DNA of 64,000 nucleotides from Membranipora membranacea (Eukaryota > Bryozoa > Gymnolaemata > Cheilostomatida > Membraniporidae), in assembly GCA_914767715.1 (NCBI GenBank), contig OU612072.1:18478001-18542000 (forward strand). The letters run 5' to 3'. Positions within the stretch are counted from its first letter, which is position 1. Each line of letters starts with the position of its first letter. Under the pieces are notes generated by a model. It saw nothing but the letters and a program-made list of their open reading frames with translations. It had not been told where the DNA came from and made no database searches. The position numbers were made by a program, and so were the translations under genes. Positions 1-64,000 of the stretch are shown in pieces.

Positions 1-619
1 ATTATCAAATAGTGATCCATCAGCATTTTAAATTGTTCAATTATGAGAAGAGGTGTCAGATTTGTCAAATATAAACGGAAACGGCAAGAAGAAGTAATCA
101 AATAAAAAACTCCATGGAGTTATAAAATGGTCTCATCTTTGTATCAGCCGTTTGGTATCAGGGGCTTGGCATCAGTGACTTGGTATGGCATGGCATGACG
201 GATATGTTCTAAATTCACTGTTGAGCCATCAAGTCCGGGACGCATGTAAAAAAGATTGTATTCTCACCCTTTGGGACACAGTTTGCTGTGTCTGTGCCAG
301 ATTCTCATCCAAGGAAGAAAAAATGAAAAGGAAAGCGTTGGTTACAAAATCACAAACAGAAGATGAAAGTTAATCATCCCTATAAAAACTTGTTTTTTGT
401 GTTATCATCAAATACCGTGTTAACTGAGTAATTTTATCAATTTTTACTATTGTTAAAGTTTCCTTACATTTCTGTTAGGCACAGTGCTACTTTTTATGAT
501 ATTTGAGTATTTTTTTTGTTGAAAATAAATGCTACAGAGTATATGTTTAGAACACGATAGTATCTCCTTTCCAAAATTCAAAACAATACTATTTGTAATA
601 CTGTTATGAAGTTTCAATA
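1..619. other. AT-rich non-coding stretch
   Basis: I see no recognisable gene here. A 62-codon open frame at 185-373 on the + strand matches no family I know and has no splice or promoter context. The stretch lies just upstream of a piggyBac remnant and may be decayed transposon sequence, but nothing in it proves that. Confidence 0.5.
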
Positions 620-796
620 GCGGATTATAATAAATTCATTGGAGGTGTAGATAGAATTGATCAACTAGCTAGTTATAATAAGTATCCCCATAGGTCCTAC
701 AAGTGGTACCAAGTAATTTATCACTTTTGTATTGAGGTGGCTGTTGCATTATTTTATAGTATTGTTTATACTTTGGAGTTATCCTCCCAATTGTAG
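620..796 (+). pseudogene. piggyBac-like transposase fragment
   Basis: Reading from 620, 58 codons run open to a TAG at 794-796. The frame begins ADYNKFIGGVDRIDQL and continues to SYKWYQVIYHF. This matches the conserved block of piggyBac transposases (DYNK-x-MGGVD-x-DQ, then KWW and FFH) that lies around the last catalytic aspartate, here the D of GGVD. Only this block remains: there is no upstream start, no DDE partners in frame and no visible terminal repeats with TTAA. It is a dead fragment. The family call rests on my recognition of the motif, not on a search. Confidence 0.65.
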
Positions 797-1009
797 TGTT
801 TGCTTACAGCTGTTATAGTTTTACCTTTAGTTGATGGCCTTGCCTATTTTTTGCTAACTCGTGTTGAATACTATGAGCGACAATTAAAGAACTATATATC
901 ACACAACCATCATTAATGCTGATAAATCATGGTGGCAGCATGGTGAAAGGACCCAAGGAAAGAGTAGATATATAGATCTCAGAGATAGCAGGTCTAATCA
1001 AGTCATAAT

Positions 1010-1366
1010 ATGGATGGAATATCGCCTCCTAAACAATTGGATTTGAGATGTGAGGACATTTCCAGTGGATGGCGCCGCTGGCAAAGGGCATTCAGTGATT
1101 GCCTCTTGGCAATAGATCTAACAGGTACAACCAAAGCAGCAGAGAAGCGAAAGCTTGCTCTATTCAGACATGCTGGTGGTGAAGATGTTAGAGAACTGTA
1201 CTCTCAAATGGAATTCAAGACAGAGCCTGATGGTGATGGTAATGTTGCAGACATTGATGAAGGGGCAAATGGCAGAAAATTAGATGATGTCATAAAGAGA
1301 TTCCATGACTACTGCAATCCCAGATCAGGTGTTGTAGTAAGCAGATTCAAGTTTCACAGTAGCTGA
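1010..1366 (+). pseudogene. Gypsy gag N-terminal part
   Basis: A 118-codon frame starts at the ATG at 1010, about 80 bases after the putative primer-binding site. The protein (GWRRWQRAFSDCLLAID, later RKLALFRHAGGED and DVIKRFHDYCNP) has the look of the capsid region of invertebrate Gypsy Gag proteins: the W-x(n)-F start, the L-x-H-x-G-G turn, and a long spacer ending in a conserved F-x-x-Y-C-x-P. The frame breaks just before a GA microsatellite that separates it from the rest of gag, which continues in another frame at 1571. The assignment is by position and pattern. Capsid sequences diverge fast, so confidence is moderate. Confidence 0.6.
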
Positions 1367-1375
1367 AATTGTCTC

Positions 1376-1563
<188 letters not shown>

Positions 1564-1570
1564 TAAGCTT

Positions 1571-2923
1571 ATGAGGGAGTCGGATGAGAAGTTGACCCTA
1601 GACTATGTGATCAAGTCCCTTAGGATTGCTGAAAAGTCTGGCAGATTGAAACAAATGAAGTCTGAAGATAAGGTTGGTGAGGAAGTAGATGCTGTGTATC
1701 ATGCTGGCCTAAGACAGGGCAGAGATAAGTTTGCAACCAAATCTGGAAGACCTAAACCCAAATCACAGTGTGAAAATTGTGGAAAAAACCACAACAAGAG
1801 TCAGAGATGCCAGGCATTTGGAACCCAGTGTAGGAAATGTAACAAACTCAATCACTGGGCACAGATGTGCAGACAGTCGCAGGTTGATGAGACAGGTGAA
1901 AATGCTACTGAAGAAGTATATCTTGGTGAATTTAGCAGCATTGATGCAATCAGCTCTTCGGGAGACCAATCATGGTATGCTAACCTAATGGCGCACACCA
2001 ATAAACTGAAGGGACACAAAGTCAAATTCAAGCATGATACAGGAGCAGCTCCCAGTGTATGTGGACCTAATCATTGTAGTGGGGAAGTTTTGCCGTCTGA
2101 CAAGAAACTATTCGGACCTGGGCATACTCGGCTCAACTGTGTAGGACATGTGCGCTGTAAAATCCCAGCTAAGTCCAAAGCTATTGAAGAGTTTATTTAT
2201 CTTGTCCCCGATCAAAAGACCCCACTGTTGAGTAAAAGAGCTTGTGACCAGTTGGAAATGATTCAAGTTGATGAGGACCAGTGTCATATTGGAGATGTAA
2301 ACATTGATGACAGACTATTCGTCGGGCTTGGTATAGTTGACAGAGATTACTCAATCAAGTTGAAGGACAACCCGGTACCTAATGCAATTCACGTTCCAAG
2401 ACCAATATCGTTCCCTCTCCGGAGCAAAGCAGACAGCGCCCTTGAGACGATGGTGAAAGACGGTGTCATCAGAAAGGTTGGCCCTAATGAACATACATTA
2501 TGGCGTGCGCCAATGGTAGCAGTGCCTAAGTCAAGCAGTAAGGAAGAGGTGAGGATTGTAACAGATTTCACAGAACTGAATAAATTCATCCACAGAGAGA
2601 TACATCCCATGTCTACTGTCGATGCTAGTCTTGCTATGCTCAGTGGTGGAAAAGTGTTCTCCAAGATTGATGCAAATAGTGGATTCTTTCAGATCCCTCT
2701 CAGTGAGGATTCAAGCTACCTTACAACCTTCTTCACTCACAAGGGACATTTCAGATACCTCCGTCTACCACAAGGCTTGTATCGTAGCCCCGAGATTTTC
2801 TCTGCTGAGAAGAATAGGGTACTAGAAGGCTGTGATGGTGTGATCATCCATATGGAAAAGACAAACAGGAACATGATAGTAAACTTCAAACGCTGTTGGA
2901 TAAGATATTCGCAGCAGGAATGA
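1571..2923 (+). pseudogene. Gypsy gag-pol: zinc knuckle, protease, RT
   Basis: This 450-codon frame holds the C-terminal gag and the start of pol. A paired zinc knuckle starts at residue 67 (C-E-N-C-G-K, then further Cys and His up to W-A-Q-M-C). An aspartic-protease active site HDTGA lies at 156-160. The fingers and palm of a Ty3-type RT follow from about 260, with VRIVTDFTELNK, FSKIDANSGFFQIPL and LPQGL (399-403). After GCDGVIIHM the expected Y/V-x-D-D box is missing. The downstream sequence reads as pol only in the next frame, so a small deletion removed the catalytic aspartates and shifted the frame. The RT is therefore inactive. Confidence 0.88.
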
Positions 2924-3124
2924 CTTTGAACAGAGCAAAGTGAACAAGGTATTCATACTGGTCCCAGGATGTTCATGGCGTCAGAAGCTTTCTAGGCATG
3001 GCGAACCAGTATGCCAAGTTAGTTTGCTAGTGAACTGGCTAATGTAACAGAAGCACTGAGGGCTCTGTTAAGTGTCAGTGTGCCATAGCAATAGTCAGGA
3101 GCTCAGGAGTCAGCTTTTCAAACG

Positions 3125-3770
3125 GTGAAAAGTCTTTTCAAAAATGCACCTGTTCTTGCTACCTATGATGAGAACAGGAAGACAATAGTGACAACAGATG
3201 CAAGTAAGATCGGCCTAGGGGCGACACTTACACAAATTCAGGATGATAGAATGAGAAGACTAGTCTGTGCTGCTAGTCGTTCATTGACAAAAACTGAACA
3301 GAGCTATGCAGCAATAGAGAAGGAAGGCCTTGGAGTATGCTCGACAATGGAGGAGTTCTCCCCTTATGTGCTAGGTAGGAAAGATGTGATGATTGAAACA
3401 GATCATAAGCCTTTAATAACCCTTTTTCGGCAATATGTTCCTTGATCGGTTGCCACCGAGGTTGCAGGGTTTCAAGCTCTGCCTACAAAGAGTCCAGTAC
3501 TCAATAGAACATGTCAAGGGCACTCTGAATGTGTCAGCAGATGCTCTCTCTCGCTATACATCGGCACAACCAGAAGGCAATGACGAGGAGCGAGTTCATG
3601 AGATCGAGAACTACGTAACGGAGACAGTTGTACCAAATGATTCGGATACAAGACTTGAGCAGATAAAGTTGCATCAGAGAAACAACATAGCTCTTTCTAA
3701 AGTGATCAGGTGTCTAGAGGAAGAGTGGCCGGCTTTCCTATCTTCAGAAGATTCTCTCATCAGACCATAA
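3125..3770 (+). pseudogene. Gypsy RNase H and linker
   Basis: Two overlapping frames (3125-3445 and 3435-3770) cover the RNase H domain. The first has VTTDASKIGLGATL (first catalytic Asp), the AAIEKEGLGV glutamate block and the ETDHKPLITLF block with the third Asp. The second continues with LPPRLQGFKLCLQRVQYSIEHVKGTLNVSADALSR, the usual end of Ty3/Gypsy RNase H. The switch between them is a frameshift near 3435-3445. Between 2924 and 3124 the RT thumb is scrambled by further indels and stops. Confidence 0.85.
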
Positions 3771-3794
3771 TATGAACGTAGATCGCTGCTGAGT

Positions 3795-4909
3795 GTGAAC
3801 AAAGGCTTTCTGACGTTAGGTTCAAGACTAGTAATCCCATTGAGCCAGAGAGATCAAGTGCTGAAGGATCTACACAGAGGACATCCTGGTATGACTAAAT
3901 GCCAATCACGTGCTAAAGGCAGTATTTGGTGGCCAGGTATGTCCAGAGATATAGAGCAGATGATAAAGGATTGTGGAGTGTGCAAAATGCATGCTAACAT
4001 ACAGAGAGAACCACTGAGACTTACTGCAACGCCAGATAGACCTTGGCAGATGGACGGCACCGACCTTTTACATTTCAAAGGTCAAACATATCTACTATTG
4101 ATAGATTATTATTCACGCTACCCAGAGTTAGCTCTACTGGGCACAACAGACTTCTCCTCAAGGAAAGTCATCACGCAACTCAAGTCTATGTTTTCTCGCC
4201 ATGGGATCCCAGAGACTGTGGTTTCTGAGAACGGACCCCAATATGCAAGCAGAGAATTTGCACAGTTTGCAGTAAAATATGGCTTCCGGCATATTACTAG
4301 CAGCCCAGAGTATCATAGAGGTAATGGAGCTGCGGAAAAAGGTGTGCAAACAATCGAGAGAATGCTAGCAAAGGAAGAAGATCCTTATTTAGCACTGATA
4401 GCCTACCATTCATCACCCCAGTTCGGGCTCTACTCTCCTGCAGAGTTACTGATGGGAGGTAAGCTTAGGACCACAGTTGTTAGCCATCCAGATGACCTGT
4501 TACCCAACCAACAAGATCATTATCGATTTAGAACCTCTAATGATCAGTACAAAGCTCGCATGCAAACAACCATGACAGTAGTAAAGTCAAGGTTCTCCCT
4601 CCAGTGCAGTCAGGGGAGGATGTATGGATAGGTGACAAAAATAGAAGTGGAATAGTGGCTAAAGCTTCAGATGATCATACATGCAAAGTAGTGGTAGATA
4701 CAGAGAGTGGCCAGTTAGTCAGAAACAGATCAGAGGTTGTAAGCATGCAGCCAGAACATCAATTAGCTCTCTTAGATTACGGACAACACATTGTAGGAGT
4801 CCACAGCAGTTCAGATTCACGATTTCTTTCTTCCTATACATTGCCTTCATCCATGGCCCTGTCACAGTTTTACCAAGCAAGCCACCAACTTCAAGCTCCT
4901 TTACAATAA
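3795..4909 (+). pseudogene. Gypsy integrase
   Basis: The frame 3795-4631 carries the H-H-C-C zinc domain (LHRGHPGMTKC ... CGVCKMH) and the integrase core. The first Asp lies in QMDGTDL. The block that normally reads S-D-N-G-P-Q reads SENGPQ, so the second catalytic Asp has become Glu. The third acidic residue lies in AAEKGVQTIERML. A stop at 4629-4631 and a frame change lead into 4604-4909, whose VWIGDKNRSGIVAKASDDHTC resembles the C-terminal SH3-like tail of Gypsy integrases. No env-like frame follows. Confidence 0.85.
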
Positions 4910-7464
4910 TATCAGAATCCATATCGTTTATAATACTAGTACGGTAATCTACACTTTTGACACAAAAATCTTTCAAAAACTCTCTTAGCTGGAATCTGAG
5001 ATGAAATATACTACCACGCAAATAAAAGAATATGTGAGATCTGTTACCTACATACCTTACTATTAGATTCTTGTCTAGTCTCCGCTCCGCAAAAAAGGCA
5101 CTAAAATTCGATGGATCCCCTTCCCTTGTTTGAACTTGAGTTTTGAAATAGTTTGAACTAACCTTACAACATATGTTCATTACCAAATAGGGTACCTTTA
5201 TAAGACTTCTCCTCCTCAAAATCCTTACATAACTTTCGGAAACCAATTGCCAAACTATCGATGGGATGAAGATTACAATGAAGCTCTGAAATACTTAGCC
5301 TGTCTTGACAAGCTTTGTTCAGGGGTGGGCGGGTGGGTGGGGGGAGCAAAGCTTGTCAACTTTTACTCTTGCTTGCTCGATTGTCGAGCAGGAAATACTA
5401 AAGGAGATGTCCTCCCTAAAACCGGTATTCGAAGGGTTTCCATGTCATGGATTTCTTTTCCCGTTACTAAATTCTGAAACATCTGTCACAAAATCTCCAT
5501 TAGCCTACTGTTCTGAGACTATTATTGTTAGTGTGGGTTACCACTTGCTGTCCAACATTACTTTTGGATCTGTAGGCCAGTGTTCCTCAGACACAAGTTT
5601 GCTGAATTTTTTTTAGTCACTACTACCACTACTACTAGTTTATTGCTACTGCCTACTCTACCTACTACTTGCTGAATCAACTGATCTATTCTGTACACTA
5701 GAGACCCTGTCATGTTGTGACATACAGGTACCCCTGCCGACAAAGCCTTGCTTATTTCTGATTCACCCAAAAATGGTCCATGCAATGATTTATAGTTTGT
5801 ACCAAATCTTGCAATCTAGCCAACACTAGTCTCCCAAATCAGATCCATACTGACAAAATAACTCAAAAACTCAACAAATTAATTTCCTAAGTGACTGTTG
5901 TGTGCATTGACATGTGCTCTCATAAGACCTGCTGCACTCAGTCAGTAATATTGATGGTCTACGTTAAGATGTGCTGAGTATCTGTGATGCACACAAATGG
6001 ACAAGATCTAATGAAAAAATAGAAAGTCTCTCCAGGTATCCCACTGCTAACACGATTATCAATACTCCTCTTTAGGAGGCAGTCAAATTCATTTACATTT
6101 TACATCACCCTGAAGTCCGAAACAACTAGATGACAAATTTATTGAGTTGAATTTACTTTGTGACTTGTAATTTCTAGTTTTTAAACAATGTAAACAACAC
6201 AGTTTATCCAAAAAAACCTTGAGTGCTTAAACATCAGAATATTTGCAAAAATTGTTGAAAAGATTGTCAAAACCTCAAATCACTCAGTATCGATCATTGC
6301 ATGCTTTGGATTTCAACATCATCTTAATGCCCGAAATCTCGAGATTTACAAAGAATTTATTTTAGATTTCTGTGCGATTTGGAAATACATATTTTCAAGA
6401 AAAACACACAATCTACCTGTGTAAATTTTGTATCTTCCATTGAAATTCTATTGAAAGCCGCTATTCATGAAGCTAATAATTGAAGCATATCACTGGTTTT
6501 CATGCGGGCTGAAGACGGAGTTCGATTGGAATGTCATCGCCACAATCTCATTTATTCATCACATTAATGTAAACAAAACCTTGAAATACTTAGCAAATTA
6601 TTGATCTGCCTTTACATTGCCAATTTCTATCTCGAACAGTAACCATGGTTAACAGAAAATGTTGTATCTGCCAAAACACTGTGGGTTATTTCCAGTGGCA
6701 GAAATCATACAGATTTAAACTTGAGTGGTGGGACTACCTCAGAATATTTTCCCTCTGATAATCACAAATGCCTCCTAAATGTTATTCAAACTTGCTCTCA
6801 CTAGAGCTGTTAATCTCCCTGTAATTTTCACTCGCACTGTCGGATGAGCCAGAGCTGTCACTTTTTGCCATGTTCGATTTAGATCGTTAGCTTTGTCGTT
6901 GAATTATGAAATCTCATACACTATTCCATTTTACCAGCTAAACCACATGGGACAGCTAAATAATGCCTTGTATTCACTCATTCATTCAATAGATAAATTC
7001 TGTGTGTTTTGATTTCACATGCAGAATATCAAAACCACTGTGTCATAACAATACGCCTTAGTTACAAAGTACTGTGTATTCCCATTATAATCTGAGGTAC
7101 TAAAAAGGTACTATATTCAACAAGTGATCACAACTCCAAAGGAAAAAAATAGTACCTTTTTAGTACCTTCTCATCCCAACTTCGAGGGCAAATATGTCTT
7201 AACTGGGCCACAGGCTGCTTTTGAACATAGAATAATGTTCTAAACTAGACTGAGATCTCTAGAATGATACCAAAAAACCTGATCCTTTACAAACACTTTA
7301 AATCTCCGCTTTGCTATGTATGATGGATTGTGATACTAGATAGCTTCCTAATTGCTTATTATCATCATTTATGTTATTTATCGTCATGTTTAATCAGGAA
7401 GTTCAATCTCCTGTTTTGAGTGTTATGTACACCATCATGTACCATCTTTGAATTTAGCGATTGA
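4910..7464. other. non-coding stretch with small repeats
   Basis: I find no gene. Open frames on both strands here are short and unlike any family I know. Small features: an ACT-rich simple repeat at about 5617-5670; TGTGACATAC at about 5716, which recurs near 7492 next to a purine tract; and one half of a palindrome motif (CTGTCTTGACAAGC) at 5288 that recurs at about 12684 and 39892. A hairpin at 7095-7168 is listed separately. Confidence 0.5.
7095..7168. repeat. hairpin with internal direct repeat
   Basis: AGGTACTAAAAAGGTACTAT near 7095 is repeated in reverse complement at 7148-7168, with a loop of about 30 bases. Each arm itself contains the direct repeat GGTACTA/GGTACTA. The GGTACT core also lies at both edges of the hAT-like element at 7784-9636, where it forms the target duplication. 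Confidence 0.7.
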
Positions 7465-7478
7465 GGACAATCGCCCCC

Positions 7479-7780
7479 AGGGGGGAGCATATGTGACATA
7501 CAGATACCCCTGTACCATGCTAAAGCCGAGATCGATTACTCTATCGCCAAAAGAAAGCCTTTACAGTGCTCCCCGATGAATAACCTCATCTCAATATGCT
7601 GCTCGAACGACTCCCACTCCCTATGCCTGGCTCTGTTTTCTTGCAAGTGGTCGTAATTTTGTTGCGTAAAAGATGCTTCTTTTCTTTGCTCGATATTAGC
7701 TGTCTTACAAAACTTGTTCAATGAAAATGTGAAAATGGTTTTGGAACTTATTATATTACCATGACTTCCTTATTAATAGG
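7479..7780 (+). other. possible polypurine tract and LTR start
   Basis: AGGGGGGAG at 7479-7487 is followed at 7492 by TGTGACATACAGATACCCC. A purine run directly before TG is the usual 3' junction of an LTR retrotransposon, and a near copy of the first 20 bases lies at about 5716. I cannot find the other LTR end, and the sequence is interrupted by the hAT-like element that starts at 7784. This may be the remaining 3' end of the Gypsy element upstream or of another one. Confidence 0.3.
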
Positions 7781-7783
7781 TAC

Positions 7784-9636
7784 TAGGGGTGGAACGACCT
7801 CTTGAGGTTGGAGTTGAATTTCGGATATTTGACCTCGGATTCAACCACAAACCGGATCGGATATGTGTTATGTCTGATCCGAGATGATACGTTTTTAATC
7901 AACACTTACTTAGCATCATTTATCTCACTAAAAATGACAGAGAAAGAAGTATGATAGTCATTAATTTGTGGTTCAGATTAGATAATGGAGTTTGGCTGAA
8001 AGCACTCAGTGGTGATCAGTAGGCAATCAATACCTATCTTATTTTCATAGCTAATTATATTGTTGCTGATTAAATTTGATGGATGTGTTTTTCTGCTGAA
8101 ATTGAGAGAAGCATCTTTACTCAGATCGTTGTGAATAAGGACATAATTTTTGTCCAATGATGTTCCCTGTAACAAACTATATAGTTTAGTGTACAAGGTT
8201 GTGGGATTCCGGGTTATGGAGTCACCACATTAACTCTCCGCTACTGAGATCTGTGCTCACGAGCTCGGTATGATGATTCTCACTATGTGACACTGACCTC
8301 AAGAGATCAAACACTTGACTCAAGAGCATGCCTCTTAATTCTTAGCAAGTTTAATATTAAACACAATTCAACTTAACAATGCATGCATTATTTCTACAAG
8401 TCATGCTCTCTAGTTAATGATACCATGCATGCTGGTTTTAATTCATTTAACTCAATTAGATGATGGTATAGATAATCCAACCAAATGTTATACTGTGCCA
8501 TTATTAAATAATAAGGCAAGTTCTATTTCCCTATAAATATCACTAACGTACAATAAATGAAAATATTATAATAATAACTCATAGAACTTTCATGTTTAAA
8601 AAAACTGACCTGTCTCCAAATGAAGTTGCAAACAAAGAGCGCTGCTTGACGACCAGAGGGTCGCCAAACAAATCAAATCATAATCAAATCATTTCAATTC
8701 AATTCAATTCATCTTTCCATTGGTGAACCATGCTCTTATATAGCATGGTTCCAGACACATTAAAAAACAAGATTTAAACACAATTTTCAATTACCACAAA
8801 AAGAGGGTTGATCGGCCGCAAGAGTGGGTTGATCCAGGGTTGATCGGCCGCAAGTGTTGGTTGGTGTAAGTTAGACATCATGCTAATTCTGAATTGTCTC
8901 CGTTGGTGCCACCTTTACTGCATTGTCATGGTTGTCACGGTTCTGGCGTTAGGGTGGCACCGGTATTAAGAATAGAATTTAGATTTGCATATATTTGCCT
9001 GTCCCTGATTCGAGGTGATATGCACTAGCTGGTAACTGCGTGTCCTCGAGTCGAGGTTGAGTGTACTGATGATGATGCTAGCTATAATATTGGATGTTCT
9101 TATTGCGTCTGATGTTGATATAGAAATTATCCTGTTTGCTGCTGTAAATGCGACAAGGTTATCCTCTTCTTCAAAGTAGGAGGACAATTCCTATCCTATG
9201 AGCAGGGAGTTTGTTCAAACTCAGTGATTACAAACATCGGGGTTCGAGCAATGAACTAAACCTCATTGGTTTGAGTGATCCTGGCAAATTGAGTCAAGAG
9301 ATCTTTGCACTCATTAAATGATACTTTCAAATTAACTGTTTGTGTGATCCTTGCACCGTGGCTGTTTGAGTGATAAGTTGGTCCTTGTAAAGTATTATAT
9401 CCAAGCAGATACATGCGCATTTAAATTAGGGTAATGGTTCAGGGAAAATATTGTTGACGCTGTTTATCCATGTATTCAATGACCTTAACTTTTTTATTAT
9501 TATGGTGCAAAAGTATAGTTGTTCGGACTTGGCGTTTGTACGCGTTATCCGGATCCGGATCCGATCCGAGGTTGAATTTATCAACCGATCCGATATCCGA
9601 TCCGAGGTTGCCTAACCCTGATCCGTTCCACCCCTA
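7784..9636. mobile_element. hAT-like DNA transposon, non-autonomous
   Basis: The terminal inverted repeats are TAGGGGTGGAACG at 7784-7796 and its complement at 9624-9636. The flanks are ATAGGTAC (7776-7783) and AAAGGTAC (9637-9644), an 8 bp target duplication with one mismatch. This combination is typical of the hAT superfamily. GGATCGGAT-type subterminal repeats crowd both ends (about 7850-7890 and 9550-9610), as expected for transposase binding sites. The interior has no transposase frame. It contains a 9 bp hairpin at 8726-8750, short GATCGGCCGCAAG repeats near 8810-8855 and a 100 bp dispersed repeat (8199-8297). Confidence 0.8.
8199..8297 (+). repeat. dispersed 100 bp repeat, copy 1
   Basis: This segment, starting TTGTGGGATTCCGGGTTATG, recurs in reverse complement at 34423-34520 with few differences. 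In the second copy it ends in CCCACA and is followed by ACTGGTGCTCGCC, which resembles an LTR end plus primer-binding site. It may therefore be a piece of an LTR. The copy here lies inside the hAT-like element. Confidence 0.7.
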
Positions 9637-9814
9637 AAAGGTACTGCTAGTTATTGAGCTAAATTTTCTCTAGAAGTATATATATATATATATATAGTTT
9701 TTTATCCATATTCACTATTCTATTTTCTCCTTATTCAGAAAATAAATCTTAGTATTATAGAGTCAGACAACGATATTCTCGAGTTTTGATTCAGATTTAG
9801 TTTTGTCATGTTAA
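9637..9814. other. non-coding, TA microsatellite
   Basis: The only feature is a run of about 20 bases of alternating TA at 9677-9696. The stretch sits between two hAT-type insertions. Confidence 0.5.
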
Positions 9815-9822
9815 CTCTAGAA

Positions 9823-10162
9823 CAGGGGTGCCCAACGTTTTCATTGAGGGGGCCGCATCCACATATTGCAATGTCCCTGGGGGCCCGCAACCTCGCCATA
9901 AATCGAACACTCAAATATGGGTGTGCAGTATTTTATCTCTGCAGTGGGAAATTTTATTATTGGAGCTCACTCAAATGCAATGGTTGGGGAATTCCTAAAT
10001 ACTGTGACTAGATTTAGAGTGTTTCTTATTATTTTATTATTTTACAAATGAGTAATGTAATAACTATAGGGGTGAAAATTGTTTTTGTGACTAGGCGATT
10101 TTCCCAGACGGGTCTGGGGCCGCATAAAATTGGGTCGGGGGGCTGCATGATGAGCAGCCCTG
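9823..10162. mobile_element. hAT-type MITE, 340 bp
   Basis: The element begins CAGGGGTGCCC at 9823 and ends GAGCAGCCCTG at 10162, so the terminal repeats are imperfect copies of CAGGGnTGC. It is flanked by a perfect 8 bp target duplication, CTCTAGAA, at 9815-9822 and 10163-10170. Short length, GC-rich ends in AT-rich DNA, a G-rich subterminal stretch and lack of any transposase frame identify it as a hAT-derived MITE. The terminal sequence is of the Charlie/Tip100 kind. Confidence 0.88.
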
Positions 10163-10180
10163 CTCTAGAACAAGATTAAT

Positions 10181-10276
10181 CCAATTGTCTGCATTCCTGT
10201 TGCTCTCTTCCACTGGTAACACCGCAGGCCTGCGGCGTGACCAGTGGATTGGGAGCGACTTGGAATGCAGGCAATG
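10181..10276. repeat. near-perfect 96 bp palindrome
   Basis: The sequence is centred between 10228 and 10229 on CGCAGGCCTGCG and folds back with arms of about 48 bases and no loop. Arms match in blocks: GCATTCC, CCACTGGT and CCGCAG each find their complement. It starts only ten bases after the MITE's target duplication. Its composition is much more GC-rich than its surroundings, so it is probably a separate foldback insertion. Confidence 0.8.
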
Positions 10277-10289
10277 GACCAAGCTTGGT

Positions 10290-13200
10290 CTATGTTAACT
10301 CTGATGATAGGAGTTGGTGATATGAGGGATTATCATTTGTCATGTAGTTTAGATTTACCATGAGGTTCGGCATGTTAGTCTGACTAGACAAGGGGAAAGG
10401 GGGTCAGTATTTTTGATACCGTATACCTATGACTGGCCTGCCACTAATTGTTTGCTGCTAGGCTGAGCGTTTTATTTAGCCACAACCTTGGCTGGAATCA
10501 AGACAACACCATCACCGGGTAGGAGGACTGTTTGATTCTTTTTTTCCGATTGAAGATTGGTATCTTAGTTTAATGGTCACTGCTTGCTCGTAGTATCATC
10601 AGAGACTATAGATAATAGTCTCTGGTATCATACCACAGTTTGCCAGACAAAGGCGAACATTTTTCAATGTCACTGCCCACAAAATATTTCATAGCGTAAG
10701 CTTCATATCATAGTTATTCATTGCTCTAACCACAACCACAACTATCCATCAGCTAACCACAATGCTCTAACCACAAGTACTTGTATGGAGATCATCACTT
10801 GGACGTTATGCTGTGTATTTGCTCATGTGATAGCATGTTGGAGCTGTGCCAAAACAGAACAATTTGTCAGCTGATTATGTACATACACTAGTATTGCATC
10901 AATCAAGTATAGTGCAGTGGTATGGCTTTGGCTTAGGGCGCGGCGAGGGGGATATATCCCTAGGTGGTAGGGGGGAAGAAAAAAGGGAAAAAAGAAGAGA
11001 AAAAAAGGTTTTCCTTAGTAATTCTTCACTCTTTTCATAAATGTTTTAAAAATAACTATTATTGGCTGAGTAATAAAGTACTTTTATCACAATAAATAAG
11101 AAATAAGTTTTCTTTTGATCTTTCTAGCACACAATTCCGAAATTGTTAGCAGTTATCTTCTTACTTTTCGGTTACAGACAACTCCTAAATTAAAAGAAAA
11201 GTTTTTGCATAGATTGTTCATCCTGCAAAGAAGCCATCCCTGGGGGGCCAGGTAGAGGTTGCATGCCTCAACTCATGGCAAACTATATGACAGTAGGCCT
11301 TCAATGATGTTCTTTAGTTTATAATATCATAAGCAGATTGTAATGATAATGTTCAATGAGTGCGAAGACTGAAATACTATATCATTGCCCTTGTTTTTAC
11401 AAGATTAAGTACTCAACCATTTGATCGTTGTCATGAATACTGCTCAGTTTATTTGTTTCAGGTATAAAAAAAACCATATTGAAAAACTTAAGATTTGCTG
11501 ATATGAATTTGAAACATCAAAGCACAAATATAGACCAATAAGTGATGAAGGAGAGGCATGCAGTACATTTACGAAAATGTGAAATGTCTGCAGGATCAGT
11601 ATGTCTTTTGCAATCAAACATTGAGAGCTGCTGTCATTGTGAAAATTAACAAGTGTTGTATCATTCCATAGTAACATATGAGAGCTTTCTATTTTGCCAT
11701 GGGAATTGCCATCATAGCTGTTTTGAGTAGAACACATCTATCGAGATTGTCCCTTTCTCATGAAGGCAGGGGTAGTTTTTGATTTATGGTAGAGCTGTTG
11801 AGTTGTAGTGATAGTGTAACTGTTGTGCCAGCTGGGTGTGTCATTACACTCTCTGAAAGTGTGTCCCTCTATAAAAGAAGTAAATAACGAAAATTAATAT
11901 ATTGCAGACAGAAAACTACTGGCACATCCTCATGGACTGAAGGTGTGGTCCTTAGTGATAAACATTCAGATAAGACACACTGAGAGCAGCCAAAACATTG
12001 CTTCTGTATGTCTACCACCACACTCATAGGAACCATTATGGTTAAATACAATCTCAGAGTGACCCTACGTATACACCTCAGTAGATCATTTTTTGTGTAG
12101 TATGCAAACTCAGTGAGAAGTGTTAGTGTCACCATGACTGCTTTGCACAGGTTGCAACTGCTTTGGATCATACCGATTTCACTGAATGTGGCAACGTTAT
12201 GATCACCTCTGTCGTACAAAAAGCATTGTACGTCTTAAACATCGCAAGACAAGTACAGTTGCATGGGGAACAGATTATTAGCATGGTCAATAAATCATCA
12301 TAATCATAGCCTAAGGTATCATGTATCTACGAGTATTTATAGTCAATTTGTAATGCCTATGCTTCTATAAACACAAGAACACTGATATTTGACTAACCTT
12401 AAAGCTGACTGTGGGAGGTACGACGCTATATCATTGAGGATTTGGTGATGTGCCTCAACTGACAGACCTGGAGAGAAGTAGAATAAAGATGTCAATATCA
12501 TAAAATGTATTACAAGCAGACTGTGAGGTGCCAAGCAATTATGTTGCGCATGGTTTAGAAACTAATTTATTGTCATAGTGTCGGACAATCTATAACGACC
12601 ACGGGTCATGTTCCAGTTTACTAGTAGAAATCAGCAAAAAAAGGCGCTTGAAATGACTGCTTCAATTAGGTATTGAGTTAGCCTGTCTTGAAAAGCTTGT
12701 CAAGACAGCGTATGTATTAGGTGAACACACGCATAACTCATTGTCAACAAATATAAGGCAAATTCACACCAAGCGTGTAGTATAACATGATGGTATTACG
12801 TATGTTTGGCTGGTTTGTTAAAACAGTGTCTAATAAAGAAGCGCTGAGAGGTTGGAAGGTGGCAGATACCATTGGTAACAATTGGGCTAATGGCTGAGAA
12901 ATATGTTGGTGATATGTGAAAGGACTGTTGTCATCAAGACATATCTTACCTAGTTACTTCAAGAGTAAAATCTTTATCTGGTAAAGGTGCCAGCAAAACA
13001 TGTGTGTTCGATAGTGTTCAAGCCGCATTTCACCATATTCTCGATGACCATAGCATGTGGCATCAGGACCTGCAAGTAGCAAATTGTGTGAAAACAGCTA
13101 TATCAACGCTGAGCATAATTGGCCACCGAAGAAACCCCAGTATGAGATATAAATATGTCTTACTTGTTAACATCATATGCTACAAGATTTGGACAACAGC

Positions 13201-13475
13201 TGAGATGATGTTATCAGTAGTGGCAGTCTCCACACCACCTATGACCTCTGCATGGTTGAAGGATACTAGCGTAGCAGATATTTGAGGCTACAGTCTGCAC
13301 CAGGTCAAGAGATTGAGTGATTAGTGAGGTTAAGGATCAAATCCATGTTTTTACTCCCCAGTGACTATATATGTACCTATCTATCTTTGTCACTCTCCCA
13401 GTAAAGCCCACAGACAGTGAGTTTTTTCTACAGCTGATTTCCAATGAGAGTATCAGTCACCCTCTGCATTGTGTA
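10290..13475. other. mostly unassigned; possible minus-strand exons
   Basis: No family is recognisable. A hairpin lies at about 10598-10626 (AGAGACTAT/ATAGTCTCT), a G/A-rich stretch at 10930-11010, and a palindrome based on CTTGACAAGC at about 12684-12714. On the minus strand some pieces look exon-like. At 12402-12475 a frame reading GLSVEAHHQILNDIASYLPQ is preceded by TCTCTCCAG and followed by GTTAGT. A 116-codon frame spans 11869-12219. The frames do not join into a convincing gene, so I leave them as candidates. Confidence 0.35.
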
Positions 13476-13724
13476 GGAGGTGGCTCAGTGGTTGGAGCGC
13501 CGGACTTTCATCATGCAAGTGTTCAAAGTCGTGGGTTCGAATCCCACTGCAGTCCACTTACTACTGGGAGTTGTTGGACCCCCACGTGTGCTCCGACCTG
13601 CCTACAAACTGAGAGCAAATTGGCGCAGTCATTGCAGCCTCGCCCTTAAGGCACACTATTTCGCCGCCACGATGTGGTGAGTGACCAACCATTGGGATTT
13701 TAACCAACATTTTAACCAACCAAC
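13476..13724 (+). mobile_element. tRNA-derived SINE, copy 1
   Basis: The head is tRNA-like: GGAGGTGGCTCAGTGGTTGG provides an A box and D arm, and GTGGGTTCGAATCCCAC forms a complete T arm with a perfect B box. The anticodon arm is degenerate, so it is not a working tRNA. A conserved body follows (CCCCACGTGTGCTCCGACC, GCGCAGTCATTGCAGCC, TTTCGCCGCC) and then a tail of TTTTAACCAACC repeats. The same head, body and tail recur at 16560-16833, which defines a SINE family transcribed by RNA polymerase III. An AGATAG simple repeat follows the tail. Confidence 0.88.
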
Positions 13725-14541
13725 ATGTGGTCAGCTTTACTGGGTGAAAATAAATAAGAAGATAGATAGAAGATAGATAGAGTTTGTATAGCTAGCACAA
13801 GTGTCATAGTATCTTATACCCTTGGCTAGCAGTAGGAACTTAGGATGAATTTGTTAGCCACATAGCAGGGTAGAAGGGGCTTGGCCTGATACTCTTGTTT
13901 CATTGGTTTACTTATTTGTATACAAACATTGTGAAAGCACATGGTTATATTAGATGTATTTTATAGATGCAGTGCCTTACTATACTCCATCAAGGGTTAA
14001 CCAGGGGAAGGCAATTTCTAATTTATTCATGACCTGTACTACTCACCCTTGTAACATTTATTATTTGTCAATCTTGAATAATCTCGGCATTGAATAAGAG
14101 TGATGACAATGATTGATGGTCAAAATTAACTAAGCAATGCCAAGATTAAAATTATTTTCCTATGTAGTTGAGAATTTCTGCATTTCTGAATATCTCCATT
14201 GTTGATCATAGTCCCAAAAAAAAGCTTGCAGGTAAAAAGCCAAATGAATTATTTTAGCAAATTGAGAGCAGATGACTCCGAATTTGTACAGCCCATTGTT
14301 TTTTATATGAGTTTGAATCCACATGAAAAGTATATAAAAGTGGTTCAATAATGTGAGTGGCACTTAGGTGAGTTGGGGGAGTCTATTTTACACACCCATG
14401 CAGAAAACTTCATTCAGTCAAATGAATTTAAGCTTTATATATACCACTTTCCCATCCCCCTATCAATCTTTGACCCAGTAACTAATACTACAAATACTCT
14501 CTATATGCTCATATGATGTATACAATTAACTCAGGAAGTTC
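13725..14541. other. no feature recognised
   Basis: AT-rich sequence with an AGATAG simple repeat at about 13755-13780. A 67-codon minus-strand frame at 14160-14363 has no recognisable content. I see nothing else. Confidence 0.5.
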
Positions 14542-14548
14542 ATTGATG

Positions 14549-16282
14549 ACATACTTGCCAAGTAATCTAAATCCAAAATAGGTAGATTCCATTTTACGGC
14601 GATACTGCACAACAACTCTGAGAGCGTTTCCAACCACTAGGAAGGGCTAAAAAGCTATATTTGACCCCAAATAATTTCATGTTTGTACTCGTACTTAAAT
14701 ATCAAACTGAGGTGAAATACACTTTAAACAATTACAATAAATCCATGGGCCCCTGGGACTCTTACATACATGCCTTTACATTGTCAATGTCCAGTATCAA
14801 ATACCCCATTGGCAAAGTAGAGGCATGTAAGTCACAGGGGCCCATGGCTACAAGTGCCCATGCATCATCAAGATCTGAAAATGTGCTCAGTCCCAGACAG
14901 TGAGAATCCAGATAAGGTACTATATTCCTGTTTGACTAACATTAAATATGTTTCAAAGTCTTTGGTCCGAGCTTTGTTAAATTGTAGTGGACCTACCTTT
15001 GGAATTGTTAGGTTTCTATTTCCCTTCACTTAAATTTAACTAGAGTAGACGGTACAAAATTAATACTAAAGGTCCAACACCTCTATTTATTTCCCCATTG
15101 CTTTACATGCAAACTATGTTGACTTGTCACCTCAATAGGCCTGCTTCAGGTTCTTTCAATTCTTTAACCAGACCACTCAAAATGATGGTATGCTCCTGGT
15201 CTTCCATATTGGTGACTATGGGTTGAAAAACGGTTGTCAGAATTTTTTAGTGGCCTCATATATAAGACCATTGCATTTTGCACACATTTCCGGTCTAATT
15301 TACATTAGCCAATCCGTATGCATTGATCTTCCAAAAATGATTTTGCAAAAAGATCTTCAAACTTTAATTCAAAAGATTTCCATTGCAAATACACCTGAAA
15401 ATATTAACAGGGTTCAATATCACTGATAGCAGTGCTTTTGAATTGGCTACATCCTCATTTGTCATCAGCATACTAATCATTTTATTTTGGAGGATGGGTG
15501 CAACAAGTTCACCTTCACCCAATTACAGGTGTATTACCAAAAAATGTGTTATCTGAAAGGAAATAAAAACTAAATGTATGCACTTGACTAGCTACTTTAT
15601 ATTGTGACCAATGACAGTCAGTGTTGTGAGTTATGAGAGGATGCTATTGGTCATTTACAATAATAGGCTGAATCTTAACAAAACAGGTAAATTTGTTCAT
15701 ACTGACTCTCGTGATCTGACTGGGCATGTAGATCACTGATAAACTAGGCTGTAGTTACCACAAAGTAGATGTCGTAAGGCTAAGTATAAATCATGCGTGA
15801 CTTTAAATTGCGCATGTGCAAGAACAATGAGTTTAGTCTAGGTTCTGAGAGAAAATTTGGTCAGGGAGAATGGGATAGCCCCTGCATGAACTGCCAATCA
15901 AAATCAGCTAATAGTGACAAGAGAGAATAACTATCAATATTAATTCCGCACGCATTGAAGAGCATACCACCGGAGCAGGTAGCCAATCAGATGGCTTCGG
16001 AATTCCGAGGCTCAATTTTGCAGAGATCAGCTCATGCCCAGAGCTGAGCATGCGCAGAATGAAATTCGTTAGGATTATTTAATTTGATAATTCTTTCAAT
16101 TTTGTGTGCAAAAACCTTAACCGTAACTAGTCAACAACAACATGTGCTTGGATAATTATCAAAAAATTGCAATTGAACTGTTTTCTCTAAAATCTGGAGG
16201 AAATAGTGAGATTTACAAAAAGTGGGAGGTGGGTGTAAAAATCTGGAGGGTCACGCCTAAATCAGAAGACTTGGCAAGTATG
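14549..16282. mobile_element. DNA transposon with CATACTTGCCAAGT ends
   Basis: CATACTTGCCAAGT at 14550-14563 is repeated as its complement at 16269-16282. The flanks are ATTGATG at 14542-14548 and ATTGATG at 16283-16289, so the insertion carries a 7 bp target duplication. The right subterminal part is purine-rich (about 16190-16250). Two small frames inside (14661-14903 and 15190-15426) do not resemble a transposase, so the copy appears non-autonomous. Ends beginning ACATACTTGCCAA are common in marine invertebrate DNA transposons, but I do not assign a superfamily. Confidence 0.72.
14743..14847. repeat. inverted repeat inside the transposon
   Basis: CCATGGGCCCCTGGGACTC at 14743 pairs with AAGTCACAGGGGCCCATGG ending at 14847. 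The complementary arms extend through TTACATGCCT, about 27-33 bases each, with a loop of about 45 bases. The arms are GC-rich compared with the surroundings, and this could be a nested small foldback element. Confidence 0.75.
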
Positions 16283-16559
16283 ATTGATGTATGCCTCTGA
16301 CACTTCACGAAACTAGCCAGCTAAGATCCACACACCCCCTGAACTCCAGCATTAAAATAAAATACAAACAGAAAATATGCTTGAAGAGCAAAGATAGATA
16401 AATACCAGCCATCCAATGTAGAACCACCAAGTGAGAAAACACCTTTTTGAATGCTATTACGATTTTTAACTAATGCAGCTCAGACTCCTTTTATTTTGTT
16501 TTACTTATGTGCCGTACTTTCGATGCTATCAACCAATTACAGGATGGATATTAGAAATA

Positions 16560-16833
16560 GGAGGTAGCTCAGTTGGTTAGAGCGCCGTCCCTTCAGCATA
16601 CAAATGTTGAAGGTCGTGGGTTCGAATCCCACTGAAGTCTACTGACTGCTGGGGTTTGGTTGGACCCCCAGGTGTGCTCCGACCTGCCTTCAAACTGAGA
16701 GCAAATGGGCGCAGATATTGCAGCCTAGCCCCTAAAGCAACTAGTATTTTGCCGCCCATGCTTCGGGATGTAGCGTGTGATATGTCATCTGATTTTAATC
16801 AACCTTTTAATCAACCTTTTAATCAACCTTTAA
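16560..16833 (+). mobile_element. tRNA-derived SINE, copy 2
   Basis: Same family as the copy at 13476. The A box region GGTAGCTCAGTTGGTTAGAGC and the T arm GTGGGTTCGAATCCCAC are intact. The anticodon arm has become an extended hairpin around CTTCAGCAT/ATGTTGAAG, unlike any functional tRNA. The body (GGACCCCCAGGTGTGCTCCG, GCGCAGATATTGCAGCC, TTTGCCGCCC) is about 85-90% like copy 1. The tail is four TTTTAATCAACC-type repeats. No clear target duplication is seen. Confidence 0.88.
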
Positions 16834-17038
16834 TAAACAAACTTCAAACTTCACTTAAACATTTACTAATTCCAACATTCAAGCTAGCGTTAGACTTTAT
16901 ATCACAAATAACAACTCGACGAAGCAAATGAAAACATCACTTAGTGAGCTGAATTTTGGTTAGTACCTTTTTAATCATCCTAGTAGCCTCATTAAAAACA
17001 AAAGAGTTCGCATTTACCATATTTGGTATTTTAGAACA

Positions 17039-17095
17039 AGTTTGTTCCCTCTGTGGTCGCAGAGGGATATCCCTCCACCACAGAGGGAACAAACT
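17039..17095. repeat. nested perfect hairpin
   Basis: AGTTTGTTCCCTCTGTGG at 17039-17056 is the exact complement of 17078-17095. The 21-base loop itself contains the palindrome GAGGGATATCCCTC, giving a hairpin within a hairpin. An 18-base perfect stem suggests recent origin or selection. Confidence 0.85.
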
Positions 17096-17512
17096 AATGT
17101 ATATATTTTAGATCCTTGTGACTTTAGCAAACACAGACTGCGCTTTGCCTCCTGTCGGTATCGGTTTGAGAAGACAACTCAATACCGCCTAGCCTTACCT
17201 ATATTCTAGTTTCATAAATGACGTCTTCAAGTTTTTTTTATGGCTTCCTTAAATTCCATCGCAGCCATAATATCTAGAATATTCAATGTAGAATAAACAT
17301 GATTCCAATTGATAGCTACTGGGCAAACAATTGTGTACATGACTGGAATTGTTATAAATTCGGGACAGGAATGTATATATTGGGTACAAAATGAAATCAA
17401 ATGATCATCAATTAGGATTGAGGTAGTGCCAGCACTAAATCTGATGACTTCCATCATTTTTAACCATCAATTAATTCCAAAAACATACTTGTAATGTATG
17501 AAACATTTTTTA

Positions 17513-18200
17513 TATATAAAGACATTGTCCTCAGTTGAATGAATCATAATCTGAAAGATTCCTACGCCCGTTAATCGACAGAAGACACTACTAGGCTCGT
17601 CGAGTTGATATTTTAAACCATTGCAAATCACTCAAAACTAGATTAATTCATAGTTTAAATTTGTGCTAATTCAGATCAACATTATTGTGTATATAATAAT
17701 TTTTCAAAAATTGTCGACAACCCACACTGTTTACCTATTTCCAAATTGCAGTCCACTTTTGTGTAAATAGAGGTTAAAATAAACGTTGAATAAAACCATT
17801 GCAGAACTGTAGGATCGTTTAACATTTCCGATTGACCAATTTAACCTTTCGTTATGCAATGGTCCAATCCCATTTTTCGATTAACCTTGATTGAATTGGT
17901 ATGATTATACTTCATTCCCCCAAATCGTGGAGAAAGTATCTTGCATAATTCGGAATTCGTGTTGATAGGATTCTTTACTGATTTCTAGCAATTTTTAAGA
18001 GCCTTACACAGTATATTGTATAAGTCTAGCAGCATTACAACTGATGTTCTTCAATTTTGTATTTAACAGAAAATGAAGCTACTATACTCCCTCACTGCGC
18101 TACTTATGCTAGCTGGGGTGGCATGATGATTGATAAGAATATCGAGCGATGAAGAGAAAATTCAGACTACGCATCTTTAATTTTAAATTCACGTAATAAA
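17513..18200 (+). pseudogene. decayed secreted-peptide paralogue (signal peptide only)
   Basis: The frame 18073-18126 encodes 17 residues, MKLLYSLTALLMLAGVA, then TGA. It aligns with the signal peptide of the intact genes at 33552 and 56567 (MKVLY, then TALLMLAG). As in those genes, an AACAG acceptor-like site (18068-18069) directly precedes the ATG. A TATATAAA box lies upstream at 17513-17520 and AATAAA downstream at 18195-18200. The 3' UTR still shares GACTACGC with the intact genes, but at about 45 instead of 100 bases from the signal-peptide end. So about 55-60 bases, the length of the mature cysteine-rich part, seem to be deleted. No cysteine codon follows in frame. It is either a dead copy or one that now encodes nothing secreted. 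Confidence 0.7.
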
Positions 18201-19943
18201 TGCAAGATGTTATGAAAAACTAAACAAGTAAACTTGAATTGAAAACAATCAAGGCGCTGACAGGATTTGAACATATGGCTGCAAAATCAGACACCATAAA
18301 AAACCTGCTGACAGAATAATATTTCAATATAAGGACTACCCATTGCGTGAACGCTGTCATCTTCTATATATCCCAGCCCTATAGTGTAATGCTGCAATTC
18401 ATGTGCATGAATCATGTTTTGGTTTCAGTTCTAGTTATGTCATTGGTTGTTTGTCTCCATCTTGATAGGCTGTTGGGTTGTTGTTGTTTCGTGTTAGGTT
18501 TGTGACAGTCAATCTCTGAAGACATGTAACAAATTGGTTAAACCCTACTGATTAACTGCACAGCTGCCTTCATCATCTCGCCAATTTGCTCAGCCCTTAC
18601 AGAAGACACAAAATAACAACCTAACATTCAATCGAAATCGAAATGGTGAAGGACATAGTCAGAACAGAGACAATACCAGTATGCAAATGACATGCAACAG
18701 TGCAGTCTAAAACCATCAGTACCAGCAGATTGATATGAAGAGCTTAGCTAGGATGCATCATTTAATTAAAACGTCATACAATCCCATCACAATTTATCAG
18801 TATTCCCTTTTTCATATTCTTGATGAGAAGTTGTGCCATAAAATGGTTCAATCTGTTTAAAATTTTTGGCTTGCATTTTTAAATGTTCATTGCTATGAAA
18901 ATCAACAGAAGCAGTTCACCATGTATAAAAAAATCACCCGTTCATCATGCGAAACTCTTTGGTATCTATCAGTTGCCATCAGCGTGCCTACTAGAATGAC
19001 AGATATTGGATCCAATAGAGGCCAGACACCGAAGAAGAACAGGCACCCCTCTTTCACTTAGTTTTGATCATGTATAGGTTGTATGGAGTTTTCTGATCAT
19101 GTTGAAGTAGTGGGCAACTCCATACAAAAGTTAAAGTTTCATTAAACGGTCATCGCAAACAATAAAGGGTGTAATATATATAATAATAATATAATATATA
19201 ATGATACTGCCGAAGGATCCAATGACAGAATCATCAATTCGTAAGATGATAATTTATATGTACTCTAAAAGTCAGAGATCTCCAAAATCATAGAGTGGGA
19301 TGCAAACTTCAGAGCTCCACAAACTACTTTAATTCCCTGATATTGTCTAGTTTTGTCAGTGCTTGATAACATATTGAACCAAGCAGGGCAGGCGTTGGAG
19401 ATGGCAGACTAAATATTAGCTTCATAGAATGTATTTAGGCCGTTGCTATCCAAACCCATGCTTTTCAGAAATCTCATCAGGTATAACCGTTGGGAGCATT
19501 TAGATACTATGTAGTCGACATGACTACATTACATTCACAGCATTAGTTAATTAAGACAATAGGATAAGGGTTAGCGATCAGAGTTATGGGTCCCTTTCAT
19601 GTTCTTTTGCTATGATACTTTGAATAGAGTAGTCCTTTGATTCAGCCAACCGATTGTTTACATTTGATTACAATATCATTGTGTTGACCTGTGGGCCAAT
19701 TCCCTTTTCAATAAGCCAATTTAGCAGCACAAATTTCAACTTATCATTATCCAACTAATGAAATAATATATTCAATGTACATGATTGCTGTCTACAACAA
19801 CACCTTGAAACTTGATGTGCTAAAAACTGAGAGATATCAAACAACCATGTAGCTTTGGGGAGAGCAATTTGTGCCATACCATCCTCACTTTATATGCTTC
19901 TGGCACAGTGCATACACTTGCCCTTTGTCTAATTTCAAGCAAA
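18201..19943. other. no gene recognised
   Basis: AT-rich sequence without a convincing frame. A TATAATAATA-type microsatellite lies at about 19173-19206. I see no splice-site and frame combination that would make an exon. Confidence 0.5.
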
Positions 19944-19947
19944 TGTA

Positions 19948-20253
19948 AAGGTGTAGCTAGACAGCCCCACGAAATCGCGTGGGGAGGCAATTCCACGCGT
20001 TGTTCATGCCAAACCATGCCGTTTGGCATGCTAACGATGCGTCTTTTCAAAGACCAGCATGTTCGTGTTGTTAACCACGTTGTGAACCTACGCTTCTGTC
20101 ATTGGCCAGTTGGTACAATAGAGCGTATTTAATTGGTCATTACTCCTTACTCATTGGTCATGGCTCATCGGGTGAGTTTAGCCTATGAAGCCACGCCCAC
20201 CACGCATGGGAAGACAATTCCACACATTTCGTGGGCTCATGTAGCAAGGCCTT
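19948..20253. mobile_element. MITE with GC-rich inverted ends
   Basis: The left end, around TAGCTAGACAGCCCCACGAA, is repeated as an imperfect complement at the right end (TTTCGTGGGCTCATGTAGCA, about 20227-20246). Further subterminal pairs are GGCAATTCCAC on the left and GACAATTCCACAC on the right. Inner hairpins occur at CCCCACGAAATCGCGTGGGG (19965-19984) and ATGCCAAACCATGCCGTTTGGCAT near 20007. The length is 306 bp and no coding frame exists. I could not define the target duplication. Confidence 0.6.
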
Positions 20254-21436
20254 AAAGTCTGATGCCGGATGCTGCAAAGATGTTGCAAGCTCCAGTGGAG
20301 ACTGTTCAAAATTAGCATTTTGAAATTACACACAAACGGTGTGAGTTTTATTTAGATTTATGTAATTGTAAAAAAATGATGTCATGGCATTATTAGCTGG
20401 ATAATTTAACAATGCCATTAGTCTAAAACAAATTTATTTGGCATGTGTATCACACAAATTCGCATCTGCCATTCCATTCCCAAAAATCCACTACTGCTTC
20501 TCTTATTTCCGAAAAAGCAGGATGAATTTGAATGCTGTCAACCCAATTTCATATGACTGGGTGATCGCTTGATGTTGACTGGGCCGGCTTTCCCACTTTA
20601 AAGGCACTGGCATATAAGAATTTAAAAACCTGAGGATAACCTTTGTCTCTCATGAGTCTTGTTGCTTCTTATGTAATTTGTGTGTGCCAGGCATTATTTC
20701 ATCAGATACATTTGATATGAGGCCTTTTCGATAAATTTACAGCCCAATGATTGCCTAGTCCAGGCGAACATTGTGGCAGCATTATTCCAAGATTATAATA
20801 CAGACCTTACCTAGCTACCACTTTACCAATTTAGCTAGGACAGTTACAGGTGTAACATAAGCATAAAACGTCAAATATAATTGTGGAGTAAGGTTGTACA
20901 GAAGTAAAATTTTCACAGGAGAGTCTGAATATTCTATTTTTGAATAAAAAAATTAGGTATGTCACGCAAGACAAATCTTTATATTTATTTGATCTCAATT
21001 AGTAAGGCAAAGGGAAAGGCAATTGCAGAACTTTTGCCTCATGCTCCATTGCCCTGTATTTGTAACCGATAGATAAAGTGTGTCCTTGGCATCAAGCTCT
21101 GCCTAATTTTCCCCTTGACAATTAAGCTTTCAGGAACCTTGACCAAGGATTGACAACTTTTTGCCTTGAGTTTTGTGAAACATTTACTCTGTATCACATT
21201 ACTCTGTGAATTAATCTAGCCACCTGCTTGAAACTAAATTGCTTCATAGATTAATAATCAATCACCAGCAAGAATAATTCTCATGCTCAGCAAAATGTTT
21301 CCCCAACGAACAACAAGCTCCAAAAGTTTGAAACTGATGTAAAATTGCTCTTAAACCACTGCTGCCACACAGCCAAATGCGTGCTTATAGAATTCTGTAT
21401 AGCTCAAAACTAATAAAATGAGGCTGCAATCTCAGC
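20254..21436. other. no feature recognised
   Basis: AT-rich, no supportable open frame, repeat or RNA gene. Confidence 0.5.
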
Positions 21437-21632
21437 ATTGTCACCTAATGAGCAAGTAATTTGCACAAACTGATCGTCAAACTTAGGGTATGAAATTAAT
21501 TATCTACCGGCACGGGTGCCGTAGTTACCGTCTTACTAATGCATACTGTACACGTCATTAGCTGGTGCGTAGATTTCATGCCCTGATTTTGAAGATCAGT
21601 TTGTGCAAATTATTTGCCCATTAGGTGACAAT
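21437..21632. repeat. foldback element, 60 bp arms
   Basis: The 60 bases at 21437-21496 (starting ATTGTCACCTAATGAGCAAG) are repeated in reverse complement at 21573-21632 with about 10% mismatches. The 76-base loop contains a small hairpin, CCGGCACGGGTGCCGTAG. It looks like a palindromic MITE of about 196 bp. No flanking duplication was clear. Confidence 0.78.
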
Positions 21633-22629
21633 TATAAGATTTAAGTCTCAATTAATTATCGTGGAGCTATGCAAAATTGCATGAGTGGCAGCAGTAGTTT
21701 AACATCGATAAAGCGTTATAGTCTTAATAGGTGCAGTCATGCGGCACAGCGTTAGAACATATAACGCTAGGTAGCAGAAGCAATTATGCAATTCAGAAGA
21801 TTCATAAAATAAACGACATACTCTACAAACAAACTGGATTCTGTACACCAACTTCCGGAAGCTGCGTTCACACCCAAATATGACAACAACAACAACAACA
21901 AGGAAGGACAACCACAAACCACAATTTTATTTTGTATAACGACAACAAATTATGAATATTTTCCAAGCGATCAGTAATCTACTACTGCCTAATTAATTGT
22001 CGCAAACTCAGTAAGGTTCAAGCTCAATAAAATAATAATATATCATTTTTAAATAACAACACTTTGATATCTGACTATCAATGAAAAAGAATGGTTGTAT
22101 TAGATGTTTGAAGGAGAAACACTAGGGAAAACTGCGGGGAAACCAGTTAATCGGTAAGTTGTTGGCGTTATTAGCCGAATGTTGCGACACGGTACACATC
22201 AGTCACTATGTCGCCATGATAACGTTGATCATCCGAAAAATTTCTGCAAACTTTGACTGTAAATCTCGGGGACATCTATTTGCACTTAATTATCCTGTCT
22301 ACACTTAAGCCGAAAAGCTCAGCATGATTCATCTGCCAAAACACTCGTTATACTCTAACAATGAAAGTTTGAAAAAAATGCAGTAAAGCAACACAAAGCT
22401 ACAACAAGCACAAATTTAAGGATGCAAGGAATAAATCAGCGCAGTTCATCATAACCTTTGTTACAAGAAGGATGTAAGAAAATACTGGACTGCCAGCTCA
22501 TCACAAATATTCTAATACACCATACCATCTGCTGCTGTCATCTACGGACAACAAACAGTCAGCGGAATAGAGATCATTCAATCTAGTTGATGTTTTCTGA
22601 CAATGGAGACTCTCCTAAAGGCTTAAACT
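21633..22629. other. no gene recognised
   Basis: Contains an ACA microsatellite at about 21884-21902. Otherwise nothing is recognised. Confidence 0.5.
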
Positions 22630-24110
22630 CTACATTGCGTAAGTTAACTGTCGGTTGCTACAATTACAATTGATCGTGCACTTACAATCCACTCATGCTA
22701 TCCAGAGAGCCGAAAAATTAATTGTACACAAATACAACCAACCTTCTGTGAGTTCATCGACAGAATTCGGTTGCTACAATTACAATTTGATCGTCTGCTT
22801 ACAATCAACTCACGCTGTCCCGAGAGCCGAATAATAATTGTTCACATTTCCGTCTTGGCAGATCAGACGTTGTACGTGTGGCAGCACTGGAAGTGATGGA
22901 TAACTCTCTACGGTGTAGTGTTTGACAGCACCGACGGCTCACCAGAAGTATCTCATACAAAGTTGGGTGTAGTCTCCTCTTCAAACCCACAACTAACTCT
23001 CTCTCAGACGGTGTACGGTTTAACAGCACGGATGGCTCACCAGAAGTATCACATACAAAGTTGGGTGTAATCTCCTCTTCAAACCCACAACTAACTCTCT
23101 GTAAGTTCATCGGCAGAAATCAAATCACAGTCTGATCGTCATATTACACGCCACTCTTATCCTGAGAGCAAACAATTAATTGAACACAATTCTGTTATTT
23201 GCCAGCTCAGACGGTGTACTGTTTGACAGCACGGACGGCTCACCAGAAGTATCACATACAAAGTTGGGTGTAGTCTCCTCTTCAAACCCACAACTAACTC
23301 TCTGTAAGTTCATCGGCAGAAATCAAATTACAGTCTGATCGTCGTATTACACGCCGCTCTTATCCTGAGAGCAAACAATTAATTGGACACAATTCCATTA
23401 TTTGCCAGCTCAGACGGTGTACTGTTTGACAGCACGAACGGCTCACCAGAAGTATCACATACAAAGTTGGGTGTAGTCTCCTCTTCAAACCCACAACTAA
23501 CTCTCTGTAAGTTCATCGGCAGAAATCAAATCACAGTCTGATCGTCATATTACACGCCACACTTATCCTGAGAGCAAACAATTAATTGAACACAATTCTA
23601 TTATTTGCCAGCTCAGACGGTGTACTGTTTGACAGCACGGACGGCTCACCAGAAGTATCACATACAAAGTTTGGTGTAGTCTCCTCTTCAAACCCACAAC
23701 TAACTCTCTGTAAGTTCATCGGCAGAAATCAAATTACAGTCTGATCGTCGTATTACACGCCGCTCTTATCCTGAGAGCAAACAATTAATTGGACACAATT
23801 CTATTATTTGCCAGCTCAGACGGTGTACTGTTTGACAGCACGAACGGCTCACCAGTAGTATCACATACAAAGTTGGGTATAGTCTCCTCTTCAAACCCAC
23901 AACTAACTCTCTGTAAGTTCATCGGCAGAAATCAAGTTACAGTCTGATCGTCATATTACAGGCCACTCTTATCCTGAGAGCAAACAATTAATTGAACACA
24001 ATTCTATTATTTGCAGCTCAGACGGTGTACTGTTTGACAGCACGGACGGCTCACCAGAAGTATCACATACAAAGTTGGGAGTAGTCTCCTCTTCAAACAC
24101 AGCTGATTAA
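22630..24110. repeat. tandem array of 203 bp units
   Basis: CAGACGGTGTAC recurs at 23005, 23208, 23411, 23614, 23817 and 24019, a period of 203 (once 202) bases. Units are very alike, with scattered single changes. A shortened unit precedes 23005, and degenerate units reach back to about 22630. On the minus strand each unit has the acceptor-like GAACTTACAG, then a frame encoding RVSCGFEEETTPNFVCDTSG, then the donor-like GGTGAGC. A similar unit sits at the window end (63893-64000) in opposite orientation and with fewer copies. The array therefore forms the outer part of the inverted duplication. Confidence 0.92.
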
Positions 24111-25598
24111 TCACTCACTCCTCTATAAATAGAATGTAAGTCTACAGAGCACATCACACAAATTGAAAACTCGTCCAATAACGACTCGGTCCACATTTGT
24201 ACACCTGACAGCTATTCTGGCAGATCGTAATATTGAAGCTTGAATCTCCACTATTGTTATCCTCGCAGCCCTCGGCTTGTTTAGTCATTCCGTGTATTCA
24301 CATATTATTCTCACATATCACAATGCATCGTAAAATCCTATATCATATCATTGTAGTGATCAGATACCTATGATAGGATAACTCATTTATTACTGGAAGC
24401 AAAATGGACCCATTATAATGTGTGAGTTTTTCTTTACCATTAACCGCATTTATTATCATTCATTGTTTAAGAAAAGATCATAATAATCATCATTTACTAT
24501 CAAAATCGTTGCATAGTCAAATTTGTCATATTTTCACATTACATGATTAGAATTGAAGTTTGTGATAATTTCCTAAAATGAAATGTTTTTCTCAACTGAT
24601 TGTCAACTCCTTGTCAATTCTTGTTAACATGATTACCAGCAAATAAAAAAAGACAATAATATGAACACATAAAGCTGCGTCGGATCACGGGTTAATGCTG
24701 GCCAATACATTTACGATTCATTGCAGTAGCCTCGGCAACCAGTTGCGATGGATTGGGAGTGGTGTTCACATATAAGCAAGAGGGCAATTCCGATAATCAG
24801 CTATAATCGGCGGTCAAGTTTGTAACAAACTTGAGATGTATATATCTTAGCAACATCGAATTGCCAGAAAGATTTATGCACCATCTCAAACATCGGTATA
24901 ACAATTAAGATCCAACTAATTTAATGTCAGTTGGGCATGAAAACATCTCATTGAGATATTTCTGTTGAAAATGACAAAGTGACTGACTAAACACCTAATA
25001 TAAAAATTGTTTTTAGATGTTCAGTTTGAGGAATCTATGTCACAAAAATGAATATTTACTAGCTTTCACAACCCTGAGGTCTGGAAAATCTGTCCACCTT
25101 CATGTTTTCACCGAAACCAACTACTTCATGAAATAGTAATGCAGATTTCTTACCAGAAAAGAGACATTGTCCCTATGACGCATGTGCATAGCAGTTTGGA
25201 ATTCTGGTCATCAAAGCAGAATTTGGACAATTAGCAAGAAAAATTATTATTGGGTCATGTTTATCTGCTTCATCATTATTTGCTTGTTGATATAATGTAA
25301 TCAATAATATCTTTGTGACGTCAACTAGTCAGTGTCACATTAAAATCAATATTAATAAGAATTCTGTTCTTTTAAGACTGCAAAATGTGGTTAAATTTTA
25401 TGAAGCCTTGAAGGTTTTGACACCATTTCATTTGTCTGTAATAGTGATAGTGATAGTGATTGATGCTTCAATGATTCACTGAATCCAGGATATGGCTTTG
25501 GGCAGGGTTCTCTACCAAACTGTAAGTGAAATCCCAATAGTGTTTTCCGTGGCTCGTCACCGGCGCGTAGTGCTGGCGGGGAGGGTCTGGGTGTATTA
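24111..25598. other. non-coding part of the left arm
   Basis: From 24480 onward the sequence is shared with the right arm in reverse. No open frame has family resemblance. 24111-24480 is present only on the left. A GTGATA repeat lies at about 25442-25462. Confidence 0.5.
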
Positions 25599-25639
25599 GT
25601 ATACAGCATAAAGCTATTAGTAATAGCTTTATGGTATAC
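25599..25639. repeat. hairpin
   Basis: GTATACAGCATAAAGCTATTA pairs with TAATAGCTTTATGGTATAC around a single base, with one extra CA in the left arm. It lies next to the transposase-like exon and is left-arm specific. Confidence 0.75.
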
Positions 25640-25718
25640 AGCCCTACTTCTAACCAAATTTTAAAAGCCCTGTGATTACACTGAAACACATTACTAAGTG
25701 ATCACAGTGGAAAAATAC

Positions 25719-26014
25719 CTGAAAAATGTGTCCAGTAGATTGAAGATGAGCGCAGCAGTTCCAGCAAGGCACTCCAATAGCCTCACAAACACAGTTCTGC
25801 TTCTAGACAGTTTCACATTATAGTATCTGGCCATGATACCCAGCACCTTGTCTTGACGGGAGTTACTCTCGTCAATCATGAGGGAGAATGGGTGGGCTTG
25901 AAGATGTGCCATTACCTCGTCAACGTAGTGACCCCCTATGGTCTTCGCTACCTGTGTGCATTTGGTGGCAGCACACGTCAGTGCTTGGACGATCTTACTA
26001 TCCGTTTGAGTAAC
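25719..26014 (-). pseudogene. hAT/DUF4371-like transposase exon
   Basis: On the minus strand an acceptor (ATTATTTGCAG, exon from 26014) opens a frame that reads KCTQVAKTIGGHYVDEVM and then HPFSLMIDESNSRQDKVLGIMARYYN. It ends at a donor (TTTTTCAG then GTATTT, exon end 25719). PFSLMIDESN-x-x-x-x-K-x-L-x-I-x-x-R-Y-Y is the signature of the DUF4371 region of hAT-type transposases and of domesticated genes related to them. The D of DES is the first residue of the RNase-H-like catalytic triad. The remaining catalytic and dimerisation parts are not found downstream, so this is a fragment. It lies in a block absent from the right arm. Confidence 0.7.
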
Positions 26015-26180
26015 CTGCAAATAATGACAATGACAATGTTTAGATATCAATGCAGGTTGTGTCTTCTGTGACAAGTATGATGGTTGTGGAACAGCTGTTG
26101 TGTTATTGCGCTGACAAATGGTGGTGAGCGGCACATAGATGCAAAGATGGTCAGAGAATACACGCCGACGTTGAACTTAC

Positions 26181-26395
26181 TTGACCAGCTCAGTGCTGGA
26201 ATGGAAACTTGAGTTGGACTTTGCAATGTACTGAGACAGCAATATTTCACTCCGCAGTACACCTTCCTGGAACCTAACCATCTGATCGAGCATGGTGCTC
26301 GTTGACATTCCCATTCCCATATTGTAATTCATCAATCGATCTCCTTTGTGAGGTTTATTTTCACCCACACAGGTCAATGACAAGATACGCAGCAA
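26181..26395 (-). pseudogene. upstream exon of the hAT-like gene
   Basis: The exon is bounded by GATCTTACAG (acceptor, before 26395) and AA|GTAAGT (donor, after 26181). It encodes LRILSLTCVGENKPHKGDRLMNYN, then MVRFQEGVLRSEILLSQYIAKSNSSF. The piece VLRSEILLSQYIAKSNSSFHSSTELVK resembles the block that precedes the DUF4371 core in hAT proteins. Joining it to 26014 by the canonical sites would shift the frame, so the pair looks broken or mis-joined. The boundary of the left-arm-specific block (about 26332) falls inside the exon, so its upstream third is shared with the right arm and the rest is not. Confidence 0.45.
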
Positions 26396-26754
26396 GCTGT
26401 AAGATCAGTGCATCAACAACAATCTAGTGCTCAGCAGTGGTGTCCCAGAGAAAGATTTCTTACCCAAACTGAAAATTATACTGACATTTTGAGAACTGAG
26501 GCCGCGCAGCAGCCGAGCCTTAACAGCTGGGGGGTTTGGGGGGCGCTGTATGCCCCCCCCCCAACGGGGTCTGGAGCGGAGCCCAAGCCGCCAAAGCTTT
26601 TCAGTTGCAAAATATTGAAAAAATTCATGCTGTAGCTGCAATTAATATATAGAGACTGCCCATGCCCTTCACTACAGGCTAATAATTGGATTATGGATAT
26701 AACTATCGACTATCTTTTCATGCTGATAGGGCCACTAGATGTATATTTACTTAC

Positions 26755-26829
26755 ATTTCAACCATACGGTCACCGGGTGCGGAGATTTTTTTTGAAGTTG
26801 AAGGAGCTTCTTCATTTACATCACCAGTT
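26755..26829 (-). CDS. candidate internal exon (acidic, Ser/Lys)
   Basis: A 75-base minus-strand segment lies between TTTTATAG (acceptor) and GTAAGTA (donor). It reads TGDVNEEAPSTSKKISAPGD after one leading base, with a phase-2 end. The exon at 27179-27239 ends two bases into a codon, so the two join in frame. It lies inside the hAT insertion and could be part of the element's own transposase gene, upstream of its catalytic core. There is no family match, and short exon calls of this kind carry a real false-positive risk. Confidence 0.4.
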
Positions 26830-27178
26830 CTATAAAACATAATAAAGTTTACATCTTTACATGCATTCATAACACTGTATCAACTAAATGAGAAGGGTGA
26901 CATCAGACTGCTTCATAAGGTCAGATATTTTTATATAAGCAGCACCGTCTACATTTACAGGAGACAGGTTTTGCTCTGACTATAAAACTTAATTGACGCT
27001 GCACCTGCAAAATGATATCATTTAGCGAGCCTAGTCTTGTTGGCTCTTTTTATTATCACTGTGCATCTATGTACTTACTGTCTTATTTTCCTCACAGCAC
27101 TGAAGGGTGATCAACGTTTTTACAGACAAAACAAACTCGCTGGGCCTGGCCAAGCATATGGACAATATAGTTACTTAC

Positions 27179-27239
27179 CCAGCAAGCAGCGGCTTAACTG
27201 TGGCATCATCAGCCGGATCATCAGCATCAGCTGTCTTCG
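27179..27239 (-). CDS. candidate internal exon (acidic Ala/Asp)
   Basis: A 61-base minus-strand segment lies between GTTCTTACAG and GTAAGTAAC. After two leading bases it reads KTADADDPADDATVKPLLA. Its phase fits the candidate exon at 26755-26829. The low-complexity acidic composition suggests a linker or activation-type region, not a folded domain. Like its neighbour, it lies within the hAT insertion. Confidence 0.4.
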
Positions 27240-28722
27240 CTGTAAGAACAAAAATATCAATTGTGGATTCAATTAATATGTGCAATAAATAACGGTGCAG
27301 CACAGGAAGTATTTTCTATTGTAAACTTCCAACCCAACCTACATCTGAAAAGATATAGGAGGCAATAATAAAGCATATCTCTCTACACAAATGAGCTTCC
27401 TTCAATGCTGTGTGTCAATCAATGCAGCTTTGCATTAAATGATTTTGTGTTCTTTCCCAGTGTAGTATTTTAGGTGATGGATATATAAATGAAAGCATGT
27501 ATCTCGGCAAGGATTGATTCCAAGAAGATAGCATACGTAGGCCTACATGATCGCGGGAGAACTGCTTTGTTGTTAGTTATTCCTCATGTGACATTCATTT
27601 CTAATTCTGCAACAGCAGGAAACCATGGACATGGACAGCAATGGTTTCAGAAAACTTGAGCCCAGTCAAACACTAACTAATGGACTACTATCTATCAAAG
27701 CATGTCAGTCATGTCAAGATGACAGACCACACCACAGAGCACAGGCTCCTTGCATTGGAAGGATGACTGGAAGAATAATAGACTAGACTGACCAATTATC
27801 CTGTGAGACAGTCTTCCTCCCTTTTTGCCATGATGATAACATTGAAAATATGATTATGATTGGTGATCCCAAAGCAAAGGCTCAGTAAGTGTAGTGTGTC
27901 ACTGTCCTTGGGCCAACAGTTTTCCTTTCTCATCCTCATAAAAAATAGAAATGGACATTGTTGTTTGTATGTTCGGCCAGGGAAGATTGTGTAAGTAAAC
28001 ACATACCCCATCATGGAATAGAGATGAATACTAACCTTTTAAAGAACCTAAATAAACCCTGTTGTTTCTTCTCCATATTTCATGGGCCATGGGGAATGAA
28101 TGAATGTATGAAAGAAAAAATCTTTCTTTTCATAAAAATATAACCTTGACCTAGCCTCAGTCTCTAAGATTCATAACATAAAAATATAGATAGGTCTTGA
28201 TCAGTGCTCAGCAGAACTTTCAATTTGATGGAAAACCCAGGCTATACAGTGCCTTTACCAGGTAGGAACCTACTCATTACTGTACTTCCTTAGTAACAGT
28301 AGTTGTAGTTACGGTCAGGAGCTTGTCAGCTGCACAAAGTGACCACAAAAATGATGATACAAAAATGAATAATAAACAAATTTTCTTACCCCAACGACCG
28401 TTGGGGTTGTGTATGGGCAAAAATCTCTTTCCCCAACGGCGTTGGGGGTCGTTGGGGCCTTGGGACACCACTGGTGCTCAGCCTGTTTGTGGAGTGAAGA
28501 ACCATTTCATCATGTTTTGGAAATGAATATAAAGCTGTTCATTCAAAAATAGAAATCTTACTTGATGTACACTAAAATATGACCTTTACATAATATGTTC
28601 ATCAACAGTTTATCTACAATGAGCTAAATTTCATTGTTATCTGAATAGGATGCACAAACACATCGGAATAAAAATTAGGAATAACTGGTAAGGATAAGAA
28701 TAATTTCAATCAGAAAAAATAC

Positions 28723-28800
28723 CTGTAGTCAAATCCGTATCCAGTCCGTAAAAATATTACTACTGTTCCACCCACTCCAGGGCCTACACAATCAACAACC
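28723..28800 (-). CDS. candidate conserved exon, left arm copy
   Basis: A 78-base minus-strand exon lies between TGACTTTTAG and GTATTTTTT. It reads VVDCVGPGVGGTVVIFLRTG and then YGFDYR. The mirror copy at 61597-61674 has the same splice sites and frame, with V/E at residue 5, I/L at residue 15 and one silent change. Glycine-rich turns around a hydrophobic strand suggest a folded domain, but I do not recognise it. Neighbouring exons are uncertain. Confidence 0.5.
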
Positions 28801-29241
28801 CTAAAAGTCACAGAAATATACCATGAGTCAACATAATATATCAGTACAAATCAGAGCACTGAACAGATTGAACATTTGATAAAATGATAGCATTTGCCCA
28901 TCCCTAGCAACTGCCGTATAGGCAATTTACATAGCGCTATCATTGTGACATTTAAAAGTTCACTAACAGAGGAGGTGCTATCAGCACTTTGATGTTTCAT
29001 GACTAACAGGCACTCTATACCATCAGTCTAAATCGTAGGCTGAAAAGAAGAATTATTCATTTCAATTACTGATTATTACTGATATTCTAGGAGAGATGGT
29101 GGCTAAGGTATCATAATTTAGATTCCTTCTCTAAGCATACTCAATATTCACCCCGACCAATCACCAAACAATGTCTTAAACCATTAAAGCTCTGACTATT
29201 TGTTCTTTGTGGTGTTTTTATGGATATGAAATTTATTACAA

Positions 29242-29695
29242 GTGACTACAAGTGATACATATGCAAACTCAATTACATGGTTTAATTTTGTCCCACTATT
29301 TCATAATAAACGCAATGTAGCTAGTAATAAACCAATCACCAAGAAATACCGCAAAAAGAAAAACAAACTACCAGTCAGAACTGGTGTCATCTTCTTCTGC
29401 CGCAGATGCTTGGTCACAAGGTACCAGAAATACGCAAAGGCTAACGTGTATATCTCTTGCTGAGATTGATTATGGAACTTGTATTCTCTCCATTCATATC
29501 CTATGAAGCCTCTTTGTTGTTGATGATCTTGTGGAGGAACACCATATCCTGTAATCGAAAATGCGGCCAGACTGAGAAGAAGTGGAATATTAACATGATA
29601 TAGGTGTGGGACGATAAAGAGTTAGTCCTACTCAGCACACCTCTGATTTTTCTGCTGCTGAGTCTTGAAATATGGAATGATAATTTAGCTTTCAC
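29242..29695 (-). pseudogene. left-arm copy of a membrane-protein-like frame, frameshifted
   Basis: This is the mirror of the 152-codon frame at 60679-61137. The left copy starts in the same frame (SRKIRGVLSRTNSL, HFFSVWPHFRLQDMVF) but lacks one A near 29522. It stops after NNKEAS, and a second indel follows near 29350. In the shifted frames the remaining sequence still matches (AFAYFWYLVTKHLRQKK). If the frame is real, this copy is broken. Confidence 0.35.
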
Positions 29696-29699
29696 ACAT

Positions 29700-31000
29700 A
29701 AGCTGGCAATTGTGTGATAATGCAGTATTTACTATGCAAACCAAAATCTATGGAAACTGAATTTTCCGTATGAGGAAACAACACATTGTTTGTGTGCATT
29801 GATATCCATACGGGTTCATCAGTGTGGGTTACATAATAGGCTGCTTTGTTTTATATATTAAGTAATAGCAGGCGTAATTGAAAATGATAACAGCAGATAA
29901 TGTCATTTTAAAACAATGACTACCAGCTTTTTGGGTGCACAGGTCATTTTCTGTCCAAAACATAGATCATTTGGGTGTTAGTTATACTAACTATATTGTG
30001 TGTTTGCAAACAGCATTCTCACTGTCTTGTCAAACACCAGTAGGCAATGCAGTATTAGAAATATAAGACAAATTTACAGGGACATGTCAAAAGCTTCATA
30101 AGGAAACACAGGCGCTGTGGTAGAGGGTACCACATAGAAAAGGCTTAACTGGCTGCACAGATCTGAAGGAACCAGTTGTCTACAGTGGGAATTACCTTCC
30201 ATCCATCCATCATTACACCTAACACGCTTGTAAGCATCAGCCCTATCACGTTTATAAGTAACATACCGTTGCTGTTTACATCCTTCTCAATTGATGTTGA
30301 GGCTGTCATGAAATGATCGAATACTTATTAATTTCTGAAAGTAGCAAGTCACAGTTTAGTCAACGATGTTTTTTTTTGGAAATATTCACAGTCGATATTG
30401 GGAAATTTGCGTCAGATGTCATCACTTCGTTCATTATCAATAACAATATTATGATTAATGATAGGATAAGATGAGATTTTTCACTAAGCGTTATATGGGC
30501 TAATGGAATATCAGCGGATGTGTATACCATTAGTCCTAACTTCAGAAATACCAGATACCAATTATAGATTATTTTATTTGACACCTTATTGTGTCATTAT
30601 TTAACAAATTCACAAATGATTTGTTGTATCCTCAATTTTTTTGTGTTTTGCAATGGATAAAGTTACAGCTATTTGACAACAATTCAGTACATTTTCCTTT
30701 ATAATGATGAATTGTTCAAAAGTAGTGATGATAGTTAGCTAACTTTGAGGCAACCTCATGCAGAATCTGATGCAAATTATATGTTGTTGCATTTACTAAA
30801 TTCATATAAAAAATTATTGCTAATTATTAGCTAATGAGGATCGATTAATGCCTGCTAATAATTAGCTAACTTTGAGGGAGCCTCTTGCAGAAGGCATCAG
30901 TGGCAATATTACCATTTACTCTACTGTACCGATCACGGAACGTTTATCTTCTTTCCAGATTGCAATAAAGTAAGCTAATTTGAATTGATAACTTGTCTCA
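29700..31000. other. non-coding part of the left arm
   Basis: The sequence matches the right arm in reverse (about 59440-60680) without a recognisable gene. TAGCTAATTATTAGC-type short inverted motifs recur at about 30735-30870. Confidence 0.5.
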
Positions 31001-31012
31001 CATTTTTATTTG

Positions 31013-31545
31013 GATCTTGAGTCTGATATTTTGTATCACATCTTGTTAATCATAATATTCTATTTGATCATGTGAGCGATTTCGAGCTTAAGAATTCCAA
31101 TATTGGAGAAGTTATCGGCAAATGTTATACCATTAGATAAAATGAAGTTCAGAATGTTAAGAGTCTAAGAGAATCGCAAGCCCGAGACCTCACACAAAGC
31201 CTAGATGGCAACCCTGCTACCACTGCGCTATATAGTCTGCACACTCAAAGTTCTTTGCCTCGCGGTGCAATGGTAGTGTCGTTGCCTGCAGGTTCAATGA
31301 CCTGGGTTCTAATCTGTGGAATTATTCATTTGACATATCCTCATAATAAGTAAGATGCATTGTGAAGTTGCACAGGGATTGCGGCTGTTTCTCAATGTCA
31401 ATTGACTACCGTCACCATGAAAGTTAGAGAGGCCATATCTTCCTCAATATGAAGATTCTAAATCTTGAAACCACACACATAGAATAGGCAGGGGGAATAA
31501 AACGTGGTACAAAATAGCGGCCTAGAAGTAAGTCTTTAAAGAGCA
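31013..31545. mobile_element. foldback MITE with tRNA-like core, left arm
   Basis: The left end contains TTTGTATCACATCTTGTTAA and the right end GGTACAAAATAG, with further complementary blocks (TGAGCGATTTCGAGCTTAAG on the left; AGATTCTAAATCTTG and AGAGAGGCCATATCTTCC on the right). In the core at 31258-31320, GCCTCGCGGTGCAATGG followed by CCTGGGTTCTAATCTG resembles a tRNA A box and B box. The family recurs at 35919-36580. The right arm has the mirror copy, interrupted by a 0.45 kb insertion. Confidence 0.65.
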
Positions 31546-31619
31546 ATTTTGGTGATCAATCCTCATACTCACATAAATACTAATCATTATTGGTATGATT
31601 TTAATGAATTTTGATATTA

Positions 31620-32800
31620 AATCTAAGACAACTTTCTCTGTATCATCTGTGAGTTTTGTATCATATTGCTGCCAGATGTACTGTAGCCCTGCATACTGAA
31701 TTTGGCAGCTATAGTGAGAATGACGGTGTCAATATGTTCAGCTGTGCTCACATTTATGTATGTGCGATAAGAAAGACTACTATGAATGCTGATAAGTGTA
31801 GGTGCCAGCAGGTGTAGGTGTGAGCACATCTGGCCTCGGCATCTGATCACCAAATCTTATCCAATATCACCTCTCAGTTAGACATCTTACTCAGGCCAGT
31901 CTCTTGCTGCTTTTCAATAAATTATCTAACAATTTTAAAATATAGCATAAAGTTCAACAATATTACCTCTTGCGGAAATATTCTCGATAGTGATCTGATA
32001 ACAAGGCAAATAGTCTATTTAGAATTCCTAGTTCTAGTTAATTATTGGCAGTTTGAAAATCAATCTTCTTCTTCAACCCTCTTACAAAACACAGCAACAC
32101 CACTGCCGTGCTGTAATACTTAAAACAGGGATTTTATCATTATCAAGGCAAAGATATAATGAACCTCTGAATCTTTAAATAGTCTTGAATGTCAAATCAC
32201 TGAAAGCTCGATCATCATTCCAGATTAAACCAAGGCAAGCTCGTTTTATCTGATAACTGACAGATCATGACAACTTTTGAGTTTTGACACAAATCAGTTC
32301 TTATGAAAGTGACATTGAAGGATACAAATAGTCTTCAAATGAGATTGAAATCCTATATCCACAGACAGGCAAGAAATTTTTTGGATGATAACCAAAAACA
32401 CTACAGTACTATTTATTGCCTGTTTCTGTCTTCCACACATGTCACATATGATAATCATCATTAAAGTCTTGTAAGAAAAGCTGAGTCAGAATCACAGGCT
32501 GGTACATCCGCCTTGGATAACCAGCTCAATTAAGTTAAATCACAATATTTTTATCTTTTCAAACTTTCAGAATCTAGAGGAAGACAGATGTCAACAACAG
32601 CTGTGTTATTTGATGTATATATGATGTGGGCTGATATTAGCAGGATGTAGTATGTTTGAATATAAATATATCTGGTATTTTTATTAAGTTGGCAATGACT
32701 TTTTACGCAGCTGGCAATGATTGAATGATTGCATGACCATTATAATTTCGTCTAACAATCATAACCATTACCCACAGTTTGTTTTGCCATACAAGCAATG
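31620..32800. other. non-coding upstream region of peptide gene A
   Basis: The sequence is shared with the right arm (57320-58360) at high identity. A 76-codon minus-strand frame (31623-31853) is open in both arms (TAEHIDTVILTIAAKFSMQG) but has no start context or family resemblance. No other element is recognised. Any enhancers of the peptide gene are probably in this stretch. Confidence 0.4.
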
Positions 32801-32801
32801 G

Positions 32802-32810
32802 TATATAAGG
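32802..32810 (+). promoter_or_regulatory. TATA box of peptide gene A
   Basis: TATATAAGG lies about 30 bases before the predicted start of a short 5' UTR exon. It is identical in the mirror gene (57309-57317). Confidence 0.75.
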
Positions 32811-32831
32811 TTAAGAATTAGTAGATTCGAA

Positions 32832-32883
32832 CAATCAGCTTCTAGCTACTCTATTGATATCATATCATTACAAACAACCATTG
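32832..32883 (+). other. 5' UTR exon of peptide gene A
   Basis: The exon starts about 22-30 bases after the TATA box and ends at ATTG|GTAAGT, a consensus donor. It has no ATG in frame with the peptide. The intron runs from 32884 to 33548 (665 bases) and ends in TTTTTACAG. The same donor, acceptor and intron length are found in the mirror gene. The start position is inferred from the TATA distance only. Confidence 0.65.
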
Positions 32884-33551
32884 GTAAGTGTAACATCAAT
32901 ATTCATTCAATGCATTTATGTGAATATTTCGATTAAGTATTTCTGTTTTTCAATATTATAACTGTTGCTCATTCCCGATTCCAAACAATGTCAGGGAATT
33001 CCGTATCTAAAGTAAGCCTCAAAACGCATGTCTAGAAACCATCTCTGTGCATTGCCTCACTGTTTTATAAGGATCATGCAATTCTCTCCATTGATTATGA
33101 TATTAGTTGAGTGGACTAAGACCTATATGTTTACTGTTAGTAACTGTGCTTTACAAGGATTGGTTTACTACACTTTGAATCTTGCTGCGAAAGAATCCTC
33201 ACACACAACTAAAAATTACATGGCAGTCAACTAAAACTAAAGATTTTGCCCACTTTTTTGACAGAAAAAGTAGGTTTTATCAGGACATAATTAATCAATA
33301 TGGAATATGAATCTGGGTAGCAGACATACTATCGATAACTTTGTGAATGTCTCAAGGTGTCCAAGATCAAAAATTTACCTGTATATTTCACAAATATTGG
33401 TTTTAAAGATGTAGAGGGTAATTCACATGATGCATATATATATATACTTTTATCGTCAATCTACGATCATCTTTAGGAATGTTTTTCATGCAATGACAGA
33501 ACATGAATAATGCAGTGACAGTGCATGAATAATTTTTACTTTTTACAGAAT

Positions 33552-33671
33552 ATGAAGGTACTCTACGGCCTCACTGCCCTGCTGATGTTGGCTGGAATGA
33601 GCTCTGCATGGTTTGGCAATGGCTGTGGCTTATGTCCCATTGGTGTACAATGTATCGATGGGCAGTGTTAA
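33552..33671 (+). CDS. secreted cysteine-rich peptide, gene A
   Basis: The frame encodes 39 residues and starts four codon positions' width (3 bases) after the TTTTTACAG acceptor. Residues 1-19 form a classical signal peptide: MK, a hydrophobic core (LTALLMLAG), then MSSA with the likely cleavage before W20. The 20-residue remainder has four cysteines at 25, 28, 34 and 39 (C-x2-C-x5-C-x4-C) and ends at the last Cys. The core is CG-x-CPIGV-x-CI-x-G-x-C. No dibasic site or propeptide is visible. AATAAA lies at 33814-33819. Compared with mirror gene B, the signal peptide differs at one residue and the mature part at six. It could be a defence, toxin-like or signalling peptide. I recognise no family. 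The gene model is well supported; the function is not. Confidence 0.85.
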   Translation: MKVLYGLTALLMLAGMSSAWFGNGCGLCPIGVQCIDGQC

Positions 33672-33813
33672 ACCTTCCGATCAACAACAACTGATTTCAA
33701 TGACTTCCCGACTACGCTTCTCCTTTATCATTCAAGCAACATAATAACATGTTATATTGTCTCTTGTTTTAATGGATTCAATTATACATGTCATGTAGCT
33801 ATGAATCTTACAA

Positions 33814-33819
33814 AATAAA
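33814..33819 (+). terminator. polyadenylation signal, gene A
   Basis: AATAAA about 145 bases after the stop codon, conserved in the mirror gene (56305-56310). Confidence 0.7.
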
Positions 33820-33919
33820 GTATAACAATAAGCTATTTTTCCTGGAATTAATCGAATTCTACCCAAGACACAAAATGATATACAGAAAGATATTATCTTT
33901 TATTCACTCTAAACACAGT

Positions 33920-34224
33920 CAGGTTTCCCATTCTTTAATTGTCGCCGTGACATAATTATTCACGCATCTCAACACAGCAAGTGTCGTCATATTAATCACA
34001 GGAAATCTCTGACTGTAGGAATCGTAATAATATACAATCACATTCAAACTCCCGTCCATCTTTATCTCTCTCTTCATACCGTGTGAGAAACCTTGATGTT
34101 GCTCCGTTTTTTTTTATTGGGGTATCAATACGCCTCTTCCTGATGCCACTGTGATTCACAGGGAGTCGAACATTGGAGCTCTTGAATGAAAAGCCATGCT
34201 CTACCCATTGCACCACAGTCCACA
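33920..34224 (-). mobile_element. tRNA-derived SINE, left arm
   Basis: Read on the minus strand from 34224, GTGGTGCAATGGGTAGAGC gives an A box region and GTTCGACTCCCTG a B box. A non-tRNA body follows, ending near AATAATTATGTCACGGCGAC. This is a different SINE family from the one at 13476. The mirror copy is at 55906-56185. It lies immediately downstream of the peptide gene in both arms. Confidence 0.7.
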
Positions 34225-34422
34225 ATTGCCCTAATGATAACTTTCATATTGCTTTGCCAATTTAACATTAGTCTGTATGGTGTCACATTGGCAAAACAAA
34301 AATCCTAATGTTAATTGCCATGCTACAACCTCAACGAATTGAATCGTTATCGGAAACAATTAATTTGAGAAAAGTATATTTTTATTGAAAGACAGTAATC
34401 AAATGAGATCGTATCTAGATAA

Positions 34423-34520
34423 GTCAGTGTCACATAATGAGAATCATCATACCGAGCTCGTAAGCACAGTCTCAGTAGCGGAGAGTTAATGTGGTGACTC
34501 TATAACCCGGAATCCCACAA
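34423..34520 (-). repeat. dispersed 100 bp repeat, copy 2
   Basis: Reverse complement of 8199-8297. It ends in CCCACA followed by ACTGGTGCTCGCCGAGTG, which resembles an LTR end plus primer-binding site. It lies 26 bases inside the point where left-right symmetry breaks, so an LTR element may have caused the break. Confidence 0.7.
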
Positions 34521-35288
34521 CTGGTGCTCGCCGAGTGATGAGAGAACTCACGACCATCAGACTATTGTTTTTGATTAATCAACTCCTTACTTTATCTAGC
34601 TCTTTACTTTGTTGAAATCGTAAGTAGACATATGTCTCCGTCAGAATATCGAGCAAATCTAGAAGTACAGAAGTGTTGATAACTATTACCAGTATTCAGT
34701 GACAGTATTCATTGATTCACTTCCTGTTTTGGAGACAAGTGTGATTAAAAATAAATCCAAGCAAAGATGCCAATCATTTATGGATTAGCATTTGTATGCT
34801 GGTGTCAAGTTCTCCATGGTATACAAAATCTGTACACCATTGTACTGATAATTAAACCATGATTTATTGGCTTTATAACTCACACTATGTTATTTTCTAT
34901 AGTGCAGGTTCACAACCAGCCGGATTATTTATTGCATAAAAATGGTCTTCCTCTTATCACAAGAAAACCACAGTAAGTCATGGGTCCATCTCATTTTAAT
35001 TAGGGGTAAGAGTTGCAGTTCAAGGGTGTACCTAGGAAATTATCAATTCAAATTCACATGTGAGTAGGAGGAAAGTTAGTAGACTGTGAGGCTATCAAAA
35101 GATTTTAAATGTTGAAATTATTGGATAAAAATTCTTTATGTTATTATTAGGAATTCTCATAATCATTTAAGGACCTGAGGCTGTTGAGCTGAGGAGTTGG
35201 GACTGCCTGCTCGTCGTCGGTGATGCCTAGTTTTGAGATATCGACCGAGACAGACAGCCCCGCCTACCAGAAAACTTCAGACCAAGGC

Positions 35289-35605
35289 CAAAGATTATGA
35301 GAGAATATTATTAGAAGAAATTATGAGAGAATATTATTAGAAGAAATTATGAGAGAAATTATCAGAGATATAATGAGGAGAAATAATAAGAAAAATTATT
35401 GAGAGAAAATATGAGAAAAAATTATTGGAAGAAATTATGAGAGAAAATTATAAGAAGAAATTATGAGAGAATATTATTAGAAGAAATTATGAGAGAAATT
35501 ATCATAGATATAATGAGGAGAAATTATGAGAAAAATTATTGAGAGAAATTATGAGACAAAATTATTGGAAGAAATTATGCGAGAAAATTATGTGAAGAAA
35601 ATGAG
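35289..35605. repeat. GAGAAATTAT minisatellite
   Basis: Imperfect repeats of about 26 bases built from GAGAGAATATTATTAGAAGA and AATTATGA-type blocks. The top strand is almost free of C for over 300 bases. Confidence 0.85.
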
Positions 35606-35918
35606 AAGATTTAGGGCCTGGATCCAGTGCTGGTGAGTACTCTTTTGGAATGAATCAATGAATGTGGAGGCAGTCATCCATTGTCTATTAAAAGTGCACA
35701 AATTGATATTCAGCTTGATGGTTACCGAAACCTTTATATCTGTTCCATCAGAGGAGTCATCACCCGTGAAATTTATGTGTTAAATGTTGTGTTTAGAAAA
35801 ATTATAATGTTGAGTTAATGTTGAGCTATTTTGTTGTTAATGATTTTGAGGAGTATTTTAGTCTGAAAGCTTTCCTTGTTTGAGAAAATCTGATAATTGG
35901 CCTGTTATTAACAGAAGA

Positions 35919-36580
35919 CTTAAAGACTTTGTTTGAGGCTGCTTTTTTGTATCACATCTTATTCTCCATATTTTATTCCATCATGTGAGCGATTTTCAGC
36001 TTTAGAATCCAAATATTGAGGAAGTTATGGCCTCTCAAACTTCCAGGGTGATTGCCTTCAATCGGCATTGGGAATAAGCGGATGTTTCCCCTGGGGTACG
36101 TCACAACCATAGACATGTGTTTTGTCCATGGTCATACTTATTATGAGTTATTAGTTAATACACTAATAATCACACATATAAGATGATGATCAAAATTCAG
36201 ATCTGGGTGGGAATCGAACCCGGGTCCCCATACGTATAGGCCACTTGGACCAGCTGGTTTAGCAAGTAAACAATATAGCTCAGTGTTAGCGGCGTTGCCT
36301 GCAAAGCCATTTGGACCTGGGTTCGAGACCGTTACAGATCTGAACATTTTGATCATCAACATATTTATTAGTGTATCGTAATAAGTATGATGGTTGTGAC
36401 GTACCCTAGGGATTGCCGGCTGATTCTTACTGCCGATAAATTGCCGTCACCTTGGAAGTTTGAGAGGCCATAAGTTCCTCAATATTTGGATTCTAAAGCT
36501 GAAAATTGCTCACATGATAGAATAAAATATGGACAATAAGATCTGATACAAAAGAGAAGCCTCAAACAAAGTCTTTAAAG
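35919..36580. mobile_element. foldback MITE with two opposed tRNA-like cores
   Basis: CTTAAAGACTTTGTTTGAGGCT starts the left arm at 35919, and its complement ends at 36580. The arms remain complementary for at least 130 bases, and further blocks match inward (TACGTCACAACCATAGACAT and ATGGTTGTGACGTACC). The centre has two tRNA-like sequences facing each other: B box complement GGAATCGAACC at 36210-36220 on the minus strand, and TAGCTCAGTGTTAGC with GGTTCGAGACC (36276-36330) on the plus strand. Same family as 31013-31545. Confidence 0.75.
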
Positions 36581-38269
36581 ATGTTTGTGTGCCTAGGAGA
36601 CAAGCTTTTAAAACATTTGCGTTCATGTGGCAGAAATAGGTAAGTATGATTAATGTCGTGAAAATAATGCTTGAAAATAAATGCGAGCTAAGCCTAGTCT
36701 ATTTGTTTAACAGTGTCTGAGCCAGAAATTGTATTTGTGGTAGCATGGTCTCAAGGGTAAAGAATCTGATAGATAAGTCGTGTATACAATGTGATCCCAA
36801 TGGTATTTAGTATTAGATCTTATGAGAATAATTTATTGGGGAAAGGTGATTAATCTGAAGGTTAACTATAGGTAAGGTTGGTAGCAGTGAGTAAACGTTG
36901 ATGAACATTTAACTGTGTGGACAAAATTTCAAATTTCATGGAAAGTCCAACCTAAATTACTGTATTTTCAGTAGCTGACATGAAGAAATTCAAGTGCAAG
37001 TTGCACTAAAAATAAGATGGGCTCTGCCTATTAATGAATTAAGGCATTGTCCCCTTGGCACATCATAGACAATTGAGTCAGTCATGAGATTTTGGGTACC
37101 AACATAAATTGGAGTTTGCAAACTAGATAGGAGTGTTGTAGGAATTAGAAATCGCCTACATCAAACATCAGAGTGGGTCTACACGGAAAATTAGATCCAA
37201 AATTAAGACTTAGCTTAAATATAGTTAAAATCTCAACTTGGTGGGACCACCACCAAAAGAGATAACTGGTAAAAGAAAGTTTGGTGACTTACCGGCAATT
37301 GGTAATCAGTAAGAGGTAGCATCTAAATGTCAAGGCTTCATTTGTTGCCTATAGAGTTCTCACTGCTTGTTCATATCCGAGGGCCTCAGGATCTCATGAC
37401 TACAAATAAAAAAGATTTCAACATTTTCAAGGGCTCGAGTTGGTACATCCTCGAGCTACAGATTTAGAGACGGTTTCAGACTTTCTGTGCATATTATAAA
37501 CTAATTAATTAAGTAAGGTATATATTCAAAAGGAAGTCAATTGGTTGTCTACAACATCCCTGAGAAATGATATCTGCTTGTTGATAGCCTGTGGGTCCAC
37601 AGGACAATATATTATGTATACTTTTTGGTTAAACAGAACTTGGTTTTACTATTTTATTCACTTTGACATGTAAGTTAGTCTGAGGATTGAAGCCCTTGTC
37701 ATGTTGTGACTACCACCACGATCATGGATAGCAAAAAAGGACTCACAAAAGAAAGGTATTTTAAATTGAACAACTCTACTAAAACATGAGACAACTCAAA
37801 ATTCCCCATTTTTCTTTGATAATTATTTATTGAGACTAGAGCTGAAGCTGTGGGCAAGTTATGGAATCCCAGTCTTGGTGAAGGTTTAGGCACAGGATTA
37901 GTGATGATCCCCAGAATGGTTGAATTTTTACCTATGCGGTCCGAGACCTCACCTTGTTGATCAGGTTGTAAAGACTAAGACAAGAAACTATCCATTACCA
38001 CCAGGCAGAGATAATTTGTTAAATTAAGGAAGGGTTTCACCGCCTATAATTGTCATTTGTGGTCTATTGTATGTAGAGGACAGCAGTGTTAATAATAGGA
38101 TAAGAACAATTGAAATGATCATTATTAACAACATTGGGTTTCTGTAGTTGTAGTATCGAGGCATTAACGGACCACTCACCGGGATGCAGGATGTTTGACG
38201 GCCTAAAACAAAATTGGTTTATAGTGATTTGAATGAATAGTACTGAAATGTGGGTGCCTCACCATGCCT

Positions 38270-39563
38270 AATCACCCTCATACTGGGAAATATAGTATGA
38301 TGGATAGGGTTTCCCATTCACTTGATGACTGGGCCTAGGTCACAAGCGACTATGGTATAACATAGTGCATTATAAAAGCGAGCCTATCCAACTCAATCAG
38401 GGGATAAGGAAAATGGGAGGGGACACCTGCTTTGGTTGGTTATTGAATCCAATTGATACTTTAAAGGGCAACCAAGGTTTCGCAGCAATGCATTAATGGG
38501 TAGCAAATAATGCGCTGGGCAGCATCAGCTTTGTGCATTACGCGATGCAAAACTCAAAGTAGTTGCTGACTCTAAGCTGGGTAACACTTCAGTTTAGGGG
38601 AGGTTCCAAGACTTTGGTGTAATGATTATAGAGCACAGGCTAAATAATAACAGGAACAGGAAACTGCTATGTGGTATTCTCTTTTAGCTGAGTTTGAGTT
38701 CCTGATGGAAGAAATGCTTCACAAGAATTCTGGCTGAATAATCATCCGAATTATATTTTGTCTTTTTCCCCATGCAGAAGGTGCAATCTGCTATTAATCA
38801 ATGAGAAGTTGGTTGAAACCCTGGTTGCCCTTTAATAACAATTCACATGATTAACATCATGCAGCAATCACAATAATACTTGATTTTGTGAAGGTCAGAT
38901 TAACATGTATTGCTATCATGGGGGTGGTCCTATCTGCTTCTCTACTGTAGGTACAATGTCACCATAGGAAGGTTACTAACCATCAGACTGTCCTCCAGCA
39001 TCTTAACAACATGACTCATGATTTGAATGCTGGCAACAATTTTAGTACTAACTATAACTAACTATATTCACCACTATTTATATGCCCTGCTAGTACCCTT
39101 GCTGTACCTCTTTGGGCTGATGTAGAATGTAATATCTTTAAACTTACTCACTATGGTTGGGGAGGCTCAATCAGAATATCCAACTTCAAAATCAGTGTCT
39201 AGACTGGGAACATCTAGGCCTACTGCTTGTCAGTATCAGCTCCAAAGAACAAGAGTTTGCAGTCTTGCCATTGTGTTGGCCCACACCCACTTCCTGTTTA
39301 ACTCTTAGAGATTCCATTTTTTTTATTGGTTCATTTGAATTGAGAGTTGTCTTGTGTTTAAATAAGAGGACACAATATGTGAATTTTTGAAAGGTGGTGA
39401 GTAAATTTTATATTGTACTACAAGGAGTCTTACTCCTTGGTGTGTGTACCTACAAATAAATGAATAAATTGAATACAGTTTTAATATTATGAAGTGAGAA
39501 AAGGTAATTTATCAGTGAGAGAAACAGAACTTGGTGAGATCATTGAAAAAAAACTGACCTGAC
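38270..39563 (+). repeat. inner inverted repeat, left copy
   Basis: It matches 54427-55325 in reverse complement, for example AGGAAGGTTACTAACCATCA and ACAAGGAGTCTTACTCCTTG. The pair is arranged around nearly the same axis as the outer arms, so it is probably a continuation of the same duplication. A 39157-39390 frame is matched by 54645-54863, but differences are not silent-biased and I regard it as non-coding. The left copy carries a 367 bp MITE that the right copy lacks. Confidence 0.88.
38465..38831 (+). mobile_element. TTAA-type MITE, copy 1
   Basis: It begins AGGGCAACCAAGGTTTCGC at 38465 and ends with CTGGTTGCCCT at 38831, flanked by TTAA on both sides (38461-38464 and 38832-38835). The mirror site in the right inner repeat has a single TTAA at 55126-55129 and no insert. 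A second copy lies at 47840-48216 in reverse orientation. TTAA duplication fits piggyBac or Kolobok superfamilies. AGGG ends favour Kolobok slightly, but without a transposase I do not choose. Confidence 0.88.
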
Positions 39564-42429
39564 TGACCTGATTTTTTTCACTTTGGAGAATGAGTAGGCT
39601 ATGGGTACAGCAGATCTTCTCAGCTCTTTTCATTTTATTCATTGTCCCCTCCCCATAGACCACTGAATAAGTAGTAGGCAGCCAATGCATGTTTGGGTAG
39701 AATAGATGGATACTGTTTCACTCGCTGGCTAGATAGACTAAAGCAGGTGACATTTTCAGAGGTCGGATAATGGTATTTGGGTACCCAGGCATAGTTGAGC
39801 TGCAAATTTTATCAATTGACTATAATTACAATAGTTACTAAACAAGCAAAGTGAAACATCTCCCAAAAAAAATCATCTGCTGGTTGCTTTGCCGGTCTTG
39901 ACAAGCTTGGTTGGAGGATTTCCCCCCTCCTATCAGCAATGCCTGTCAAATCATAATCACCAATTTGCATCAAATGAGAAGACAACTCGGCATTTTTATT
40001 GAGTTGCGACATTTGCGACGTCAGTGGTTCCGAGCTAATGTGACTTTTAAGAAATTGCGACGTTTGTGTGTTTGCGACGTTTTAAAAACCCTTCGTTGCG
40101 ACGTATTTGGGATTGCGACGTTAGTGGAATGCTAGATTGCGACAGTTTGACGTTTGCGACATTTGTGGGTTCAACAAGGGCTGTATCCATGGGTTATGAG
40201 TCAGGGTCAGGCGGGTGGGTGCAAGAGGGGTGTATTAGCGCCTTCCCGCCAGAGGGGTAAGGAGGACCTCCCCCAGGAAAATATGAAAAGTCAGAGGCCT
40301 TTTTTAAGAAGACGATTTTACAAGAAATTGGCCGCAGGGATCTGAGAGTTACAGGGAGGGATACCATCTTATCCCTACTGTGATCGATACTTGGAACTGA
40401 AAAAGAATCGGTGGATATTCATTATATAGTGTGGAACCATTGTTGAACATGCATTGTTCAGAGGTTGTTTGTCCAACTTTGGCCCGAGGTATGTTTTAGG
40501 GCCTCAAGAATATTTGCTCACTACCTCCGCCAAGTGTGTATCCCATAGTCCTTGTTAGGCTTTTCAAATTTATTTACGGGATTGACCTGGACTGATTAAC
40601 GGAGTACGACTTATAGGTTCCTTCAACTCCAAGCTTGATAGGCTGGAGTTTGTAACTTGGTAACTAAACAGAGCTAGCAACTTTATTGCCCATGGTTTAG
40701 CTTGAGTGTATCCGTCTGACGTTGATATCTAACCGGTTTACTTTCCTACATAAGGTTATAATTGGAATTGACCAAAGGCAAGCAAAATTATATCAAAGAA
40801 TCTGTGGCAGCTCATCCATCTGCTTGTGTTCACCGATAGAATGGAATCTTTACTGTGCATACCTAATTTTGTCTTGATTTCAGTGATTTGAGTTGATGAA
40901 AGTATAGCTTTATCGCACAATTTTGTATGAATCGGCTTTTGAGACATAACACATCCTAAATACACCGTTGAGAATTATCTATTACGAAGAGAGGACGAAA
41001 TATAAATAATGATAATATATAGTAAAATACAGGTTAATTGTGTCTTAATAATGAGTTAGAATTATATGATAACGTTCAGGATGTCTCGAGCTTGGATTTC
41101 TGTTAATGTAGAGCTTTTTAAAAACAGCTACACACTTAGTTTTGCAACAATAACACACAATACCATCAGCATTGTATAGCGTTACGTCAATTCACTCCAT
41201 TCATGAAGGGGCATACTCAGATTGAATTCATTATAATTTCCAACTGATCAAAGATATCTGGATAATTTTTTCAATGATTATTCTCTAGATATCCATACAA
41301 ATTTCTGCTGCTTCATTTTATCTGACCATAGATCATTGCAAACAAAACTTTAAAGATGACAAATACAAAAAATAAAATGTCATGACGTTGCGCTATTAGC
41401 AGCACATCAACATTCTTGGTAAGTTGTTTTTAATTTTTATGAAAAGCTTATGGTATCAGGAAACTATATCCAGAGTGTTAGCTCTAGATATTGAGAACTT
41501 TTATCTCAAGTTAAAGATATGTTCTGAAAGGTTGATTATGGAAAAAGTTGTCCCCCCCTGATTAACATGAGTGAAATTCCATGAAACCCCCCTTGTGATT
41601 CCTGTTCTGAGGGTGGAATACAAAAATATTACACTTATACTAAATAATGTATGAAACTCAGCTATTACACTTTCAACATGGATTTTGACCCCGGGATCCC
41701 CAACTATTAGCTTAGATACTGTGATCAGTCTAGTTGTGATGATCACATTAGCAGTATGCTGATGTAATCCAGAACTTTATTGTTTAACTCGACTGTACAT
41801 CAGCTCTTTGAGCCTTTTCTATCCTGTTTAAAGGTAGTTATATTATTTTCTTGCTGCATATTTTCATAATATTATTTTCCATAAACGCAGCGACTTGTTT
41901 TGGATAAACTACTGCTACTTTAAAGGATCATTAATTCATGGAATATTTCTCTTTTGCTATCAATGCGTTACATCGTTAATCGTTTGAGATGCTCAACACT
42001 GCTGCCGTTATATTTGCCACGCTACTTGAGCTACATTATCTCCATGCCTGTATCTCTGCTGCTGCAAATATCGCTGAATGTTTCCGTACAACTTTCAGGC
42101 ATCACTAGAGAATGGCATATTCTACAAGGCTCCATGGCTAAACTAGACTCACTGTAGTATTAATGTGTTATTATCAGCCCAGGCGATGATCGCGCAACAA
42201 GGTACATTTTCTTGCAGTACCTCAACTCCATGAACATTAAGTTTGATGAATACCATGAATTATCCATATCGCATTGTTACGTATTTGAATTGATCACAAT
42301 ATTTTTGACTTTTAGTGCACCGCACCGATATTTTTTTATTATTGTAAAACGTAATGTTGTAGTTTCTACGATTCGGTCTAAGGAAAACAAAGATCAGTAG
42401 AACTCAACCCCTCACACTTGATGGCTGAT
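39564..42429. other. unique central DNA, no gene recognised
   Basis: Contains a cluster of TTGCGACG motifs (40002-40170) and a GTCTTGACAAGCTTGG motif at 39892. Open frames up to 81 codons have no recognisable content. Confidence 0.5.
40002..40170. repeat. cluster of TTGCGAC(G/A)T motifs
   Basis: Eight copies of TTGCGAC followed mostly by GT or AT lie at about 40003, 40012, 40054, 40072, 40095, 40114, 40136 and 40152, all in the same orientation and unevenly spaced (9 to 42 bases). The motif is CpG-containing and strongly over-represented against an AT-rich background. It may be a decayed short tandem repeat or a protein-binding cluster. Confidence 0.75.
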
Positions 42430-42607
42430 ACAATGATTATTATCATCATATATGTATTTATCAATATACATTATAATATGGTACTTACTTGGTACTTGAA
42501 GGTTAATCGCCAACTTCTGTGAGAATGTTGTGGCAATATGTCATCTCGTCTGTCCGTCTCCGTTCCGGGTGTGCAACGTATTGTCGGTAGATCGATCGCC
42601 ATCAACC

Positions 42608-43713
42608 TTAGCCTGCCACTGGGGGTCCCTCGAGGAGGGTGCTGCCGATCGGTAGGGCGTTCCACAGTTTAGCAGTGCTCACAAAGAAGCTGTTCTGGTG
42701 CAGTTTGGTATTGCAGTGAGGGATAAAAAACTGCGATTGGTGTTTCCTTGACTGTCCAGCATGTGTAGGATGTGGAGAGAGGTAGTCAGTGATGTTAACA
42801 GCAACCTTGTTGTAGTGCATAGCGCGGAAGATGCCGAGCCTTCTTCTCTCCCTCCGGTCTTTGAGTGTGTCCCACTCCAGGTCCTCCAGAGGTTTTGTAG
42901 TGCTGGTGGTGTGATCAGTTCTTCTGACATTGGACACCATCCGGGCTGCTCTTCTTTGGACTGCTTCAATGGAGTTTATCTGAGTATTGGTCAGAGCTCC
43001 ATCCCACACCGTGCTCGAGTACTCAATGACGGGTCGTACCAGATATTTGTATGCCCGACTTCTCAAGTCCGGGAGCGACGGGGGGATAGTTCTGCTGACA
43101 TAGCCAAGTCTACCCGATGCTTTACTGGTGATAAACGTACTGTTTTCATTCCATCTCAGTGTGTTTTCCAACTTGATTCCTAGGTATTTCACTCCGGTAG
43201 CTTTTGGCATGTCAATGTTGTGCAGGGTGAAGGTATTGTTCACACCTCGCTCTCGTTTTCGGCTGAACTTGATATGCTCGCATTTGAGAGCATTGAATTT
43301 CATTTTCAATTCTTTCTCCCAAGTATCTAGTGTGTGGAGGTCTTCTTGGAGTTTATCTCGATTGTCAGCAGTATTATAGATGACAGTGTCATCCGCAAAT
43401 AGTCTGGCATTGGACCTGACAGAGTCAGGGAGGTCATTGATGAAGATGGTGAAGAGTAGGGGCCCAATGACTGAGCCTTGGGGAACTCCTGATGTTACTT
43501 TACAGGGAGTGGAAGGAAAGCCATCCACAACCACGACTTGGATTCTCTTTGAAAGGAAGTCCTCAATCCATCTGGTGGCTTGATTATTGACTCCGATGTT
43601 TTTAGCTTGTGGACAAGTTGGACATGGTCAACCTTGTCGAAAGCTTTCGCGAAGTCAAAGAAGCAAGCATCAACTTCTTTCCCTTGGTCCATGAGTGCCG
43701 AGATATCTGCCAA
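42608..43713 (-). pseudogene. LINE reverse transcriptase, C-terminal part
   Basis: Two overlapping minus-strand frames (43713-43495 and 43534-42608) cover the RT palm and thumb. The first holds DACFFDFAKAFDKVDHVQLV, with the first catalytic Asp. The second holds SGVPQGSVIGPLLFTIFINDL and ARLFADDTVIYN, the FADD box, at about residues 16-50. The thumb follows with LKYLGIKLENTLRW-type strands, then EYSSTVWDGAL and an IEAVQRRAARM helix, which is the usual CR1/L2/Jockey ending. The join near 43520 is a frameshift. No RNase H follows. Confidence 0.9.
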
Positions 43714-43740
43714 AAGCTCTACGAGCTGCGACTCACAACA

Positions 43741-44640
43741 TCATTTCGGTCGAAATCCATGTTGTTTTGGTGTGAGTTTCTCTGTAGTCTCCAGGTGGTG
43801 TGCTACTTGGCTAGTGATGATATGCTCAAGTAGTTTGCTCGCGACACAGGTGAGGCTAATGGGTCGGTAGTTAGAAGGCTGGTATTTATCTCCTTTTTTG
43901 AAGACTGGACAGACTCGTGCTTTCCTGCAGTCAGATGGTACCGTCGAGGTGTCCAGGGGTCTCTGAAAGAGATGGGTCAAAGGTCCTGCTAATACTGGTG
44001 CCAACTGCTTTAATAGTCTAGGGCTGAGGTCATCAGGTCCTGTGGCCTTGTAGGGATTGAGTTTCTTCAGTAAAGCTAGGACTCCATTTTCAGAGATTTT
44101 TATCTTTGACATGTCATTGGAGCCAGCGGTGTTTACAGGCTCTGATGGGGAGACAGGGTTGAAGACAGAGTGAAACTGTTTATTTAGTGCCTCTGCCTTT
44201 TCTGTAGGGTCTGTAATTAGTTTCGAGTTGACTCGCAATGTGCCAACTCCAGAGTTGTCTGATCTTTTCTGTTTGACGTAAGCCCAGAATTTCTTGTTTG
44301 TCTTGCTGCTATCATTTTCTTCTTCTGTCAAGATGTTTTCCACGAACTTGTTGTGTTCCTTGCGAAACTCCCTCTGAACTTCTTTTCTGACATCATTGTA
44401 TCTCTTCTCCAGTTGTTGTCCTCCATTTTTCCTCGTTCTTCTATGCAGTCGTTTTTTGAGTTTGATCTTCTGCTCCAGGATAGGGCTGACCCACGGTTTT
44501 CGATTGTATTTCTTTGTTGTCTTGGTAGGGATAAATTTCTTAGCTCCCTCATGGATGGTGTTCTTGAGGTGCGTCCACATCTTTTCAACTGGTTGTCGGC
44601 TAGTTGTGAGCTTTTGTGGTGTTGGTGTAACATGTTTCAA
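43741..44640 (-). pseudogene. LINE RT N-terminal part
   Basis: A 299-codon frame with a basic linker (KPWVSPILEQKIKLKKRLHR), the AYVKQKRSDNSG block, then RT motifs: LNPYKATGPDDLSPRLLKQL (motif 0/1), ARVCPVFKKGDKYQPSNYRP (motif 1/2) and KLTPKQHGFRPK. After FRPK a stop interrupts; the continuation ELLADISALMDQGKEVDA lies in another frame. Confidence 0.9.
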
Positions 44641-45505
44641 TAGTCCATCCCAACCAACGCCAGATGGTCCTTGGGGCCTGTTTTCTCCTGTTTGCCCGGA
44701 GTGACAGTTCTGTGTAGCAGATGTGGTGATCGCTGATGCCGGGTAAGATTTTGGTTCTCTTGACTCGTTCTGGTATATTCGTCATGATTATATCCAGTGT
44801 GCTGTTGATCCTTGTGGGTTCTTTACCAAGCTGTGTCAGACCTGCAGTGTCTAGTAGTTCTTTGAATTCCTGATGGTTTGATTGTTGAGGGCAATTTGGT
44901 TTGAGTTGCATGGCAGGCCAGTCCCAGCCTGGTAGGTTGAAGTCACCTGCAATGATGTTTTTATGGTTGTCTGCTAAAATATTATCAACAGGGTTTCGTA
45001 ACTGAGGGATGGTTGGTTTGTCTGCTACATTGGGTCTATAGCAAGCTCCTATGTAGAGATGTTGTTGTCCAGTCAGAATAGCCTTGACCCAGATGAATTC
45101 TGCGCCTTGGCTTTTCTCGTCAACCTCTGTAGAGCTGATGGTGTTGTTGACAGCAATGAGAACTCCACCACCACCTCCAGCTGGGCGGTCTCTTCTAAAC
45201 ACGCTGTAGTCACCGAGTTCAAGCTCAGCTGTGTAGATCTCTGGTTTCAGCCATGTCCCTGTCGCTATTATGATGTCTGGTTCTGAGCACTCTATCATGT
45301 TTTTCCAGGCTCCGAGTTTGGAAAGTAGCGACTGGCAATTTACATTGATGAGTCTCAGTGGTTTGTCTTTTTGTCTGGTTTTTCGCTCCAATTTGGGAGA
45401 TGACTCATGTTTAGGCATAGCATTATCATCTAGAGAATCTATACTGATCTGAGAGTCACTCGACAAATCTTCATTAGTGGTACTGTATTTGTTTATGTTT
45501 GTCAC
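44600..45505 (-). pseudogene. LINE AP-endonuclease domain
   Basis: The 301-codon frame carries the APE-type nuclease: LRLINVNCQSLLSKLG (catalytic Asn), the position normally held by the SET/W glutamate block (IIIATGTWLKPEI), RDRPAGGGGGVLIAV, IGACYRPN, IIAGDFNLPGWDW (Asp/Asn pair) and ILPGISDHHICYTEL (the terminal SDH). In IIIATGTWL the usual Glu of E-T-W is Gly, so the nuclease may already be impaired. The frame is lost in the last 15 codons near 44640 and resumes in the RT frame. Confidence 0.9.
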
Positions 45506-45529
45506 TGAGCAATTGAAGGCAATATGGCT

Positions 45530-45735
45530 GTAGTTGATGGAATTACAGTTCAGACATGCCCAGGCAACGCTACTGTTGTCAAGTCTTGAGTATTCATTTG
45601 AGTTGATGTTTTGGCATGAAATGTGGAACCATGTTGAGCAGTTTTCTCATAGTATACCTTTATCTTCCCATGTGACAGGATGGTGACAAGCTCCACAGAG
45701 ATAGAGGCTGCTGATTTCAATGGGCTCCTCCTGGT
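45530..45735 (-). pseudogene. LINE N-terminal PHD finger remnant
   Basis: Upstream of the endonuclease, LYLCGACHHPVTWEDK gives the first C-x2-C pair. ENCSTWFHISCQNIN gives the middle Cys, His and Cys residues. VAWACLNCNS gives the last C-x2-C pair. The middle part is out of frame because of one-base indels near 45660 and 45600, and the codon before ENC is TGA where a Cys is expected. With these indels the frame is open but the finger is scrambled. PHD fingers in such LINEs are thought to bind modified histones. Confidence 0.72.
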
Positions 45736-45790
45736 TCACAGTGTCATCATGCTGCTTTCCAGTTGTCAGGTTGTCCAGTTGCATTTTTTT

Positions 45791-46070
45791 ATGCTATTCA
45801 GGACCAATGAGAATTTTCTTATAGTAAGATCAATGATATGACTCATCTTTGTAGCGTACCCTTGTGAGAGGGGATGCTCACCTCCATTAGCAACATGGGT
45901 AGTGACTGATATTCAAACCCGCAAATCTCAAATTAAGAATCTCGAATGGTAACCACTACAACCCTTTTGCCACTAATAAGGAGGTGGGCACCATTTGAGT
46001 TGATCTTTTGCCATTTCACTATTTGTGTTATTATTATTATTTGTGCTTATCCCTTTGTTTTATCCTTTAC
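45791..46070. other. no feature recognised
   Basis: Short AT-rich stretch upstream of the lectin-like exon. I looked for a preceding exon and found none. Confidence 0.4.
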
Positions 46071-46074
46071 ACAG

Positions 46075-46283
46075 CCCCTGCACATAGACTGCAGAATGTG
46101 TTGATATCCGTAGCTATGATGACTAGTGATGAAGGATTTGGAGAGCGTCTGACCGACTCAGCATGCTCATATGCTCCAGGATCTCAGCCGCCTGTCAGAC
46201 TTCATCTGTGTTATGAAGCCATAGTTGGTAGATATGTAAGGATCTCTGCTGTTGAATTTAATGACTATCTTAACTTTGGTTGA
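46075..46283 (+). CDS. terminal exon of an F-type-lectin-like protein
   Basis: A pyrimidine-rich tract and TTTACACAG (ending 46074) precede a frame that runs to TGA at 46281-46283. After two leading bases it reads PAHRLQNVLISVAMMTSDEG, and later ACSYAPGSQPPVRLHLCYEA followed by IVGRYVRISAVEFNDYLNFG. The order RLQNV-x-I, CSY-x-x-G, C, then GRYV-x-I, then a final Y-L-x-x-x is the C-terminal half of the F-type lectin (FTP, F5/8-type) fold, which binds fucose in many invertebrates. The N-terminal half, including the HxR-x(n)-R sugar-binding residues, is not found upstream. It may be a partial or dead copy. Confidence 0.6.
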
Positions 46284-47116
46284 GATTCATGTATGGAAGA
46301 ATAATTTATGAAACACTGCAGACTGTTTCACAAATAGGACAATATGTGACTTGAGTCTTTCAGCTTAGAAATTTTGTTTGACAATTTTACCTCAGATTTA
46401 AATGTGTCTGTAACGATGATAGATAGCGCTGGCGTTAGGGGTCGTTAAACGGTGTTTTAGTTTGTGCAAGGGACATTTCTGTTGCTATTTTTAGCAGATA
46501 AATAACTTAAAAGCTCTATAAATAGACTATTAGCCCTTGCTATCATATTTCTTAACAATAGAATGCGGTACTCTTATCTTGTCACGCAGACCAAACCTTT
46601 CTGTGACAGAAAGCATTACTATCATTAGTCATCGAGTTGTCGTACTGTTTACATCACAGCCAAGAGCACTCAGTTAACCTGTGGGTGTATTTTTCTAAGA
46701 CTCTTTTTACTATGCATACACATTTATAATTCTAGACAACACAAATCTCATAGTTCTTATGTTGTTGAATTGTCATCCCTTGCATACATTATTTCATGTG
46801 TAGTGTACAACTTGTCAACGTATAAGCATGTCCTCATAATCAATTATTGTTTACAGTTGATGTTTTTCTTCATGTTTTTTTTTCTTGTGTGTTTATTGCT
46901 AAAGATAAAATAGATAATGTATAATAGATAAAGTGCAATTGAGTGAGAGAAAGGCAAAAGAGATTGAATCATAAAACGTAAATAATTGCAATAGAAATAA
47001 TTATGTAAAATGCAAAGGGACAGTCTGATAGCCTGATAGTCTAATAGTTACACCAATTCAAAGTTCAAACTTTCATAGGAAAGAGCATATAATACCCAAG
47101 TTATTGAACTTTTTAG
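46284..47116. other. no gene recognised
   Basis: AT-rich sequence downstream of the lectin-like exon. There is no clear AATAAA close to the exon stop. Nothing else was recognised. Confidence 0.45.
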
Positions 47117-47604
47117 ATAAATGTTTGACTACACCAGAAGCAAACTCATGAAGAGAGTGCAACATAGTAAAACTCAAAGGAAGAAAGTTCAGCGCGCACA
47201 CACTAACCAAAGAAGACTTCAAAAAGCCCATAATACACAACAAACTCAGTAAAGACAGACAGCAGAGATGGAGGACCATACTAGAGATTGGCGTCTGTGG
47301 GATAGGTCTCTTTGCTGACCTTGAGACAAACTATCTGGAGAAACATCCAATCCCGTTATATATATCCAGAAGGGAGACATCTATTCTAACAGGAATCCTG
47401 ACAGGCCATGTCAGCCTACAATGCCACCTGTACCGAATAGGAAAGATGTTTTCACCAACATGTGTCTGTCTCCAAGAAGACGAAACTGTCCAACACTATT
47501 TATACAGGTGTCCATCCTACACCTACCTTAGAACCACATACCCGCCAAAAATCACTGACTGTGATAGTATTTTAAAATACTGCAGGTTAAGTGGTAGATG
47601 GTAA
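47117..47604 (+). pseudogene. LINE C-terminal fragment (I/R1-like Cys-His end)
   Basis: The frame reads RWRTILEIGVCGIGLFADLE, then LTGILTGHVSLQCHLYRIGK, then SPTCVCLQEDETVQHYLYRC and PSYTYLRTTYP, and stops at 47602-47604. The pattern LTGH-x-x-L-x-x-H-x-x-x-x-G followed by C-x2-C-x(n)-H-x4-C (here CVC, H, C) is the C-terminal segment found after RT or RNase H in I, R1 and related LINEs. An AATAAA and T-rich tail follow near 47653. The RT is absent, as in a 5'-truncated copy. Confidence 0.6.
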
Positions 47605-47839
47605 CCATATTATATTATATTGTATTCATGTATCGCATTGTATAAAACCTTGCAATAAATTTTATTGTGCATTGCTCTTCAAATCTCATTGAATCTCCTC
47701 GAATCTCACTCATAATATCGCCACCTAACATATTTCACAAATGTTGGCTATTTATAAAAATACCTTACCACTTCAGGCACTTCACATGTCAATCCATTGT
47801 TTGTTATTTTCTTGCCCCCCAGTACTTTAGTTTGCTTAA

Positions 47840-48216
47840 AGTGCAACCAAGGTTTCAAACAACTTCTCATTGATGGCCGTTGATTAATAGCAGATTGCAC
47901 CTTCTGCATGGGGAAAAAGACAAAATATAATTCGGATGATTATTCAGCCAGAATTCTTGTGAAACATTTCTTCCATCAGGCACTCAAACTCAGCTAAAAT
48001 AGAAAACCACAGAGCAGTTTCCTGTTCCTGTTATTATTTAGCCTGTGCTCTATCATCATTACAGCAATGTCTTGGAACCTCCCCTAAACTGAAGTGTTAC
48101 CCTGCTTAGAGTCAGCAACTACTTTGAGTTTTGCATCGCGTAATGCACAAAGCTGATGCTGCCCAGCACATTATTTGCTACCCATTAATGCATTGCTGCG
48201 AAACCTTGGTTGCCCT
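47840..48216 (-). mobile_element. TTAA-type MITE, copy 2
   Basis: Same family as 38465-38831, in reverse orientation. It begins AGTGCAACCAAGGTTTC and ends GAAACCTTGGTTGCCCT, with TTAA at 47836-47839 and 48217-48220. The shared interior includes TAGAGTCAGCAACTACTTTG and CATTAATGCATTGCTGCGAA. Confidence 0.88.
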
Positions 48217-48220
48217 TTAA

Positions 48221-50930
48221 GTTTGGGGGGCGAAGCTGCTGTTTTAGATACAACCTATATCATCAGAAGACCAAACGTTAACACGGATTAGTCTGTTTTA
48301 ATGCAGACAAGGTCGGGGCTTCATTGCCTATCGGGCCGCCAGGATAGTTTTCTGCCATTATACCTGCCACGGCGTCAGCCAAGGCGTGGTTACTATAATG
48401 TTAACTCTCCACTAATACAACTACTACTGCTACAGTCACCCTCTACAGACAATCTTTATCTTAACCCAACTTCACTAGAATCTCATACAACATGCATAAT
48501 TTCTTCATGACCTGTTGTTTCATATAAACATTTTTATTTGTAAAATCATAAATACCTCAACTTATTTCGCCATCCAAATATGTAAAGCAAAATGACCGAT
48601 GTGCATTCAGTTTTTACAGAAATTCAACATATTCATAATATGTATATCCAACGGCAAGAAACCAAATGTGGCAACCCATAACACTACAGGCACTAAGGGT
48701 TTCATTCCCATCAGGACGGTAGGGCACCCCTATGAATAGTCACGTGGCGAGGAGCTAAGTACATTGACATCCAATTGTCATTATAATGCAGCCTGCCATC
48801 CATTTACATTTAGTCCTGTGAATATAAATACAATAATTAAAATACAAAGCCGTATACTATCAAAATAGACCATATTTAATATATTTCAATATTAATATCA
48901 ATATTAGGCTACACCAGTCATTAAGCTAAAATTTCTTTATTTTCGCTACCGCATTCATATTTTATTGTTATTAATAATATGCCTGCAAACAGAGGCTTTT
49001 CCTGTTCTAAAATAAATTTGTACACGAAAATAAAAGATTACTAACTAACTAACTTGTTCCCTCATGATCACATGAACTATGCATACTGAGTTCTCATTGG
49101 CTGACAACTCAACACCAACGAAATCCCTACAATATTGTCTACGCAGAGCATCCTTTGACTGACAACTCAGCACCAACAAAATCCCTTCAATATTGTCTAC
49201 GCAGAGCATCCTTTGACTGACAACATGCTACCAGACAGCACACCAGTTGTAACGGTGATAATTTTTAAATCGGCATATTAGCCAGTAGTAGAAGCCATTA
49301 CCAGCATCAGCGCCTATAGAGGCATCATCTTCAAACAAGGATCATTCCACATCTGAGTAGCTATGACCGCTACATGTGACTTGGACATTCTAAAACGTTG
49401 GCAAAGGATGGCAAATCTGTCTGATCCGAGAAATCTCAGAGGGGTGTACGCTGCAGAAACTTTCCTGCCCATAAACCGCAAAATTTGATGATGGTTTTAA
49501 TGCCCTTCTATCTCATATTACACTCCCACCTGAGGCTAATTTTTATACTAATCTGAGACCTGGTGCTGAGGCAGATCAAGATGAAAATGACATGGAATAA
49601 TGTGTTTTGTTTACTGTTGACTGTTACCATCCCCGAGCCTTAACCAATGCTGATATTATTATTTTAGCGATTTATTTCTATCTAATTGTTTTAGCGTATA
49701 AAAAAATCTTATCTAGTTGATAATGAGGTATTTTTATATCTTATAACATAATACAATAAACACATTCATATAATTATAAACCAAATTAGTTTCTTCTTAT
49801 CTCTAAAAGACTCTATGTGTATGAACTTTCACCTTAACATATAAGAATTTTCATATTCAATTGATTGATTAAGTACAGAGTTTACATTTGCTGAGAGCTC
49901 AGTCACAAGGGAGAAAACTCTGGTCCCAGCATAAAATATCAAGTATCAATCCTACTAATACAGCAGCAAACCAGAGAACTGGATTGCATCGCAGGGAAAT
50001 TAAAATATTAAGAGATAACATTGGCACGCTGAATACAAATTATGACAATATTCTGCTGGTGATAAAATATGAAGTCAGCATTGATGTATGACTAAAGCAT
50101 CAGCACCAGCGCCACAATCTCCACATGATGAGAGACTAAACAAGTTTCACAATGATTCGGAATCAGCACAGCGTTCAGCATCCCACTTCACCATAATTAT
50201 TATGTCAGGTTGATGATTCTTTATGTGATTCATCCTATGATGATTTCGATAGTTGTTCCTTCATAACAATTGCATTTCAAAGATCCAAACAGTATTTTTA
50301 ACAATTTGTTGACCGTGAGCCCACCAACCTAGGTGTTTCATAAAACATGTTTTCTTTTCTCTGTAAAAACGAGTTATTTTGCATATGTGCCGGACCAGAG
50401 AGAACTAGGAGAATTATTATAGAGCTTAGGTGTATCGCCTTCAGGTTGAGGGATGTGATTGCCAGTAAAGTTTTATATTGATACAAGTTAGTTAAGGAGA
50501 AAGATATAGGTAGGACACAAAAAGAAATTGAAATCAGTTGTACAATCAGTCAATGAATGAGATGCCATCCTAAATTTTGACGTTAGACTTTTGGAAAACT
50601 GTGGACATATTCTTTGTCTTTTCTTCAATATAAAGTTTTAGTGTGTTGACAGTTATGAATGTGTTGGTGGGCTCACCAATATCCTCTCTGTTAATTGCTT
50701 TAAAGATGAAAGGACCTAAGGAATCTTCTGAATGTTTATCATCAATATTTGGCAACATACTGGTGAGCTTGGGTTGTGTAGATCGATAGTTTTGAAAATT
50801 GTTGCAATAATAAAAATTATACGCAGAAGGCTCTTAATGATAATGGGATTGCTGCGCCTGTTTCTGATGAAATTAATATTTGTACACCTGAATTATATGG
50901 CATATCGCTATGCATGCTGAAGATTTAAGG
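48221..50930. other. no gene recognised; short tandem duplication
   Basis: Contains a 58-base tandem repeat (49101-49224). At 49480-49602 a frame reads FDDGFNALLSHITLPPEANF, then NLRPGAEADQDENDME and a stop. It looks protein-like but lacks upstream support. Other frames are short and unrecognised. Confidence 0.4.
49101..49224. repeat. 58 bp tandem duplication
   Basis: CTGACAACTCA starts at 49101 and 49159, and CTGACAAC at 49217. The units share TATTGTCTACGCAGAGCATC. Confidence 0.85.
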
Positions 50931-51151
50931 TTACGATGAGGTGTTTTCTTCTATTACAGAATTGCCGACCAGCGATAGCAGCAAAATATGGTTTCGAGTT
51001 GTCCCTCTACCTGTGCCCTACTATTACTCAGTTTTATTGAGGTGAAACCTGCTGAGCCCATCGTCACTTTGATCCAAAGGTGGGTAATGTGAGCATTTTC
51101 TAAGTGGCAGTTTTATATATGGATGAAAGACGGTTCAACTTCAGATCTCTT

Positions 51152-51574
51152 TTTCATTAAATATCTATTGCTGGCTGTAAAAGCCCTGGAGAGATGAAGC
51201 TCAGTTCTTAATTTATTATTTCATTTAATGGTGAGTTTATCTAAAGGAAATCTGAGGAAATTGAATGGAGAGTTTGATGAGATTTCATGATTGCATCGGT
51301 TTTTTTATTAAAACTGGACCTGGAAGTTTAAAATGCTCTGTAGATGGATCTTTTTTGTAAACTCATTAGCACTTTTCAGAAGCAGTAAACTGTTTGTACA
51401 TGAGTTCAAGGCAGCATATCGCTCTTCTAATTAAATATCTATTGCTGGTTGTAAAAGCCATGTAAAGATAAAGCTCACTTCTCAATGTAGTATTTGATTT
51501 AATGGTGAGTTTATCTATAACTGAGGAAGTTGATTGAAGATTTTAATGAGATTTCATGATTGCATCGGTTTACC
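51152..51574 (+). repeat. direct duplication of about 150 bp
   Basis: 51156-51305 and 51430-51574 are diverged direct copies: TTAAATATCTATTGCTGG, TTTAATGGTGAGTTTATCTA and GAGATTTCATGATTGCATCG appear in both in the same order. The period is about 275 bases. Confidence 0.8.
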
Positions 51575-53119
51575 AATAAAAGCTTTCTCCGTCTGAACAC
51601 TTCAAATGCTCTGAAGCTGTTTTCAGATGCAGTAAATTGTTTTGCACATAAGAGCTGAACTCTAATGGCTAAAATGTTGATTTGCTGATAACAATAGCAG
51701 CCTTCTCCCTAGCTCCCTTTGCTAGGACGAAAAACTCATCGTGGTGGACTGTAGCAGACCCTGGAAATTTATTCTCTGTTCGTTTTGAATTACATAAATT
51801 AAATCATAAGATACAACTATCAAACGAAGCTCTATTTGTTTGTCATGTAATGCCCTGCCCATCACTCTACACGTCATAACATTGTTTTTGACATGTGAAG
51901 ATCTCTTGCAATACCTTTCACAGAATCATGTTATACTATTCATTTTATCCCTGACATAAATGCGATTCGTTTGCCACAAGAGAAATGCCTATATGAAGCT
52001 CTGGTCGTTTTTATCATCTTCATTGGCTTCTTTTAACTTGATGGTGAGGCCAAATGGATGATAATATTATGTCTTTTAAAAAGAAAATACTCAATGCACG
52101 GATGCATAAATTAAATTAAACGATGACTTTATGATTGTGTTGCTTGTATTTGAATGATGTATGTCTCAACCTAAGAAACTCAATAATGCCCAAACAGATT
52201 CCTTGGCGATGATACTGTTTGTGCATCATCATTCAAATGTTATCAGGCCCTTTCTTGTGATTCGATAACTGCTTAGTGTGTCATATTCCTAAATTTCATA
52301 TTTAAAGGTCCTCGAGCATGGTTAACCAAAGAGGACAACTGAATAGCACTATGGTGTGTGAAAGAGTCTTCAGCTACGTAAAGCTTAATTGCATTTGAAC
52401 AAATAGGGGCGCCTTGGTAGCTTCTCAAATACACCAACATCAAGCTTCAACCTAAAAAAATGTCACAGTGAAGGAAGGGTAATGATGATTCGCCCACAGT
52501 AGGGAAATGAATGTCCCTAAAGATTTTATGACATATGCCAACTGATTTTCTTTTGGCTTACAACTGAGCATAGGTCCTGTGACGCTATTGGGTATAATAT
52601 ATATATATATAAATGTCCGCATTCTCACTTCAAACACACCGACACATTTTAGTTGATAAATCAATCAAATTGTATCTGATTTAAACCAGCAAATATTACC
52701 CTAATGTCACATGACTTATTGCCAGTTGTCAGCCAATGGGGCCAACTAAGGCATGTTTTTGAGACTGCAGCTAGACAAGGGTGCGTTTGAAAAGCTGCCA
52801 AGGGGCCTCTATCTGTTGGGTGTAGGTTTCTTTCATGATGAAACTTGTGTCTGAGTGGTGAAATTGATGGAATATCGTAACAGCTTGCTGTTTAATGAAG
52901 CACCATCCTTCCGCATTTAAATTAACCTTTTTACTTAGTTTCACCGAAAGAGAAGATAGTTGGCATTTTAATACGTTCAAGGTATTGTGTAGTAGATGGG
53001 GGTGGTTCAGAAGCCAAATCCAAGCCAATATTGGTGAAAACTTGTTGAGCTGAGATGTCACTGCTTGTTGATTTTTGATAACACAGTTATCAACTTTTAA
53101 CTTATATTTGAGGGTCATC
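51575..53119. other. no gene recognised
   Basis: Contains a TA run at about 52600-52612. The minus-strand frame 52771-53118 (115 codons) has no recognised content but follows the LINE fragment and may be its degenerate continuation. Confidence 0.4.
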
Positions 53120-53177
53120 AGTTTTATTTCTATTAAGAATATTCTTAATGAAATTCTATTTCTGGATTTGGTTATCT

Positions 53178-54199
53178 TTACACGTTAAAAATTACTGTTT
53201 TTGCATTTGAAATTTGTGCAGAGACGTAATTGCTATCACTACGGTATTTAAGTTGAAGCTTTTCATTAGGTTTCGCTTGGCTAAGCCGGTGTAATTGTCT
53301 GCGCTTTTCTGTCAAGTTGTACAGATCCTTTGTCATCCAGGCTTGTTTAAAAGTCGAGGATTTCCTTTTATTACTACAGACATTTGAAGTGACACTTGAC
53401 ATCTCACTTTGTTTTTGAAAATGTGATAAAAAGTTTTCAAAAGCTATATTGACATTTTTTTTGTAGGTCACTCCAATCTATTGTGCAAGATTTGTAATGA
53501 CAACTGGCATTGTTCACCAGAATGTGGTCTAAAAGGCTGTTTTTGGTGTCTCCATATAGAGTTAGTGGTTCAATTACATTTAAAAAAACCAAATTTTCTC
53601 AGAGTGTCACAGTATTCCAAAGACGATTTTTCAATTATATTTTTGGTGTTCAAATCAATATTTATGTCACCCTCAACAATGTAGTGAGCAGGGAGAGAAC
53701 ACAAGCACTCACCCAAGTTGCCCAGGAACCCAGAAACCGCGCCTGAAGGGGGGCGGTCAGCAGAAAGAAGAGTACACACATCCCGCCCGGCCCTGCTAGC
53801 GCGTATGATAAGTAATTCTGGGCCCTCCAGCTGTACTGTCTCCACTCTAGCTGCAAACTCTACATTCACATAAACTGCTGTGTCACCACCGCCACCTTGT
53901 GGTCTAGAACTGAAAAATATATTAAACTTGTCAAGTCGATATCATCCTAATAAGGTGGCATTATCAAACAAAGTTTCTGAGATTATAATAAAAGAACAAT
54001 TACAATTGAGTTCGCTTAGTAAAAGCCCAAGCTGTCTCATTTTAAACTCCAAACTCCTAGCATCGAGATGTAGAATTGAGAGATCATTCTTTGATACTAT
54101 GACACATGAGACTTTATTTGGCACAAATTTGGCAGAATGAGTAGTAAACCAGTCTTCACCAAGTTCTGTTTCTCTCACCGATAAATTACCTTTTCTCAC
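53178..54199 (-). pseudogene. second LINE: endonuclease fragment
   Basis: Three minus-strand frames in sequence (54199-53942, 53869-53570, 53471-53178). The first reads LSILHLDARSLEFKMRQLGL and CSFIIISETLFDNATLLG, matching the N-terminal strand and the SET glutamate motif of LINE endonucleases. The second has GGGGDTAVYVNVEFAAR upstream in the gap and HYIVEGDINIDLNTKN (the D-x-N pair). The third, TFKQAWMTKDLYNLTEKRRQLHRLS, resembles the basic linker before the RT. No RT follows. It is a different family from the LINE at 42.4-45.8 kb. Confidence 0.72.
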
Positions 54200-54345
54200 T
54201 TCATGTCATTATAACTGTATTCAATTTAATAATTTATTTGTAGATATACACACCAAGGAGTAAGACTCCTTGTAATACAATATAAAATTTACTCACCACC
54301 TTTCGAAAATTCACATATTGTGTCCTCTTATTTAAACACAAGACA
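54160..54345 (-). repeat. partial direct duplicate of the inner repeat end
   Basis: The sequence from CCAAGTTCTGTTTCTCTCAC through CTCCTTGTAATACAATATAA to ACACAAGACAACTCTC occurs at 54160-54345 and again at 54455-54650. The first copy overlaps the start of the LINE fragment's frame. Confidence 0.8.
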
Positions 54346-54426
54346 ACTCTCTGAAATTATATTTGTGTCACCAAGTGCAATTCACAGCAAAAGATGACAT
54401 CAGAAAAGGCACATGGGTTACAATGC

Positions 54427-55325
54427 AGAGGTCAGTTTTTTTTCAATGATTTCACCAAGTTCTGTTTCTCTCACTGATGAATTACCTTTCTCACTTCATG
54501 TAATTATAACTGTATTCAATTTAATAATTTATTTGTAGATATACACACCAAGGAGTAAGACTCCTTGTAATACAATATAAAATTTACTCTCCACCTTTCG
54601 AAAATTCACATATTGTGTCCTCTTATTTAAACACAAGACAACTCTCAATTCAAATGAACCCATAAAAATATGGAATCTCTAAAAGTTAAACAGGAAGTGG
54701 GTGTTTGCCAACACAACGGCAAGACTGCAAACTCTTTTTCTTTGGAGCTGAAACTGACAAGCAGTAGGCCTAGATGTTCCCTGTCTAGACACTGATTTTG
54801 AAGTTGGATATTCTGATTGAGCCTCCCCACCCATAATGAGTAAGTTAGGTACAGGTACAGCAAGTACTAGCAGGGCATATAAATAGTGGTGAACATAGTT
54901 AGTTACAGTTAGTACCAAAATTGTTGCCAGCATTCAAATCATGAGTCATGTTTGTTAAGATGCTGGAGGACAGTCTGATGGTTAGTAACCTTCCTATGGT
55001 GACATTGTACCTACAGTAGAGAAGCAGATAGGACCACCCCCATGATAGCAATACATGTTAATCTGACCTTCACAAAATCAAGTATTATTGTAATTGCTGC
55101 ATGATGTTAATCATGTGAATTGTTATTAAAGTATCGATTGGATTCAATAACCAACCAAGGCAGGTGTCCCTCCCACTTTCCTTATCCCCTGATTGAGTTG
55201 GATAGGCTCACTTTTATAATGCACTATGTTATACCATAGTCGCTTGTGACTTAGGCCCAGTCATCTAGTGAATGGGAAACCTTATCCATCATACTAGATT
55301 TCCCTGTATGAGGGTGATTAGGTAT
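54427..55325 (-). repeat. inner inverted repeat, right copy
   Basis: Reverse complement of 38270-39563, without the TTAA MITE. The empty TTAA is at 55126-55129. Confidence 0.88.
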
Positions 55326-55905
55326 TCAGATCCCATTGTTCTAGCCAGTGTTTATCTTTTAGATTGACACTGACACTCCTTGCTTGTGGGTGAGCATAAC
55401 TTCGAAAATATGAGAATTAAAAGTACATACAAGCAACATTGTTTTTTTACATCAATGCTTATACTGTTGGGTTGTCAAAATCTGACTTTTCGAGTACCTA
55501 AGTTTGAAATGTTTTGTAATTCACCAATCATGATAATGCATTTTTTTCTTTTTTATGAAATTTCTAATTAGCAAAAAAATCTTGATGAGCAATACATGCG
55601 GTGGAACTGTCTTTATGTCATTTATGATCACTTGTTTGAGCTGGAATTCTGCATTAATGTGATTGTATTTTTGGAAAGTTGTATGCCCAAATATTTGCGA
55701 GATTAGAAGCTTTTGGCTGGTTCATATATACTGTCTTTCAATAAAAATATACACTTCCCAAATTAGTTGTTTCTGATAACGATTCAATTCGTTGAGGTTG
55801 TAGCATGGCAATTAACATTAGGATTTTTGTTTTGCCCATGTGACACCATCCAGACTGACTTAATTGGCAAAGCAATATGAAAGTTATAATTAGGGCAATT
55901 GTGGA

Positions 55906-56185
55906 CTGTGGTGCAATGGGTAAAGCATGGGTCTTTCATTCAAGAGCTCATGTTCGACTCCCTGCGGATCACAGTGGCATCAGGAAGAGCCGTATTGATA
56001 CCACAATAAAAATAAAACGGAGCAATATCAAGGTTTCTCACACGGTATAAAGAGAGAGATAAAGATGGACGGGAGTTTGAATGTGATTGTATATTATTAC
56101 GATTCCTACAGTCAGAGATTTCCCGTGATTAATATGACCACACTTGCTGTGTTGAGATGCGTGAATAATTATGTCACGGCGACAA
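55906..56185 (+). mobile_element. tRNA-derived SINE, right arm
   Basis: Mirror of 33920-34224. GTGGTGCAATGGGTAAAGC (A box region) and GTTCGACTCCCTGCGG (B box), then the same body. It is slightly more diverged in the linker after the tRNA-like head (ACCACAATAAAAATAAAACG). Confidence 0.7.
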
Positions 56186-56304
56186 TTAAAGAATGGGAAA
56201 GCTGACTGTGTTCAGAGTGAATATAAGATAATATCTTTCTGTATATCATTTTGTGTCTTGGGTAGAGTTCGATTAATTCCAGGAAAAATAGCTTATTGTT
56301 ATAC

Positions 56305-56310
56305 TTTATT
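56305..56310 (-). terminator. polyadenylation signal, gene B
   Basis: TTTATT on the plus strand, that is AATAAA on the minus strand, mirrors that of gene A. Confidence 0.7.
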
Positions 56311-56447
56311 TTGTAAGATTAATAGCTACATGACATGTATAATTGAATCCATTAAAACAAGAGACAATATTACATGATATTATGTTGCTTGAATGATAAA
56401 GGAGAAGCGTAGTCGGGATGTAAATCAGTTGTTGTTGATCGGAAGGT

Positions 56448-56567
56448 TTAACACTTCCCTTCGATACATGGTACACCAATGGGACAAATTCCACAGCTAT
56501 TGAAGAACCATGCAGAGCTCATTCCAGCCAACATCAGCAGGGCAGTGATGCCGTAGAGTACCTTCAT
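56448..56567 (-). CDS. secreted cysteine-rich peptide, gene B
   Basis: Mirror gene of 33552-33671, also 39 residues, with the same signal peptide except residue 7 (Ile for Leu). The four cysteines (25, 28, 34, 39), the CPIGV core and the last-Cys ending are kept. Six mature residues differ from gene A: 22, 24, 27, 33, 36 and 38 (G to F, G to S, L to I, Q to P, D to E, Q to K). Ten of the 60 mature-coding bases differ, against one of 57 in the signal peptide. Acceptor, 665-base intron (56571-57235), donor and TATA are as in gene A. The net charge becomes more positive. The two genes point towards each other across the 21 kb centre. Confidence 0.85.
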   Translation of the reverse strand: MKVLYGITALLMLAGMSSAWFFNSCGICPIGVPCIEGKC

Positions 56568-57235
56568 ATTCTGTAAAAAGTAAAAATTATTCATGCACTG
56601 TCACTGCATTATTCATGTTCTGTCATTGCATGAAAAACATTCCTAACGATGATCGAAGATTGACGATAAAAGTATATATATATATGCATCATGTGAATTA
56701 CCCTCTACATCTTTAAAACCAATATTTGTGAAATATACAGGTAAACTTTTGATCTTAGACACCTTGACACATTCACAAAGTTATCGATAGTATTTCTGCT
56801 ACCCAGATTCATGTTCCATATTAATTAATTATGTCCTGATAAAACCTACTTTTTCTGTCAAAAAAGTGGACAAAATCTTTAGTTTTAGTTGACTGCCATG
56901 TAATTTTTAGTTGTGTGTGAGGATTCTTTCGCAGCAAGATTCAAAGTGTAGTAAACCAATTCTTGTAAAGCACAGTTACTAACAGTAAACAGATAGGTCT
57001 TAGTCCACTCAACTAATATCATAATCAATGGAGAGAATTGCATGATCCTTATAAAACAGTGAGGCAATGCACAGAGATGGTTTCTAGACATGCGTTTTGA
57101 GGCTTACTTTAGATACAAAATTCCCTGACATTTTTTGGAATTGGGAATGAGCAACAGTTACAATATTGAAAAACATAAATACTTAATCGAAATATTCACA
57201 TAAATGCATTGCATGAATATTGATGTTACACTTAC

Positions 57236-57287
57236 CAATGGTTGTTTGTAATGATATGATATCAATAGAGTAGCTAGAAGCTGATTG
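57236..57287 (-). other. 5' UTR exon of peptide gene B
   Basis: Ends at ATTG|GTAAGT on the minus strand (donor from 57235 downward). The sequence is identical to that of gene A over the exon. The start is inferred from the TATA position. Confidence 0.65.
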
Positions 57288-57308
57288 TTCGAATCTACTA
57301 ATTCTTAA

Positions 57309-57317
57309 CCTTATATA
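57309..57317 (-). promoter_or_regulatory. TATA box of peptide gene B
   Basis: TATATAAGG on the minus strand. The surrounding 135 bases differ from gene A at only about one position. Confidence 0.75.
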
Positions 57318-57399
57318 CCATTGCTTATATGGCAAAACAAACTGTGGGTAATGGTTATGATTGTCAGACGAAATTATAATGGTCATGCAATCATTCAAT

Positions 57400-58430
57400 C
57401 ATTGCCAGCTGCGTAAAAAGTCATTGCCAACTTAATAAAAATACCAGATATAATTATATTCAAACATACTACATCCTGCTAATATCAGCCCACATCATAT
57501 ATTCCAGTAAATAACACAGCTGTTGTTGACATCTGTCTTCCTCTAGATTCTGAAAGTTTGAAAAGATAAAAATATTGTGATTTAACTGAATTTAGCTGGT
57601 TATCCAAGGCGGATGTAGGATATAGGATATTGGATATAGGATTTCAATCTCATTTGAAGACTATTTGCATCCTTCAATGTCACTTTCATAAGAACTGATG
57701 TGTGTCAAAACTCAAAAGTTGTCATGATCTGTCAGTTAACAGATAAAACGAGCTTGCCTTGGTTTAATCTGGAATGATGAATGAGCTTTCAGTGATTTGA
57801 CATTCAAGACTAGTTAAAGATTCAGAGGTTCATTAAATCCTCGCCTTGATAATGATAAAATCCCTGTTTTAAGTATTACAGCACGGCAGTGGTGTTGCTG
57901 TGTTTTGTAAGAGGGTTGAGGAAGAAGATTGATTTTCAAACTGCCAATAATTAACTAGAACTAGGAATTCTAAATAGACTATTTGCCTTGTTGTCAGATC
58001 ACTATCGAGGATATTTCCGCAAGAGGTAATATTGTTGAACTGTATGCTATATCTTGTTAGATAATTTATTGAAAAGCAGCAAGAGACTGGCCAGAGTAAG
58101 ATGTCTAACTGAGAGGTGATATTGGATATGATTTGGTGATCAGATACCGAGGCCAGATGTGCTCACACCTACACCTGTGGCACCTACACTTAACAGCATT
58201 CATAGTAGTCTTTCTTATCGCATATACATAAATGCGAGCACAGCTGAACATATTGACATCATCATTCTCATTATAGCTGCCAAATTCAGTATGCAGGGCT
58301 ACAGTACATCTGGCAGCAATATGATACAAAACTCACAGATGATACAGAGACATTTGTGTTAGATTTAATATCAAAATTCATTGAAATCATACCAATAATG
58401 ATTAGTATTTATGTGAGTATGAGGATTGAT
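57400..58430. other. non-coding upstream region of peptide gene B
   Basis: Mirror of 31570-32720. No separate feature. Near 57620, GGATATAGGATATTGGATAT is a small right-specific tandem expansion. Confidence 0.45.
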
Positions 58431-58439
58431 CACCAAAAT

Positions 58440-59410
58440 TCCTCTTTAAAGGCTTACTTCTAGGCCGCTATTTTGTACCACATTTTATTCCCCCTGCCTA
58501 TTCTATGTGTGTGGTTTCAAGATTTAGAATCTTTATATTGAGGAATATATGGCCTCTCTAACTTTCATGGTGACGGTAGTCAATTGACATTGAGAAACAG
58601 CCGCAATCCCTGTGCAACTTCACGATGCATCTTACTTATGATGAGGATATGTCAAACGAATAAATCCACAGATTAGAAACCAGGTCATTGAACCTGCAGG
58701 CGACGACACTACCATCGCACCGCGAGGCCAAGAACTTTGAGTGTGCAGATTATATAGCGCAGTGGTAGCAGCGTTTCTTCCGATTCTTCCGATAGGTTGA
58801 TCGCCGTCGGAGTAGTTGTCTCCTTTCAAGGGCGATATGCTGTGTAGTGATAACAGAGTGAGACTTGATTATCTGGATGTAAATAACAGTATATCTTTCA
58901 TCGGAGATGTAACAGTTAGGTATTTTGTATAGCTTCACAGCCACGACTCTCAAGGGATCAATTCGAGGAGGGTTTTGGCGTCACATTCACAATCGCAGGG
59001 TTTTCAGCAGTGGGTTGTTAACATATAAGGGGAGGATAAGGAGAAATTGACAGACAACTTTTGTTAGTAATCTGGGACAACACTGTAGGGGTTTCCAGTG
59101 GATTATCAGACACCAGGCCACACCACACCCGGGACCAGATCAGGGTAACAAGTCCTTGCCCATACACTAAAATCAACCACAACAGGGCGCCGGGAGCCGA
59201 GCACGGGGAAGGGGGCTTGGCGTTGTCATCTAGGCTATGTGTGAGGTCTCGGGCTTGCGATTCTCTTAGACTCTTAACATTCTGATCATCATTTTATCTA
59301 ATGGTATAACCTTTGCCGCTAACTTCTCCAATATTGGAATTCTTAAGCTCGAAATCACACACATGATCAAATAGAATATGATTAATAAGATGTGATACAA
59401 AATATCAGCC
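58440..59410. mobile_element. foldback MITE, right arm, interrupted
   Basis: Mirror of 31013-31545. It is split by a 0.44 kb insertion at about 58776-59219. Confidence 0.6.
58776..59219. mobile_element. right-arm-specific insertion
   Basis: The left arm reads GTAGCAGGGTTGCCATC where the right reads GTAGCAGCGTT, then 0.44 kb, then GGCGTTGTCATC. GCGTT at 58771-58775 and 59220-59224 may be a 5 bp target duplication. Five-base duplications are usual for LTR elements, but I do not see TG...CA ends. It contains the tandem TTCTTCCGATTCTTCCGAT and a GC-rich 3' part. The type is unknown. Confidence 0.55.
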
Positions 59411-60678
59411 TCAAAACCAGTATCCACTAGCCCAAATAAAAATGAGCAACAAGTTATCAATTCAAATTAGCTTACTTTATTGCAATCTGGAAAGTAGATA
59501 AACGTTCCGTGATCTGTACAGTAGAGTACTTGGTAATATTATCACTGCCTTCTGCAAGAGGCGCGCCTTAAAGATAGCTAATTATTAGCAGGCATTAATC
59601 GATCCTCATTAGCTAATAATTAGCAATCATTTTTCATATGAATTTAGTAAAACGCAACAACATATAATTTGCAACAGATTCTGCATGAGGTTCGCCTCAA
59701 AGTTAGCTAACTATCATCACTATTTTTGAACTATTCATCATTATAAAGGAAAATGTGCTGAATTGTTGTCAAATGGCTGTAACTTTATCCATTGCAAAAT
59801 ACAAAAACATTAAGGATACAACAAATCATTTGTGAATTTGTTAAATAATGACGCAATACGGTGTCAAATAAAAGAATCTATAATTGGTATCTGGTATTTC
59901 TGAAGTTAGATATTAGGACTATTGGTATACACATCTGCTGATATTCCATTAGCCCATATAACGACTTAGTGAAAAATATCATCTTATCATATCATTAATC
60001 ATAATATTGTAATTGATAATGAAGGAAGTGATGACATCTGACTCAAATTTCCCAATATCGACTGTGAATATTGCCTAAAAAAAAAATATCGTTGACTAAA
60101 CTGTGACTTGCTACTTTCAGAAATTAATAAGCATCCGATCATTTCATGACAGCCTCCACATCAATTGAGAAGGATGTAAACATCAATGGTATGTTACTTA
60201 TAAAAGTGATAGGGCTGATGCTTACAAGCATGTTAGGTGTAATGATGGATGGATGGAAGGTAATTCCCACTGTAGCCAACTGGTTCCTTCAGATCTGTGC
60301 AGCCAGTTAAGCCTTTTCTATGTGGTATTTGTCTTATATTTCTAATACTGCATTGCCTACTGGTGTTTGACAAGACAGTGATAATGCTGTTTGCAAACAC
60401 ACAATGTAGTTAGTATAACTAACACCCAAATGATCTTTCTATGTTATAGACAGAAGATGACCTGTGCACCCAAAAAGCTGGTAGTCATTCTTTTAAAATG
60501 ACATTATCTGCTGTTATCATTTTCAATTACGCCTGCTATTACTTAATAAATAAAACAAAGCAGCCTATTATGTAACCCACACTGTTGAACCCGTATGGAT
60601 ATCAATGCACACAAACAATGTGTTGTTTCCTAATAGGGACAATTCCGTTTCCATAGTTTTTGGTTTGCGTAGTAAAAA

Positions 60679-61137
60679 GTGCATTATCACACAATTGTCA
60701 GCTTATGTGTGAAAGCTAAATCATCATTCCATATTTCAAGACTCATCAGCAGAAAAATCAGAGGTGTGCTGAGTAGGACTAACTCTTTATCGCCCCACAC
60801 CTATATCATGTTAATATTCCACTTCTTCTCAGTCTGGCCGCATTTTCGATTACAGGATATGGTGTTCTTCCACAAGACCATCAACAACAAAAGAGGCTTC
60901 ATAGGATTTGGATGGAGAGAATACAAATACTGTAATCAATCTCAGCAAGAGATATACACGTCAGCCTTTGTGTATTTCTGGTACCTTGTGACCAAGCGTC
61001 TGCGGCAGAAGAAGAAGACACCAGTTCTGACTGGTAGTTTGTTTTATCTTATTGCAGTATTTCTTGGTGATTGGTTTATTACTAGCTTCGTTGCGATTAT
61101 TATGAAAAGGTGGGACAAAATTAATCCATGTAATTGA
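60679..61137 (+). CDS. 152-codon frame with one membrane-like segment
   Basis: The frame contains SRKIRGVLSRTNSL, FFSVWPHFRLQDMVFFHKTI, then FVYFWYLVTKRLRQKKKTP and a hydrophobic segment around GSLFYLIAVFLGDWFITSF (about residues 117-140). FRLQ|DMV lies at a possible acceptor (TTCGATTACAG, ending 60857). The left-arm copy is disrupted by two one-base indels, so either this copy preserves a real exon or the frame is open by chance. No family recognised. Confidence 0.3.
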   Translation: MHYHTIVSLCVKAKSSFHISRLISRKIRGVLSRTNSLSPHTYIMLIFHFFSVWPHFRLQDMVFFHKTINNKRGFIGFGWREYKYCNQSQQEIYTSAFVYFWYLVTKRLRQKKKTPVLTGSLFYLIAVFLGDWFITSFVAIIMKRWDKINPCN

Positions 61138-61596
61138 GTTTGCAAATGTATCACTTGTAGTCACTTGTAAATTTCATATCCATAAAAAAATCACAAAGCA
61201 AAAATAGTCAGAGCATTTATGGTTTAAGACATTGTTTGGTGATTGGTCGGGGTGAATATTGAATATGCTTAGAGAAGGAACCTAAATTATGATACCTTAG
61301 CCACCATCTCTCCTAGAATATCATACAGTAATTGAAATGAATAATTCTTCTTTTCAGCCTACGATTTAGACTGATGGTATAGAGTGTCTGTTAGTCATGA
61401 AACATCAAAGTGCTGATAGCACCTCCTCTGTTAGCGAACTTTTAAATGTCACAATGTTAGCGCTATGTAATGTGCATATTCGACAGTTGTTAGGGATGGG
61501 CAAATGCTATCATTTTATCAAATGTTCAATCTGCTCAGTGCTCTGATTTGTACTGATATATTATGTTGACTCATGGTATATTTCTGTGACTTTTAG

Positions 61597-61674
61597 GGTT
61601 GTTGATTGTGAAGGCCCTGGAGTGGGTGGAACAGTAGTATTATTTTTACGGACTGGTTACGGATTTGACTACAG
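61597..61674 (+). CDS. candidate conserved exon, right arm copy
   Basis: Mirror of 28723-28800: acceptor TGACTTTTAG, donor GTATTT, 78 bases, reading VVDCEGPGVGGTVVLFLRTG then YGFDYR. Two conservative or semi-conservative amino-acid changes separate the copies. The phase is 1-2. The next downstream block (61930-61990) has lost the acceptor AG seen in the left arm (ACAACT against ACAGCT). Confidence 0.5.
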
Positions 61675-62011
61675 GTATTTTTTCTTACCTCGGCAGTTAT
61701 TCCTAGATTTTATTCCGATGTGTTTGTGCATCCTATTCAGATAACATTGAAATTTAGCTCATTGTAGATAAACTGTTGATGAACATATTATGTATAGGTC
61801 ATATTTTAGTGTAAATCAAGTAAGATTTCTATTTTTGAATGAATGGCTTTATATTCATTTCCAAAACATGATCAAATGGATCTTCACTCCACAAACAGGC
61901 TGAGCACTAGATTGTTGTTGATGCACTGATCTTACAACTTGCTGCATATCTTGTCATTGACCTGTGTTGGTGAAAATAAACCTCACAAAGGAGATCGATC
62001 GATGAATTACA

Positions 62012-62918
62012 ATAGATTAAAATATTTCTCCAACCATTTGAATTAGAACTTATATACTTATTGAATTTCCTTTAATGCAATCCATCATTTCCTATTTATG
62101 AGTGGTCATTATGTTTGTCTATATTATCGAGCTTTAGTTGTGTATGAGAATAATGAACATTGCATGCACTGCATTTTATGCCAATGGATTGTTGATTGAT
62201 TCTGAATAATTCTAGAATTGTCCACTCTTGACCCATATATCAGTACCCAAACAGCATCCCATTGTTGTATAATTGCTGTGTAGTGTAGCATCAACTACTG
62301 TGTAGCTATAGTCCCAGGGCAAATAATTTATTTTCGTTTCATCATGAAGGAACTCGAAAGCATCCCACTTGAATTAGTATTGATTAGTGCCAAAGTGTTG
62401 CTTGGAAGATTATGCCCTGAACCTTTTGACACCATTTAATATGTGGTAATAGTGATAGATATAATGATTGATGGTTCAATGATGGCTGCAACAAGGATAT
62501 GGATTTTGGTCTGTCCAAAATTAAATCTGCCAGCGGTTAAACTGTTCAGGAGCAAGAAAAGTACCGGAAAGGGCCAACCCGCACATATTCCTCTGCTACT
62601 TGGCTACCACAATGCCCTTCACACAAGAAAATTTCCGTGATTAGATTTTCATCAATTAAAATTTAAAATAATTCATGTAATCATGTATTTAAATATACTA
62701 ACTTAAAGCTAGAAGCATCTGGTGATCATTGTCCCAAGTTTATAAATATATGACTTTCATTACAATTGATAAACATCTAATTGTAGACGTGGTATTGGAT
62801 GGAGGGCATTGTGGTAGCCAAGTTACAGAGGAAATTGTGTGGGTTGAGCCTTTCTGACACTATTTTCTTCTGGATGAACAATTTAACAGCTTGTAAATTC
62901 ATTATCGTGCAGACCCAA
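62012..62918. other. right-specific replacement block
   Basis: This block takes the place of the hAT-like exons found at 25503-26332 in the left arm. Its right part starts with GTGATAGATATAATGATTGA, a diverged duplicate of the GTGATAGTGATAGTGATTGA sequence that lies just outside the block. A tandem duplication may therefore have accompanied the replacement. No gene is recognised. Confidence 0.55.
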
Positions 62919-63892
62919 AGCCATATCCTGGATTCAGTGAATCATTTAAGCATAAATCACTATCACTATCACCATAACAGACAATTGAAGTGGTGTCAAA
63001 ACCTTCAAGGCTTCATCAAATTTAACCACATTTTGCAGCCTTAAAAGAACAGAATTCTTATTAATATTTTGATTTTAATCTGACACTGACTAGTTGACGT
63101 CACAAGGATATTATTGATTACATTATATCAACAAGCAAATAATGATGAAGCAGATGAACATGACCCAATGATAAATTTGTTTGCTAATTGTTCAAATTCT
63201 GCTTTGATCACCAGTATTCCAAAGTGCTATGCACATGCATCTAAGGGACAATGACTATTTTCTGGTGAAAACTCTGCATTATTATTTCATGAAGTAGTTG
63301 GTATCAGTGAAAACATGAAGGTGGACAGATTTTCCAGACCTCAGGGTTGTGAAAGCTAGTAAATATTGATTTTTTTGACATAGATTCCTCAAACTGAACA
63401 TCTAAAAACAATTTTTATATTAGGTGTTTAGTCAGTCACTTTGTCATTTTCAATAGAGATATCTCAATGAGATGTTTTCATGCCCAACTGACATTAAAAT
63501 AGTTGGATCTCAATTATTATACCGATGTTTGAGATGTTGCATAAATCTTTCTGGCAATTCGATATTGCTGAGACATATACATCTCAAGTTTGTTACACAC
63601 TTGACCGCCGATGATAGCTGATTTTCGGAATTGCCCTCTTGCTGATATGTGAACACCACTCCCAATCCATCGCAACTGGTTGCCGAGGCTACTGCAATTA
63701 ATCGTAAATGTATTGGCCAGCATATTTGCTGGTAATCCTGTTAACAAGAATTGACAAGGAATTAACAATCAGTTGAGAAAAACATTTCATTTTAGGAAAT
63801 TATCACAAACTTCAATTCTAATCATGTAATGTGAAAATATGACAAATTTGACTATGCAACGATTTTGATAGTAAATGATGATTATTATGATG

Positions 63893-64000
63893 AGACTACA
63901 TCCAACTTTGTATGTGATACTTCTGGTGAGCCGTCCGTACTGTTAAACCGTACACCGTCTGAGAGAGAGTTAGTTGTGGGTTTGAAGAGGAGACTACACC
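63893..64000 (+). repeat. 203 bp unit array, right arm, truncated by window end
   Basis: Starts with GAGACTACATCCAACTTTG and continues through TCTGGTGAGCCGTCCGTACT and GTCTGAGAGAGAGTTAG. It corresponds to the short unit at about 22970-23060 on the left. The array joins the flank directly at the point equal to left position 24480, so most units and the 0.4 kb spacer are missing here. Confidence 0.88.

Follow-up and report, generated by a model that had tools for sequence, protein, structure and literature searches.

What kind of gene keeps its export machinery nearly constant while the exported product varies is the question raised by two short, convergent genes in a 64,000-nt window of chromosome 8 of Membranipora membranacea, a kelp-encrusting cheilostome bryozoan. 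Gene A (33552–33671, plus strand) and gene B (56448–56567, minus strand) each consist of an open frame of 39 codons. Upstream of A, a TATA box (TATATAAGG, 32802–32810, plus strand), also conserved in other subfamilies, precedes a non-coding 5′-UTR exon (exon 1, 32830–32883, plus strand), whose 5′ end is estimated from its distance to the TATA box and whose 3′ end is set by the splice donor. This exon terminates at GGTAAGTG (32883), and a homologous island is present in several subfamilies. A 665-nt 5′-UTR intron (32884–33548, plus strand), running from GTAAGTG to TTTTTACAG, separates it from exon 2 (33549–33830, plus strand; 3′ end predicted from AATAAA at 33814–33819), which carries the coding region with its stop codon (33552–33671) for a 39-residue precursor. 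The precursor comprises a 19-residue signal peptide with Ala at −1 (33552–33608), the cleavage site being predicted from conservation, and the mature peptide WFGNGCGLCPIGVQCIDGQC (33609–33668). Gene B has the same layout on the minus strand, with a TATA box at 57309–57317, a non-coding exon 1 at 57236–57289 (5′ end likewise predicted), a 665-nt 5′-UTR intron at 56571–57235, and a coding region with stop at 56448–56567 that specifies the mature peptide WFFNSCGICPIGVPCIEGKC. The TATA box, first exon, intron length and signal peptide described in an initial annotation of this DNA are thus confirmed. A predicted structure of A, with B as sole alignment partner, has a mean pLDDT of 68.6 and a pTM of 0.30; this low-confidence model places a signal helix at 3–21 and leaves the mature part almost structureless.

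As originally proposed, A and B are convergent copies, with open frames, in the two arms of an inverted segmental duplication (left arm with A, 24477–39560, plus strand; right arm with B, 54155–63891, minus strand). The arms are interrupted and repeat-rich, and their matching pieces are ~92–98% alike. A strict two-gene pair is ruled out by copy C, ~9 kb past the end of the window, the protein of which is the same as that of B. A third, decayed family member lies within the window: its promoter and exon 1 (17505–17607, plus strand) match an exon-1 profile of L020, L023, L024, and L025 with E = 6.6e-32, and an acceptor, signal codons, and stops follow at 18055–18129 (plus strand), the mature part being missing. 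Haplotypic duplication is rejected as the origin of the arms, the inverted copies sitting on one scaffold of a curated assembly. No tRNA or Rfam matches occur within the 64-kb window, which also contains a reverse-transcriptase frame.

Recounting the differences between A and B reproduces exactly those first reported for exon 1, acceptor, signal, and mature parts. A single difference is found in 136 positions from the TATA region to just beyond the donor, one in the final 84 nt of the intron, and one in the 57 bases of signal codons; the bulk of the intron has 18 in 631. The mature codons differ at 10 of 60 bases, altering 6 of 20 residues and leaving all four cysteines and the CPIGV motif unchanged, against 26 of 995 in the flanks (Fisher p = 1.3e-5). 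Base errors are an unlikely source of these differences at 66x HiFi coverage. Nonsynonymous changes account for ~7.5 of 48.3 sites and synonymous changes for 2.5 of 11.7, giving a dN/dS of ~0.7 for this pair alone (hand Jukes-Cantor correction). The pattern in A and B is therefore an excess of both nonsynonymous and synonymous change in the mature part, not a dN/dS above 1.

Searching the genome, a check suggested by the initial annotation, uncovers a large family: it occupies no fewer than 65 places spread over 7 of 11 chromosomes, 26 of them on chromosome 8. Of these places, 48 were read as sequence. The census is a lower bound, from which weak matches on C7, C2, and C8 were excluded by judgement and in which a cysteine-free member in L053 is counted separately. 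A DNA pattern for the signal peptide matches 36 places genome-wide and its reversed control none. The typical gene has a TATA box, a short non-coding exon 1, a 5′-UTR intron, and a single coding exon for a ~19-residue signal immediately followed by a peptide of about 11–28 residues. In a set of 45 members, from which L041 and L047 (no recognised precursor) and L048 (a decayed copy) were left out, 38 have a TATA box and donor within 1500 nt upstream, where dinucleotide shuffles expect 1.5; none of the 45 has them within 1200 nt downstream, the control. The exon-1 island of A aligns with its counterparts at L006, L013, and L027 (blastn E ~1e-26, 1e-16, and 1e-10), and a profile of five islands matches L029 and L030 at ~1e-31. 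Compared with the whole genome, A's island gives seven matches, all seven upstream of family members, a search that missed known islands such as those of L013 and L027. DNA conservation in distantly related pairs commonly stops at the end of the signal codons, extending from −26 to +56 in L004/L017 and to +56 in L001/L020; L005/L020 is a counter-example, with conservation to +136.

Some copies are probably non-functional, since L006 and L019 are without the usual ATG, and L039/L040 and the third copy in the window look decayed. Together with the short frames and the interrupted, repeat-rich duplications, such copies are what would be expected of a dispersed repeat or of decaying segmental duplications with fortuitous frames, and the gene status of the family is itself a prediction from DNA. 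That reading is nonetheless highly improbable: the TATA box, donor, acceptor, and signal are kept across diverged subfamilies in which most of the intron has diverged, and signal codons show 7 nonsynonymous differences in 694.5 sites against 238 in 9970 for introns. The family and its gene plan, taken alone, are very probably real.

The proposal that the family is undescribed agrees with database searches. Four precursors gave nothing above the curated cut-off in Pfam, and A, the one sequence compared with those of the PDB, had no matches there. A 17-sequence family alignment run against 5.8 billion proteins returned 17 candidates, none at E ≤ 1, a weak negative given that this collection, built from gene predictions on public genomes and metagenomes, may contain few eukaryotic genes of 40 residues. 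As a positive control, the reverse-transcriptase frame of the window had 4020 matches at E ≤ 1e-10 in the same collection, with one at 95% identity over 63% among the 120 matches listed. In a literature that lacks most subscription papers, no bryozoan system of diversified peptide effectors was found described, and the family does not appear in the available parts of PMC13326412 or PMC4990251.

A constant signal joined to a variable mature part, as first described for A and B, holds across the family. Among 15 representatives (105 pairs), mean signal identity is 56%, a value partly due to ascertainment because members were found through the signal, and non-cysteine mature identity is 30%, equal to the 30% of shuffled sequences, with four pairs at p < 0.05. 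The label of a four-cysteine family was too narrow: among 34 distinct precursors (excluding L039/L040), 22 have four mature cysteines and seven have two, 12 in all having a number other than four, and the further member in L053 has none. By eye and uncorrected for codon usage, cysteine codons in 11 four-cysteine subfamilies are TGC at C2 in 9, TGT at C3 in 10, and TGT at C4 in 11, a tally that leaves out L033–L036, which have another framework.

Two narrower functions bear on these peptides. Small, cysteine-bearing secreted products of multicopy, partly fast-evolving genes, some with amidation-type tails, could be specifically immune antimicrobials of haemocyte-like or epidermal cells diversified by pathogens, and mussel myticins are a variable antimicrobial family (in the accessible parts of PMC7356231 and PMC3164099). 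The peptides are not cationic as a class, however: net charge (K/R minus D/E) over 34 distinct mature peptides, here including L039/L040, is positive in 11, neutral in 14, and negative in 9, reaching +2 or more in only 5, and the four precursors compared with Pfam belong to no family above cut-off. A strictly antimicrobial role is accordingly unlikely. Slightly less probable still are signals acting inside the animal or between colonies, whether neuropeptide-like, reproductive, or for self-recognition, with matching receptors. Amidation-type tails, a Gly followed by one or two basic residues, end 11 of the 34 distinct precursors and are lacking in the other 23 (mean 0.55 and maximum 4 across 2000 shuffles). 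These tails and an N-terminal Gln in 6 of 36 distinct precursors are consistent with processed signal peptides, as is the lack of a mature excess in eight pairs outside the chromosome 8 set (below). Internal KR or KK occurs in L021/L022, L028, L039, L040, and L025 (noted by eye rather than by a formal scan). Against signalling, the precursors, read by eye, contain no repeated peptide copies, the loops are randomised between subfamilies, unlike those of ligands bound to conserved receptors, and the Bugula neuropeptide survey, in its accessible part, covers other precursors (PMC4990251).

Rates in young duplicates define where the mature part evolves fast. In eight sister pairs on chromosome 8, with an intron divergence of 2.5%, mature codons have 41.5 nonsynonymous differences in 344 sites (12.1%) against 253 in 9650 (~2.6%) for introns plus distal 3′ flank (p = 2.3e-15), the comparator being slightly lowered because pairs were picked by lowest flank divergence. 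Over all 16 pairs the figures are 7.1% against 2.4–2.8% (p = 1.5e-10), and the eight pairs outside the chromosome 8 set have no excess (p = 0.34), a split chosen after the data were seen. L039/L040, whose tails are mutually frameshifted, were omitted from the pooled rates, and 11 loci (L003, L006, L013, L019, L024, L025, L027, L028, L031, L032, and L046) are unpaired. Counting a later chromosome 8 pair, L052/L053, with 0 of 63 mature differences, the chromosome 8 figure becomes ~41.5/393 (site number estimated), and the excess is found in six of nine pairs, being absent in L033/L034, L037/L038, and L052/L053. Universal fast evolution across the family is consequently rejected; fast mature evolution at family level, in many but not all chromosome 8 members, is supported. 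Of the diversifying selection originally invoked, the chromosome 8 excess stands, but a dN/dS above 1 is not significant in pooled data (p = 0.10 for chromosome 8, 0.16 for all pairs), nor is it seen in A and B.

The excess might instead be mutational, arising by local hypermutation, multi-base events, or conversion that homogenised the arms and spared older mature differences. Several of the ten A/B differences are clustered (33614–33616, 33629–33632), and mature synonymous sites are raised in A and B and mildly so in the pooled data (chromosome 8, 5.5/88 against 253/9650, p = 0.03; all pairs, p = 0.047). Adjoining signal codons (1–1.5%) and the first 150 nt of the 3′ UTR (2.4%) nevertheless remain low, and L004/L014 has 10 nonsynonymous and no synonymous changes. 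After A, B, and C, the next-best match to A is only 66% identical, so that no closer donor is seen, and conversion from another extant paralogue is rejected as the source of the A/B differences. A purely mutational origin is thus doubtful.

The favored explanation, at a probability of roughly 0.55, is that the family forms an outward-acting repertoire of secreted peptides. Judging by sequence, signal peptidase would free the mature peptide from the ~19-residue signal, its two or four cysteines would close one or two disulfide bonds, and the C terminus would be amidated in some members. A common promoter and signal should place the members in the same secretory cell type. Tandem, inverted, and segmental duplications enlarge the set, and in many, not all, chromosome 8 members the duplicated mature codons then change several times faster than introns and flanks, so that the secretion cassette is retained and its product exchanged. 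This repertoire would most probably serve as a mixture of effectors directed outward, whether deterrent, toxin-like, or antimicrobial, against changing biological opponents. A more specific version is a long shot: an independently evolved, conotoxin-like diversification engine with fixed promoter, exon 1, and signal, retained cysteine codons, and a local mutation rate raised only in the mature codons, rather than selection alone, serving a venom-like or recognition repertoire. If true, it would fall in a phylum for which no described peptide arsenal was found.

Such a family would give a second, independent system, besides cone snails, in which to ask whether hypervariability of the mature region arises by selection, local mutation, or conversion. 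It offers near-identical young duplicates that share a gene plan and fall on fast as well as slow branches, and its many short, synthesizable peptides are a testable source of activities in defence, recognition, or antifouling in an animal that fouls kelp.

The combination of a constant export signal and a variable peptide is most familiar from venom and defence peptides. Frog-skin dermaseptin-type prepropeptides join one conserved export region to unrelated mature peptides, as the bryozoan family does, but their propeptide is acidic and their products are linear and cationic, whereas the bryozoan precursors have no visible propeptide and most members have cysteines. Myticins and other variable mollusc antimicrobials, as presented in the accessible parts of PMC7356231 and PMC3164099, are likewise small, secreted, cysteine-rich peptides that vary in sequence and gene copies; the bryozoan mature peptides differ in being about 11–28 residues long and on the whole not cationic, and four precursors have no Pfam relation. 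The neuropeptides of Bugula neritina also derive from secreted precursors of a cheilostome, and a C-terminal amidation signal, a feature of neuropeptide precursors, ends some of the Membranipora precursors, but the accessible part of that survey describes conserved neuropeptide and hormone types, with nothing resembling the Membranipora family (PMC4990251). Also comparable are the conotoxin superfamilies of Conus, which, in the accessible portions of PMC3862624 and PMC3823881, combine a conserved signal with a hypervariable mature peptide, several cysteine frameworks per superfamily, a mature exon that changes far more, and site-specific cysteine codons. A conotoxin gene specifies a propeptide as well as a signal and a mature peptide, and its precursor region is split by one or two introns (PMC3862624, same portion). 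The bryozoan precursors appear too short for a propeptide, their cysteines starting 1–10 residues past the predicted signal end; their coding region is one exon, the sole intron detected being that of the 5′ UTR. The conserved signal and hypervariable mature peptide are shared with conotoxins, in another phylum and with no known gland to correspond to the Conus venom duct.

At the level of sequence, the mini-peptide genes A (33552-33671, plus strand) and B (56448-56567, minus strand) belong to a multicopy family with a common gene plan and a signal-like conserved region, and several chromosome 8 lineages of this family carry an excess of differences in the mature peptide. The window (G000:C8:18478001-18542000) comes from an assembly of 339,339,785 bases of the marine bryozoan Membranipora membranacea (Cheilostomatida), for which HiFi reads at 66x and linked reads at 173x coverage were obtained (PMC10290214). 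Related duplicated segments, inverted in orientation between A and B, carry these two genes and a third copy, C (C8:18551221, plus strand). The initial annotation described a constant signal and a hypervariable mature part, and its counts are reproduced: A and B differ at 1/136 positions in the promoter and exon 1, 1/84 in the last intron bases, 1/57 in the signal and 10/60 in the mature part, where 6/20 residues change and the four cysteines and CPIGV are retained; the gene A intron (32884-33548) does measure 665 nt. Mature differences (10/60) exceed those of the flanks (26/995; Fisher p = 1.3e-5), and mature synonymous change is high too (2.5/11.7). The protein of copy C is that of B, with one silent change in the mature codons.

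Distant subfamilies have two DNA islands in common, most of the intervening intron having diverged. Island 1 surrounds the TATA box and a short exon that runs up to a consensus donor; island 2 takes in the acceptor and signal codons, with the start codon 0-4 nt after the acceptor and estimated intron lengths of 255 to 1112 nt. A TATA box followed by a donor within about 60-147 nt is present in the 1500 nt upstream of 38/45 members, compared with 1.5/45 expected from dinucleotide shuffles and 0/45 in a 1200-nt downstream stretch. As a genome query, the gene A exon-1 island finds 7 places, 7/7 upstream of family members, in a search that missed the known islands of loci L013, L027, L029 and L030, and the promoter may have other users. 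With the signal taken as 19 residues, Ala occupies position -1 in 25/36 distinct precursors. Locus L006 has no in-frame ATG at the usual start and L019 has ATT there; these are possible pseudogenes, or may use other starts.

The proposal of a wider family is borne out by a union of 65 genomic places; its limitation to four-cysteine peptides is not, as other cysteine counts occur. Querying with gene A gives 29 matches at E <= 10. The set grew through queries with additional members and through a DNA pattern for the signal peptide, which at <=1 mismatch has 36 genome matches versus 0 for a reversed control, most of the 36 already found by the earlier member queries. Later queries gave some new places, others only known places or weak matches, the weak ones being left out. 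Chromosome 8 holds 26 places, chr7 15, chr2 13, chr3 8, and chr1, chr9 and chr10 one each; 48 were read as sequence and 17 are known by match alone (chr2 10, chr3 5, chr8 2). The analysed set contains 45 members from 53 fetched loci, or 36 distinct precursors.

One more member, additional to the 65 places, is cysteine-free (mature FPYPAVVSIFGTK) and lies in L053 (C8:10727820-10729320). The members in L052 (C8:10442500-10444000) and L053 are convergent with those of L029 and L030, about 2 kb away, and were apparently duplicated together with them. Arrays of a one-cysteine subfamily, whose copies are near-identical by match score, occupy G000:C2:7491991-7561582 (10 matches, 3 read) and C3:30129997-30159040 (7 matches, 2 read). 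Within the window, a decayed third member (17505-18129, plus strand) still has a promoter and an exon-1 island that belong to a different subfamily, and also an acceptor and signal codons MKLLYSLTALLMLAGVA, directly followed by stops, the mature part being absent; the window is preceded, at a distance of about 4.1-4.9 kb, by another member, L012. The window also contains LTR-type retrotransposon remains (998-4909, plus strand; reverse transcriptase, RNase H and integrase in several frames) that include an AGAG tract (1379-1563), and non-LTR retrotransposon frames (42608-45646, minus strand) for an endonuclease, a sub-threshold PHD-like finger and a reverse transcriptase, the last 95% identical over 63% to one database protein among the matches listed. 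A 203-nt tandem repeat (23003-24098; about 5.4 copies, 95% matches) borders the left duplication arm, and an AT-rich minisatellite (periods 26, 114 and 140 nt) lies at 35294-35600.

Among 34 distinct precursors (L039 and L040 excluded), the mature part has four cysteines in 22, two in 7, one in 3 and three in 2, L034 scoring three only since its first cysteine precedes the fixed cut. Mature net charge is spread around zero. In 11/34 precursors the sequence closes with Gly and then one or two basic amino acids, as is usual for an amidation signal (shuffles: mean 0.55, maximum 4 in 2000). In the 105 pairwise comparisons among 15 representatives of the subfamilies, the signals are on average 56% identical, and mean non-cysteine mature identity is 30%, equal to that of shuffled loops, with 4/105 pairs at p < 0.05. 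By raw count, uncorrected for codon usage, TGC prevails as the codon of the second cysteine in four-cysteine members and TGT as that of the third and fourth, which may point to one ancestral scaffold; site-specific cysteine codons have been described in conotoxins (PMC3823881).

Rates were compared in sister pairs picked greedily by lowest flank divergence, which slightly lowers the comparator; after removal of one frameshifted pair 16 remained, three of them near-identical and of little information. Over all 16, mature change is 55/777.5 (7.1%) nonsynonymous and 10/206.5 (4.8%) synonymous, signal change 7/694.5 (1.0%) and 5/214.5 (2.3%), intron change 238/9970 (2.4%) and distal 3' flank change 171/6006 (2.8%; mature-excess p = 1.5e-10). 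The eight chromosome 8 pairs give 41.5/344 (12.1%) mature nonsynonymous, 5.5/88 (6.2%) synonymous and 162/6497 (2.5%) intron differences (p = 2.3e-15). The suggested diversification holds in the pool of these pairs as an excess over introns and flanks; the excess of nonsynonymous over synonymous change is not significant (p = 0.10). The eight other pairs have no significant excess (mature nonsynonymous 13.5/433.5, 3.1%; p = 0.34). L052/L053, a chromosome 8 pair fetched afterwards, has 0/63 mature differences; its inclusion, with its site number estimated, gives about 41.5/393 nonsynonymous, and the excess appears in 6/9 chromosome 8 pairs. Mature hypervariability, as judged from these comparisons, is strong yet lineage-specific, and would fit either positive selection or a raised local mutation rate, which the data do not separate.

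The genes are probably expressed, and co-expressed; the signal would be cleaved off, disulfides formed and C-termini amidated, the AlphaFold model of the gene A product contributing the signal helix only. The peptides would most likely serve as an outward-acting mixture: randomised loops and repeated duplication would suit targets that change, such as predators, microbes or neighbours, more readily than an internal receptor that stays conserved. Pfam has no match for 4 precursors and PDB sequences none for gene A; a protein database search for relatives was negative, but weak. No description of the family was found in the literature searched, including the available portions of the Flustra genome paper (PMC13326412) and the Bugula neuropeptide paper (PMC4990251). 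Because it has no visible propeptide and a differently placed intron, compared with conotoxin superfamilies as described in the excerpts consulted (PMC3862624), the family, judged from its genes, is not a conotoxin-type superfamily, yet would work like one.
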